Positions 1 to 64,000 of a DNA stretch of 64,000 nucleotides are shown here, piece after piece. Positions within the stretch are counted from its first letter, which is position 1, and each line of letters starts with the position of its first letter. Both the position numbers and the translations under genes were made by a program. Origin of the DNA: Polytrichum commune (taxonomy: Eukaryota; Streptophyta; Polytrichopsida; Polytrichales; Polytrichaceae); NCBI GenBank assembly GCA_950295325.1, contig OX485804.1, positions 7,192,001-7,256,000 on the forward strand, written 5' to 3'. Under the pieces are notes generated by a model. The model was not told where the DNA came from. It did not search any database and worked only from the letters and a program-made list of their open reading frames with translations.

Positions 1-35
1 CACTATAATCATGCTAACACAATCCTACCAACTTC

Positions 36-1954
36 TCATTCAACGTGGGTTGCTTCTTCTGCGATCCGAGCAAGGTTGTCTTTTGCAAAAGTTATGTACT
101 TTTGAGGGATGGACACTGATCCACTATGATTTTTCCGTGGTTTCCATGCTATGAATATGGAATCTGTATCTATCCAAGATGGACCATGCTCAGAATCCAC
201 CTTCCACCGAAAGTTAGGGTTTGTATCCCAGCATGTATAATGCCGAACAACATCTTCATTCCGTGTTGTCGGTCGGTAGTACTCTACTTGTATTTGTCGA
301 AAATGAGGGCTGGAAGTTACAAAATTTGGTTTGGACAAAGCTCTTGCCACCCACACTGGCTTTGCATATGTCTCATCTCCAGGACGCAAAATGAGCATAT
401 AACCTTCATGACAATCCACTGCAATGCGGAAAGATGGTGGCGGACGACTACTAGCAGGCCCCACGTAATGGTCGTCCACATCAAACTCCTCTCGAACCTC
501 TCCATTTCCCAAAAGACTAGCCTCCGAAGCTTGTACATTGACACGTGTTTGTGGCCAAAACCCATGCCTTAAAGTAAGGGGTGTATCTTCATGAAGGTTT
601 GCCAAAGCGCCACGAACACGTATCCAATATTGTATCCAACTTCCGTAACGAAGCCAACACGATCCACCAACATCCGCTACCCTCAAACTCTCCCAATATT
701 GTATGAAGCCTGATATGCCTTTACAAATGTCCTCCAAATTCTTCATGGGTATTGGTTTGCAAGGCTTAGGCTCTCCGTCAGGCAACATCGTCCTTCCTTC
801 CCCATCAACACGCCATACAAGGAGACCCTCCGGTGGGCTCCAGTCTTGTGACGTGCACAACAACTTGTATTGCATGGCGGGGACACCATCGTCACGCACG
901 TAGAACCGAAATTGTTGTGCCTTCGTATGTCCGATCAATCGGTGAGCTCCGCTTCGAATATACGGTTCTATAAATGCCTTGAAGTCTGGAACCTCCTCGA
1001 TCATATGGGGGATGACGGGAATGTTCTCCAAATCCATGTACGACTTCATCAACAATGGGATTGTTGGAAAATCCTCCTCGCGCAACTTCATGCTCCACCG
1101 CCCAAAAGATGCATCGATATCGTCGTGCGTGTGGCCTACCAATAGAAAGGACACAAAAACCTCCTTGAAAATGCCTTTCGCAACCAACAACGACCAATAT
1201 GCAAAACCATATCTACTTTTATTGTCCTTGGCACAATTGTCCAATTGGACACGCAGAGTTGGGGGCAAATTCTTGGCAATCACATCTTCATTTGGTGGCT
1301 CTGGCAAGGAGTGCACGCATACATTTCTTCCATCCAAGACCGCTTCATATAGAGGTGTTGATCCCGAGTTTTCAAATAACAATCTTGATGAATAGGATGG
1401 CGGTTTCTCCAAATCACGTAAAAGCTTTGCAAATGACCCTATTGTGTGGTTTGAATCCGCCGGATACAAATCAAGAGTATAATGAGCATACTTGACATCA
1501 CCATGTCCATGTGCAATCATCCCTGTAAAGCCAACCCAATGGTTTAATATTCAACTATAACACCAAAAAATTCACATGGTGTACATCTATGGCCCCAAAT
1601 ACAAACCTAAAGCACAAATTTGTGTTTAGGTAATGCAATGCAATTGTTATCGAAATCACCTGTAACCGATACAGGAAGCTTAAAAAGGCCGTCCGTGGCT
1701 TTGATTCGATTTGCAAAACATGGTGAGGCTGTTTTGGCATGGTCCATTTTGTCATGGATGATTGTAAGGACCTCCAAAGGCCTAGAGATGGACAAAGCTC
1801 TATTTGTGTAGTAATCATTACGGTGTGTCTCTTGCATGTTCACATGCTTGAAATAGTTCATTTGATGTGCGGCATAGGACTCTGTCTCCATCGTGTGTGC
1901 ATCTCGAAGGCGTTTCAACTTCTCGCATTTGGAACAACGGGCAAATTTGTCGCC
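36..1954 (-). pseudogene. T_A gene, C-terminal part: DUF7869-like core
   Basis: This is the 3' two thirds of the T gene in copy A. It continues in the same frame after a TGA at 1955-1957, runs 1954-1607, has an 84-nt intron (1606-1523, donor ttag|gtttgt, acceptor ttacag|gg) and a last exon 1522-36. The last exon holds LDNCAKDNKSRY and VGHTHDDIDASF, which match the conserved core of DUF7869-type proteins, found widely in eukaryotes and often repetitive in genomes. I infer a transposase or recombinase-like role, but chemistry is not shown. Compared with T_B, one base is missing just before the donor (gtgctttag against gtgcgtttag), so the exons no longer join in frame and a TAG appears at the junction. 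The 494-codon last exon itself is uninterrupted and about 98 percent like T_B, so the damage is recent. Confidence 0.75.
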
Positions 1955-3103
1955 TCATCTTTTTGTGATGTATTCGCTAAAGTGAGATTTTTTTATTGCA
2001 CTCAGTTTCGACAACGAAATAGGGTCCAACCCAGCCTTCTCGCCAACTACGTTTACGTCCAACAATATGTCTTTCCATTTCGTGCCTGTAGGAAGAACCT
2101 TCTCCACAACCTTTTCACCGGTTGCGAGTGTGCGTGTTTTGTGCGGCATTGCATCGGCAAGGGGGACAATGATGGTTGCCAGAGTGGCGGTTGCTTGTCT
2201 CGTTGCTTCCCTTGGTTTCTTTAAGCCCGTATTCCCATGGTGACGGGACCGGCGGCCTTCCTTGGCATACGCGGCTTGTCTATAAAATTCTGCTTTCGAC
2301 ACACCGTGAATGATGTACCATGCAGTACAACACACGTCTATGCTCTCAAGGGTGATGACCTTGCGACCCGCTCCGTTCACATGTATCGCCCTATGGACAT
2401 CAAGCTTTTTGGTGGATCTTAGACGGAAATCTCCAAGCCACATTTCCTCGCGGATGGCCTTCAATTTATCCCTTGGGAACAATTGGCAACAACGATGTAC
2501 ACAACAATCCTTTGTGGCAACTTCTCTAATGGACTCCTCATAAAGCAACCTTTGACGTTTACACTCATTTGCAGACGGAGTAGGACTTGCCAATGTATCG
2601 TACTTCCGTAGGCCTTTGCGTGGCCGAATGTTTACTTGGAGCTCCTCTTGGATTTGGATGTGTCGTCGCTCATGCTCATGCAAATTAACCCCATCAATTG
2701 TCACATTCCTCAACGGCCACCTTCGCAACGAGAACCTATGAGTTGGATTCACTTCGGAATGTACCAGTGATTCCAATATAACAACTCCAACGTCCTCGGT
2801 GCCAAGGGGGTTTTCATCAATGCAATCTTGTGGATGTGTGTTATGACAAATACCCTCCGCCACAGCAACTCCACTGTCATTAACAAGTACTACATCCAAA
2901 TTCACCCATGAAGCTCGTGAAAGCCCAGCACATTCCACAGTGGGGCAAGAAGGGGCAGATGGCGAACGACTCTCCAAGTCACCTTCATCTGCACTGTCAT
3001 CAAAACTATCCTCCCCAACAATGTCTAGCTCATCCCCAGACGTAGATTGGGTGTTGTCCATGTCGTCAGAGAAGGAATCCCCTCTTCCACCAACTCCCTC
3101 CAT
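1955..3103 (-). CDS. T_A gene, N-terminal part
   Basis: The start is set at the ATG at 3103 (MEGVGGRG), which lies a few bases after a splice acceptor that is also present in T_B; the longer upstream frame is intron. The 382 codons give an acidic, Ser/Asp-rich N-terminus (about residues 1-70), a middle region, and a Cys-rich patch (CCVHRCCQLF, near residue 200) followed by VCCTAWYIIHGVSKAEFYR. Spaced Cys/His of this kind precede the core in DUF7869-type proteins and may bind zinc; that is inference. The frame ends EYITKR then TGA (1957-1955), but homologous sequence (GDKFARCSKCEKLKRL) resumes in the same frame directly after it. The same TGA is in T_B. Upstream lies palindrome array A, probably in a 5' UTR intron. 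Confidence 0.7.
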   Translation of the reverse strand: MEGVGGRGDSFSDDMDNTQSTSGDELDIVGEDSFDDSADEGDLESRSPSAPSCPTVECAGLSRASWVNLDVVLVNDSGVAVAEGICHNTHPQDCIDENPLGTEDVGVVILESLVHSEVNPTHRFSLRRWPLRNVTIDGVNLHEHERRHIQIQEELQVNIRPRKGLRKYDTLASPTPSANECKRQRLLYEESIREVATKDCCVHRCCQLFPRDKLKAIREEMWLGDFRLRSTKKLDVHRAIHVNGAGRKVITLESIDVCCTAWYIIHGVSKAEFYRQAAYAKEGRRSRHHGNTGLKKPREATRQATATLATIIVPLADAMPHKTRTLATGEKVVEKVLPTGTKWKDILLDVNVVGEKAGLDPISLSKLSAIKKSHFSEYITKR

Positions 3104-3280
3104 TGCGCCTACACACATGGAAAGAATGTAAGGGTCCAAAAGAATAAAATATCGGAAAATGCAAGACACCATGATCAATGGGGACACCGAGGATGAAGAC
3201 ATTTCCAACACAACTACAATGTGAACTCCCAACACTGTGTGTAAGTCCAAAACAAGTTCCAGAAATTATTTTGGTGCGGG

Positions 3281-4221
3281 TTTGGGTCGACCGGCCCAAA
3301 CCTCATAAGGGTCGGACTGAACCCCTAACACACTGGGGTAGGGGTTTGGGTCGGTCGACCCAAACTTGATAAGGGTCAGGAAAAAACCCTAACACACTGG
3401 GGTAGGGGTTTGGGTCGACCGACCCAAACCTCACAAGGGTGCATCCACCCACACCAGGTAGGGGTTTGGGTCGGTCGACCCAAACGTGATAAGGGTTAGG
3501 AAAAAACCCTAACACACTGGGGTAGGGGTTTGGGTCGACCGACCCAAACCTCACAAGGGTGCATCCACCCACACCAGGTAGAGGTTTGGGTCGGTCGACC
3601 CAAACCTAATAAGGGTCAGGAAAAAACCCTAACACACTGGGGTAGGGGTTTGGGTCGACCGACCCAAACCTCACAAGGGTACATCCACCCACACCAGGTA
3701 GGGGTTTGGGTCGGTCGACCCAAACTTGATAAGGGTCAGGAAAAAACCCTAACACACTGGGGTAGGGGTTTGGGTCGACCGACCCAAACCTCACAAGGGT
3801 GCATCCACCCACACCAGGTAGTGGTTTGGGTCGGTCGACCCAAACCTGACAAGGGTCAGAAAAAAACCCTAACACACTAGGGTAGGGGTTTGGGTCGACC
3901 GACCCAAACCTCACAAGGGTACATCCACCCACACCACGTAGGGGTTTGGGTCGGTCGACCCAAACCTGATAAGGGTCAAGAAAAAACCCTAACATACTGG
4001 GGGTAGGGGTTTGGGTCGACCGACCCAAACCTCACAAGGGTCAGACATAAACCCTAACACACTAGTGGACAGGTTTGGGTCGGTCGACCCAAACCTGATA
4101 AGGGTCAGACAAAAACCCTAACACACTGGGGTTGGGGTTTGGGTCGACCGATCCAAACCTATTAAGGGTCAGACATAAACCCTAACACACTAGTGGACAG
4201 GTTTGGGTCGGTCGACCCAAA
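3281..4221. repeat. Array A: 16 copies of the TTTGGGTCGNNCGACCCAAA palindrome
   Basis: Sites start at 3281, 3345, 3409, 3465, 3529, 3585, 3649, 3705, 3769, 3825, 3889, 3945, 4010, 4074, 4138 and 4202. Spacing alternates 64 and 56 bp, so the real tandem unit is about 120 bp with two sites in opposite orientation (centre AC then GT). Spacers differ (ggataaggg/ccctaacacactgg type against gtgcatccacccacacc type). Two sites are imperfect (3281 ggcccaaa; 4138 gatccaaa). The array lies between the TATA box of the T_A unit and the T_A start codon, next to a splice acceptor at about 3110, so it is probably inside a 5' UTR intron. Repeated reading frames across it (VWVDRPK, FGSVDPN, GRSTQT) are by-products of the palindrome. 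Confidence 0.95.
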
Positions 4222-4849
4222 CCTCATAGGGTCAGACTCAAAACCCGCCAACACTAGTGTAATGGTGAAGGTTCGCCCAAGTATACTACAAAATCCGGCG
4301 TATAATGCGGCGGATATTGCGTGGTGTGTTGAATTTGAGTTCATTGCAAAGTTCACGGTGGGCTTGCATGGTGTGGATAGGTGCTCATGAACTTGCATGC
4401 TATGGATAAGTGCTCATGAACGGCAACATGCACGAACCTTGAAGTACAGCTCCTACCTAGAGTTCTCTCTACGAATTCGACAGCGGGAGAAGAGAAAAAA
4501 AAGACCGACTTTTGAGGGGTGCGCCCCTTTATACTATCCACCTCCGCTTCCCAGACTTAGTCATTGGATGTCTTCCCCTCCTTCTTCTCTTGCAGAGGTT
4601 ATTTCAAACCTCCTGACAGAATTCCCCGTTTTCTGTTTATAGTAGAAAAATGCGCATCTATCAATGCCCCTCTGATACCCCAGCCGTCATATGACTTAGG
4701 CTATGTTATTTAATCTATTTGTTTTGTTTTGTGTGGATATGACATACGCCATTGGGAGGAAGGGTGGCGGCCACATTAATTTTTTCAAGTATCATCAAGG
4801 TATATTTTAACCAATATGTAGACCCAAACACAACTCCATTCAATGCTTT
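4222..4849 (-). promoter_or_regulatory. T_A unit start and core promoter region
   Basis: On the minus strand this holds a TATA-box candidate (TATAAA, 4533-4528) within a stretch that is closely repeated in inverted orientation at about 15919-16480 in front of T_B. No gene is seen. The unit begins at AAAGCATTGAATGG (4849 downward), directly abutting the terminus of M_A at 4850. Transcription would run toward array A and T_A. The TATA call rests on conservation between two copies and position only. Confidence 0.5.
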
Positions 4850-5424
4850 AACACTATATTCGTTAAATTGAAACTTTTTGGGCATTTTGAGACATTCACA
4901 AAAATAAGAACAAGGATAAATGGAACACATATTGGAGAAAGTTGTAAGATGCGAACACTTTGAAGCGGGTGTTTAGAACAAGATCCCCATTAATAACTCA
5001 TATTTGGGATTGTTTAGGGTGGGCAATCCAAACCTTAGGCCAAGTTGAAGGGGAAATCTTAAAACATTCATATTATCGCACAAAAACTTGTATGAATATG
5101 GTTTAGGTAGGGCAATCCAAACCATAGATCATATTGAAGGGGAAATATGTGAACCAATATAATATAACATACAAAATATTCCAAACTCATATTTGTGATG
5201 GTTTAGGTAGGGCAATCCAAACCTTAGACCATATGGAAGGGGAAATCATGTGACACTTATATTATTGCAAAAAAAACATACAAAGTGTGGCATGTAAAAT
5301 GCATAGCATGCTAACACCACACATCCATTGGATAGTGCGACCCAAAATGTTCTTGCCTATGGCCCACAACCCTACGCCTACTATGGCCTATCTAGCCTCA
5401 GAGACTACCTCTTTTTCTTTTGCT
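4850..5424 (-). other. M_A 3' region with unit terminus and three decayed palindromes
   Basis: No gene is seen. The terminus AACACTATATTCG is at 4850-4862. Three decayed palindromes of the form TTTAGGTAGGGCAATCCAAA lie at about 5012-5033, 5100-5123 and 5200-5223. The same three occur inverted at 32450-32661 in M_B. They align over 22 bp with the intact palindrome, with changes at the CG steps. Confidence 0.65.
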
Positions 5425-6206
5425 TCATTTTCTTTTGCTTTTTTTTTCTTTTGCCTCTTTTTCTTTTGCCTCTTTTTCTTTTGCTGCGGCTTCTTTTGCT
5501 CGCATTGCTTCAACATTCCTGAAAATCTCCGCCCCGCGACTATAGCCATTCTTGGGGTGACCGCCATCAAAAACACATTTTGGATTCCGTCGGCCGCCCG
5601 AATTATACGACGAAGAATTCGAATACGATGAAGTGGACTGTCTTGCATTTCTGGTCATGGAGTAGAAACGCTCCAACTCGACGGACGCACTAGCCCGCAT
5701 AGGTTTACGGGTGGGAGCAACCTGCAACGCGTCAATGCAAGAACACACGTGTTAGTTTAGGGAGGAAGACCCAAACGTGTCACACGTTCATTTTTTAAGT
5801 GCCGGATGATTGTAATGCGCGGTTAACCATGTTTGGGGGGGGGGGGGTTCACCTTGTCACCGGGGGCGTTCCCGTCGGAGTCGGCGAGGAGGGGCAATGC
5901 GTCCCGCAAAGGAATAGGAAGGGTGCCACTCTTCGTAGGCCGAGCGTCCATCCGCAGCCGCCGTTGAGGTGTACTACTGCCGCCGGGCCGAGAGGGGGAC
6001 GTCCGGACGCATTTGCGATTTATGCCCTTGAGCGGCGACGGGGACGGAGATGGCCGGAAGATTTGCTTGGGTGGGGGGCTATCGACGACGCCGGCGTCGA
6101 TAGGCTCCTTGGAGTAGTCGATGGTGGACGCGGCATCGTAGACGGTCTCGTAGAAGAAGCTCCCCAAGTTTGATTCGCTGACGATCTCAATCGAGGGCTC
6201 CAAACG
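5425..6206 (-). CDS. M_A downstream gene: Pro/Ser-rich, Lys-rich tail protein
   Basis: I do not recognise a family. Two exons are supported by comparison with M_B and M': exon a 6206-5853 (acceptor gcgccag, donor acaag|gtgaac) and exon b 5721-5425 (acceptor gttgcag). Exon a has YDAASTIDYS and DSPPP motifs conserved in all three copies; exon b has NSGGRR, GYSRGAEIFR and a highly charged K/E/A tail likely to form a helix. The last frame differs from M_B at the tail: M_A ends in KSKRK while the VVSEAR end is in another frame, so an indel lies in the A-rich tail. A first exon may exist further upstream, because no good ATG opens exon a. It lies 110 bp after the M gene stop on the same strand. Confidence 0.55.
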
Positions 6207-6317
6207 CTGGCGCAAAAAAGGAAACAAAACAAAACCCAAGGGGAGGGGGGAGCATGTGAAAATCGATATACAATTGAGGCATAATATATCACACACAATG
6301 GCACACCATGTAGTATC

Positions 6318-7130
6318 TCAAATGAGTTTATTATATTTCGCGTGAGCGTACAACTCTCTGTACATATAGTCCTTCGGATCCATGTATCTTTCGCCTATCG
6401 GATTACAACTAAGGAACCGGGGCACGGGTAGTCCGCTCCCCACGAGCGTTTGAATGTACTTAAGTAGGTCTAACAAAAAGCGGTCTCGGACCTTCTCGAC
6501 CGTCCACGTGGGGCAAACTATGAAGTTCGAGGTCGGGTTCAAAATGTTTTTGGAAGCGCTGTCGTCCACCATCAACGTGTTGTCACGGGTGGGGCGAACG
6601 TCGTAGGGACAGCCGACCATGGTCGGACGCTGGTCCCATACGACTGGCTTCAAGACCTTAAGAAATTGGTTTACGGCGGGGTTGTTGGGCTTTTTCACAA
6701 CCCTGCCCTCGGGGGTGTATAACGTTCTACAAGAGTCCTGTCCTAGGACCAAGCACGGGGGTTGGAGTCCCTTGAAGATGAACTCCACGACGGCCTGGGT
6801 GTTCTCGGACTTCATGGAGCTCCACACGATCACCCACCATTTGGATAGGGCGACCTGCAGGAAGCGCCGAAGCCACGGGCGGAGGTACACTAGCTTGCTT
6901 TTGATGTACGCGGGGGGACCATCGTAGTTGGCGTCCTCGGGCTTGCAGAAAGGCACCGTGGGGACCCTCGGACAATGCACGCACTGGACAAGGACCCCGT
7001 TGAGGTCTAGCACCAGGAACCGGGTCTTGGGAGGCGAAGGTGGCGAGGGCAAAATCGGGGGGACCACCGCGTTGTCCTCCACACTCCTCGGAGAGGATCG
7101 GTGGGGAGCTGCGACGCTATGCTCCGAACC
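6318..7130 (-). CDS. M_A exon 4: FCP1-type HAD phosphatase domain
   Basis: The exon opens after gccgcag at 7130 in phase 0 with the end of exon 3, so I read it as the C-terminal domain of the M protein, though an independent gene is possible. It shows HAD motif I as LVLDLNGVL, motif II as VWSSM and motif III as LMVDDS, the order of FCP1/SCP-type CTD phosphatases. Motif I has Asn where active FCP1-type enzymes normally have the second Asp (DxDx), a substitution also kept in M_B and M'. It ends HAKYNKLI then a stop, 270 codons. If active it would remove phosphate from a protein Ser/Thr, but the changed motif makes a binding role as likely. Confidence 0.75.
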   Translation of the reverse strand, partial: GSEHSVAAPHRSSPRSVEDNAVVPPILPSPPSPPKTRFLVLDLNGVLVQCVHCPRVPTVPFCKPEDANYDGPPAYIKSKLVYLRPWLRRFLQVALSKWWVIVWSSMKSENTQAVVEFIFKGLQPPCLVLGQDSCRTLYTPEGRVVKKPNNPAVNQFLKVLKPVVWDQRPTMVGCPYDVRPTRDNTLMVDDSASKNILNPTSNFIVCPTWTVEKVRDRFLLDLLKYIQTLVGSGLPVPRFLSCNPIGERYMDPKDYMYRELYAHAKYNKLI

Positions 7131-7624
7131 CTGCGGCGACGAGCGAGAGAAGGCGGACGAGGACTATGTTATGCTATGTCCATCTCAAGCAGAACGGAAA
7201 TTTTGTGCAAACACAAGAAGAATTGGACCATTGGTGGCAACAAAAACATACAAGGGGAACAACATACATTGGGACACGGATGCAAACATATGGGCGCCAA
7301 AAATAATAATTTTATTTTTACAAATCTCTATGTACAATTTGATTGGGGGGGGGGGGGGACCGCGGTGAACGAGGGCATTCACACTATCCTAATTCTACAT
7401 CTACAAAATTGGTTGCGCGCCGCCAAGGTCGAGCATAGTCGAGTGCAGGTGAGACGAAGGGGATCGCGGGGGGGCACGTTGGGGGGAGGGGGAGCAAGTG
7501 TAGAGCATGGGGGGCAGGGGGTGTGCATTTCCTCCTAGCAAGGGGGACACGACCACGCCAACAAGACAATGACCCAGCAAGTTTGGGTCGGTCGACCCAA
7601 ACTGGGGAGGGCTCAGTGTATTAC
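7131..7624 (-). other. M_A intron 3, one palindrome
   Basis: A 494-nt intron, donor GAG|gtaata at 7624 and acceptor gccgcag at 7131. It contains one full palindrome at 7582-7601, close to the donor, and C/G homopolymer runs. The equivalent intron in M_B (30071-30557) has one site at 30093; that in M' has several sites of the other palindrome. Confidence 0.7.
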
Positions 7625-9109
7625 CTCGCCCTGGTCATGTCTCGACGATGTGGAAGCCTCCACCGTCCCCGCTGCCCCGCCTCTCTCGCCACCGCCTTCT
7701 CCGACGACGTCAGGAACCTTCTCCTGCAAACGATCGGCATCAGGCCCTTGTCCTAAACCAATCTCCGCATTTGCATCATGCATGGGTTCATCGATTTGGT
7801 TAGGAGTAGAGGTATCACCAGGCCCTTGCAAGCCTTCAACATCTAGCATGGCCGTGTCTAGTTGACACCCATGTTGGTCAAGGGAGGACTGCGCTGCAAC
7901 GGGGTTTGGGTCGCCCGACCCAAACTGTCCTGCATCTGGAGAGGGCCCTTCGGACACTCCAGTGGATGGTGGGTTTGGGTCGGTCGACCCAAACATCCTG
8001 GGGTCGTCCGATTGGTGAGGGGGCGCCATGACTATCGGGGGCCGAAGTGGTGGAGGGCCCAAAGGGGAGGAGGCTCCAGAGACGCGCCAGATGTTGGGGT
8101 CATCCACTTGCTGGACCGGCGCGTACGGAACTTGGTGGGGCCGAATCAAGTGCTGGAAGCTGAAAGACGATTGCGGCACAGGCTGCTGAGGGATGCTCTG
8201 CGGAGGGAAGCCGGGGGGCAAGTGCGGGAAGGAGCTGGAGGGAGCCACCACCAAACCTTGCGCCCACATTCCTTGTATCACTTGTGATATCAATTTGGCG
8301 TGGGACGGAGGTTGGGCCATCGCCCTCTGTCGTTCCTGCTCCAACAGGAGAGCCCTCAGCTCTGCTACCTCGTTCCGCATTGAGGGTTCTTCCGCGGCAG
8401 CCTTCTGCAGGCGGACTCGCTGCTCCTCGTCCCTCCTCATCTTCTCGTTCGCCTCCTCCACAGTCAGGACCTCGGGCTTCACCCTAACCATGCCAGCGAA
8501 CGCTGTCGGGGACGGGGGATCTGATCTTAGCCGTTTGGCGAGCTCAATGTCATCGTCGTCCTCGCTGCTTATGGCAATGGTCTCCTCCACGGAGTAGTCG
8601 CCATACAGCTTCTTCCCCTTCATCTTCCTCCTCTCCCTGAACGTGGCGGTCGCGTCCCTGGAGTACATGTCCCGTGCATCGTCCACCGTCAGGACGGGCA
8701 CGAGCTTACTCTGCGGGGTTGCCGCCCGCATCGCCTTCTTCCGTTGAGGGGCTTCGGATTCTTGCGTGAAGCCCGTTGCCCCTTCCTCCACGTCGCCTTC
8801 CTTCTCCGCCTCCTCGTGCTCCTCTTCTTCCTCCTCCTCCTCGACATTGCCACCTTCTGTGCGGGACGGATTGCCCGGATGCAACCCGACAAGAGGTTCG
8901 GGTTCTTGGGTTGTGGCCCTCATGGCCATTTCTTCCGGGTTGATCCGCCTCACCCTATCAAGAGGGTTTTCGCCCCCCTGAACAACCTCGTCGACGTAGC
9001 TACCCGGGATCCAATCGAGGATGTCCATCTTCTTCGCCAACGATCTCTGCGTCCTGTAAAATGGCAGATCGCCATCCTCTATGTAGGAGTATATACTCAG
9101 CCCCGACAT
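7625..9109 (-). CDS. M_A exon 3: acidic and Pro/Gln-rich low-complexity linker
   Basis: The exon of 495 codons joins in phase 0 to exons 2 and 4. It starts MSGLSIYSYIEDGDLPFY, then has an acidic run, a coiled-coil-like stretch with KMRRDEEQRVRLQKAAAEE, and a long Pro/Ser/Gln-rich region. Two palindromes lie inside the coding frame, at 7905-7924 (centre cc) and 7974-7993; on this strand they encode FGSGDPN and FGSTDPN. No catalytic domain is visible. M_B has the same two coding palindromes. It is probably a flexible linker between the MTase-like and phosphatase-like domains. Confidence 0.75.
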
Positions 9110-9373
9110 CTACACAATCCAAGTTATATAGACATTAGAATTAGGCGAGGGACATAAACAAGACCAAGTACAATGTGTAATTTGGGTCGATCGACCCAAA
9201 CCAACAAAGAGCCTAGTTTGGGTCGATCGACCCAAACCAACAAAGAGACTAGTTTGGGTCGATCGACCCAAACCAACAAAGAGCCTAGTTTGGGTCGATC
9301 GACCCAAACCAACACAGAGCCTAGTTTGGGTCGATCGACCCAAACTGCGCACGAGTTATAGAAAGTCGCTTAC
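9110..9373 (-). repeat. M_A intron 2 with five palindromes at exact 36-bp spacing
   Basis: The intron donor is ATG|gtaagc (9373) and the acceptor ttgtgtag. It contains five perfect palindromes with centre AT, at 9181, 9217, 9253, 9289 and 9325, each separated by caacaaagagcctag-type spacers. The same intron in M_B holds only two sites (28461, 28497), so the tandem has expanded or contracted since the copies split. Confidence 0.9.
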
Positions 9374-10705
9374 CATGGCAGCATAGATAGGTTTAGAGCC
9401 TCCGAAGACGTTGAAGATGCAATCCCCTCTCCTCGTCAGCGTCCTCATCATTCTCACGTAAAATTCCATCCGCAGCTCATCTAAAGGATAGTTCGCGTAT
9501 TTAGCCTCGTCGTAGAGGCACTTGTTGACACCCAACCCTTCTGGAACTTGGAAGAGTTTGTCCATCCGGGATATAGGGTGGTTCGGCACCTTCAGCAACT
9601 CCGCTTTGTACACGAAGTACAAACACAAGACGTTGACGAACTTGGTCTTCTTGTCCCTCAACGTCGTGTAAGCTCCCTCCGCCGGTGCGGCGATGTAGTG
9701 AGACTTGGAGACTGCATACTCCGGCTGCAGTTTCCGGACAAGCTCGTACACCTGCTCCGCCCTCCTATCCTCGACTATCCAAAGCCAGATATCTACCTCC
9801 CTGAACTTAGGGCTTGCATAATCGACGAACTTAGATAGGAAGGGGTCATAGAAGAGGGTGCTCATCGTGCCCTCAAATGAGCTTCCAGGAATATTCCTGA
9901 AATCAATCATCCCAAAAGGAAAGCGGTCCCTTGCTTTCGTCCTTATCGCCATTCTGGCGTCTTGACCTGGCCAGCCCTGAATTTTCAACGGGTCGGCGGT
10001 GACAAGGTTGAAGTACGCTTCCCCTTCAAACTGGACAATCTTATTCTCCTTGATGAAGTTCGAGAACGCACGCGCTGTGTGATCCGGAAGCGCCCGGTTC
10101 TTCCCACCCTTCACCATCTTGGCCCGCAAGAAGTCGTCCCCCGCTTCCCTTATTAGAGCCGCCATGGAGGCACTGGTGAACTTATATTCAGCTTTGAATG
10201 CTCTCCAGTTAGCCTCATGGACCTCGCCGTCCACGACAATATTCCTCTCTGGCACTAGTTTATGCAGCTCCTGCACGATAGTCGTCTTCTTTTTCCTGTT
10301 ATCCGTCCATTCCTTCATGGTGTAGCATGAAGGAACGAAGGATTTGGGCTTTTGGAAGACAATCTTCGGGTGCACCCAACACCTCTTCGCCGTGGGTGCC
10401 ACGTGCAGGATGTGAGATGCCGCCTTCTCCACCTCCGTCTCTGACAGCCCTTGAAGAGTTCTAAAGAACTCTCTCACGAGAGGCTTCATCTGCTTGAAGC
10501 GCGAGGTTTGGCTGAAGAAAATGCCAGTGTCGGGGTCGATCAAATCCCCCATCTCGTGCTTTTCAAACACGGTTTTCCACTTCCTCCAAACTGAGTCAGA
10601 TGCTGTAATCAAGTAAATCTCCCCCTTGAGGTCGCTGTATTTCTTCTGCTTGTGGCTCGAATTATCAATGGAGGAGAATTTGTTGATCATTTGGTATTTG
10701 AAATC
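9374..10705 (-). CDS. M_A exon 2: methyltransferase-like domain
   Basis: The 444 codons are uninterrupted. The N-terminal part continues the exon 1 protein (DFKYQMINKFSS). Toward the C-terminus it carries LFYDPFLSKF, in the place of motif IV of N6/N4 DNA methyltransferases (DPPY), then DIWLWIVEDRR, and ends with RGDCIFNVFGGSKPIYAAM, in the place of motif I (D.F.GSGT..AA). Motif IV before motif I is the beta-class order. Both motifs deviate from the active consensus, so it may be a non-catalytic DNA-binding fold. ParB-like plus MTase in this order is a known fusion in phage and prophage proteins. The exon joins exon 3 in phase 0. Confidence 0.65.
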
Positions 10706-10963
10706 CTGCACGTCCACAAAACAGAACATTTGAATGCGTGTTAGATATGTACATGTGATTTCCAACCCATATCATGACCAACATCTGCAACAACAGTTTG
10801 GGTCGATCGACCCAAACTAAATAAACTAGCTGCATCAGGAGTTTGGGTCGGTCGACCCAAACTAAATAAACAAGGCTGCATCAAGAGTTTGGGTCGGTCG
10901 ACCCAAACTAAATAAACAAGGCTGCATCAGGAGTTTGGGTCGGTCGACCTAAACAATACTCAC
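10706..10963 (-). repeat. M_A intron 1 with four palindromes
   Basis: The donor is GAG|gtgagt (10963) and the acceptor cgtgcag. Sites are at 10797 (centre AT), 10842, 10888 and 10934 (last with gaccta in place of gaccca), separated by ctaaataaacaaggctgcat spacers of 45-46 bp. M_B has three sites in the same intron. Confidence 0.9.
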
Positions 10964-12289
10964 CTCCCATTTGGGATTCTTGTCCTTCGCATTCTCCCTC
11001 TCCTTGGGAGGCCTACCATAGAACTCCCACACCTCCCGCGAGGCCATGATATTCCTTATCCAGGAAGCTTGGTAGGCCCTCTTCTTATTTCCCATATTGA
11101 AATACCGGGAGATGTCGCTGAGCTTGGTCTCGTCGTCAGACCACACCACTAGTGCCTTCCAAACCTTCAGCTTTTCCTTCTGATTGTTCGGATCATCCCA
11201 CTCATTCATGAGTTGGATTTTCTTGGATGCCTCCACGCTGTGCTAGCCGTCTATCAGCCAAAAATCGCCCTTCTGAATTGTGGGCCACATTTCAGGTGTA
11301 GGCATTTTCTTGAGACCCTGTGGCATCACTACTATCGTTTGCCTGTCGTCTTTAAACTGCTCGCAAACGATCTGCGCGATTATCCAGTCAACGTAGGCGT
11401 CCTCCTTTGCCCGGACACACTTCTCCGGTGGCGCTAGATGGCACTGGCTGATGTTCACGTCGAACTTGAAATCCCTGCCCATGAAAAAACAGTGGGAGCA
11501 TTTCGTCGTGAAATTGTTCACGATTTTCTGCAGCTCCCCTGCATCCACCTCTTCGCCGGGCTTCGGCATGCGCAACTCCGGTGAGACTGGCTCGTCAGTC
11601 ATCACAGATGACTCTCTCCCCCTCTTGGATGGAGTTGTTTGACGGCTCCCAGAAGGTGTAGGCGTCTCGCTATCCGCAGGTGTTTGGGAGGGAGTGGTCC
11701 TCCGCGAGTCAGCCGGTACTGGTCGCGGCTTCCTCACCGATTGAGGTCTTGACGACCCTGCTCCTTCCTCTGTGGTTGCTTTCCGCCTCACGGGTTGCTG
11801 AGACTTGGTTTTGCTCTGCAGGGCTTTGTTGAGCACGCTGATTGCATGCTTTAGTTTCGTGAATCTGCTCGACACCTTTGTGTTCGATGTACTGTTATCG
11901 ATGAATATGGACTCCGGTTTGATGACGTCTGGTTCTACACATGTTTCTTTTGCATAGATAGCGTCAAAGGGTTCGGAGAACTGGTGCATAAACATATGCG
12001 CGTTCTGGACAGCGTTGTTCTCGAGGATGACATCCACGTAGTCTCCAAGAGACTGAACCGATGCCACCTCCCACCCCGTAAGAGTAGCCCATGTGTGCTT
12101 CTCCACGGTCCCAACCTTCACAACAAAAATCATTTTGTATTGCGAACCCTTAACCACTTGTATAGACCACGCGAGGACAAGCCCGTCCTTAGGGGAATAG
12201 GAGTCATCCTGCGGGGTTTCGTGCTCCTGCCACAACATGTCCGGCGCAGGCATGAACCACCTTTCGCCGGGTCTTTTCTTTGGAGCCAT
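10964..12289 (-). pseudogene. M_A exon 1: N-terminal region and ParB-like domain, with a nonsense codon
   Basis: The start is the ATG at 12289 (MAPKKRPGERWF), right after the acceptor ttacag. The first 150 residues are unfamiliar; residues about 160-260 are a Ser/Thr/Pro linker; then comes a domain ending QTIVVMPQGLKK...FWLIDG.HSVEASK. The DG[QH].. turn followed by a helix resembles ParB/sulfiredoxin-fold proteins (DGQHR type). In M_B the codon after DG is CAA (Gln); here it is TAG (11245-11243). The frame is otherwise open across all 442 codons. Without readthrough or editing, M_A would yield only 348 residues, so it is likely inactive. Confidence 0.7.
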
Positions 12290-12922
12290 CTGTAAGAAAA
12301 TAATGTGCAATGTTAGTTTCGGTCGTTCGACCCAAACATCTACGACATGAATAGGTTTAGGTGGATTGTATATTTATATATTTCAGCATCATTTGTATTG
12401 ATAATAAGAATGTTTTGATTATTGGGTGGATTTGCATTTTATATTGTTTGTGACATGCTGGATTACTTGATACTTTTCCTTGATACATTCCTTGATTATT
12501 ATTTTTTAGTGGATGTGAATTTTATATTGATGCAAAAATCATGGATTTCTTTATGAGTTTATAATTAGAAGACGTTGTTTGGGTCGTTCGGCCCAAACAT
12601 GATGCTTTGTTTTGTGTTTGGGTCGGTCGACCCAAACAAGAGGCTGTGTTTGGGTCGTTCGGCCCAAACATGATGCTTTGTTTTGTGTTTGGGTCGGTCG
12701 ACCCAAACAAGAGACTGTGTTTGGGTCGGTCGACCCAAACAAGAGGCTGTGTTTGGGTCGACCGACCCAAACCTGTGGCCGTGTTTGGGTCGTCTCCCCA
12801 AACTTTCCTATTTTAATGTAATTTTTAAAAGTTGGCACGTAGCATATACAATGCTTATGCGTTGTGTATGCTACAATACCTTCAATTGACAAACACTTAT
12901 TGCATATAATAAAAGAAAATAC
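12290..12922 (-). repeat. M_A 5' UTR intron with eight palindromes
   Basis: The donor is AAAG|gtattt (12922) and the acceptor ttacag before the ATG. Sites start at 12317 (tttcggt variant), 12578, 12617, 12649, 12688, 12720, 12752 and 12784 (degenerate, cgtctccccaaac). Two have the right arm gcccaaa (centre TT) and alternate with perfect copies. The M_B equivalent has six, mostly with changed centres. Confidence 0.85.
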
Positions 12923-13819
12923 CTTTGTTGTATGTAGCAGTTGTTGTAAACAGTTGCTTTAGAACAGGTGTTCTTCTTCCAATAACACAGAAACAGTTGA
13001 ATGTAACCTCTCACACAAATCCACAATCTCTCATACAACTCCTAGATCTCTTTTGAATCTCTCAAACAACAATTCAATACTTCAAACAACCTCTGAATCT
13101 CTAAGAACAAGTGAATCTCTCAAAACAATAACTGACTCTCTCAAATGACTTAGATATCTCTCAAACAACAATTGAGTGTTTCAAACAACCTCTGAATCCC
13201 TAAGAACAAGTGAATCTCTCAAAACAATGACTGACTCTCTCAAATGACTTTTGTATCTCTCAAACACCTCCTGATTATCTTATAGAACTCCTAAATCTCA
13301 CAAACTCTCCAACTACAATACAGCCTCCAAAACCCGCAAGCTTAGAATGTTGGAAAACCCTTCAACAATCTTCTACTTACTTCACTCTACAACAATCACT
13401 CTACTAACTCTCACGCACTCTAAAACTCTCTCCTTAGGTTTCTGTTCTATTGCAAACACTTCCTAACTTCTACAGCAAGAGAAGGGAGGGAAGGAGAAGA
13501 ATCAGTAGGCGCCAAAGCAACAAGAAGGGAGGGAAGAGAAGAAAATCGCCACCCTGAATCGCCACGGCGCTTCGCGAAAGCGGCGCTTCAGGAGAGGCGG
13601 CGCTTCCACAAGAGGCGCGGAGCGAATGCTTGGCGCGGAGAGAGAGAGAAAGAGCGAAAAGTTGTGACGGCTGGGGTTTTGTATGCCTCGGGAATTGGCC
13701 CCCAACCGCACGAATAGGGTGCCAACGGGATTAGGATTACGGGGAACCCTAAATCCTAAAGCCAAACTGTAAACCCTTAGCGGGCATTAGTATTTTCAAG
13801 ACACTTTGGAGTACCCTAA
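12923..13819 (-). other. M_A 5' UTR and promoter side, CT-rich repeats
   Basis: No protein gene. On the plus strand about 13020-13420 is a run of short imperfect repeats (ctctcaaacaac, gaatctctca) that would form the 5' UTR exon of the M transcript. The block has counterparts at 24480-24970 and 46970-47350 in the other M units. About 13540-13640 is GC-rich. I could not place a TATA box with confidence. Confidence 0.45.
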
Positions 13820-14350
13820 TGGGGCATTCCCACTTGACTTTAGTTAAGACCCTCACTATTTTATAAAGACCGGGTAAAGCTCCCTCGGTTATAGCGGAGG
13901 CATCCAACTATCCCAATGCACCTACAAGAACTTGCTCCGGAGATTTTCAAGTAGGTTTTAGTTAAGTAGCTTTCACACATGTTCATGGTTTTATCTACCA
14001 AGCAATGAATGTTGGGTAGTTTTTGTCCCATCCCCAAATGCCTTACTACTCACCTATCTTACCATCGGTTTTTGTTAATGAAGCTCCTCGTGCCCTCATA
14101 GCTAAGACTAAAAAGCAACCAATCACAAGGGTGGGAGGCGACACTTTTAAAATTCCTATATTCTTGCCTAATGTTTAGGTACCGATGGGAGCGTCGGTGG
14201 TTGAGGCTTAAAACCTCCACTTTTAAGCCATGCCACATCATTTGCCACCTAGGCTCGGCACTAAAAAGAGCCATATGTGTGAAACCTAGATAACTAAAAC
14301 CGCATTTAGACTAATACTACTTCTAACTAATGTCAAGTGGGAATGCCCCA
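13820..14350. mobile_element. Tourist-type (PIF/Harbinger-like) MITE
   Basis: The 531-bp insertion has inverted ends TGGGGCATTCCCACTTGAC (13820) and GTCAAGTGGGAATGCCCCA (ending 14350). It is flanked by TAA duplications (13817-13819 and 14351-14353). M_B has the empty site (complement of ggagtaccctaaggtgc at about 23150-23171) with a single TAA. A 3-bp TAA target duplication is characteristic of PIF/Harbinger elements. No transposase is encoded; the single open frame at 14059-14274 is not convincing. Confidence 0.9.
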
Positions 14351-14353
14351 TAA

Positions 14354-15918
14354 GGTGCACATCAAATGCGGTATTCTACAAAATGAAACCATTTATACAA
14401 CTAATGCATTTTTACAACGCAACGTTATGCTAAAACTAAGACTTAACCCCTACTCACATGACACCATAACCTAAATTTCCCAAACAAGTTGAAATCATTG
14501 GTTTCTCTTTTGTTTGAGCAAGTTAGAAAAATAATACAATTGCGTGACATTTAACGATGTAATCGTTGACATTTAGACTTTACCAATGATGCCAAGAACT
14601 CACACAATATGCAATGAATAAAAAATATAACCCCCGTCCCCCAACATGAAATTCGGAAATTTAGGATATTTGAATGTGTTTGCTAAATGTATACCTTCCC
14701 CAAGAGCATTTTCTCAGGGTTTGGAATTGCATGATCCTTATGTCGAAATGCTAACATGCTCAAGTTTTTAGTAAATCCCTTACATACTCACTTGAATGAA
14801 TCACATAGTCGCCAATAAACCATGGATCGTGATATATGTACTTCGAATGTGATATAAAAGTAAATCGGAGAACCACAACATCAAATGAAGCCCTTTGACG
14901 CAATCATGTTGTTATTGAATGTTCCCTCCACGTATATTACATAATGGCGCAAGATAAAGTTCATGTTGTTTGTATGTGGAGGTAGCAGTGAACAACTACG
15001 AATTTTTGTATTTAGGGTTTAGGGTTTAGGGTTTAGGAGTTAGGTTTATAACATATTAATCTATCCAATATTAACATATAACATTGACTTACTGGTGAGA
15101 ATAGGTTTTTACTGGAAGGTAATAGAAAAGACGATCTTGATTATGTTTATTTGTTATTACGGACGTTTAAACGTGATATAGTGAATGGTCTTGTGTTTAT
15201 TCAAATAACATGAAATGTTGTGGATGTTATTAGGGGTAAGGGGTTCAACTTTGGATGTTTTGCTCACTTTAGGGAATCACATAGTCGCCAATAAACCATG
15301 GTTCATGATGTATTTAATATATGGAATGTGATGCAAAAGTAAATAAGAGAAGCACAACATCAAATGAAGCCATTCACGCAATCATGTTCTTATTCATTGT
15401 TCCCTCCACATGTATTGGATAATGGAGAAAGATATAACAGATATTGTTTGCATAATATGAAGAAGAGTCTAATAGGAAGGTTATAGTAAATACAATCTTG
15501 ATCATGTTAATATGTTATTTGGGACGTTTAAACATGATATACTAATTGGTTTTGTATTTTGTCAATACGTATTTCATGTTGTGGATGTTATAAGGGTTTA
15601 GGGTCCAACTTTGGATGTTTTGGTCACACACATTAGTAAACTTGAAGTGAACTTGAGGATGGATTGAAATAACATTAAAAGATTGAACCAAAAAGCGACA
15701 TTGCTAGTTAGTATCCCCTTAACAACGTCCACATACGTTTATCATTGCCACACTTCCATGCGAGATAACAGAGCCGCAATGTTCTAGGGTTTAGGGTTTA
15801 GGGGAGACAAATAAATAATTTTATTCATCATGACAATGGCCTCAAGCCTTGGAAACTCTCTCATAATTGCAACCTCCAAATGGCCCCAACCCCACCTAAA
15901 TAGGTTTGCACTTGAAAG
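14354..15918. other. M_A 5' non-coding region (W_A)
   Basis: No gene is seen. It is AT-rich and contains two related 200-bp blocks (about 14760-14960 and 15270-15430, sharing aatcacatagtcgccaataaaccatgg). Plant telomere-type runs (tttaggg repeats) are at 15012-15038 and 15785-15803. It is homologous in reverse to 21597-23160 of M_B. It ends at the junction cacttgaaag|cattgaatgg where T_B begins. Confidence 0.7.
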
Positions 15919-16213
15919 CATTGAATGGAGTTGTGGTTGGGTATACATATTGGTTAAAATATACCGTTGTGACACTTGAAAAAATTAATGTGGCCGCCAC
16001 CCTTCCTCCCAATGTCGTATGTCATATACACACAAAACCAAAAAAAGATTAAATATCATAGACTAAGACATATGACGGCTGGGGTATGAGAGGGGCATTG
16101 AAAGATGCGCATTTTCTACAATAAACAGAAAACGGGGAATTCTGTCAGGAGGTTTGAAATAAGAAGGCGGGAAAGGCATCCAATGAGGAAGTCGGGCAAG
16201 TGGAGGTGGATAG

Positions 16214-16219
16214 TATAAA
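16214..16219 (+). promoter_or_regulatory. TATA-box candidate for T_B
   Basis: TATAAA in the context gtggatagtataaaggggc, conserved at 4533-4528 before T_A. It lies about 275 bp upstream of array B and 1.8 kb from the ATG, so a spliced 5' UTR across the array is implied. Confidence 0.45.
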
Positions 16220-16489
16220 GGGGCGCACCCCCCAAAAGTTGGTTATTTTTTGCTCTTCTCCCACTCCTGAATTCGTAGAGAGAACTCTTAGTCGGAGCTG
16301 TACTTCGAGGTTCGTTCACGCTGTTGTTCATGAGGACCTATTCACAGCATGCAAGTCCGCAGTGAACTTTGCAATGAGATGAAATTCCACACACCTCTCA
16401 ATATCCGCTGCATTATACGCCGCATTATACGTTGTATTATACGTCGGTCGACACTAGTGTTGGCGGGTTTCAGTCTGACCCTTGTGAGG

Positions 16490-17795
16490 TTTGGGTCGGT
16501 CGACCCAAACCCCTCCACTAGTGTGGGCGGGTTCTAGTCTGACCGTTCTGAGGTTTGGGTCGATCGACCCAAACCCCTCCACTAGTGTGGGCGGGTTCTA
16601 GTCTCACCCTTGTGAGGTTTGGGTCGGTCGACCCAAACCCCTTCACTAGTGTTGGGGGGGGGGTCTAGCCTGACCCTTGTGAGGTTTGGGTCGATCGACC
16701 CAAACCCCTTCACTAGTGTTGGGGGGGGGGGTCTAGTCTGACCCTTGTGAGGTTTGGGTCGGTCGACCCAAACCCCTTCACTAGTGTTTGGGGGGGGGGG
16801 GGTCTAGTCTGACCCTTGTGAGGTTTGGGTCGGTCGACCCAAACCCCTTCACTAGTGTTGGGGGGGGGGTCTAGCCTGACCCTTGTGAGGTTTGGGTCGA
16901 TCGACCCAAACCCCTTCACTAGTGTTGGGGGGGGGGTCTAGTCTGACCCTTGTGAGGTTTGGGTCGGTCGACCCAAACCCCTTCACTAGTGTTTGGGGGG
17001 GGGGGGGTCTAGTCTGACCCTTGTGAGGTTTGGGTCGGTCGACCCAAACCCCTTCACTAGTGTTGGGGGGGGGGGGTCTAGTCTGACCCTTCTGAGATTT
17101 GGGTCGGTCGACCCAAACCCCTACCCCACTATGGGCGTTTATCGTAAAACCTTTCAGAAGGTTTGGGTCGGTCGACCCAAACTTTTTCGCACATCGTGAA
17201 CGAATTGTTAATGGCCCTTACCCAAGGTACTCAGAAGGTTTGGACGGACAGAGTAGGAACCTTATCCCATCATATGTAATGTTTGGGTCGAGCGACCCAA
17301 ACCTCATCCCAGTGTGGGTGGATTTACACTGTGAAAGTTTGGGTCGACCGACCCAAACCCTTTCCCAGTGTGGGTGGACTTACCCTGTGAAAGTTTGGGT
17401 CGACCGACCCAAACCCCTTCCGAGTGTGGTGGGTTTACCCTGTGAAAGTTTGGGTCGGTCGACCCAAACCCCTTCCCAGTGTGGATGGATTTAGCCTGTG
17501 AAAGTTTGGGTCGACCGACCCAAACCCCTATCCAGTGTGGGTGGATTAACCCCGTCAAAGATTGGGTCGGTCGACCCAACCCCTTCCCCAGTTTCGGAGG
17601 TTGTAGTTGACCATGACAAGGATTGGGTCGGTCGACCCAAAATTTTCCCCACAGCGTGATGGAATTCTAAATGGCCCTCAACCCATCATTGTACAAGGTT
17701 TGAGTCGGTCGACCGGAACCCGACCCTATCCCACGGGCAAGGTGTGGATGGCCCTCAATCCCTGGTGCCACAGGGTTTAGGTCGGCCGACCCAAA
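16490..17795. repeat. Array B: about 20 palindromes upstream of T_B
   Basis: Sites start at 16490, 16554, 16618, 16685, 16753, 16824, 16891, 16958, 17029, 17098, 17162, 17282, 17338, 17394, 17449, 17505, 17561, 17622, 17699 and 17776. The first ten are in 64-71-bp units with a cttcactagtgttggggg spacer whose G run varies from 7 to 13; 17282-17524 form a second 55-56-bp tandem (ccagtgtgggtggattta spacer). Sites after 17560 are increasingly degenerate. The spacers differ from those of array A although the palindrome is the same. Confidence 0.93.
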
Positions 17796-17996
17796 CTCCC
17801 ACCCAAAATATTTTGTGGAACATTTTGTGGACTGGCGCATAGTATTGGGAGCTCACATTGCATTTGTGTTGCAAATGTCTTGATCCTCAGTGTCCCCATT
17901 TATCGTGATGTTTTGCATTTTCCAATATTTGATTTTTTTGGACCCTTACGTTGTGTCCATGTTTGTTGAGGTTTCATGTGCATTTGTGTAGGCGCA
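17796..17996 (+). other. T_B leader with splice acceptor
   Basis: A pyrimidine-rich stretch ends in ttgtgtag, giving an acceptor about 6 bases before the ATG at 17997. The same acceptor is present before T_A (about 3110). Confidence 0.5.
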
Positions 17997-19145
17997 ATGG
18001 AGGGAGTTGGTGGAAGAGGGGATTCCTTCTCTGAAGACATGGGCAGCACCCAATCTCTGTCTGGGGATGAGCTAGACATTGTCGGGGAGGATAGTTTTGA
18101 TGACAGTGCAGATGAAGGTCATTTGGGGAGTCCTTCGCCATCTAACCCTTTTTGCCCCATTGTGGAATGTGCGGGGCTTTCACGAGCTTCATGGGTGAAT
18201 TTGGATGTGGTACTTGTTAATGACAGTGGAGTTGCTGTGGCGGAGGGTATTTGTCGTAACACACATCCACAAGATTGCATTGATGAACACTCCCTTGGCA
18301 CCGAGGACGTTGGAGTTGTTATATTAGAATCACTTGTACATTCGGAAGTCAATCCAACTCATAGGTTCTCGTTGCGAAGGTGGCCGTTGAGGAATGTGAC
18401 AATTGAGGGGGTTAGTTTGCGCGACCATGAGCGACGACACATCCAAATCCAAGAGGAGCTCCAAGCAAACATTCGGCCACGCAAAGGCCTTCGGAAGTAC
18501 GAAACATTGACACGTCCTACTCCGTCTGCAAATAAGTGTAAACGTCAAAGGTTGCTCTGTGAGGAGTCTATTAGAGAAGTTGCTACGAAGGATTGTTGTG
18601 TACATCGTTGTTGCCAATTGTTCCCAAGAGATAAATTGAAGGCCATCCGTGAAGAAATGTGGCTTGGAGATTTCCGTCTAAGATCCACCAAAAAACTTGA
18701 TATCCATAGGGCGATACATGTGAACGGAGCGGGTCGCAAGGTCATCACCCTTGAGAGCATAGACGTGTGTTGTACGGCATGGTACACCATTCACGGTGTG
18801 TCGAAAGCGGAATTTTATAGACAAGCCGCGTATGCCAATGAAGGCCGCCGTGCCCGTCACCATGGGAACACGGGCTTAAAGAAACCAAGAGAAGCAACGA
18901 GACAAGCAACAGCCACTCTGGCAACCATCATTGTCCCCCTTGCCGATGCAATGCCGCACAAAACACGCACACTCGCAACCGGTGAAAAGGTTGTGGAGAA
19001 GGTTCTTCCTACAGGCACGAAATGGAAAGACATATTGTTGGACGTAAACGCAGTTGGCGAGAAGGCCGGGTTGGACCCTATTTCGTTGTCGAAACTGAGT
19101 GCTATCAAAAAATCTCACTTTAGCGAATACATCACAAAAAGATGA
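17997..19145 (+). CDS. T_B gene, N-terminal part
   Basis: The start is ATG 17997 (MEGVGGRG) after the acceptor; the reading frame upstream is intron. The 382 codons end EYITKR then TGA (19143-19145). The layout matches T_A: acidic Ser/Asp-rich start, central region, Cys cluster (CCVHRCC, near residue 200), then VCCTAWYTIHGVSKAEF. The sequence after the TGA keeps the same frame and begins GDKFARCSKC, another Cys pair, as would be expected inside one protein. A Trp (TGG) may have stood at the TGA. Either the shared TGA predates both copies or the T protein is produced in two parts. Confidence 0.7.
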   Translation: MEGVGGRGDSFSEDMGSTQSLSGDELDIVGEDSFDDSADEGHLGSPSPSNPFCPIVECAGLSRASWVNLDVVLVNDSGVAVAEGICRNTHPQDCIDEHSLGTEDVGVVILESLVHSEVNPTHRFSLRRWPLRNVTIEGVSLRDHERRHIQIQEELQANIRPRKGLRKYETLTRPTPSANKCKRQRLLCEESIREVATKDCCVHRCCQLFPRDKLKAIREEMWLGDFRLRSTKKLDIHRAIHVNGAGRKVITLESIDVCCTAWYTIHGVSKAEFYRQAAYANEGRRARHHGNTGLKKPREATRQATATLATIIVPLADAMPHKTRTLATGEKVVEKVLPTGTKWKDILLDVNAVGEKAGLDPISLSKLSAIKKSHFSEYITKR

Positions 19146-21065
19146 GGCGACAAATTTGCCCGTTGTTCCAAATGCGAGAAGTTGAAACGCCTTCGAGATG
19201 CACACACGATGGGGACAGAGTCCTATGCCGCACATCAAATGAACTATTTCAAGCATGTGAACATGCAAGAGGCACACCGTAATGATTACTACACAAATAG
19301 AGCTTTGTCCATCTCCAGGCCTTTGGAAGTCCTTACAATCATCCATGACAAAATGGACCATGCCAAAACAGCCTCACCATGTTTTGCAAATCGAATCAAA
19401 GCCACGGACGGCCTTTTTAAGCTTCCTGTTTCGGTTATAGGTGATTTTGATAACAATTGCATTGCATTACCTAAACACAAATTTGTGCGTTTAGGTTTGT
19501 ACTTGGGGCCATACATGTACACCATGTGAATTTTTTGGTGTTATAGTTGAATATTAAACCATTGGGTTGCCTTTGCAGGAATGATTGCACATGGGCATGA
19601 AGATGTCAAGTATGCTCATTATGCTCTTGATTTGTATCCGGGGGATTCAAACCACACGATAGGGTCATTTGCAAAGCTTTTACGTGATTTGGAGAAACCG
19701 CCGTCCTATTCATCAAGATTGTTATTTGAAAACTCGGGATCAACACCTCTATATGAAGCGGTCTTGGATGGAAGAGATGTATGCGTGCACTCATTGCCGG
19801 AGCCACCAAATGAAGATGTGATTGCCAAGAATTTGCCCCCAACTCTGCGTGTCCAATTGGACAATTGTGCCAAGGACAATAAAAGTAGATATGTTTTTGC
19901 ATATTGGTCGTTGTTGGTTGCGAAAGGCATTTTCAAGGAGGTTTTTGTGTCCTTTCTATTGGTAGGCCACACGCACGATGATATTGATGCGTCCTTTGGG
20001 CGGTGGAGCATGAAGTTGCGCGAGGAGGATTTTCCAACAATCCCATTGTTGATGAAGTCGTACATGGATTTGGAGAACATTCCCGTCATCCCACATATGA
20101 TCGAGGAGGTTCCAGACTTCAAGGCATTTATAGAACCGTATATTCGAAGCGGAGCTCACCGATTGATCGGGCATACGAAGGCACAACAATTTCGGTTCTA
20201 CGTGCGTGACGATGGTGTCCCCGCCATGCAATACAAGTTGTTGTGCACGTCACAAGACTGGAGCCCACCGGAGGGTCTCCTTGTATGGCGTGTTGATGGG
20301 GAAGGAAGGACGATGTTGCCTGACGGAGAGCCTAAGCCTTGCAAACCAATACCCATGAAGAATTTGGAGGACATTTGTAAAGGCATATCAGGCTTCATAC
20401 AATATTGGGAGAGTTTGAGGGTAGCGGATGTTGGTGGATCGTGTTGGCTTCGTTACGGAAGTTGGATACAATATTGGACACGTGTTCGTGGCGCTTTGGC
20501 AAACCTTCATGAAGATACACCCCTTACTTTAAGGCATGGGTTTTGGCCACAAACACGTGTCAATGTACAAGCTTCGGAGGCTAGTCTTTTGGGAAATGAA
20601 GAGGTTCGAGAGGAGTTTGATGTGGACGACCATTACGTGGGGCCTGCTAGTAGTCGTCCGCCACCATCTTTCCGCATTGCAGTGGATTGTCATGAAGGTT
20701 ATATGCTCATTTTGCGTCCTGGAGATGAGACATATGCAAAGCCAGTGTGGGTGGCAAGAGCTTTGTCCAAACCAAATTTTGTAACTTCCAGCCCTCATTT
20801 TCGACAAATACAAGTAGAGTACTACCGACCGACATCACGGAATGAAGATGTTGTTCGGCATTATACAGGCTGGGATACAAACCCTAACTTTCGGTGGAAG
20901 GTGGATTCTGAGCATGGTCCATCTTGGATAGATACAGATTCCATATTCATAGCATGGAAACCATGGAAAAATCATAGTGGATCGGTGTCCATCCCTCAAA
21001 AGTACATAACTTTTGCAAAAGACAACCTTGCTCGGATCGCAGAAGAAGCAACCCACGTTAAATGA
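19146..21065 (+). CDS. T_B gene, C-terminal part: DUF7869-like core
   Basis: Two exons: to 19494 (donor ttag|gtttgt) and 19579-21065 (acceptor ctttgcag), an 84-nt intron; 349 plus 1484 coding nt give 611 codons in frame with the upstream part. The core motifs are LDNCAKDNKSRY (about 19855) and VGHTHDDIDASF (about 19960), typical of DUF7869-like proteins. A pre-core GDFDNNCIALPKHK resembles the D..N.LP segment of the same family. The 3' 300 residues are less conserved with W- and Y-rich segments. No palindromes lie in the coding sequence. The role as the mobility protein of these units is inferred from its being the only candidate here. Confidence 0.75.
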
Positions 21066-21596
21066 GAAGTTGGTAGGATTGTGTTAGCATGATTATAGTG
21101 TAATATGTAATTCGACGAATATATATTACTCATATGTGTGCTCCTCAAACTTGGGGCAAAGTTTGGGTAGAACTTGCGAATGCTATATTGTTTGGGGTTG
21201 GATGAATATTCATTTACTATATTTCAATACAAATGTGAAGTTCATTTTTTTATTAAGTTTGGGACTAAATTGTCCATTGAAGAAAAATGCATTTATTGCA
21301 TGCACTTTGTATGTTGCAATGTCTATATTTTATTGACCATGCTAATAATATAAACCATTTTATATGTTTATTGGATGAAACTAGTTTGGAGTGCTCTACC
21401 CAAAGTGTTTTTGTTGATGAAGTTGGTGTTGAGTGCTCTACCATATGTGCTTATGTCCACACATAATAGATTTGGGATATTAGAACATATAATATATTTG
21501 AGATTGTTCGCAATATAGTTTCGGAACACGGAATGTTGTTTGATCCATATATTAATTTGAGACTAGAGAAAGTCTCAATTTAACGAATATAGTGTT
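21066..21596 (+). other. T_B 3' region and unit terminus
   Basis: AT-rich, no gene. It ends with the terminus shared with M units, an imperfect 26-bp motif at 21571-21596 ending CGAATATAGTGTT. About 21555-21571 carries another partial copy (ttaatttgagact). Confidence 0.65.
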
Positions 21597-23185
21597 CTTT
21601 CAAGTGTAAACCTATTTAGGTGGGGTTTGGGCCATTTGGAGGCTGCAATTATGAGAGAGTTTCCAAGGCTTGAGGCCATTGTCATGATGAATAGAATTAT
21701 TTATTTGTCCCCCCTAAACCCTAAACCCTAGAACCTTGCTCTATTATCTCGCATGCAAGAGTGGCAATGACGAACGTATGTGGACGTTGTTAAGGGGATA
21801 CTAACTACCAATGTCCCTTTCTAGTTCAATCTTTTAATGTTACTTGAATCCATCCTCAAGTTCACTTCAAGTTTACTAATGTGTGAGAGCAAAACATCCA
21901 AGATTGGACCCTAAACCCTTATAACATCCACAACATGAAATACGCATTGACTAAATACAAAACCAATTAGGATATCATGTTTAAACGTCCTATATAACAT
22001 ATTAACATGATCAAGATTGTATTTACTATGACCTTCCGATTAGACTCTTCTTCATATTATGCAAACAATATCTGTTATATCTTCCTCCATTATCTAATAC
22101 ACGTGGAGAGAACAATGAATAACAACATGATGTTGTGCTTCTCCGATTTACTTTTACATGACATTCCATATATTAAATACATCATGAACGATGGTTTATT
22201 AGCGACTAATATGTGATTCCCTAAAGTGAGCGAAACATCCAAAGTTGGACCCCTAGCCCCTATTAACATCCACAATATTTCATGTTATTTGAATAAACAC
22301 ACGACCAATCAATATATCGCGTTTAAACGTCTCAAATAACAAATTAACATAATCAACATCGTCTTCACTATAACCTTCCTATAAGACTCTTCTCACGAGT
22401 AAGACAATGTTATACATTGACATTGGATAGATTAATATGTTATAACCCTATCTCCTATCTCCTATCTCCTAAACCCTAAACCCTAAACACCAAATGTAGT
22501 TGTGGTTCACTGATGCCCCCATATACAAACAACATCTATTTTATCTTGCGCCATCATCTAATATACATGGAAGGAACAGGGAATAACAACATGATTGCTT
22601 GAATGGCTTCATTTGATGTTGTGCTTATCCCATTTACTCTTATATCACAATCTATATATTAAATATATCATGAACCATGATTTATTGGCGACTATGTGAT
22701 TCGTGAAAGTCACGATCTAAGGGATGTACTTAAAACTTGAGCATGTTCGCATTTTCAAATAAGGATCGTGCATTTCAAAACCCTTGCAAAATGCAGTTGG
22801 GGAAGGTATTCATTTATTAGGCTCCACACTCAATTATTCTAAATTGTTCCACATGTTGGGGGGTGTGGGTAATCTTTTTTTTTTCATTCAATATCGTGTG
22901 AATTGTTGGCATCATTGGTAAGGACTAAATGTGTATGGTTACATCGTTAAATATAACGCAATTATATGGTTTAAATTTTCTAACATGCTCAAACAAAAGA
23001 GAAACCAATGCCTTCAATGATTTTGGAAAATTTAGGGTATGGTGTCATGTAAGTAGGGGATAAGTATTAGTTTAGCATAAAGTTTTGTTGTAAGAATACG
23101 CTGGCTATATAAATGGTTAGTTTGTAGAATAACACATTTTATGTAGCACCTTAGGGTACTCCATAGTTCTTTTGAAAAAACTAAT
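21597..23185. other. M_B 5' non-coding region (W_B)
   Basis: No gene. Telomere-type ccctaaaccctaaaccctag at 21713-21732 and a decayed run at 22450-22495. Two related blocks (about 22060-22210 and 22540-22710) with gtttattggcgactatgtgattc correspond to those in W_A. Confidence 0.65.
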
Positions 23186-24068
23186 AAGTGTTTAGAGTAG
23201 GGTCCAAAAGAACCTAAACCCTAAAATTCGCTAATTTGAGATTTTCTCTTCTCTCAAATTAATATATGGACCACAACAACATAGTGTAATGTTTGGGTCG
23301 TCCTACCTAAACCATCTTCATATGAGATCTTAATTGCGTTCTTGATATGAACACCCGCTTCAAAGTATTTGCATCTTACAACATTCTCCAATGTACGTGC
23401 GATTTTATCCATGTTCTTATATTTGTAACTTTCTCAAAATGCCGAAAAAATCCCAAATTAACGAATATACCGATTAAAACAAATGCAGCCTACAAAATTA
23501 GTGACTTAGCCTATAAAATTTTGAAAGTGTAGGACAAAGAGCCTATGGACAATTTAAAAACATAGGATATCAACCTATGTGATAAAAACATTTAGGAAAT
23601 TTTGCCTAAATTTTTTTTAAAAGAAAGGATTTTAGCCATTCATCCTTCTTCAAATTGGGAAATTAGTTGGCCTAAGTACATATCTTTAGGCTATATCTTG
23701 CAGGAAGAGTAGAGGTTGAATGAGAACATGGTGAGAACTTTCACCCTTAAACTCATTTGAATTTTAGCAACCTTTCATAACTTATAATCAACTCTTTAAA
23801 AAAGACTTGGTTAATCCTTGGCCTTCAAACGTGGTGAAAGGCTTAGCCAGGTTCAATTCCTGCCAAGGATCCCACTTAGTACTCAAATTTTGATTTTAAA
23901 ACCTACAACATTAAAAGATATGAAGGATTTTAACCTACTAAAATTTAGTTTTGAGGCAATTGGTGAGGAACTTACAAACTCAAAAGGTTTTCAACTTACA
24001 AAAAGTTGATATTGTAGAATGCAACCTATGCTATGAGGCAAATAGCCTATGTACTCTTAAAGAGGTAG
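23186..24068. mobile_element. Insertion in M_B containing a decayed M-type end
   Basis: M_A lacks these about 883 bp: its sequence runs from aatactaat straight into gcccgctaaggg. Inside, 23290-23475 is a decayed match to the M-unit 3' end (acacccgcttcaaagt..tctcaaaatgcc..ttaacgaatata), preceded by a broken palindrome gtttgggtcgtcctacctaaac. No gene and no clear target duplication were seen. It could be a non-autonomous relative of the M unit. Confidence 0.5.
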
Positions 24069-24974
24069 GCCCGCTAAGGGTTTAGAGTCAAGCGTTATGA
24101 TTTAGGTTTTAGGGTTCCCTGTAACCCTGTTTCCGTGGGTGCCCTAATCCTGTGGGCACCCTATTCATGCGGTTGGGGGCCAATGCCCGAGGTAAACAAA
24201 ACCCCAACCGTCGCATTTCTCATTTCTTTCTCTCTCTCTCTCTCTCCGCGCCTCGCTTGGAAGCGCCGCCTCTCCTGAAGCGCCGCTTTCGCAAAGCGCC
24301 GCGGCGAATCAGGCTTGGTGTAGGTTAACCCTTCATTCTCCCGCGTTCATTGCTTTTTTCTGCATCTTCTTTTCCCTCCTTTCTTTTGCTCTTCAATAGA
24401 ATAGCCCTTGTGCAATCTTAGAAGTTAGGAAGAGTTTTGAAAGAAACAGAAACATACGGAGGAAGGTTTTAGAGCGTGAGAGTGAAGGAAGTTAGCAAAA
24501 GAGTGTTGAAGAGTATTGGAAAGTGCCGAAGGAAGTTAGTAGAACATTGTGTAGTAGATAAAGCTTCGGTTTGGGAGGTCCAGGTGTTTGTACTGGAAGT
24601 TTTAGGAGTGTTTGTGAAATTCAAGAGTTCTTTAAGAGTATCAAGAGTTGTTTGAGAGTTTTCGAAGTCGTTTGAGAGATTCAGTAGTTTTGTGATGGAT
24701 TCAGGAGTGGGTTTAGACATTTCGAAGTCTTTTGAGAGGTTTAGTAGTTGTGTGTGAGATTCAGGAGTTGGTTTAGACATTTCGAAGTCTTTTGAGAGAT
24801 TCAGTAGTTCTGTGTGAGATTCAGGAGTTGGTTGAGAGATCCAAGAGCTATTTGAGAGAGTTGATACTTGTTTGAAAGTTTCTCATTGAACTTTCTCACA
24901 GTTTGTTTGATATTGAGAATTATTGGAAGAACAACCTGCTCTACTCCAAATTGTCTGCACAACATCTTTGAAAG
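24069..24974 (+). other. M_B promoter side and 5' UTR exon
   Basis: No protein gene. 24200-24310 is GC-rich with a ct microsatellite (tctctctctctct). 24480-24960 is a run of imperfect repeats (agattcagtagtt, tttgagaga), the counterpart of the CT-rich blocks in M_A and M'. The 5' UTR exon probably ends AAAG|gtattg at 24974. Confidence 0.45.
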
Positions 24975-25553
24975 GTATTGTGTTTTATTTTAACCAATAT
25001 GTGTTTGTATATTCACGGTTTTGTAGCATACACAATGCATAAGCATTGTATATGCTAGATGCCAAGTTCAAAAAATACATTAAAATAATACTGTTTGGGG
25101 AGACGACCCAAACACAGCCTCTTGTTTGGGTCGACCGACCCAAACACAGCCCTAAACACAGCCCCTTGTTTGGGTCACTCGACCCAAACACAAAACAAAG
25201 CATCATGTTTGGGCCGAACGACCCAAATATAACACAAATCATCATGTTTGGGTCGAACGACCCAAACTAAGTCTTCTAATTATAAACTCATAAAGAAATC
25301 CATGATTTTTGCATCAATATAAAATTCACATCAATCCAAAATAATAATCAAGGAATGTATCAAGGAAAAGTATCAAGGAATCCTGCATGTCACAAACAAT
25401 ATAAAATGCAAATCCACCCAATAATCACAACATTCTTATTATCATTACAAATGATGCTGAAATATATAAATACACAATCCACCTAAACCTATTCATGTCG
25501 TAGATGTTTGGGTCGAACGACCGAAACTAACTTTGCGCATTATTTTCTTACAG
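24975..25553 (+). repeat. M_B 5' UTR intron with six palindromes
   Basis: Sites start at 25094 (degenerate, ggggagacgacccaaa), 25125 (perfect), 25169 (cactcg core), 25208 (gggccgaacgacccaaa), 25247 (centre AA) and 25507 (right arm accgaaa). The intron ends ttcttacag before the ATG. Arms are kept better than the spacing between copies A and B. Confidence 0.85.
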
Positions 25554-26879
25554 ATGGCTCCAAAGAAAAGACCCGGCGAAAGGTGGTTCATGCCTGCGCC
25601 GGACATGTTGTGGCAGGAGCACGAAACCCTGCAGGATGGCTCCTATTCCCCTAAGGACGGGCTTCTCCTCGCTTGGTCTATTGAAGTAGTCAAAGCCTCA
25701 ACATACAAAATGATTTTTGTTGTCAAGGTGGGAACCGTGGAGAAACACACCTGGGCGACTCTTACGGGATGGGAGGTCGCATCGGTACAGTCTCTTCGAG
25801 ACTATACCGACGTCATCCTCGAGAACTCGGCTGTGCAGAACGCGCATATGTTCATGCACCAGTTCTCCGAGCCTTTCGACGCACTCTATACAAGAGAGTC
25901 CTGTGTCGAACCGGAAGTTATCAAGCCGGAGACAATATTTATCGATGGGAGTACATCGAATACCAAGGTCTCAAGCCGGTTCACAAAACTAAAACATGCA
26001 ATAACCGTGCTGAACATGGGCCTGCAAAGCAAAACCAAATCACAGCAACCTGTGAGGCGGAAAGCTCCCACAGAGGAAGGAGCAGGGTCGTCAAGACCTC
26101 AATCGGTGAGGATGCCGCTACCAGTACCGGCTGACTCGCGTAGGACCACTCCCTCCCAAACACCTACGAATAGTGAGACCCCTACACCTTCTGGGAGCCG
26201 TCAAACAACTCCATCCAAGAGGGCGAGAGAGTCATCTGTGATGACTGATGAGCTAGTCTCACCGGAGTTGCGCATGCCGAAGCCCGGCGAAGAGGTGGAT
26301 GCAGGGGAGCTGCAGAAAATCGTGAACAATTTCACGACGAAATGCTCCCACTGTTTTTTCATGGGCAGGGATTTCAAGTTCGACGTGAACATCAGCCAGT
26401 GCCATCTAGCGCCACCGGAGAAGTGTGTCCGGGCAAAGGAGGACGCCTACGTTGACTGGATAATCGCGCAGATCGTTTGCGAGCAGTTTAAAGACGACAG
26501 GCAAACGATTGTAGTGATGCCACAGGGTCTCAAGAAAATGCCTACATCTGAAATGTGGCCAACAATTCAGAAGGGCGATTTTTGGCTGATAGACGGCCAA
26601 CACAGCGTGGAGGCATCCAAGAAAATCCAACTCATGAATGAGTGGGACGATCCCAACAATCAGAAGGAAAAGCTGAAGATTTGGAAGGCACTGGTGGTGT
26701 GGTCTGACGACGAGACCAAGCTCAGCGACATCTCCCGGTACTTCAATATGGGAAACAAGAAGAGGGCCTACCAAACTTCCTGGATAAGGAATATCATGGC
26801 CTCGCGGGAGGTGTGGGAGTTCTATGGTAGGCCTCCCAAGGAGAGGGAGAATGCGAAGGACAAGAATCCCAAGTGGGAG
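25554..26879 (+). CDS. M_B exon 1: N-terminal region and ParB-like domain
   Basis: The ATG at 25554 (MAPKKRPGERWF) follows an acceptor directly. 442 codons, uninterrupted. Residues 1-150 form a compact unknown domain with many W, V and F; 160-260 are a Ser/Thr/Pro linker; about 290-400 include VDWIIAQIVCEQFKDDRQTI, FWLIDGQHSVEASKKIQ (DGQHS at 347-351) and a mixed helical region ending PKERENAKDKNPKWE. The DGQH[RS] motif with the preceding strand is typical of the ParB/sulfiredoxin fold. The last codon GAG joins GAT of exon 2 (phase 0). In phage proteins such a domain often precedes an N6/N4 methyltransferase. Confidence 0.75.
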
Positions 26880-27099
26880 GTGAGTATTGTTTGGGTCGAC
26901 CGACCCAAACTCCTGGTGCAGTCTTGTGTTTTTTTTAGTTTGGGTCGATCGACCCAAACAACTGTTGCAGTCTTGTGTTTTTTTTCAGTTTGGGTCGACC
27001 GACCCAAACTCTTGTTGTAGATGTTGGTCATGATATGGGTTGGAAATCACATGTATTTAACTAATACGCATTCAAATGTTCTGTTTTGTTCACGTGCAG
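26880..27099 (+). repeat. M_B intron 1 with three palindromes
   Basis: The 220-nt intron (GAG|gtgagt ... cgtgcag|GAT) contains palindromes at 26890 (11 bases inside the donor), 26939 and 26989. The spacers contain t-runs (gtgttttttttagt, gtgttttttttcagt). Confidence 0.9.
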
Positions 27100-28431
27100 G
27101 ATTTCAAATACCAAATGATCAACAAATTCTCCTCCATTGATAATTCGAGCCACAAGCAGAAGAAATACAGCGACCTGAAGGGGGAAATTTACTTGATTAC
27201 AACATCGGACTCAGTTTGGAGGAAGTGGAAAACCGTGTTTGAAAAGCACGAGACGGGGGATTTGATCGACCCTGACACTGGCGTTTTCTTCAGCCTGGCC
27301 TCGCGCTTCAAGCAGATGAAGCCTCTCGTGAGAGAGTTCTTTAGAACTCTTCAAGGGCTGTCAGAGACGGAGGTGGAGAAGGTGGCATCGCACATCCTGC
27401 ACGTGGTACCCACGGCCAAGAGGTGCTGGGTGCACCCGAAGATTGTCTTCGTAAAGCCCAAATCCTTCGTTCCTTCATGCTACACCATGAAGGAATGGAC
27501 GGAGAACAGGAAAAAGAAGACGACTATCGTGCAGGAGCTGCATAAATTGGTGCCAGAGAGGAATATTGTCGTGGACGGCGAGGTTCATGGGGCTAACTGG
27601 AGAGCATTCAAAGATGAATATAAGTTCACCAGTGCCTCCATGGCGGCTCTAATAAGGGAAGCGGGGGACGACTTCTTGCGGGCCAAGATGGTGAAGGGTG
27701 GGAAGAACCGGGCGCTTCCGGATCACACAGCGCGTGCGTTCTCGAACTTCATCAAGGAGAAGAAGATTGTCCAGTTTGAAGGGGACGCTTACTTCAACCT
27801 TGTCACCTTCGAGCCTTTGAAAATTCAGGGCTGGCCAGGTCAAGACGCCAGAATGGCGATAAGGACAAAAGCAAGGGACCGCTTTCCTCTTGGGATGATT
27901 GATTTTAGAAATATTCCTGGAAGCTCATTTGAGGGCACGATGAGCACCCTCTTCTACGACCCCTTCTTAATTAAGTTCGTCGATTATGCAAGCCCTAAGT
28001 TCAGGGAGGTAGATATCTGGCTTTGGATAGTCGAGGATAGAAGGGCGGAGCAGGTGTACGAGCTTGTCCGAAAACTGCAGCCGGAGTATGCAGTGTCCAA
28101 GTCTCACTACATCGCCGCACCGGCGGAGGGGGCTTACACGACATTGAAGGACAAGAAGACCAAGTTCGTCAACGTCTTGTGTTTGTACTTCGTGTACAAA
28201 GCGGAGTTGCTGAAGGTGCCAAACCACCCTATATCCCGGATGGACAAACTCTTCCAAGTTCCAGAAGGGTTGGGTGCGAACAAGTGCCTCTACGACGAGG
28301 CTAAATACGCGAACTATCCTGCAGATGAGCTGCGGATGGAATTTTACATGAGAATGATGAGGATGCTGACGAGGAGAGGGGACTGCATCTTCAACGTCTT
28401 CGGAGGCTCAAAACCTGTCTATGCTGCTATG
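27100..28431 (+). CDS. M_B exon 2: methyltransferase-like domain
   Basis: 444 codons, open throughout. Motif IV position: LFYDPFLIKF (Asp at protein residue 729); following DIWLWIVEDRRAEQVYELVRK fits the helix after motif IV; the final RGDCIFNVFGGSKPVYAAM (FGGS at about 876) fits motif I near the C-terminus, beta-class order. DPPY has become DPFL and D.F.GSGT has become NVFGGSK. I therefore call it methyltransferase-like and would not claim activity. The last ATG joins exon 3 in phase 0 (ATG|gtaagt ... tgtgtag|ATG). Confidence 0.68.
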
Positions 28432-28591
28432 GTAAGTGACTTTCTATAGCTTGTAAGCAGTTTGGGTCGATCGACCCAAACTAGGCTCTTTGCAGGTTTG
28501 GGTCGACCGGCCCAAACTACACATTTCACTTAGTCTTGTTTATGTGACTGCCTCGACAAATTCTAATTTCCCTATAACTTGGATTGTGTAG
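28432..28591 (+). repeat. M_B intron 2 with two palindromes
   Basis: Palindromes at 28461 (centre AT) and 28497 (right arm gcccaaa) in a 160-nt intron. M_A holds five in the matching intron. Confidence 0.9.
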
Positions 28592-30070
28592 ATGTCGGGG
28601 CTGAATATATACTCCTACGTAGAGGATGGCGATCTGCCATTTTATAGGGTGCAGAAATCGCTGGCGAAGAAGATGGACATCCTCGATTGGATCCCGGGTA
28701 GCTACGTCGACGAGGTTGTTCAGGGTGGCGAAAACCCTCTTGATAGGGTGAGGCGCATCAACCCGGAGGAAATGGCCATGAGGGCCACGACCCAAGTTCC
28801 CGAACCTCTGGTCGGGTTGCATCCGGGCAATCCGTCCCGCACAGAAGGTGGCGAGGTTGAGGAGGAAGAAGAGGAACACGAGGAGGCGAAGAAGGAAGGC
28901 GACGTCGAGGAAGGGGCAACGGGCTTCACGCAACAATCCGAAGCCCCTCAACGGAAGAAGGCGATGCGGGCGGCAACCCCGCAGAGTAAGCTCGTGCCCG
29001 TCCTGACGGTGGACGATGCACGGGACATGTACTCCAGGGACGCCACCGCGACGTTCAGGGAGAGGAGGAAGTTAAAGGGGAAGAAGCTGTATGGCGACTA
29101 CTCCGTGGAGGAGACCATTGCCATAAGCAGCGAGGACGACGATGACATTGAGCTCGCCAAACGGCTAAGATCAGATCCCCCGTCCCCGACAGCGTTCGCT
29201 GGCATGGTTAGGGTGAAGCCCGAGGTCCTGACTGTGGAGGAGGCGAACGAGAAGATGAGGAGGGACGAGGAGCAGCGAGTCCGCCTGCAGAAGGCTGCCG
29301 CGGAAGAACCCTCAATGCGGAACGAGGTCGCAGAGCTGAGGGCTCTCCTGTTGGATCAGGGGCGTCAAAGGGCGATGGCCCAACCTCCGTCCCACGCCGA
29401 CTTGATATCACAAGTGATACAAGGAATGTGGGCGCAAGGTTTGGTGGTGGCTCCCTCCAGCTCCTTCCCGCACTTGCCCCCCGGCTTCCCTCCGCAGAGC
29501 ATCCCTCAGCAGCCTGTGCCGCAATCGTCTTTCAGCTTCCAGCACTTGATTCGGCCCCACCAAGTTCCGTACGCGCCGGTCCAGCAAGTGGATGACCCCA
29601 ACATCTGGCGCGTCTCTGGAGCCTCCTCCCCTTTGGGCCCTCCACCACTTCGGCCCCCGATAGTCATGGCGCCCCCTCACCAATCGGACGACCCCAGGAT
29701 GTTTGGGTCGACCGACCCAAACCCACCATCCACTGGAGTGTCCGAAGGGCCCTCTCCAGATGCAGGACAGTTTGGGTCGGGCGACCCAAACCCCGTTGCA
29801 GCGCAGTCCTCCCTTGACCAACATGGGTGTCAACTAGACACGGCCATGCTAGATGTTGAAGGCCTGCAAGGGCTTGGTGATACCTCTACTCCTAACCAAA
29901 TCGATGAACCCATGCATGATGCACATGCGGAGATTGGTTTAGGACAAGGGCCTGATGCCGATCGTTTGCAGGAGAAGGTTCCTGACGTCGTCGGAGAAGG
30001 CGGTGGCAAGAGAGGCGGGGCAGCGGGGACAGTGGAGGCTTCCACATCGTCGAGACATGACCAGGGCGAG
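28592..30070 (+). CDS. M_B exon 3: low-complexity linker with coding palindromes
   Basis: 493 codons. It starts MSGLNIYSYVEDGDLPFY; acidic run EVEEEEEEHEEA; K/R-rich RERRKLKGKK; charged helix MRRDEEQRVRLQK; then a Pro/Gln-rich region. Palindromes at 29702-29721 and 29771-29790 are in frame and encode FGSTDPN and FGSGDPN. It joins exon 4 in phase 0 (GGCGAG|gtaata). Confidence 0.75.
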
Positions 30071-30557
30071 GTAATACACTGAGCCCTCCCAGTTTGGGTC
30101 GACCGACCCAAACTTCTTGGGTCATTGTCTTGTTGGCCTGGTCGTGTCCCCCTTGCTAGGAGGAAATGCACACCCCCTTGCCCCCCCCTGCTCTACACTT
30201 GCTCCCCCTGCCCCCAACGTGCCCCCCCGCGATCCCCTTCGTCTCGTCTGCATTCGACTACGCTCGACCTTGGCGGTGCGCAACCAATTTTGTAGATGTA
30301 GAATTAGGATAGTGTGAATGCCCTCGTTCACCGCGGCCCCCTCCCATCAAATTGTACATAGATATTTGTAAAAATAAAATTATTATTTTTGGCGCCCATA
30401 TGTTTGCATCCGTGTCCCAATGTATGTTGGTCCCCTTGTATGTTTTTGTTGCCACCAATGGTCCAATTCTTCTTGTGTTTGCACAAATATTTCGTTCTGC
30501 TTGAATTAAACATAGCATAACATAGTCCTCGCCGCCTTCTCTCGCTCGTCGCCGCAG
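30071..30557 (+). other. M_B intron 3, one palindrome
   Basis: A 487-nt intron from gtaata to gccgcag with one palindrome at 30093-30112 and several C runs; no gene. Confidence 0.7.
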
Positions 30558-31370
30558 GGTTCGGAGCATAGCGTCGCAACTCCCCACCGATCCTCTCCGA
30601 GGAGTGTGGAGGACAGCGCGGTGGTCCCCCCGATTTTGCCCTCGCCACCTTCGCCTCCCAAGACCCGGTTCCTGGTGCTAGACCTCAACGGGGTCCTTGT
30701 CCAGTGCGTGCATTGTCCAAGGGTCCCCACGGTGCCTTTCTGCAAGCCCGAGGACGCCAACTACGATGGACCCCCCGCATACATCAAAAGCAAGCTAGTG
30801 TACCTCCGCCTGTCCCTTCGGGGCTTCCTACAGGTCGCCCTATCCAAATGGTGGGTGATCATTTGGAGCTCCATGAAGTCCGAGAATACCCAGGCCGTCG
30901 TGGAGTTCATCTTCAAGGGACTCCAACCCCCGTGCTTGGTCCTAGGACAGGATTCTTGTAAAACATTGTACACCCCCGAGGGCAGGGTTGTGAAAAAGCC
31001 CAACAACCCCGCCGTAAACCAATTTCTTAAGGTCTTGAAGCCAGTCGTATGGGACCAGCGTCCGACCATGGTCGGCTGTCCCTACGACGTTCGCCCCACC
31101 CGTGACAACACGTTGATGGTGGACGACAGCGCTTCCAAAAACATTTTGAACCCGACCTCGAACTTCATAGTTTGCCCCACGTGGACGGTCGAGAAGGTCC
31201 GAGACCGCTTTTTGTTAGACCTACTTAAGTACATTCAAACGCTCGTGGGGAGCGGACTACCTGTGCCCCGGTTCCTTAGTTGTAATCCGATAGGCGAAAG
31301 ATACATGGATCCGAAGGACTATATGTACAGAGAGTTGTACGCTCACGCGAAATATAATAAACTCATTTGA
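30558..31370 (+). CDS. M_B exon 4: FCP1-type HAD phosphatase domain
   Basis: 270 codons then stop. It joins exon 3 in phase 0 (GSEHSVATPHRS). HAD motifs: RFLVLDLNGVLVQ (Asp at protein residue 1421), VIIWSSM and NTLMVDDSAS, the motif order and spacing of FCP1/SCP-like CTD phosphatases. The second catalytic Asp of DxDx is Asn. The exon ends with AHAKYNKLI. No BRCT domain follows. A separate transcript starting in intron 3 cannot be excluded, but M' has the same phase-0 join. Confidence 0.78.
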   Translation, partial: GSEHSVATPHRSSPRSVEDSAVVPPILPSPPSPPKTRFLVLDLNGVLVQCVHCPRVPTVPFCKPEDANYDGPPAYIKSKLVYLRLSLRGFLQVALSKWWVIIWSSMKSENTQAVVEFIFKGLQPPCLVLGQDSCKTLYTPEGRVVKKPNNPAVNQFLKVLKPVVWDQRPTMVGCPYDVRPTRDNTLMVDDSASKNILNPTSNFIVCPTWTVEKVRDRFLLDLLKYIQTLVGSGLPVPRFLSCNPIGERYMDPKDYMYRELYAHAKYNKLI

Positions 31371-31494
31371 GATACTACATGGTGTGCCATTGTGTGTGAT
31401 ATATTATGCCTCAATTGTATATCGATTTTCACATGCTCCCCCCTCCCCTCCCCCCCTCCCCTTGGGTTTTGTTTTGTTTCCTTTTTTGCGCCAG

Positions 31495-32283
31495 CGTTTG
31501 GAGCCCTCGATTGAGATCGTCAGCGAATCAAACTTGGGGAGCTTCTTCTACGAGACCGTCTACGATGCCGCGTCCACCATCGACTACTCCAAGGAGCCTC
31601 TTGACGCCGGCGTCGTCGATAGCCCCCCACCCAAGCAAATCTTCCGGCCATCTCCGTCCCCGTCGCCGCTCAAGGGCATAAATCGCAAATGCGTCCGGAC
31701 GTCCCCCTCTCGGCCCGGCGGCAGTAGTACACCTCAACGGCGGCTGCGGATGGACGCTCGGCCTACGAAGAGTGGCACCTTTCCTATTCCTTTGCGGGAC
31801 GCATTGCCCCTCCTCGCCGACTCCGACGGGAACGCCCCCGGTGACAAGGTGAACCCCCCCCCCCCCAAAACATGGTTAACCGCGCATTACAATCATCCGG
31901 CACTTAAAAAATGAACGTGTGACACGTTTGGGTCTTCCTCCCTAAACTAACACGTGTGTTCTTGCATTCACGTGTTGCAGGTTGCTCCCACCCGTAAACC
32001 TATGTGGGCTAGTACGTCCGTCGAGTTGGAGCGTTTCTACTCCATGACCAGAAATGCAAGACAGTCCACTTCATCGTATTCGAATTCTTCGTCGTATAAT
32101 TCGGGCGGCCGACGGAATCCAAAATGTGTTATTGATGGCGGTCACCCCAAGAATGGCTATAGTCGCGGGGCGGAGATTTTCAGGAATGTTGAAGCAATGC
32201 GAGCAAAAGAAGCCGCAGCAAAAGAAAAAAAGGCAAAAGAAAAAAAAGCAAAAGAAAAAGAGGTAGTCTCCGAGGCTAGATAG
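31495..32283 (+). CDS. M_B downstream gene: Lys-rich tail protein
   Basis: Exon a 31495-31848 (acceptor gcgccag, donor acaag|gtgaac), exon b 31981-32283 (acceptor gttgcag), total 218 codons in phase 0. Conserved with M' over FYETVYDAASTIDYS, VVDSPPP, SPSRP, NSGGRR and GYSRGAEIFR. The C-terminus is K/E/A-rich and predicted helical. Its intron carries a decayed palindrome (gtttgggtcttcctccctaaac, 31927-31948). Function unknown; a missing first exon upstream is possible. Confidence 0.55.
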
Positions 32284-32823
32284 GCCATAGTAGGCGTAGG
32301 GTTTTGGGCCATAGGCAAGAACATTTTGGGTCGCACTATCCAATGGATGTGTGGTGCTAGCATGCTATGCATTTTACATGCCACACTTTGTATGTTTTTT
32401 TTTGCAATAATATAAGTGTCACATGATTTCCCCTTCCATATGGTCTAAGGTTTGGATTGCCCTACCTAAACCATCACAAATATGAGTTTGGAATATTTTG
32501 TATGTTATATTATATTGGTTCACATATTTCCCCTTCAATATGATCTATGGTTTGGATTGCCCTACCTAAACCATATTCATACAAGTTTTTGTGCGATAAT
32601 ATGAATGTTTTAAGATTTCCCCTTCAACTTGGCCTAAGGTTTGGATTGCCCACCCTAAACAATCCCAAATATTGAGTTATTAATGGGGTTCTTGTTCTAA
32701 ACACCCGCTTCAAAGTGTTCGCATCTTACAACTTTCTCCAATATGTGTTCCATTTATCCTTGTTCTTATTTCTGTGAATGTCTCAAAATGCCCAAAAAGT
32801 CTCAATTTAACGAATATAGTGTT
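32284..32823 (+). other. M_B 3' region with decayed palindromes and terminus
   Basis: Three copies of a decayed 22-bp palindrome (tttggattgccctacctaaa) at about 32450, 32550 and 32638 (the third reads cccaccctaaac). The terminus ending CGAATATAGTGTT is at 32811-32823. No gene. Confidence 0.65.
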
Positions 32824-35800
32824 CCATATGGTTGAGGGGTGCATGTTTGGGAAGTCACAGGTTAGGCCTAGAGGGCATTGTCGGATCCGACAAAGCATCC
32901 AAGACCAGCCTGAGAACCTCAGAATACTTGGAATGTGGGTAACTGAGTAGGGGTTGACTTTGATGTGGCCTTAGTTAGGTTTTGAATGAGGCTGAAATTG
33001 TTGATTTTGTGGCTAAATGAGGAGGTTATTCACTGAGATGTGGCCTTGGTTAGGTCTTGAATGAGGCTCAAATTGTTGCTTTTGTGGCTAACTGAGTAAG
33101 TTATTCACTGAGATATGGCTTTAGTTAGGTCTTGAATGAGGTCTGAGATGTTGATTTTGTGGCTCACTGAGTAAGGGGCTGACTTTGATGTGGCTTAGTT
33201 AGGTCTTTAATGAGGCTCAAAGTGTTGATTTTGTGGCTAACTGAGGAAGGGGGCTGACTGAAATGAGGCATTAGTTCGTACTTAGGGGTTCAAATTTCTG
33301 GCCATGTGGTTGAGCGGTGCTTGTTTGGGAGGTCATAGGTTAGGCCTAGAGGGCATTGTCGGATCCGACAAAGCATCCAGGACCTAGTTGAGAACCTCTA
33401 AATACTTAGAAATTTGGCTATATGAAATAGTGGGTTGACTTAGATGTGGCCTTAGTTAGTTATTGAATGAGGTGTGAGATGTTGATTTTGTGGATAACTG
33501 AGTAAGGGGTTGACTTAGATGTGGCTTAGTTAGGTCTTTAATGAGGCTCAAAGTGTTCATTTTCATGCTAACAAAGTAAGGGACAAGACTGAAATGTGGC
33601 CTTAGTTAGTACTTATGATTCAAATTTCTGGCCATATGGTTGAGGGGTGCATGTTTGGGAGGTCATAGGTTAGGCCTAGAGGGCATTGTCGGATCCGACA
33701 AAGCATCCCAGACCAACCTGAGAACCTCAGAATACTTGGAATGTGGGTAACTGAGTAGGGGCTGACTTTGATGTGGCCTTAGTTAGGTTTTGAATGAGGC
33801 TGAAATTGTTGATTTTGTGGCTAAATGAGGAGGTTATTCACTGAGATGTGGCCTTGGTTAGGTCTTGAATGAGGCTCAAATTGTTGCTTTTGTGGCTAAC
33901 TGAGTAAGTTATTCACTGAGATATGGCTTTAGTTAGGTCTTGAATGAGGTCTGAGATGTTGATTTTGTGGCTCACTGAGTAAGGGGCTGACTTTGATGTG
34001 GCTTAGTTAGGTCTTTAATGAGGCTCAAAGTGTTGATTTTGTGGCTAACTGAGGAAGGGGGCTGACTGAAATGAGGCATTAGTTCGTACTTAGGGGTTCA
34101 AATTTCTGGCCATGTGGTTGAGCGGTGCTTGTTTGGGAGGTCATAGGTTAGGCCTAGAGGGCATTGTCGGATCCGACAAAGCATCCAGGACCTAGTTGAG
34201 AACCTCTAAATACTTAGAAATTTGGCTATATGAAATAGTGGGTTGACTTAGATGTGGCCTTAGTTAGTTATTGAATGAGGTGTGAGATGTTGATTTTGTG
34301 GATAACTGAGTAAGGGGTTGACTTAGATGTGGCTTAGTTAGGTCTTTAATGAGGCTCAAAGTGTTCATTTTCATGCTAACAAAGTAAGGGGCAAGACTGA
34401 AATGTGGCCTTAGTTAGAGCTTAGGGATTCAAATTTCTGGCCATATGGTTGAGGGGTGCATGTTTGGGAGGTCACAGGTTAGGCCTAGAGGGCATTGTCG
34501 GATCCGACAAAGCATCCAAGACCAGCCTGAGAACCTCAGAATACTTGGAATGTGGGTAACTGAGTAGGGGCTGACTTTGATGTGGCCTTAGTTAGGTTTT
34601 GAATGAGGCTGAAATTGTTGATTTTGTGGCTAAATGAGGAGGTTATTCACTGAGATGTGGCCTTAGTTAGGTCTTGAATGAGGCTCAAATTGTTGCTTTT
34701 GTGGCAAAATGAGTAAGTTATTCACTGAGATATGGGCCTAGTTAGGTCTTGAATGAGGTCTGAGATGTTGAATTTCTAGCTCACTGAGTAAGGGGTTGAC
34801 TTTGATGTGGCTTAGTTAGGTCTTTAATGAGGCTCAAAGTGTTGATGTTGTGGCTAATTGAGTAAGGGGGCTGACTTTAATGTCGCCTTAGTTAGGTCTT
34901 TATAATCCAAATTTCTGGCCATATAGTTGATGGGTGAATGTTTGTGAGGTCTCAGGTTACGCCTAATGGGCATTGTCGGATCCGACAAAGCATCCAAGAC
35001 CAAGTTGAGAACCTCTAATGTAGCTTTAGTATGGCCATTAATGAGGTCTGAAATTGTTGAATTTTTGGCTAACTGAGCAAGGGGCTGACATTAATGTGGC
35101 CTTGGTTAGTTCGTAGGGATTCAAATTTCTGGCCAAATGGTTGAGGGGTGGTTGTTTGTGAGGTCTCAGGTTAGGCCTTAAGGGCATTGTTGGATCCGAC
35201 AATGCATCCAAGACCAAGTTGAGAACCTCTAAAAACTTGGAAAGTTGGCTTAGTGTGGCCTTGAATGAGGTCTGAAAATTTGATTTTGTGGCTAACTCCA
35301 TAAGTGAATTGACTTTAATGTGGCCTTAGTTAGGTCTTTATAATCCACATTTCTGGCCAAATGGTTGAGGGGTGGTTGTTTGTGAGGTCTCAGGTTAGGC
35401 CTTGAGGGCATTGTCGGATCCGACAAAGCATCCAAGACCAAGTTCGGAACCTCTAAAAACTTGGAAATTTGGCTATATGAACTAGGGGGTTGACTTAAAT
35501 GTAGCCTTAGTGTGTCAATTACTTAGGTCTGAAATGTTGATTTTGTGGCTAATTGAGTAAGGGGGCTGAGTTTAATGTGGCCTTAGTTAGGTCTTTATAA
35601 TCCAAATTTCTGGCCATATAGTTGAGGGGTGCATGTTTGTGAGGTCTCAGGTTAGGCCTAAAGGGCATTGTCGGATCCGACAAGGCATAAGGGACCAAGT
35701 TGAGAACCTCTAAAAAGTTATAAAATGGCTATATGAACTAGTGGGTTCACTTTAATGTTGCCTTAGTGTGCTCTTTATAATCCAAATTTTTGGCCATATA

Positions 35801-38800
35801 GTTGAGGGGTGAATGTTTGTGAGGTCTCAGGTAAGGCCTATAGGGCATTGTCGGATCCGACAATGCCTCTAAGACCAAGTTGAGAACCTCTAATGTAGCT
35901 TTAGTATGGCCATTAATGAGGTCTGAAATTGTTGAATGTTTGGCTCACTGAGCATGGGGCTAACATTAATGTGGCCTTGGTTAGTTCGTAGGGATTCAAA
36001 TTTCTGGCCAACTGGTTGAGGGGTGGTTGTTTGTGAGGTCTCAGGTTAGGCCTTAAGGGCATTGTCGGATCCGACAAAGCATCCAAGACCAAGTTGAGAA
36101 CCTCTAAAAACTTGGAAAGTTGGCTCAGTGTGGCCTTGAATGAGGTCTGAAAAATTGATTTTGTGGCTAACTCCATAAGTGAATTGACTTAAATGTGGCC
36201 TTAGTTAGGTCTTTATAATCCAAATTTATGGCCATATGGTTGAGGGGTGCATGTTTGTGAGGTCTCAAGTAAGGCCTATAGGGCATTGTCGGATCCGACA
36301 AAGCATCCAAGACCAAGTTCAGAACCTCTAAAAACTTGGAAATTTGGCTATATGAACTAGGGGGTTGACTTAAATGTAGCCTTAGTGTGTCAATTACTTA
36401 GGTCTGAAATGTTGATTTTGTGGCTAATTGAGTAAGGGGGCTGAGTTTAATGTGGCCTTAGTTAGGTCTTTATAATCCAAATTTCTCGCCATATAGTTGA
36501 GGGGTGCATGTTTGTGAGGTCTCAGGTTACGCCTAATGGGCATTGTCGGATCCGACAATGCCTCTAAGACCAAGTTGAGAACCTCTAATGTAGCTTTAGT
36601 ATGGCCATTAATGAGGTATGAAATTGTTGAATTTTTGGCTCACTGAGGAAGGGGCTGACTTTGATGTGGCCTTGGTTAGTTCATAGGGATTCAAATTTCT
36701 GGCCAAATGGTTGAGGGGTGGTTGTTTGTGAGGTCTCAGGTTAGGCCTTAAGGGCATTGTTGGATCCGACAAAGCATCCAAGACCAAGTTCAGAACCTCT
36801 AAAAACTTGGAAAGTTGGCTTAGTGTGGCCTTGAATGAGGTCTGAAAAATTGATTTTGTGGCTAACTCCATAAGTGAATTGACTTTAATGTGGCCTTAGT
36901 TAGGTCTTTATATTCCACATTTCTGGCCAAATGGTTGAGGGGTGGTTGTTTGTGAGGTCTCAGGTTAGGCCTTAAGGGCATTGTCGGATCCGACAAAACA
37001 TGCAAGACCAAGTTCAGAACCTCTAAAAACTTGGAAATTTGGCTATATGAACTAGGGGGTTGACTTAAATGTAGCCTTAGTGTGGCCATTAATGAGGTCT
37101 GAAATGTTGATTTTGTGGTTACCTGATTAAGGGGGCTAATTAAAATGTGGCCTTAGTTATGTACTAAGTATTTAAATTTTTGGCCATATGATTGAGGGGT
37201 GCATGTTTGTGAGGTCTCAGGTTAGGCCTAAAGGGCATTGTCGGATCCGACAATGCATCCAAGACCAAGTTGAGAACCTCTAAAAAACTTAGAAAGTTGG
37301 CTATATGAACTAGTTGGTTGACTGAAATGTGGCCTTAATGTGGCATTCAATTATGCTCAAAATATTGATTTTGTGGCTAACTGAGTAAGGAACTGAGTTT
37401 TATGTGACCTTGGTTATGTCTTTCATGAGGCTCAAAGTTTTAATTTTGTGGCTAACTGAGTAAGGGGCAGCCTGAAATGTGGCAGTAGTTAGTTCTTGGG
37501 AATCCAAATTTCTGGCCATATTGTTGAGGGGTGCATGTTTGTGAGTTCTCAGGTTGGGCCTAAAGGGCATTGTCGGATCCGACAAAGCATCCGCGACCAA
37601 CTTCACAACCTCTAATAACTTCGACATTTGTCAATATGAACTAGTGGGTTGATTGAAATGTGGCCTTAATGTGGCCTTCAGTAACGGTCTAATTGTTGAT
37701 TTTGTGGCTAGCTGTGTAAGGGGCTGACTGAAATGTGGCCTTAGTTAGGTCTTTATAATCCAAATTTCTGGCCATATGGTTGAGGGGTGGTTGTTTGTGA
37801 GGTCTCAGGTTAGGCCTTAAGGGCATTGTCGGATCCGACAAAGCATCCAAGACCAAGTTGAGAACCTCTAAAAACTTAGAAAGTTGGCTTAGTGTGGCCT
37901 TGAATGAGGTCTGAAAATTTGATTTTGTGGCTAACTCCATAAGTGAATTGACTTTAATGTGGCCTTAGTTAGGTCTTTATAATCCAAATTTCTGGCCATA
38001 TAGTTGATGGGTGAATGTTTGTGAGGTCTCAGGTTACGCCTAATGGGCATTGTTGGATCCGACAAAGCATCCAAGACCAAGTTGAGAACCTCTAATGTAG
38101 CTTTAGTATGGCCATTAATGAGGTCTGAAATTGTTGAATTTTTGGCTCACTGAGCATGGGGCTGACTTTGATGTGGCCTTGGTTAGTTCGTAGGGATTCA
38201 AATTTCTGGCCAAATGGTTGAGGGGTGGTTGTTTGTAAGGTCTCAGGTTAGGCCTTAAGGGCATTGTCGGATCCGACAATGCATCCAAGACCAAGTTGAG
38301 AACCTCTAAAAACTTGGAAAGTTGGCTTAGTGTGGCCTTGAATGAGGTCTGAAAAATTGATTTTGTGGCTAACTCCATAAGTGAATTGACTTTAATGTGG
38401 CCTTAGTTAGGTCTTTATAATCCACATTTCTGGCCAAATGGTTGAGGGGTGGTTGTTTGTGAGGTCTCAGGTTAGGCCTTAAGGGCATTGTCGGATCCGA
38501 CAAAGCATCCAAGACCAAGTTCGGAACCTCTAAAAACTTGGAAATTTGGCTATATGAACTAGGGGGTTGACTTAAATGTAGCCTTAGTGTGTCAATTACT
38601 TAGGTCTGAAATGTTGATTTTGTGGCTAATTGAGTAAGGGGGCTGAGTTTAATGTGGCCTTAGTTAGGTCTTTATAATCCAAATTTCTGGCCAAATGGTT
38701 GAGGGGTGGATGTTTGTGAGGTCTCAGGTTAGGCCTAAAGGGCATTGTCGGATCCGACAAAGCATCCAAGACCAATTTGAGAACCTCTTAAAACTTAGAA

Positions 38801-38810
38801 ATTTGGCTAT
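32824..38810. repeat. R array: 22 copies of a third palindrome in complex tandem repeats
   Basis: The core TTGTCGGATCCGACAA occurs at 32878, 33356, 33686, 34164, 34495, 34973, 35187, 35411, 35668, 35848, 36062, 36286, 36543, 36757, 36981, 37238, 37570, 37826, 38050, 38264, 38488 and 38745. Three (35187, 36757, 38050) read ttgttgg. The best copies extend to 20 or more bp (CATTGTCGGATCCGACAATG, for example 35846-35865). The left part is a higher-order repeat of about 808 bp; the right part cycles about 214, 224 and 257 bp. Each unit starts near tggttgaggggtg and contains gaggtctcaggttaggcct. The array is flanked on both sides by M-unit termini facing it. Conserved 75-87-codon frames on the minus strand follow from the repetition. 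Confidence 0.9.
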
Positions 38811-39213
38811 AACACTATATTCGGTAATTGGAGACTCTTTGTTGATTATGAGACTATATAAGGATGCGCATTTCAAAATTGAACCAGTAATGACGACTAA
38901 AAATCCCATATGTATAATGGTATGCTACTATTATTATACATAAAGGCATGGAAGTGAACAAAAATGTGAGCCATACATGAAAATAGTTGCGTATGAAATG
39001 ACAACTCGTTATGAATGGAAGGGAAGGTGCGAAGAATGAATGGAAGTTTAATGAATTAATTGGGATTGAAATACAATTATAATGGAAATACCATCAATGT
39101 CTTGAGTAACTTGGAATAGCATACTAGAAAGTAAGCACTTAAATATGTTCTACACCTAAGCATTTAGGGAGTCCGTCCCACTAGTTTGCTTCTGGTCACA
39201 CTAGTCCGACCCA
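38811..39213 (-). other. M' 3' region
   Basis: No gene. Terminus at 38811-38836; a T/A homopolymer run near 39216-39246 borders the Lys-rich gene. I saw no palindrome of the M' type here. Confidence 0.5.
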
Positions 39214-40140
39214 CTATTTTTTTTTTGCGGCTAAGTCCTTTTTTTTGGCGGCCTCCATGGCTCTAAAAATCTCAGGCCCACGACTGTATCCTTGTGTGTT
39301 GCCTGGACAGGAATATGTGTCGTTCTTGCATGTTTCAGGACGCGCTCCCGAATTGTACGAGGTGGTATTATAAGTAGAATACGAGGGCGTTTGCGAAAGG
39401 GAACGTCTTGCGCTTCTCCGGAGGGCCAGACAACGATCGGACTCGGAAGATGCGGCCTTGAGGGCGTGCCTATCCAAGGAGGACGTGGAGGAGGGCCGGG
39501 CACCAAGCGAGCGGGTAGCCACCTGCGAAACAACGTCATAGGAAGATAAGAATAGGAATGGAGTGAGAAAAATAATGAGGGCGGTTTGGGATGGGCGCTC
39601 GTAAAGAGAACGGCACGCACACGGAAGACAAGCAAAACAAAAGCGGCAAAGGGGTTTAGGGTTGAGGAGGGCACCTTGGCTGTGGGGACGTCCATGCGGG
39701 GAACGGTAGGAACGAGGGGGGCGTCGACGGGAGCATCCGGAGCCGATGGAACTATTGCACTGTTGGATGGCGGGGGGGGGAGTCGAGGCGTGGAGGAATG
39801 GAGTCGGCGGGGGAGGTGTGGCAACGGGGGCCTTCCATGTGGAGACGCCGGCTCGGCCCACGACGAGTGACGGCGTCGTCCCTCGAGGGTGAGAGGTGTC
39901 CCAAACGAACGAGCGTCCGTTTCTCCTTGGAGAGGGGGGAGGGCGACGGGGCGTAGGCGCGGGCGACAAGTGCGGGGGGCGGGCTGTTGACGACGCCGTC
40001 GTCGATGCCGACGTCGCGGGAGTAATCCACGGCCGAGGCCGCGTCGACCGCCGAGAAGTGGTAGAGGGATGGCATTTGGAAGTCTGTGACGTCGCGGGAA
40101 GGGGATGCCGGGGGCGAGAGGGGACGGGAAGGGCCATCGA
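39214..40140 (-). pseudogene. M' downstream gene: Lys-rich protein, frameshifted
   Basis: Homologue of the gene after M_A and M_B. Exon a is about 40140-39675 (acceptor cctgtag, donor ccaag|gtgccc) and exon b 39522-39214 (acceptor tcgcag). LYHFSAVDAASAVDYS and GVVNSPPP are in one frame, but PTVPRMDVPTAK at the exon end is in another, so an indel separates them; a G run at about 39769-39780 is a likely place (true mutation or sequencing error). Exon b has NSGARP, GYSRGPEIFRAMEA and a Lys tail as in the other copies. Confidence 0.55.
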
Positions 40141-40280
40141 CTACAGGGGCGTCGCATATGGGGGCAGACTATGGGCAAGAACAAGAACAAGAACAACAAA
40201 AAACAAAAACAGACATCCAAAAACAGAGCAAGCATTAGATATGTGAACCACATGATAACAAGCAAACACATGGAGGCATT

Positions 40281-41048
40281 TCAAATCAATTTATTGAGTT
40301 TGGCGAGCCTCATGATGCTCTTATATACATTATCGCGGGGGCTTAGCGCCGCATTGCCGAAGGGGTTGGACCTAACAAAAAATGGGATGCTACCGGCGTG
40401 GAGCACGAGCCTTCTAAGGTAGGGGGCTAGCCTATCGACCAAAAATGTGTCTTGCCTATCGCCGGTCCAAGTGTCCGGGAAGATGACGTTGCCCGGGGGG
40501 TTCAACACGCTCTTGGTGGGGCTGTCGTCGATGAGGAGGGTGTTCTCAGGAGTCGGCCACCACCCATGGGGCGTCCCATGCAGACGGGGGACGCCTTGCC
40601 AGAGTCTTGAACGGAGGACCTTGAGGAACTGTTGTCCTCCGCCTCGACCGCCAAACTTGGGCACCGGTCGGCCTTTCTCGTCGAGCAGCTCGTCGCAGTC
40701 CTCTTGGCCGAGGACGAGGCAAGGGCTCGGGAGATCACGGAATAAGAAGTGGACGATGGGCTCTGTGTTGTCCATGACCATGGAGCTCCACACAACGACG
40801 TGGGCGAACTCGACCACCTCGCGAAGGAAGTCCCGCAGGCCGGGACGGGCGCAGACAGCCTTGCGGTTAATGAGGGTGTCGAGCTCGCCGTCGTAGTCCC
40901 TTTCGTCGGGGTGACGGAAGGGACGCGTGGGGACCCTTGGGATGTGTTGGGTGTGACACAACACCCCGTTGAGGTCAAAAACGAGGAACGGTTTGTTCCG
41001 GGTTCGAGGTCCACTGGTCGAGGGGTTGCGACCTATCTCCGGGGGGTC
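40281..41048 (-). CDS. M' exon 4: FCP1-type HAD phosphatase domain
   Basis: The acceptor atcatag|GAC at 41048 joins exon 3' in phase 0, just as in M_B. 255 codons: PFLVFDLNGVLCHTQH (motif I, again with Asn for the second Asp), VVVWSSM (motif II), NTLLIDDSPTKSV (motif III), ending RLAKLNKLI. Relative to M_B there are several small indels. The retained DLNG change in both lineages suggests that it is ancestral rather than decay. Confidence 0.75.
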   Translation of the reverse strand, partial: DPPEIGRNPSTSGPRTRNKPFLVFDLNGVLCHTQHIPRVPTRPFRHPDERDYDGELDTLINRKAVCARPGLRDFLREVVEFAHVVVWSSMVMDNTEPIVHFLFRDLPSPCLVLGQEDCDELLDEKGRPVPKFGGRGGGQQFLKVLRSRLWQGVPRLHGTPHGWWPTPENTLLIDDSPTKSVLNPPGNVIFPDTWTGDRQDTFLVDRLAPYLRRLVLHAGSIPFFVRSNPFGNAALSPRDNVYKSIMRLAKLNKLI

Positions 41049-41672
41049 CTATGATGAACAACGCGACTAGTTTAATTCTATGATCCAATAAAGAAATTGT
41101 TGCGTTGAAAATAAAGACGATGCATTATGGGAAAAGAGGAGGAAGTGAGGAGGGTGCAAGGAGAATGTTTAGAGGGGCACAATTGCGAACGACCGTTCGT
41201 GAATGAAGGCTGCGGGGCGGTGCGCATCATTTACGAACGCGCGTTCGTGAGCGCGGATGCATGCATATACGAACGCTCGTTCGCGAAGGATGTCAAGACG
41301 GGGTCGCATAATTTTACGAACGAGCATTCGTGAGTGAGGTGTGCATGCAAAGAATGCAAGGACGCGCAAGAGCACATACAACACAAGACGCGAGAATATG
41401 CAATAAGTTGAGGGGATGCGAGCAGAGATCGTCTGCTCATATATTAATTCGGTGAATATGTACATTTGTCTCACGTGATAATCTATCACAATTTCCTAAG
41501 GAAAAAATGCAGTGTCCTACAAAATTGATCGGCCCAAGCGATCACGTAGAAAAATGCTCGCGCGGGCAACGTGATGTCGATGGAGTTGAAGCGCCAAGAA
41601 CACAACGCGGGGGGTTAGTGATATTACGAATGCGCGTTCGTAAAACATTTGGCATTCTCAGAGATGAGTTAC
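41049..41672 (-). repeat. M' intron 3 with five palindromes of the second type
   Basis: Sites TTACGAACGNNCGTTCGTAA (variants included) start at about 41183, 41231, 41267, 41314 and 41624. Most have one altered arm end (cgtga, gcgaa). Donor GAG|gtaact at 41672. Confidence 0.85.
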
Positions 41673-43076
41673 CTCTTTGATTAACGAACGCGCGTTCGTA
41701 ATATCCATTGGGGAAGCAGCCTCTGGATCCATGACCTCCGTTGGACGCTCCTCCTGAGACGACTGGGTCTGTTGGATGAGCTCCACGTCGTCGTCCCCGC
41801 CCAGGTCGAGTCTCTCCATGCGGACATCCTCCATGTGCGCGGACGGATGTCCTTCCTGGTCAGGGCTCTCCACGACCATCCCACGCGGACCTGCCGAGTC
41901 ATTGGGGTTCCCCTGCGTTTCCTCCACAATGACCATGTCAGTGTGTTGCGCAGTGTCATCGCCCCGCCTATCTAGAACCCTTGGGACGACGGTGAAAGAG
42001 GCCGTGTCGGTGCCTGTGGGCAGTCCTACCCTTGAAGGGGAAGGGGTGAGGATTGCCGGACCTGAAGATTCACGAACGCGCGTTCGTAAATCTTCATCCT
42101 CCCTTAGCGCCGCCGTGATTGCATCGTGGGAGGTTGAGGCGGCCGCCGTCACTTCCGGGGGCAATGGACTTCCCGCCGGCGTTGGGTGTGGCGCTGTTTG
42201 GTGGGAAGGCCCTCCTTGGTACATGACTGGAGGTGGGGGTTGTGAGGGGTATCCTCCAGGGGGGAAGGGGTAAGGTTGCTGGACCGGCGCAGAGAGGCTC
42301 TGCATGTTTTTGAGCATCTCGAAGATGGCGTCGGTTTTGGCCGCTGAATCCTTCAGCTGCTCTTGCAGCCTGGCCAGATGCTTCGCGCTCTCCTCCTGTG
42401 CTGCAGCCATCTCCTCCTTCATCTTCGCCTCCAGCTTGGCGTTGAGCTCAGCGACGGTGAGTGCCTCCTCCTTCACCCGCTTGTTCTTGTCGTAGTCCAC
42501 GCCAAGCTCGGCCATGATGTCCATGTCCCCCTCGTCCTCGTCCGAGACCTCGATGATTGCTCCCGGCGGCAACTTCACATATGGAGTCTTCTTCATCCTC
42601 CTCCTCGTGTTGCGGAAGAGGTCCAAAGATGGCCGCGAGCGTTGGTCGAGGATGTCCAGGGTTTCCATCTTCGGAACCACGGCGGGCCTTGGAGACTGTG
42701 ACGTCGAGCATCCGCCTGGCGCTCCGAAAGGCTCCGCAAGAGATGTTCTCGCCGGGAGGACGTCCAGGGTTGTCCCCGCGGACGACCTGGTGTAACCACC
42801 CGGCGTCCCTTGAGGATCGGGAAGATCCGTCGTTGGCGGCAAGATCCGAAGTGGGGGTACGTCGAAGGACTGCAGAATGGCGTCCACGTTGGCGGAGGGG
42901 GTGGGCTCGTCGTCCTCAGAATCGTGGAATGGTATGCCCTCGTCGGCGGGCATACTGAAGTCCATCCTGGGGACAGAGATGTCCTTGAGGTCCATCGTCG
43001 ACGCCTTCGCACGGTGGATCTTGAAGTCTTCTTCGTCGATAGCGTCAATGAATGTGTTGACTACGAGACCCATCAT
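41673..43076 (-). CDS. M' exon 3: low-complexity linker with coding palindromes
   Basis: 468 codons beginning MMGLVVNTFIDAIDEEDF (acceptor ctgtgag/cag, 43076). Pro-, Ser- and acid-rich, with a charged helix LNAKLEAKMKEEMAAAQEES that aligns in position with the helix in M_B exon 3. Palindromes lie in the coding frame at 42070-42089 (encoding RTRV) and 41682-41701 near the 3' end (encoding ITNARS). The sequence hardly aligns with M_B, but layout, composition and embedded palindromes are shared. Confidence 0.7.
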
Positions 43077-43298
43077 CTGTGAGAAGAGAGCAATAAGGTC
43101 AGAAAATACAAACGCACGTTCGTAAACATCAAAGCGTAGCGTGCAACGAGTTTCAAGCATTACATTATGAAGGGGTTATGTTTACGAACGAGCGTTCGTA
43201 AACATGAATGCGTCACGTGCAGAGACTGTGAAACAATACATTGAGAAGTTGGTTAACTTTACGAACGAGCGTTCGTAAATGGAGTCTAGACAACTTAC
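43077..43298 (-). repeat. M' intron 2 with three palindromes
   Basis: Sites at about 43106 (atacaaacg variant), 43182 and 43259. Donor ATG|gtaagt, same position as in M_A and M_B. Confidence 0.88.
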
Positions 43299-44624
43299 CA
43301 TGGCCGCATACATGAATTTGGAGCCTCCACATACGTTGTATACCGTCTCTCCACTTATAACCAGACTCTGCAATACAGAGACGTAGAACTCCATCCTGAG
43401 TTCCATGGCGGGGAAGACGGTGTAGAGGGTCTCTTGCAGCAGATCCTTGGGAGGGGGATGCGGGATGCTGTAGATTTTCTTGAACGTGTTGTTTGCCTTG
43501 ATAGGTGGTCGCCCATCCCTTAGCTCATTGTACGTCAAGAAAATCAGGCTGACCGCTCCCACCTGCTTGTTGCCCCTGGCCTCGTTGATGGCCACAATCC
43601 CCTCCGTCTTCGCTGGCACGTACGTGCTGTGGAAGATGTTGTACTCGAATTTGATCTTCTGCTCGTACAGCTCTGTGACCACAGACAGCTTCTCTTGTTC
43701 GACTATCCACAGCCAAACGTGTGGCTCCCTCATGGCCGGCGATTTGAACTCCATGAACTTGGCCATGAAAGGGTTGTAGAAGGGAATGTCCTTCCCCCCC
43801 TGCCTTGACGCACCCGGGATCCCCCTGAAATCGATGAGGGCAAAAGGGCAACCCCGTCGATCCTCCCTCACCTCGGCCCTGTTGATGGTACCGTCCCACT
43901 TGGAAAATATGACCCTCTCCACGCCGGAGGTGATCACGCAAAACCTTGCCACTCCTTCGAATGTGGCGTTCCTCTTCCTCTCCAAAAATTTTAAGTACAG
44001 CATAACCTCATGGGGATCCGTGTCGGTTTTCTTAGTCCTTTTGTTCCCCTTCAACTTCAAAACCGAGGCGTGCTCCTTGACCAGACTGCGCATGGAGGCT
44101 CCGTTGATGTTGTAGTCGACCTTTAACATTTGCCATTGCGGCCAGATGATGTCGCCGTCGACTTCAAAGATTCTGTACTCTGGTACAAGTACGCTCAACT
44201 CTCTCATGGCTGCAGTCTTCAGCTTCCGGTGGTCACACCACTCTTTGATAGAGTACGTGCCGGGCTTGTGCTTTGGCCTCTTCAAAAAGATCTTGGGATA
44301 GGGAAGGGTTCTTCCCACGGTGTTCCCAAGAACATGAATCGCACACCTCTTCAGCTCTGACTCCGTCAATCCCTGGAGGTGTCTAAAGAACTCCCTCAGT
44401 AGTGGGGACGCTTCACCGGTTTTTTCCGTGTTGTACTTCTCCTCCGTCTCGGGGTTGACCAAATCGCCCGAGTTGTGTGCATCAAAAAACTGGGTCCACA
44501 AATCCCATGTGTCCCTGTTGCAGCAGATCAGTCTGAGCTCACCCTTCAGCTCAAGCACAGACTTTGTGGTGGTGGACTTCATATCGATGGAAGAGAACTT
44601 GTCTACCATCGCGTCGCAAAATGC
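43299..44624 (-). CDS. M' exon 2: methyltransferase-like domain
   Basis: 442 codons, open throughout, starting AFCDAMVDKFSSIDM (aligning with DFKYQMINKFSSID). The motif IV position reads PFYNPFMAKF, the following segment HVWLWIVEQEK, and the motif I position GETVYNVCGGSKFMYAAM. The Asp of motif IV is Asn here, so both lineages deviate from active consensus but keep the positions (WLWIVE, LRMEFYV, GGSK). Ends ATG in phase 0. Confidence 0.65.
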
Positions 44625-44740
44625 CTGCACAAAACAAGATGTCAGTATTGCACATAATACGAACGCACGTTTGTAAAGCACGTCAGTAATTGATGTTTTC
44701 GTGAGTCCAACACTTTACGAACATTCGTTCGTAAACTCAC
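44625..44740 (-). repeat. M' intron 1 with two palindromes
   Basis: Sites at about 44657 (gtttgtaa arm) and 44715. Donor AAG|gtgagt at 44740, 6 bases from a palindrome; acceptor ctgcag. Confidence 0.88.
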
Positions 44741-46033
44741 CTTCCATTGAGGAGATTGGTTCTTGGCGTTCTCCCTCTCCTTTGGTGGGCATCCGTGTGC
44801 CACCCAGACGTCTCTCGCAGCCACTATGTTAGCCGCCCACGAAGCCTCGAACGCCTTGATTTTGTTCCCCGAGTTCAGGAAGGTTGAAATCTTGCGCAGC
44901 TTGTCCCAATCGTCCGACGAGACCAAAAACGCCTTCCAGTACCGCAGGTCAGCCTTCAGCTCGTGCTGGAAGTTGTCGTCCTTGAGGATCTGTTGCGACG
45001 CCTCCAAGCTATGCTGACCATCTGTAATCCAGAATTCTCCATTCTGGATTCGCGGCCAATCCATCTCTGTCGGTCAGGATGTCAGCCCCTTGGGCATGAC
45101 GCAGACGGTCTGCCTATCCCACTTTACGTTGTTCATGAGGTTGTTGATCTGCCACTTCACCCCACCGCTCTCGCGAGACCTTATCACCCACTTGTTGGGG
45201 GACTTTTCGCACTTGAAGCAGTCCACGTTGAACGTGAAGTGGCGCCCCATGGGCCAGCAATCCTTTGAGTAATTATTGAAATCTCGTAGGATCTTTGTTG
45301 CCTTCACTGCATCTGGATTCTCACCCTTCTTTAAAGGGGTTGGCATCAGGGGAGGAGAGCTCACCTCAGCGCCCTCTGTTACCCCAGACCTCTCCATTTC
45401 GTCCCGGGACCTCTTCGATGGCGTGGAATGTCGGTTGGGACCCTCCGTCACCCTGCTTGCGGAAGGCACCGGCCTGGGTGCACTTCTCGATCCTCTTGCC
45501 CCGGATGCTGATGGTTTTCGTGGGCTCTTCTTCTTCTTGTTGGCTTCGGCGACCGCGCTATTGTACTTGGAGATATTCAAGGAAAGCGCGGCCAACTTCC
45601 TTGCTGTCCAGTACGAGCTCAGGGCGTACTTCGTAAACAGGTCCTTGAGGAAGTGTTTGGCATCAGCCACTACGTTATTTTCTGCGTATGTGTAGGAGAA
45701 ACTATGTCTCCTGTACTCTAACAGGAGGTTAATGTGATCCTTCTTATTTTTCATGTCTAAAATCACATAATCTCCTTGTGCCTCAATTGATTCTACTTCC
45801 CAAGTCTTCATCTGCACCCATTGCTCTGGCTGGTCCGGCGTTGTTTCCAGCTCGTAGGTCAAGCGAAGACAGAAAAGACCGTCTGATGTCTTCTCTGGCA
45901 GTGCCGTCCATTCCCCAATGAAGTCCTCCTTCGGGACATAATTATCGTTTCCGTTGGGGTCGGACACTGACTCTGGTAGCTGATCTATCTGCACTGCGAA
46001 CATCTCAATGGCGCTCCTGCTCGGTCTAGCCAT
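44741..46033 (-). pseudogene. M' exon 1: ParB-like domain, with an in-frame TGA
   Basis: ATG at 46033 (MARPSRSAIEMF) after acceptor tctgcag. 431 codons in one frame, with one TGA (45076-45074) after QTVCVMPKGLTS. Downstream in the same frame FWITDGQHSLEASQQIL keeps the DGQHS motif and PPKERENAKNQSPQWK matches the end of M_B exon 1. The TGA aligns with KK in M_B (GLKKMPT). Middle: Ser/Pro/Lys linker. The stop would cut the protein before the DGQHS segment, so the copy is inactive unless the stop is bypassed. Confidence 0.7.
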
Positions 46034-46937
46034 CTGCAGAGCACATAAACATTTAGTATTGTGTTTACGAACGAGCGTTCGTAATTGACAAGCAAATCAT
46101 ATATACTAATCAATGAACGCTGGCTATGGGTACCCGTGAGGAGTTTTAATTATGTCTTCGCTGATTTCATTTACAAACGATCGTTCGTAAAGAATGTGGT
46201 TGCTAAGGTGTATTTGACACAAGTTTACGAACGTGCGTTCGTATTGTTTGTAAACAAGTCCACGAGTTGTCCAGTGTTATCTAATTTCCACGAGGGCTGT
46301 TCGAATTTCCATGAGCATCTTCTAAATAGGTGAATTAATACTTTAGTTCTTAATTACGAACAATTACCATTAAGGGTTTGGGATATTATTATAGTTTGTG
46401 ATTACGAATGTTCGTTCGTATTTTTGTATGTTTCATTTGGATTTGAGGATTTGAGGATGTGCAGGGTATAGACGAATATACGAACGTGCGTTCGTAAAAA
46501 TGGAGGGTGAGGTGCGTATTTACGAACGCACGTTCGTATATGTTTGTGGGGTAAGGCATGTTTTCACGCCACATTTACGAACGAACGTTCGTAAATGTGG
46601 TCATCTGGGATTAGGAAATGGTATATTTATTTATATACATATATCCGTACATATACGTATACGTATATGTACATATACGTATATATGTTGTTATGAATGT
46701 TGCGATCTGGCATTGTTCATGATCCTGCAACTCGTGATCAGATTGATGAAACACAAGTGAAAAATGGAATCAGAACAAAATTGCGAGTCAGTGATTGATA
46801 GTTCAGAATGAAGAGGAAAGTGTTATTTCATACAAAACATGCCATACCTCATAATGCAGAAAACAAATCACAAGGAATTCATCAAACAACAATTTCAGAT
46901 TGTGAAGGACTGATTTGTAAAGGAAACTTGTACTCAC
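46034..46937 (-). repeat. M' 5' UTR intron with seven palindromes
   Basis: Sites at 46065, 46171, 46225, 46402, 46478, 46520 and 46575. Centres vary (AG, AT, TG, TT, CA, AA). Also a palindromic AT microsatellite (catatacgtatacgtatatg) about 46627-46690. Donor AAT|gtgagt about 46937. Confidence 0.85.
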
Positions 46938-47350
46938 ATTGAATTGTTGCACAGAAAACCTCCTGCCTCCTACTGAGAAATCCAGAAATCCTCACAAATG
47001 TACACCAAATTGTCTTTCAAAAGCGTTGAATTGTCTTTCAAAAGCGTTGAATTCGCTTTCAATTGCAATTTCACTTTGTCACACTCTCAAGCCTTCACAA
47101 CTTTTATGCAAATCCTACACAAACCCTGATGTACACAACTCACAACCTTCAGAAATCTCAAGCTTTCTGAAACTCTCAAGCTCTCAAGCTTTCCTACTCT
47201 CAAGCTCTCAACCTTTCTGAAACTCTCAAGCTCTCAACCTTTCTAAAACTCTCCACTTCTCAATCTTTCTAAAACTCAAGCTCTCAACCTTTCTAAAACT
47301 CTAACCCTCTCAAGCTTTCTATAACTCTCAACCTCTCAACCTTTCTAAAA
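46938..47350 (-). other. M' 5' UTR: CT-rich imperfect repeats up to the gap
   Basis: Repeats such as ctctcaagctttcta, aactctcaacctttcta on the plus strand. No gene. Counterpart of the CT-rich 5' UTR exons in M_A and M_B. The promoter side lies in or beyond the gap. Confidence 0.45.
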
Positions 47351-47550
47351 NNNNNNNNNNNNNNNNNNNNNNNNNNNNNNNNNNNNNNNNNNNNNNNNNN
47401 NNNNNNNNNNNNNNNNNNNNNNNNNNNNNNNNNNNNNNNNNNNNNNNNNNNNNNNNNNNNNNNNNNNNNNNNNNNNNNNNNNNNNNNNNNNNNNNNNNNN
47501 NNNNNNNNNNNNNNNNNNNNNNNNNNNNNNNNNNNNNNNNNNNNNNNNNN
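47351..47550. other. Assembly gap (200 N)
   Basis: A run of exactly 200 N, a placeholder size. It separates the M' unit from LTR sequence, so their adjacency and distance are unknown. Confidence 0.99.
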
Positions 47551-48116
47551 CAACCAACCTCTTGTCTCTCTACCAAGAGTTGGGGCCAAGTGGACATTTT
47601 CCTTTAGCTGCTGGGCCTAGAACCCCCCAGCAGCTTCAGACCATCATAACTTCCTTGTATGATGTTTGATCATAACAACCAACCACTCCATCTTCATCTA
47701 CGCTTCACGTAGATGCCGATGGACACCTCACTTGCCCCATTCGGGCAAGTATTGAGGAAGTTATGCCTGTTTGAACCTTTGCAGTCCCGGGAATCACTCC
47801 CAGGCACTGCTGTAGCAGGGCGCTGTCCCGGGACAGCGCCCCACTCAAATGGCCATAACTCCTAGCTCACACCTCCGATTGAGGTGTTCTTGAGCTTTCT
47901 AGAATCACCACGCCATGAGCTACGCATAGCTCATGGCCTTACCCTTGTGCCTCCTAGTCTTCGTGGGTGGGAGGCGTTCCCAACGCCCGGGGCCCTCACC
48001 CACACTAGGATCACTTGGGCCCTCTCACCAACGGCGCCACAAGTCCCGGGTGTCACTCCGGGGTCCCCCTTGTGCCCATGGTGTTTCGGGCACTCCTCAT
48101 GGAGAGGTGCGCGACA
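47551..48116 (-). mobile_element. Truncated LTR (3' LTR of Ty3/gypsy element 1)
   Basis: Matches the second half of the 973-bp LTR at 53220-54192, ending GTGCGCGACA. The 5' part is lost in the gap. It contains gcgctgtcccgggacagcgc, a strong hairpin, in common with all copies. Confidence 0.8.
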
Positions 48117-49361
48117 CTCACCCCCACCAAACGGAGTCGATGCCCTCATCGACTATACTCGTAGTCGGCACACCAATTCTCAAGTTGCCATCCTCTATGG
48201 TGCGGCATTGTGTTTACCTTAGGGCGCGACCCCCACAATGCATCTTCAAATTTGGCATGGTCCCAAAGGTGTCGTTCCTAGGTGGTCCGTTAGCGACCTT
48301 GGATCTCTCATCCAAGGACCTAACCTATACTAGACCCACCTACTTTGGGACTCACTTGGGTTGCCCCTCCTTTGGGGCCTCCCCCCGTTAGGCTCCACTA
48401 GCCTAACATGACACATCTAGGCGAGACCTCAACGCTTCCACTAAGTTGTCTCGGTTGCAACTCCGAGATGGCTTTCCATTGTTAAGCCACGCCTCGATCG
48501 CACGGGGGTGATGCCAAGTCCCGCCCGACTCGGTTCCCACTTTGCTCTTTCAAGACATGGGTTCATGACTCCCATGCGCCAACTCTCGTTAGCTCGCGGG
48601 TAGCACTTTTATGAGCACGCGCCATCACCTTGTCCCCGCCCGGACAAGCCCACAACTAAGAAGTTTCTTGGTTTTATCCAAGGCCCCTCTAAGCCATGGC
48701 CCCAATTACTCGGCTTACCCAACCTAGTTTGGCATGTCTATTCCCCCTCTTCCATTAACCAAGCACAAGTACAAGACTAGGACCTCATCTCATACTTTTC
48801 TCTTTGCACCACTAAAGTTTGGACTTTATTCCCTCAAGCCAAAGAACAAGTGCATGTTGTGGAGCAATTAACCTCGAAGCTATGTTTGCTACTAGAGTCT
48901 CTCCCCCACTAAAGGAGATTGATGTCCTCATCAATGCCTACGCTTCTTTTTATTGGAATGTCTAGCCTTAGTTTCTTCAAAGTGCTTCACCAATTCATTG
49001 GTGTTGACCATGTCTCTTGCCGCCACCCAAGCGGTTTCTTTCTCATGGTATCCTCACCATTTCACCAAGTATTCCTTTGTACTTTTTTCTTTCCTTTTCA
49101 CTTGGGCTTCCTACACTTGAGGATGCCCTCTTACCTCATGTTCCAAATGACGTCCACAAGGTCGGGAGGTGGCCTAATCACTTGCTTGTGATCGGGCCAT
49201 AAGGTGTCGTCCTAAAATGACTTTCGTAATGAGACATGAAATGTCGGATGCACTTTGATCTCCGGCGGTAATTCCAACTTATATATGTCCTTGACCACTT
49301 GTTCCACAATGGGAAACGGAGCTCCAATTTTGGACATGAACTTTGGAGTGAGGCCTTCCGG

Positions 49362-50349
49362 CTAAGTGAAGTTGTTCACATTCAACAACGCCTTTTGACA
49401 CACCTCATTCTCCACTTCGCGTCTTCCGGCATTGACTTGCACTCCGTAGCACCTTCGGGCTTTCTCCACCAACAACTTGGTCATCTCCAAGACTTGTTCA
49501 CGCTTCTTGGCCAAGTCCTCACCATCTTGGTTGAACTCTAGTGTTGAATGTGCCCCCTCGAGAGCTAGGTTAATAGGTTGGAGCGCATCCACTCCATAAG
49601 CCACCACCAAAGACCACCCCTTGGTAGCCAAGTGCGTGGCTACATTGCAATTACACTCCGCTCGACCCACATAGTCCGCCCAATCTCCTTGGTCCGCACC
49701 CACCAAGTTCCTCAAGTATTGCTTCAAGACTCCATTCACACGCTCCGATTTCCCATTCATTTGGGAATGCAAGGTCGTGCTAAACCTTAGTTTCATTCCG
49801 ACCTCCTTAGAGAAATGTATTGAAAATGCACTTGTGAACTTTGGATCTTGATCCCACACAATCACTCTTGGCAACCCGTGGTGCCTCAACCATCCTTTGA
49901 GAAAAGGCTATGCGGTCTCCAACGCGGTGGCGGTTCCCACAATCGGCACCATGTGTGCCCACTTGGCAAACCGCTCTACCATCAACAAGATGGCATCATA
50001 CCCATGTGACTCCGGCAAACTTGTGATCAAGTCCATGCACATACCATGCCATGGCGCCAATGGGATAGGCAACGGTTGCAAGAAGCCGCCTTGCTTTTGG
50101 TAAGAGGCTCGGTTCACTTGGCACTTTGATTCAAGCCTTCACAAAGTGGGCTATATCTTCCTTCATGCACCGCCAATGGTACCTCTTTGACACCATTCTA
50201 TGGCGGCTTTTTCTTTCTCCTCTATGGCCTGCAATAGGACTATCATATTCCTCCTTCAAAACCGATAGCCTCAACTTGCCTTGTGGCACATATACCCGAC
50301 TTTGTTTGCACTTGAACAATCCGTCCACCAACTTAACCTCTTTGAGCAC
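49362..50349 (-). pseudogene. Ty3/gypsy integrase fragments
   Basis: In order: a zinc-binding HHCC-like stretch (DSPIAGHRGERKSRH...YHWRCMKEDIAHFVKA), then the catalytic core start (WHGMCMDLITSLPESHGYDAILLMVERFAKWAH) and PRVIVWDQDPKFTSAF...LHSQMNGKSERVNG with the spacing of the D,D(35)E core. They lie in different frames with stops between, so no full protein can be made. Confidence 0.85.
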
Positions 50350-51239
50350 CTTGCTCTTGCGAAGCTCACCTAAAAGCTTTTGTGCTTTGGGGTAGTTAAT
50401 TTACCCCTCCCGTATCTTGCATCACAAGTTTCCTTTGCCGGCACACATTAGCCACAAGGTTTGGATGGTTCTCATTGCTTGGAACTCTTCCGGTCTACTT
50501 CGCGCATCCGGCACCACATTTCCACGGTCCGGTTTGTGGATCAAATCCACCTTCATAAGCGCCAAACTATCATGCCTCCGCAATGACTTGGCGTTCACTT
50601 ATGCTTGAATGTCAAAATTCTTTTAGGACACATTGTCCATGTAGACCTTTGCTTTGTGCGACCCCATATAATGTCGCCACATCTTCAAGCAATGCACTAC
50701 GGCAAAGAAGTTCTTTGTCATGAGTTGGTTGTCTTCTTTGACAACCATCGAGCTTTATGCTCCCATATGCAATGGCCATCCATCTTACACATAATCCACC
50801 ATTGGCAAAGGCACTCACCCCCGTATGCACCTCGAAAGGTTTGTCAAGCTCCGCGAACTTGAGCACGGGCGGCGAAGAGAACTTGCTCTTAAGCTCCCCA
50901 AAGACTTGGTGACAGGGCTAGTCCCACTCTTGGGATAGCCATTTCTTTCACAAGTCGGACAACCATCGAGCTTCATGCTCCCATATGCAATGGCCATTTT
51001 TTTTTTTTTACATCAACATCCGCCAAATAAAGTCCCTCGCCCTCGTATGCACCTCAAAAGGTATGTCAAACTCCCCGAACTTGAGCACGGGCGGCGAAGA
51101 GAACTTCATCTTAAGCTCCCCAATGGCTTGGTGGCACGGCTCATCCCACTCTTGGGATAGCCATTTCTTGTACAAGCCGGACAAGGTTCGACAACCATGA
51201 AGCTTAATGCTCTCATAAGCAATGGTCATCCATCTTGGA

Positions 51240-51950
51240 TCAACATCCGCCAATGATAAAGTCCTTCGTCTCCATGTGCACCTCAAAATGCTTATGAAAA
51301 CCCGGAAACTTAACCACATCTTGTGAAGGGAACTTGCTCTTGAGCTTCCCAAAGGCTTGGTGACAAGGCTCATCCCACTCTTGGGATAGCCATTTTTTCA
51401 ACAAATTGACTAAGGTCCTAGCAACCTTAGAAAAACCTCGAATGAAGTGGTGGTAGTAGTTGGCTAGGCCAACAAATGACCTAAGCCATTTTCTTGAGTC
51501 AAGGACCAATTCTCCTTTTGGATGGCCTTGATATTCTTCATGTTTGTCACCAACTTCCTTTGTCACCACATACCTCTAGAACTCAATATCTTGTTGAGCA
51601 AAGTTATTTTCATTTCTTGGCGGTAACTTTTGGGCAACACATTGGTGAATACATCATTGTATCTCCCCAACATCCCACCAAAGTGGTTTAGGGGAGGCCC
51701 ATCTATCCTAGCCTCCCCATAAGTTCTATCGAATTGCTCCAATTGAACCACGACTATTATGTTGGCCATTTTTCATTTGGTCCATTAAGACCAAATTCAA
51801 CTTGGGTCCTCCTACCATAGGAGTCCTTATCAATTTGAACTTCATCTCTTTGCCATTATGACACATCATAATGCACCGCAAGCACACCGGCTTCGGCCTC
51901 ACATCTCTCATGTGAGTTTCAAAGAAGGTGACCTTTCCAATGACATGCAC
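51240..51950 (-). pseudogene. Ty3/gypsy protease/reverse transcriptase fragments
   Basis: RT C-terminal/RNase H-like part: LRSFVGLANYYHHFIRGFSKVARTLVNLLKK...CHQAFGKLKSKF (51569-51240), the signature segment of Ty3/gypsy RT. The upstream piece 51950-51563 appears to be the protease-to-RT region. The YxDD part is not visible in an intact frame. 50866-51373 repeats the same C-terminal segment in decayed form, so the region is duplicated. Confidence 0.75.
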
Positions 51951-52222
51951 CTCATTTATTTCACATAGAGTGAAATGTTGACAAAAATCTAATGTCCCAC
52001 ATCAAAAGGTTACATGCATCGCCGCCTCCTTTGCTTCATGCGGTTCGCCCTTTGCAAACCGTACTTTGGTGGGCTTGCCGGCTCTACCCGTCCGCGAGCC
52101 CCAACCCCCTTGTGAGCTTTCGGCTCATGAAAGAGTCCGTTGCCTCTTTGACAACTCATGAGACATATCTCCCATTCATTTGAGCCTCAAGGTATACATG
52201 ACTTGGCCTTGGCTTAAGGCTA

Positions 52223-53179
52223 CTAGCCTTGGCCACAAAGCCACCATCTAATTCTCCGTCCACCGCAACAATATGTTTTGGCTCGGTCCGCAAAGCCAAC
52301 TTTTAACATTTCGTCTGGGGGACGAATTGGTTTAGTGCCACAAAAGCAATTTCCAATAATTTGTCCACAAAACAAACATGTTTTCCCTTGATAGCACAAA
52401 GCCACCTTCCCACACTCCGTATGCGGCACGAACATGAATTGCCTTGGTAGGACAAACCCACCTTCCAACATTCCGTCCGCGGCATGAGTATGATTTGCCT
52501 TGGAAGCATAAAGCCACCTTTCAACATTCCGTTAGCGGCACCAACATATTTTGCCTAAGTAAAATGAACCAAACAATTTGCACTCATTTCTTTGGGACCA
52601 ACTTTAGCTAAAGCCACTTCTGGTGATGCGCCGCCAAACTTTTCTTCGGGACCATCGGATTCAATGATCTTGCAAACTTGATGATCCCCACCATGTCCTC
52701 AAGAAGCCTTGGGGACTTAAACAAGGCATCCACCACCCGCTTTTAAAACCCCACCTAAAACGATGCATTTCTTAGAAAGCTCGTCCGTTTTAGGTGTATC
52801 CTTCATTTGTGCGTTTGAATAGCGCACATAGGCCTTAAGAGGCCCCGGGTGCCTTATTAGCACCAAGTTCATTTCAACATCCGAACCTTCGAAGCATCTC
52901 GAATTGAAATTTCAATCCAACATTAATACCCTCCAAGGTTTTGGGTGCATTCGGTATTCTAGGTCCCAAATACTATTTGAGGTTTGCGGGAGCCCTTTCA
53001 AAGGACACCTCCATTTTCCTCACCGAATCCACCCTCATGCCCACCATTACCATTAAAATCAATGGTATGGTCAAACTCCATTTGCACATGATCCTTGTTC
53101 CAATTTGAGCCTCACAACCTTTTCGAAACCCCGGGCTCACCATCATAACCCGCATTTTTGATACCCATGTTTCCCTCAA
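52223..53179 (-). pseudogene. Gag-like remnants with repeated knuckle-like motifs
   Basis: Fragments 53179-52973 and 52527-52223 in broken frames. 52223-52560 contains about four tandem copies of a 55-60-bp unit (ttgccttggtaggacaaacc..cgtccgcggcac), each giving a C..C-type stretch that may descend from CCHC knuckles. The equivalent runs in element 2 at 57250-57600. Confidence 0.5.
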
Positions 53180-53219
53180 AGTGCGAGCTCAAAACTTGGA
53201 ACCCTGCTCTGATACCAAG

Positions 53220-54192
53220 TGTCGCAACCCTTGCTAGGTCCCTTAATAATCTTGCCAATTTTCAATTCTAGCAAAGGTTACGAGTCGCTAACCCTTCGCA
53301 TTCCGCCATGCTAATGGATAGCTCCTCTTACCCCGGACCAATAGTTCATAGGAGGGAACCAACCCTCCTACTTTGCTTTCGGGACTCACCCCTTAATCGG
53401 TAACCCATTTCCCCAATGTGGACTTCCATCCATGGAAGTCCAATCCTATGTTGATCATCGCGTTGCCGGAGCAACACTACAACAACCCGAACCATACTAG
53501 GCAACTATGGCCTCACAATAGGCCAAAGCCCATGGAGGCCTTGCCGTTCGGCCTCGGGTGGGTGAGGCCACACCACCTCACCCATATAAGCCTCTAGGAC
53601 TCTACGCGGGGCCCCTACCCCACCGTCAACCAACCTCTTGTCTCTCTACCAAGAGTTGGGGCCAAGTGGACATTTTCCTTTAGCTGCTGGGCCTAGAACC
53701 CCCCAGCAGCTTCAGACCATCATAACTTCCTTGTATGATGTTTCATCATAACAACCAACCACTCCATCTTCATCTACGCTTCACGTAGATGCCGATGGAC
53801 ACCTCACTTGCCCCATTCGGGCAAGTATTGAGGAAGTTATGCCTGTTTGAACCTTTGCAGTCCCGGGAATCACTCCCAGGCACTGCTGTAGCAGGGCGCT
53901 GTCCCGGGACAGCGCCCCACTCAAATGGCCATAACTCCTAGCTCACACCTCCGATTGAGGTGTTCTTGAGCTTTCTAGAATCACCACGCCATGAGCTACG
54001 CATAGCTCATGGCCTCACCCTCATGCCTCCTAGTCTTTGTGGGTGGGAGGCGTTCCCAACGCCCGGGGCCCTCACCCACACTAGGATCACTTGGGCCCTC
54101 TCACCAACGGCGCCACAAGTCCCGGGTGTCACTCCGGGGTCCCCCTTGTGCCCATGGTGTTTCGGGCACTCCTCATGGAGAGGTGCGCGACA
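53220..54192 (-). mobile_element. LTR (5' LTR of element 1)
   Basis: 973 bp, TGTCGCAACCC ... GTGCGCGACA on the plus strand; the primer-binding site abuts at 53219. Shares with all copies the gcgctgtcccgggacagcgc hairpin. Confidence 0.85.
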
Positions 54193-54199
54193 GGGTGAG

Positions 54200-55194
54200 T
54201 GTCGCGCACCTCTCCATGAGGAGTGCCCGAAACACCATGGGCACAAGGGGGACCCCGGAGTGACACCCGGGACTTGTGGCGCCATTGGTGAGAGGGCCCA
54301 AGTGATCCTAGTGTGGGTGAGGGCCCCGGGCGTTGGGAACGCCTCCCACCCACAAAGACTAGGAGGCATGAGGGTGAGGCCATGAGCTATGCGTAGCTCA
54401 TGGCGTGGTGATTCTAGAATGCTCAAGATCACCTCAATCGGAGGTGTGAGCTAGGAGTTATGGCCATTTGAGTGGGGTGCTGTCCCGGGACAGCGCCCTG
54501 GTACAGCAGTGCCTGGGAGTGATTCCCAGGACTGCCAAGGTTCAAACAGGCATAACTTCCTCAGCACTTGCCCGAATTGGGCAAGTGAGGAGTCCATCGG
54601 CATGTACGTGAAGCGTAGATGAAGATGGAGTGGTTGGTTGTTATGATCAGACATCATACAAGGAAGTTATGATGGTCTGAAGCTGTGGGGGCTTCTAGGC
54701 CCAGCGGCTAAGGGAAAATGTCCACTTGGCCCCAACTCTTGGTAGAGAGACAAGAGGTTGGTTGACGGTGGGGTAGGGGCCCCGCATAGAGTCCTAGAGG
54801 CTTATATGGGTGAGGTGGTGTGGCCTCACCCACCCGAGGCCGAACGGCACGGCCTCCATTGGCATTGGCCTAATGTGAGGCCATAGTTGCCTAGTATGGT
54901 TCGGGTTGTTGTAGTGTTGCTCCGGCAACGCGATGATCAACATAAGATTGGACTTCCATGGATGGAAGTCCACATCTAAGGATTGGTTACCGATTAAAGG
55001 GGTTGGTTAGCGATTGAAGGGGTGAGTCCCGAAAGCAAAGTAGGAGGGTTGGTTCCCCTCCTATGAACTATAAGGTCCGGGGTGAGAGGAGCTAACCATT
55101 AGCATGGCGGTATGCGAATGGTTAGCGCTCGTAACCTTTGGTAGGAAATGAAAATTGGCAAGATGGTCAAGGAGGGCTAGCAAGGGTTGCGACA
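54200..55194 (+). mobile_element. Inverted solo LTR, head to head with the LTR at 53220
   Basis: Reverse-oriented LTR, TGTCGCGCACC ... GGTTGCGACA, 995 bp, separated from the neighbouring LTR by 7 bp (gggtgag). Downstream at 55195 it passes straight into internal integrase sequence of element 2, so it is truncating that element. Confidence 0.8.
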
Positions 55195-58100
55195 GGCGGT
55201 TCCCACAATCGGCACCATGTGTGCCAACTTGGCAAACCACTCTACCATCAACAAGATGGCATCATACCCATGTGACTCCGGCAAACTTGTGATCAAGTCC
55301 ATGCACATACTATGCCATGGCGCCGACGGGATAGGCAACGGTTGCAAGAAACCGCCTTGCTTTTGGTAAGAGGCTCGGTTCACTTGGCACTTTATTCACG
55401 CTTCACAAAGTGGGTTATATCCTCCTTTATGCACCCCCAATGGTACCTCTTTGACACCATTCTATGGCGGTTGTTTCTTTCTCCTGTATGGCCAGCAATA
55501 GGACTATCATATTCCTCCTTCAAAACCGATAGCCTCAACTTGCCTTGTGGCACATACACCCAACTTTGCTTGCAATTGAACAATCCGTCCACCAACTTAA
55601 CCTCTTTGAGCACCTTGCTCTTGCGAAGCTCACCTAAAAGCTTTTGTGCTTTGGGGTAGTTAATTTACCCCTCCCGTATCTTGCATTACAAGTTTCCTTC
55701 GCCGGCACACATTAGCCACAAGGTTTGGATGGTTCTCATTGCTTGGAACTCATCCGGTCTACTTCGCGCATCCGGCACCACATTTCCACGGTCCGGTTTA
55801 TGGATCAAATCCACCTTCATAAGCGCCAAACTATCATGCCACCGCAATGACTTGGTGCTCACTTGCGCTTAAATGTCAAAATTCTTTTAGGACACATTGC
55901 CCATGTATACCTTTGCTTTGTGCGACCCCAAATAGTATCGCCACATCTTCAAGCAATGCACTACGCCAAAGAAGTTGTTTGGCATGAGTTGGTTGTCTTC
56001 TTTGACAACCATCGAGCTACATGCTCGCATATGCAATGGCCATCCATCTTACACATAATCCACCATTGGCAAAATCATTCACCCCCATATGCACCTCAAA
56101 AGGTTTGTCAAGCTCCGTGAACTTGAGCACGGGCGGCGAAGAGAACTTGGTGTTAAGCTCCCCAAAGACTCGTGACAAACATCATCCCACTCTTGGGATA
56201 GCCATTTCTTCCACAAGTCGAACCATCGAGCTTCATGCTCTCGTATGCAATGGCCATCCATCTTGCATCAACATCCGCCAATGGTAAAGTCCTCGCCCCC
56301 CGTATGCACCTCAACATGCTCATGAAAACCCGAAACTTAACCACATCTTGTGAAGATAACTTTTTCTTCAGCTCCCCAAAGGCTTGGTGACAAGGCTCAT
56401 CCCACTCTTGGGATAGCCATTTTTTCCAACATGATGACTAAGGTTCTAGCAACCTTAGAAAAACCATGAATGAAGTGGTGGTAGTAGTTGGTTAGGCCAA
56501 CAAATGACCTAAGCCCTTTTCTTGAATCAAGGGCCAATTCTTTTCTTGGATTGCCTTGACATTCTTCATGTTCGTCCACCAACTTCCTTTGTCACCACAT
56601 ACCTCAAGAACTCAATCTCTCGTTGAGCAAAGTTATTTTTCACTCCTTGGCGGTGAGTTTTTGGGCAACACATTGATGAATACATCCTTGTATGTCACCA
56701 ACATCCCACCAATGTGATTTGGAGGAGGCCCATCTTTCCTAGCCTCTCCATACATTCCTTGGAGTTGCTCCAATCGAACCACGACCATTATGTTTTCTAT
56801 TTTTCAGTTGGTCCATTAAGACCAAATTCAACTTCGGTCCTCCTACCATAGGAGTCCTTGTCAATTTGAACTTCAATTCTTTGCCATTATAACACATCAT
56901 AATGCACCGCAAGCTTACCGGCTTGCACCTCATATCTATCATGTGAGTTTCAAAGTAGGCGGCCTTCACAATGACATGCATTTCATCTATTTCACATGGT
57001 GTGAAATTTTGACAAAAATCCAATGTCCCACATTGAAAGGTTACATGCATCGCGGCCTCCTTTGTCTCATGCGGTTCGCCCTTTCCAAACCGCACCTTGG
57101 TGGGCTTGTTTCTCTATCAATCGGCAAGCCCCAACTCCCTTGTGAATTTTGGACTCAAGAAGGAGTGGTAGCCTCTTTGTCAACACATGAGACATTTCTC
57201 CCATTCATTGAGCCTCAAGGTACAAAAGATTTGGCCTTGGCTTAAGGCTACTAGCCTTGGCCACAATGCCATCGTCTTACATTCGGTCCTCGGCAACTTG
57301 GCTTGGCTTGGTCCGCAAAGCCAACTTTAAACATTTCGTCCGCGGAACAAATTGGTTTGGTGCCACAAAACCAATTTCTAATAGTTTGTCCGCAAAACAA
57401 ACATGTTTTGCCTTGGTAGCACAAAGCCACCTTACCACACTCCGTCCGCGGCACGAACATGAATTGCCTTGGTAGGACAAACCCACCTCCCAACATTCCG
57501 TCCGCGGCACAAGTATGATTTGCTTTGGAAGCATAAAGCCACCTTTCAACATTCCGTCCGCGGCACCAACATGTTTTGCCTAAGTAAAATGGACCAAACA
57601 ATTTGCACTCATTTCTTTGGGACCTAATTTGGCTAAAGCCACTTGTGGTGATGCGCCGCCAAACTTCTCTTTGGGACCATCGGCTTCAATGCTCTTGCAA
57701 ATTTGATGGTCCCCACCATGTCCTCAAGAAGCCTTGGGGACTTAAACAAGGCATCCACCACCCGCTTTTAAAACCTCACCTAAAAGGATGCATTTCTTAG
57801 AAAGCTCGTCCGTTTTAGGTGTATCCTTCATTTGTGCGTTTGAATAGCGCACATGGGCCTTAAGAAGCCCCGGGTGCCTCATTAGCACCAAATTCATTCC
57901 AACATCAATATCTTCCAAGCATTTCGAATTGGAATTTCAATCCAACATTAATGTCCTCCAAGGTTTTAGGTCCTTTCGGTATTCTAGGCCCCAAATGTTT
58001 TTTTTGAGGTTTGAGGGAGCCCTTTTCAAAGCACTCCTCCATTTTCCTTACCAAATCCACCCTCATGCCCACCATTGTCATTAGAACCAATGGTATGGTC

Positions 58101-58248
58101 AAATTCCACTTGCACATGATCCTTGTTCCAATTTGAGTCTCACAACCTTTTGGAAACCCGGGCTTACCATAATAACCCTCAAGTTTGATAGCCATGTCTC
58201 CCTCAAAGTGCTAGCTAAAAAATATTGGAACCCTGCTCTGATACCAAG
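55195..58248 (-). mobile_element. Internal region of Ty3/gypsy element 2 (truncated)
   Basis: Related to 49930-53219: integrase zinc-binding fragment (55613-55392), RNase H-like and RT (56582-56397, LRSFVGLTNYYHHFIHGFSKVARTL), protease region (57095-56739), gag with knuckle-like tandem units (57601-57250) and N-terminal gag (58287-57905). Full of stops. The integrase C-terminus and 3' end are lost at the inverted LTR. Confidence 0.8.
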
Positions 58249-59220
58249 TGTCGCAACCCTTGCTAACACCCTTAGCAATCTTGCCAATTTTCAATTCTAG
58301 CAAAGATTACGAGCGTTAACCATTCGCATTCCGCCATGCTAATGGTTAGCTCCTCCTACCCCGGACCTTATAGTTCATAGGAGGCAACCAACCCTCCTAC
58401 TTTGCTTTAAAGACTCACCCCTTAATCGGTAACCCATTCCTAGATGTGGACTTCCATCCATGGAAGTCCAATCCCATGTTGATCATCGCGTTGCCGGAGC
58501 AACACTACAACAGCCCGAACCATACTAGGCAACTATGGCCTCACATTGGGCCAATGCCCATGGAGGCCGTGCCGTTCGGCCTCGGGTGGGTGAGGCCACA
58601 CCACCTCACCCATATAAGCCTCTAGGACTCTACGCGGGGCCCCTACCCCACCGTCAACCAACCTCTTGTCTCTCTACCAAGAGTTGGGGCCAACTGGACA
58701 TTTTCCCTTAGCCGCTGGGCCTAGAAGCCCCCAGCAGCTTCAGACCATCATAACTTCCTCGTATGATGTTTGATTCCAAAAACCAACCACTCCATCTTCA
58801 TCTACGCTTCACGTAGATGCCGATGGACTCCTCACTTGCCCCATTTGGGCAAGTATTGAGGAAGTTATGCCTGTTTGAACCTTGGCAGTCCTGGGAATCA
58901 CTCCCAGGCACTGCTGTACCAGGGCGCTGTCCCGGGACAGCGCCCGACTCAAATGGCCATAACTCCTAGCTCACACCTCGGATTGAGGTGTTCTTGAGCA
59001 TTCTAGAATCACCACGCCATGAGCTACGCATAGCTCATGGCCTTACCCTTGTGCCTCCTAGTCTTCGTGGTTGGGAGGCGTTCCCAACGCCCAGGGACCT
59101 CACCCACACTAGGATCACTTGGGCCCTCTCACCAACGGCGCCACAAGTCCCGGGTGTCACTCCGGGGTCCCCCTTGTGCCCATGGTGTTTTGGGCACTCC
59201 TCATGGAGAGGTGCGCGACA
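58249..59220 (-). mobile_element. LTR (5' LTR of element 2)
   Basis: 972 bp, TGTCGCAACCC ... GCGCGACA. A primer-binding site (ggaaccctgctctgataccaa on plus) abuts at 58228-58248. Confidence 0.85.
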
Positions 59221-60267
59221 ATAACCCTCTTATTTGATAGCCATGCTTCCCTCAAAGTGCTAGCTCAAAAATCGGAACCCTGCTCTGATACCACGTGTCG
59301 CAACCCTTGCTAGGTCCCTTAACAATCTTGCCAATTTTCGTTTCTAGCAAAGGTTACGAGCGCTAACCCTTCGCATTCCGCCATGCTAATGGATAGCTCC
59401 TCTTACCCCGGACCAATAGTTCATAGGAGGGAACCAACCCTCCTACTTTGCTTTCGGGACTCACCCCTTAATCGGTAACCCATTTCCCCAATGTGGACTT
59501 CCATTCATGGAAGTCCAATCCTATGTTGATCATCGCGTTGCCGGAGCAACACTACAACAACCCGAACCATACTAGGCAACTATGGCCTCACAATAGGCCA
59601 AAGCCCATGGAGGCCTTGCCGTTCGGCCTCGGGTGGGTGAGGCCACACCACCTCACCCATATAAGCCTCTAGGACTTCACGCGGGGCCCCTACCCCACCG
59701 TCAACCAACCTCTTGTCTCTCTACCAAGAGTTGGGGCCAAGTGGACATTTTCCTTTAGCTGCTGGACCTAGAACCCCCCAGCAGCTTCAGACCATCATAA
59801 CTTCCTTGTATGATGTCTGATCATAACAACCAACCACTCCATCTTCATCTACGCTTCACGTAGATGCCGATGGACACCTCACTTGCCCCATTTGGGCAAG
59901 TATTGAGGACGTTATGCCTGTTTGAACCTTGGCAGTCCCGGGAATCACTCCCAGGCACTGCTGTAGCAGGGCGCTGTCCCGGGACAGCGCCCCACTCAAA
60001 TGGCCATAACTCCTAGCTCACACCTCCGATTGAGGTGTTCTTGAGCTTTCTAGAATCACCACGCCATGAGCTACGCATAACTCATGGCCTTACCCTTGTG
60101 CCTCTTAGTCTTCGTGGGTGGGAGGCGTTCCCAACGCCCGGGGCCCTCACCCACACTAGGATCACTTGGGCCCTCTCACCAACGGCGCCACAAGTCCCGG
60201 GTGTCACTCCGGGGTCCCCCTTGTGCCCATGGTGTTTCGGGCACTCCTGATGGAGAGGTGCGCGACA
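59221..60267 (-). mobile_element. LTR of a fourth insertion plus 75 bp of its leader
   Basis: LTR 59296-60267 (972 bp). The bases 59221-59295 are the leader/PBS (ggaaccctgctctgataccacg) of the same element, directly abutting the preceding LTR, so its body is deleted. Confidence 0.8.
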
Positions 60268-60400
60268 GGATTGGTGGGCCATAATGTGTGAGGCTCGTGC
60301 CTTGGGTTAGGGTGTGGAATAGATTTGTGAGTCCTAAATGTGTAGAAGTGTGGGAAGTAAGGGCCAAGGCCAAGAAAGCATTTGTGAATGCTTGTACCTC

Positions 60401-61387
60401 TCAATATGAAATAAATTGGTGTGTTTGACGTGACCACTGGTGGTTCTGAACACGGTTGGGAGAGTGGACTGCGTTAGGCATAGAATGTGAGCTACATTCC
60501 TTCATTCGGACTACGACGCATAAGGATGGGGGTTTGTGGCTGACATCTTCTGTTTGGGGTGGGGTGGTGTTGAATTTATTTTGTCGTCTTATTAGAGCAA
60601 TGTCTTTATTAAAGTCTCCACATAGTATGTATGTGTGGTTTGGGTAGTTTGTAATTTGGTGTGTTATGTTTTGTTGGATTGTTAGTATATGTTGAGTGTC
60701 TTCTTCATGTGAGGGCATATACATGTATATGATTAGCCATGGTTGAAGAGGTGTGTTATTTATTTTTATTATTTATAAGTATGGCGAAATTTCTGCTGGA
60801 GTTGGTATTTTGGTGATATTACCTGGGTATGCGTATTTGATGTTTATGAGTGTCAGGAGTCCACCTTTTCCATGTGTATTTGGCATTCTTTGTTGTATGC
60901 ATCTTGTTAGGGCATGCGTGTTGTTAAATATTAGTTTGTATTGAGGAAATAGGTTTTGTATATATTTTGTGGATTTTGTAATAATTGCAGGGTTGTTTGT
61001 GGTATTGTAGGCTAAATTTTGTAGGTTTGGGAGGGCGGTATTTAATGATGAGGCATTCCAAGTGATGATGTGTGTGTGGTGGCTTGTTGTTTGTATTTCT
61101 TGTAATCTTGTTGGGGCTATATTGGGTATTGGAGGGGGGTGGGAGTATTCATGTAATGGTGTATTGCTATTTAGTGCTTCGGTGAGTAGTATTTCTGGTA
61201 AGAAGGGGAATTTGTTTGTCAGTGTTTGGAGGCCTGTTGGTTCATTTTGATTTATAAAGTTGTATAATTCTTTGTGTATTGTATTGGAGGGTTTAATGAT
61301 GTTTTGATTTGCATTTGTAAATTGAGTGTAAGGGTGTGGGGTTAGGATGAGTCTTTCATAAATTGCATAAATCACAATGCAATTCAT
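60401..61387 (-). pseudogene. LINE-like AP endonuclease (EEP) remnant
   Basis: 61387-60773 contains IITWNASSLNTALPNLQNL, the opening strand of endonuclease/exonuclease/phosphatase domains in LINEs, and ends near PGNITKIPTPAE; the next fragment 60724-60401 has HTYILCGDFNKDIALIRRQN, the GDFN motif. Both are on the same strand in different frames. No reverse transcriptase is visible. Codon use is AT-rich, unlike neighbours. The stretch is held between oppositely oriented LTRs. Confidence 0.65.
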
Positions 61388-62072
61388 CCCAAGGAAAGAA
61401 TCGAAATGCCACTAATCTAATCAAACCCAAAAACTCGAAACAATTGTGAACCCTTACCCACACACCAAGTGCTCCGTCCTCTCTTTCAAGTTCGTGCCTC
61501 CAAGTCTTCATAATTGCCTCCAAGTCTTGTCTCATACTCCCGCTTCGCTCCCGGTGGACGCATCATTTATGTCAGCCCTAAACCTCCACCCTTAGGCGTC
61601 GTAGTCCAGGTGAGGGTATGGGGCTAACATTCAATACCCAATTCGTTCTTTCCCCCCGCAACATTGTTCATACACTTACAATGTTAACATCAACACACCA
61701 GTTTATTCCATGATGAAGGTACAAGCATTTAGAAATGTTTTTTCTCCTTGTGGCTCCCTTCCCAATCTCTCACAACTCAAACATTCACAACCTACCTCTA
61801 AATCCAACATATAGGGGGGAAGCCTTGCACCTTATGGCCATAAACCCACTAAACTATCTACTTTCCTATTCTAACCCCTTTCTCCTCCCCTAATTATTGG
61901 CCCAGCCCATGGTAGAGCCTCATCAGTCTCGGCTAGACCCTCTTAGTTAACCCTGGTCTCGGTACCCACAGCGTAATTCTACGTTGTCCACCCAACTGAT
62001 GCGCCCGTCATTGCCCTTCAAATCCCCAACGCTGCCAAACTCTTCACCCCTTCCCCTGGTTCCCTCCCCAGT
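61388..62072. other. Unassigned sequence between LINE remnant and inverted LTR
   Basis: No gene, repeat array or palindrome recognised. Confidence 0.4.
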
Positions 62073-63046
62073 TGTGGCGCACCTCTCCATGAGGAGTGCC
62101 CGAAACACCATGGGCACAAGGGGGACCCCGGAGTGACACCTGCGACTTGTGGCGCCGTTGGTGAGAGGGCCCAAGTGATCCTAGTGTGGGTGAGGGCCCC
62201 GGGCGTTGGGAACGCCTCCCACCACGGAGACTAGGAGGCATGAGGGTGAAGCCAAGAGCTATGCGTAGCTCATGGCGTGGTGATTCTAGAATGCTCAAGA
62301 ACACCTCAATCGGAGGTGTGAGCTAGGAGTTATGGCCATTTGAGTGGGGCGCTGTCCCGGGACAGCGCCCTTGTACAGCAGTGCCTGGGAGTGATTCCCG
62401 GGACTGCCAAGGTTCAAACAGGCATAACTTCCTCAAGACTTACCTGAATGGGGCAAGTGAGGAGTCCATCGGCATCTACGTGAAGCGTAGATGAAGATGG
62501 AGTGGTTGGTGGTTATGATCAGACATCATACAAGGAAGTTATGATGGTCTGAAGCTGCAGGGGGGGTTCTAGGCCCAGCAGCTAAGGGAAAATGTCCACT
62601 TAGCCCCAACTCTTGGTAGAGAGACAAGAGGTTGGTTGACGGTGGGGTAGGGGCCCCGCGTGAAGTCCTAGAGGCTTATATAGGTGAGGTGGTGTGGCCT
62701 CACCCACCCGAGGCCGAACGGCAAGGCCTCCATGGGCTTTGGCCTATTGTGAGGCCATAGTTGCCTAGTATGGTTCGGGTTGTTGTAGTGTTGCTCCGGC
62801 AACGCGATGATCAACATAGGATTGGACTTCCATGGATGGAAGTCCACATTGGGGAAATGGGTTACCGATTAAGGGGTGAGTCCCGAAAGCAAAGTAGGAG
62901 GGTTGGTTCCCTCCTATGAACTATAAGGTCCGGGGTAGGAGGAGCTAACCATTAGCATGGCGGAATGCGAATGGTTAGCGCTCGTAACCTTTGCTAGAAT
63001 TGAAAATTGGCAAGATTGTCAAGGGGGGCTAGCAAGGGTTGCGACA
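62073..63046 (+). mobile_element. Inverted LTR
   Basis: 974 bp, TGTGGCGCACC ... GGTTGCGACA (first TGTCGC changed to TGTGGC). It lies in inverse orientation to 59296-60267. Confidence 0.85.
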
Positions 63047-64000
63047 CTATTGGTCCGGGTAAGAGGAGCTATCCATTAGCATGGCGGAATGCGAAGGGTT
63101 AGCCACTCGTAACCTTTGCTAGAATTGAAAATTGGCAAGATTATTAAGGGACCTAGCAAGGGTCGCGACACTTGGTATCAGAGCAGGGTTCCAATATTTG
63201 AGCTAGCACTTTGAGGGAGACATGGCTATCAAACCTGAGGGTTATTATGGTGAGCCCGGGTTTTCCAAAAGGTTGTGAGGCTCAAATTGGAACAAAGATC
63301 ATGTGTAAATAGAATTTGACCATACTATTGGTTCTAATGACAATGGTGGGCATGAAGGTGGATTCGGTGAGGAAAATGGAAGAGTGCTTTGAAAAGGCTC
63401 CCGCAAACCTCGAAAAGTATTCAGGGGCTAGAATACCGAATGCACCCAAAACCTTGGAGGGCATTAATCTTGGATTGAAATTCCAATTCGAAATGCTTAG
63501 AAGGTGGTGATGTTGAAATGAACTTGGGGCACATGAGGCACGCGGGGTCTCTTAAGGCGTATATTTGCGAATTTCACATCCAAATGAATGGTACATCTAG
63601 GATGGACGAGCTTTCTAAGAAATGCATCGTTTTAGGTGGGTTTCAAAAGCGGGTGGTGAAAACCATGTTCAAGACCCCAAAGCATCTTGAGGACGTAGTG
63701 CGAATCATAAAGATTTGAAGAGCATTGAAGCCGATGTTCCTAAAAAGAAGTTAGACGGCACATCACCACAAAGTGGATTTAGCCGAAAGAGGCCCCAAGG
63801 AAATGAGCGCAAGTAGTTTGGCCCATTATACCAAGGCAAATCATGCTAGCTCGTGCTGTGGACGAAATGTGAGAAGGTGGTTTGGTGGTACCAAGCTACA
63901 TCATATTTGTGCCACGGACGGAGTGTTAAAAATTGGCCTTGCGGACCAAGCCAAACTCATGGTGTTGCCGAGGACCAAATGTTAGACGATGGTTTTGTGG
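63047..64000 (+). mobile_element. Truncated LTR end, PBS and gag of a plus-strand Ty3/gypsy element 3
   Basis: 63048-63170 is an LTR 3' end (ggttagccactcgtaacc..gcgaca), followed by ttggtatcagagcaggg (63172 on). Gag-like fragments at 63316-63510 and 63518-63718 (LKAYICEFHIQMNGTSRMDELSKKCIVLGGF) match the gag of elements 1 and 2 in reverse, in broken frames; knuckle-like units follow from 63830. It continues beyond the window. Confidence 0.75.

Follow-up and report, generated by a model that had tools for sequence, protein, structure and literature searches.

Clustered palindromes with lineage-exclusive arms in two-gene DNA transposons of Polytrichum commune: putative sites of an element-encoded reader

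Related DNA transposons in the genome of Polytrichum commune carry clusters of palindromes that have a constant CGNNCG core and arms that are exclusive to each element type and follow the element lineage. We think it likely that these palindromes are the sites of a DNA reader encoded by the same transposon, most probably the protein M, which would have co-diverged with its sites and would act like VANC. The window, a stretch of 64,000 nucleotides, contains three such elements: two copies of the A/B type, one nested in the other, and one of the M' type (Table 1).

A transposon with two head-to-head genes

The initial annotation treated M and T (DUF7869) as separate units. Instead, they are two head-to-head genes of one DNA transposon of about 16.7 kb, and A/B-type copies end in 28-bp terminal inverted repeats (TIRs) with 4-bp target-site duplications (TSDs), as in TIR DNA transposons of class II. 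The head-to-head junction and the TSDs rule out separate units, a rolling-circle element or a tandem array. The inner copy, E1, has the TIR AACACTATATTCGTTAAATTGA(A/G)ACTTT at both ends and CTTT on either side, and its joined flanks match an uninterrupted junction at another locus (L019). E1 is inserted inside E2, which ends at 32823 and whose left part extends 496 bp beyond the left edge of the window (from L022:9505). Matching 4-bp TSDs flank 4/4 A/B-type copies, a check that leaves out the copy at C1:1.18 Mb, and the single M'-type copy for which both ends are available (E6); they read CTTT, CCAT, ATAA, AAGT and TGAT. The A/B-type TIR has one mismatch in E1, and that of E6 differs at 3 of 28 positions. 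The right end of the M' transposon was not found within the window, where an assembly gap at 47351 is followed by other repeats, and no DUF7869 match lies right of 47000. Searching the window for Rfam families and tRNAs gave no hits.

Table 1. Elements, genes and palindrome clusters in the window
Feature	Position	Strand	Details
E1, inner transposon	4850..21596		16747 bp; M_A leftward, DUF7869 (DUF_B) rightward
E2, outer transposon, left part	1..4849	-	DUF_A gene and leader array
E2, right part with M_B	21597..32823	+	TIR as in E1; TSD CCAT at both ends
M' transposon	38811..47350	-	left end 38811; TIR AACACTATATTCGG
M_A gene	7625..12289	-	exons 12289-10964, 10705-9374, 9109-7625; splice sites all phase 0
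M_B gene	25554..31372	+	exons 25554-26879, 27100-28431, 28592-30070
M' gene	41673..46033	-	exons 46033-44741, 44624-43299, 43076-41673
DUF_B, DUF7869 gene region	17970..21065	+	ORFs
DUF_A leader array	3281..4221		16 TTTGGGT palindromes
DUF_B leader array	16490..17795		20 TTTGGGT palindromes (<=3 mismatches)
M_A leader	12317..12771		7 palindromes
M_A intron 1	10797..10953		4 palindromes
M_A intron 2	9181..9344		5 palindromes
M_A exon 3	7905..7993		2 palindromes
M_A intron 3	7582..7601		1 palindrome
M_B leader	25125..25526		5 palindromes
M_B intron 1	26890..27008		3 palindromes
M_B intron 2	28461..28516		2 palindromes
M_B exon 3	29702..29790		2 palindromes
M_B intron 3	30093..30112		1 palindrome
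M' leader	46065..46594		7 TTACGAA palindromes (<=3 mismatches)
M' intron 1	44657..44734		2 TTACGAA palindromes
M' intron 2	43106..43278		3 TTACGAA palindromes
M' exon 3	41682..42089		2 TTACGAA palindromes
M' intron 3	41183..41643		5 TTACGAA palindromes (<=3 mismatches)

M coding is constrained (dN/dS 0.13-0.30, M_A versus M_B, exons 1-3), and one stop codon is found in exon 1 of each of M_A and M'. In M_B, an exon resembling NIF phosphatase (30558-31372) joins in frame, giving 1650 codons including the stop; the Pfam match to NIF (PF03031, E 1.6e-13) was obtained with the M_A copy. M had been described as ParB-like and methyltransferase-like. The first likeness is weak: 5 of 31 members match phrog_1033 (best E 0.031), 1 of 31 matches DUF6551 (E 0.03, below cut-off), and no Pfam ParB-type match lies above cut-off. 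The motif DGQHS we take to be ParB-like, possibly of the ParB/Srx type. The second likeness was not detected: M has no methyltransferase match in Pfam, PHROGs, NCBIfam or PDB, including the N4/N6 profile against exon 2, where no motif resembling DPPY, the catalytic motif of methyltransferases, was seen by eye. The VANC domains DUF1985 and DUF287 were absent from Pfam scans of M_A and M' exons 1-3 (E<=10) and of 31 relatives and exons (E<=1). The second gene, whose DUF_A copy (36-1550) has a PF25273 match (E 1.4e-41), encodes a candidate transposase. The M'-type copies E6 and E7 have their own DUF7869 gene, each with a TTACGAA leader array of 10 sites, and the DUF7869 proteins of the two types are 56-66% identical.

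Two palindrome families with exclusive arms

Allowing <=3 mismatches, the A/B-type palindrome TTTGGGTCGNNCGACCCAAA occurs at 71 sites, all within 3281-32344 (chance mean 0.04), and the M'-type palindrome TTACGAACGNNCGTTCGTAA at 19 sites, all within 41183-46594 (chance mean 0.01). The two ranges do not overlap. An arm-blind scan of the window yielded 58 perfect 7-CGNNCG-7 palindromes, 54 with TTTGGGT and 4 with TTACGAA arms; first-order Markov windows contained a mean of 0.05 and a maximum of 1 (20 runs). Both scans thus confirm what had been noticed at the outset, namely two families with a common core in equivalent places, neither type entering the elements of the other. In the M genes the sites occupy the leader, introns 1-3 and exon 3, while exons 1 and 2 are free of them. 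Three A/B matches, all weak (2-3 mismatches), fall elsewhere, at 5327, 23292 and 32325. The DUF7869 coding region and, weak matches aside, the TIR-proximal ends are devoid of palindromes. The proposed length of 20 bp needs correction: the palindrome of the A/B type spans 22 bp, a flanking G and C each being present at 34/35 array sites and 32/33 M-unit sites (<=2 mismatches), whereas that of M' is best conserved across roughly 18 bp and weakens at the outermost positions.

The same exclusivity is observed beyond the window. In the A/B-type copies E1, E2, E4 and E5, all 117 perfect palindromes found by the arm-blind scan have TTTGGGT arms; in E6 and the incomplete E7, all 32 have TTACGAA arms, in both genes. 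Twenty of the 95 scored M' matches were fetched and contain 35 TTACGAA sites and one ATACGAA site, with no TTTGGGT-like site at <=3 mismatches. The palindromes are not confined to these elements, which counts in part against an element-encoded reader. Among the 100 genome sites listed out of 9731, 19 fall outside M/DUF7869 elements, and TTTGGGT arrays occur at five sampled loci of other repeats (L012, L014, L016, L020 and L021) that have no similarity to M or DUF7869. L016 encodes a DNA-methyltransferase-like C-terminus (L016:7239-7721; phrog_67, E 3.8e-6; Pfam N6_N4_Mtase, E 0.021, below the Pfam cut-off); comparing the profile of M with the L016 ORFs gave no significant match.

CpG changes at the sites are C>T or G>A in 7/7 cases for M' and 1/4 for A/B. 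Because the two disagree, the idea of a CpG-decay signature was set aside. The CpG observed/expected ratio is 0.49-0.61 in the element leader arrays and X regions, and equally low in the sequence to the right (0.56), a point against the unsilencing effect proposed below.

Arm types among relatives

Reading through introns in relatives revealed 76 sites in 3263 residues (shuffled mean 2.62, maximum 7; 50 shuffles) and implies five more arm types with the core unchanged: TTTCGGT, TTTGGGC, TTTCGGG, TTACGGC (as TTACGNC) and TTACGGA. The total is about seven, two read directly in DNA and five inferred from read-through. The initial annotation held the TTTGGGT and TTACGAA arms to be unrelated; this is ruled out by intermediates. 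The two share TT..G, single-step variants in relatives link them, and hybrid sites occur inside A/B (for example TTTGGGT..GCCCAAA at 12578 and TTTCGGT..ACCCAAA at 12317).

No free mixing between lineages is seen at the deepest level, where 0/61 relatives with a detectable site combine TTT- and TTA-type arms, but inside a clade near arm types are found together (P0005, P0010). Arm type tracks the exon-2 tree (78 sequences, 38 labelled), with 8 changes compared with a shuffled mean of 21 and minimum of 16; label shuffling ignores relatedness, and the result therefore shows clustering on the tree, not its cause. The seven canonical arms used as labels were chosen after seeing the data, and those given to P0032, P0051 and P0068 come from sites with one mismatch. 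Of 96 proteins, 35 gave no site, and any label compatible with either TTACGAA or TTACGGA was discarded, so that 38/78 rows are labelled. The exon-1 tree (17 rows, 15 labelled) has 3 changes, label shuffling having been applied to the exon-2 tree, and in it the sisters P0013 and P0014 carry different labels. Six copies (both genes), 20 more M' copies and the exon-2 tree together uphold the view that the palindromes are lineage-specific and co-diverged. Neither relatives nor the palindrome were found in viral_contigs, and no relatives in prokaryote genome_contigs; phage tblastn gave one chance match (E 5) and phage megablast none.

A putative reader and its alternatives

Could the palindromes exist without any reader, as structural hairpins or passive tandem repeats? 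Many copies do lie in tandem arrays, and TRF detects one 76-bp tandem pair at 43117-43279 (M'). However, 45 site changes are one-sided, one is two-sided and uncompensated, and none is compensated; thus the sequence is kept, not the pairing, which rules out a hairpin function. The same palindrome also sits in unrelated flanks (at the threshold used, 19 contexts for the 19 M' sites and 19 clusters for the 71 A/B sites), and therefore duplication alone does not explain it. Given the strict exclusivity of the arms as well, we find this explanation hardly credible. A host-encoded factor whose sites the elements merely collect would account for the TTTGGGT arrays in repeats lacking M and DUF7869, but two exclusive arm types coexist in related elements of one genome, and arms track the element's own protein tree, making such a factor very improbable.

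The DUF7869 protein, presumed to be the transposase, could be the reader, using the sites for a transposition complex or for regulating its own gene, with M having another job. Arrays are densest in the DUF7869 leader (16 and 20 sites in the window and 10 per M'-type copy), and DUF7869 has diverged between the types. Transposase sites usually lie near TIR-proximal ends, but here those ends show only weak matches and the DUF7869 coding region no sites, whereas sites are present all along the M introns and in exon 3. We regard this assignment as rather unlikely. Less likely still is that M or a partner modifies DNA at the sites, either as self-marking or as a decayed methylation system acting on CGNNCG: the CpG-bearing core is constant across arm types and the L016 repeat encodes the methyltransferase-like C-terminus, but M itself has neither the database match nor the visible catalytic motif.

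Arms that differ around a constant centre suggest that each lineage's protein recognizes its own copies. We infer that a protein binds the sites, that it is M, and that M counters silencing. The reader would contact each site as a symmetric dimer, with either half recognizing an arm together with the constant CG. Because sites cluster in the leaders of both genes and in the introns and exon 3 of M, it would coat the control regions of its own copies, most likely keeping them active or free of silencing, the effect that VANC has on VANDAL elements. When a lineage splits, protein and sites would shift together in small steps via hybrid sites, and each deep lineage would therefore read only its own copies. 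More tentatively, these elements may have independently evolved a private addressing system, in which a ParB-like protein loads on parS-like clustered palindromes in its own genes and introns; the CpG-bearing core would stay constant, the arms would be a changeable key that steps through hybrid half-sites and insulates sister lineages in one genome, and other repeats would parasitize the TTTGGGT key. We consider this extension of the M-reader reading less likely than not.

ParB-parS systems have palindromic cis sites in clusters. The M/T elements resemble them in these clusters and in the possible ParB/Srx-type DGQHS motif, but are eukaryotic transposons with no ParB profile match of weight. 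CACTA (En/Spm) elements have TIRs starting with CACTA, TSDs of 2-3 bp and an accessory protein, TnpA, with repeated cis sites. The M/T TIR also contains CACTA, and an accessory protein with repeated cis sites is again implied; however, the TIR begins AACACTA, the TSD is 4 bp (4/4 A/B-type copies and E6), the sites are not subterminal, and the second gene, among the parts scanned, yields DUF7869 only. The motifs of VANC in Arabidopsis VANDALs, which are Mutator-like transposons, are non-palindromic and 8-9 bp long, and for VANDAL21 they occur upstream of VANA as well as in VANC and VANB introns (PMC5735166). Shared features are short motifs, often tandem, located within introns as well as upstream of the transposase gene (if DUF7869 is the transposase), and related proteins and elements with different motifs and separate target sets. 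Here, in contrast, each putative binding motif is a palindrome of 18-22 bp built on the constant CGNNCG core. Nor were DUF1985 or DUF287 found in M, whose transposon carries a DUF7869 gene and is flanked by 4-bp TSDs. Fungal DNA transposons with a TET/JBP dioxygenase likewise bear a putative epigenetic helper gene, but the protein differs and the portion of that report considered here describes them without repeated cis palindromes (PMC12730594).

A DNA-binding protein and the numerous sites that it reads across a genome are rarely seen to change specificity together. In the present family, about seven arm types surround a fixed core, hybrid intermediates occur, and two exclusive keys coexist in a single genome, which opens specificity switching to direct test. 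Should M counter silencing, then sequence-specific anti-silencing evolved on more than one occasion, using unrelated proteins, and may be a source of new epigenetic tools.

Palindromes within a two-gene transposon

The M and DUF7869 genes (the latter formerly T units) are the head-to-head genes of a single transposon, and the 3' end common to their units is its terminal inverted repeat (TIR). The insertion point of copy E1 is the intergenic junction of copy E2; the uninterrupted junction is present at two other stretches of the source genome (L018 and L019), and two further copies elsewhere have TSDs ATAA and AAGT. For the element carrying the paralogous gene M', no right end was found within the window. 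In M_B, three phase-0 exons are open throughout (1379 codons), and a further exon that matches NIF phosphatase continues their reading frame. M_A and M' share these exon junctions and each carry a single stop in exon 1; a relative from ENA (P0019) crosses the first junction without an intron. For exons 1, 2 and 3, dN/dS between M_A and M_B is 0.13, 0.24 and 0.30, and identity between M_B and M' is 37%, 38% and 30%. The M_A-M_B divergence (4850-13785 against 24069-32823) falls along the gene, with dS of 0.26 in exon 1, 0.11 and 0.06 in exons 2 and 3 and 0.06 in the NIF exon, and the two units are 85% and 96% identical on either side of a break near 9240-9290. This declining sequence divergence suggests gene conversion or recombination between the copies.

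Elements, palindromic sites and neighboring repeats (window positions unless a locus is named)
Feature	Position	Description
E1	4850-21596	28-bp TIR, one mismatch at left end; TSD CTTT
E2	L022:9505 to 32823	496 bp lie left of the window; TSD CCAT
M' element, left end	38811	
TTTGGGTCGNNCGACCCAAA (A/B type)	3281-32344	71 sites, all in this range (≤3 mismatches; shuffle expectation 0.04)
TTACGAACGNNCGTTCGTAA (M' type)	41183-46594	19 sites, all in this range (≤3 mismatches; shuffle expectation 0.01)
MITE-like insertion	13820-14350	X region of E1; inverted ends of ~20 bp or more, TAA on either side
Partial copy of the insertion	L020:2133-2582	96% match to 13910-14354
Telomere-like short runs	15011-15048; about 22465-22495	TTTAGGG/CCCTAAA, X region
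Satellite	32824-38812	75- and ~224-bp units, very low CpG o/e (0.24); insertion target of E2 and, apparently, of the M' element
~1-kb repeats	47551-64000	Several copies with their own perfect palindromes, GACTTCCATNNATGGAAGTC and GCGCTGTCCCGGGACAGCGC
TTTGGGT-array repeat	L016:2562-7721	ORFs with an N4/N6-methyltransferase-like end; a ParB-like DGNHR motif seen by eye

In all three M genes the palindromes occupy the leader, introns 1-3 and exon 3; in both DUF7869 genes they occupy the leader. At ≤3 mismatches, none was found in the window in M exons 1 or 2, the DUF7869 coding region or the satellite; three weak A/B matches lie at other places within the elements (5327, 23292 and 32325). With the arm left free, the window contains 58 perfect 7-CGNNCG-7 palindromes, 54 TTTGGGT and 4 TTACGAA (simulated mean 0.05). 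The ranges of the two types do not overlap, which bears out the initial annotation in finding no cross-type sites. The length of 20 bp that it gave both families needs revision: the A/B palindrome reaches 22 bp, with the flanking G and C each present at 34 of 35 array sites and 32 of 33 M-unit sites, and conservation of the M' palindrome is highest across about 18 bp.

Arm types across the genome and among relatives

The source genome (407.8 Mb, 64 contigs) contains 9731 exact TTTGGGT palindromes and none of the reversed control. A search with M' exon 2 yielded 1171 candidates, 95 of which were scored: 25 at 94-100% (including the window's own) and 70 at 83-86%. Twenty copies were inspected, 4 from the upper group and 16 from the lower. 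They contain 36 perfect palindromes (35 TTACGAA and one ATACGAA), none within the exon, and no TTTGGGT-like site at ≤3 mismatches was observed in any of the 20. The DUF7869 genes adjoining two M' copies are 56-66% identical to the window's and carry TTACGAA arrays in the leader. One belongs, with the M' copy in L030, to E7 (covered except for its left end); the other belongs to E6 (complete, TSD TGAT), together with an M' copy in L045 (about 82-83% across most of exons 1 and 2). All 117 perfect palindromes in E1, E2, E4 and E5 are TTTGGGT, whereas all 32 in E6 and E7 are TTACGAA; the arm, or key, thus differs in both genes at once.

Protein searches of public sequence collections returned 96 relatives. 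Because predicted proteins often extend into introns, palindromes compatible with the residues were scored. Exact sites number 76 in 3263 non-coding residues versus 34 in 40322 coding residues, and across 50 shuffles of the non-coding sequence the mean was 2.62 and the highest count 7. The constancy of the core claimed from the window extends to these lineages: CGNNCG ranks first among 16 symmetric cores (76 sites; next core, 26), suggesting from sequence that part of the protein-DNA interface is fixed. The compatible arms are TTTGGGT, TTTCGGT, TTTGGGC, TTTCGGG, TTACGAA, TTACGGA and TTACGNC (taken as TTACGGC). Sites at ≤1 mismatch occur in 61 of the 96 relatives, and none of the 61 combines TTT-type with TTA-type arms. 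The palindromes are therefore not freely mixed between M lineages at this level; near types do mix, as TTTCGGT and TTTGGGT occur together in P0005. With the hybrid sites present in the A/B elements, this makes arm switching look gradual at the sequence level. On the exon-2 tree (78 rows, 38 labelled), 8 arm-type changes are required, compared with 21.1 on average and never fewer than 16 in 1000 label shuffles, and the proposed correlation of arm with phylogeny is upheld for exon 2. Changes within the TTT clade number 3 (0 of 1000 shuffles as low) and within the TTA clade 4 (4 of 1000 as low).

Origin of the sites and the candidate reader

Could duplication or hairpin formation account for the sites? 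Tandem Repeats Finder picks up the large A/B arrays and, at 43117-43279 within M' intron 2, one 76-bp repeat. When sites are grouped at a threshold of 16 of 24 flank bases, each of the 19 M' sites has its own context and the 71 A/B sites form 19 clusters, so duplication alone does not account for them. Departures from consensus, counted per base pair, comprise 45 one-sided changes, one two-sided change without pairing and no compensated change, which speaks against a hairpin function. Together, the contexts and one-sided changes indicate identical sequence kept amid unrelated surroundings, as in protein-bound half-sites.

The sites are not exclusive to the transposon. A listing of 100 of the 9731 TTTGGGT sites, which covers a region close to an end of contig C1, places 81 within the three M/DUF7869 elements there; the remaining 19, at L012, L014, L016, L020 and L021, run against exclusivity. 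These loci show no similarity to M, DUF7869 or the transposon's TIR, and their perfect palindromes are exclusively TTTGGGT. The key is thus common to M/DUF7869 elements and other repeats. One of these loci, L016, codes for a protein C-terminus resembling methyltransferases (phrog_67, E 3.8e-6; Pfam N6_N4_Mtase, E 0.021, is below cut-off). The sharing of the key is reminiscent of AT9TSD1, a non-VANDAL element affected by VANC6 (PMC5735166).

The simplest account would be a two-fold symmetric reader that the element itself encodes and that diverges in step with its sites. M is the favored candidate, because its introns are rich in sites and arm type tracks its exon-2 tree; the DUF7869 protein, whose gene carries sites in its leader, remains a rival for this role. 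We found no paper on DUF7869 in the literature collection searched, and none of the literature matches listed describes a transposon with such palindromes and a reader. CpG o/e is 0.67-1.78 across the M genes, their leaders and introns, compared with 0.24 in the adjoining satellite, 0.56 in the sequence to the right and 0.49-0.61 in the DUF7869 leader arrays and X regions, a contrast confounded by coding content and from which we draw no conclusion. The placement of the palindromes resembles that of the VANDAL21 motifs, which occur upstream of VANA and within VANC and VANB introns (PMC5735166). By analogy with VANDAL, the system may function in anti-silencing or activation of the element.
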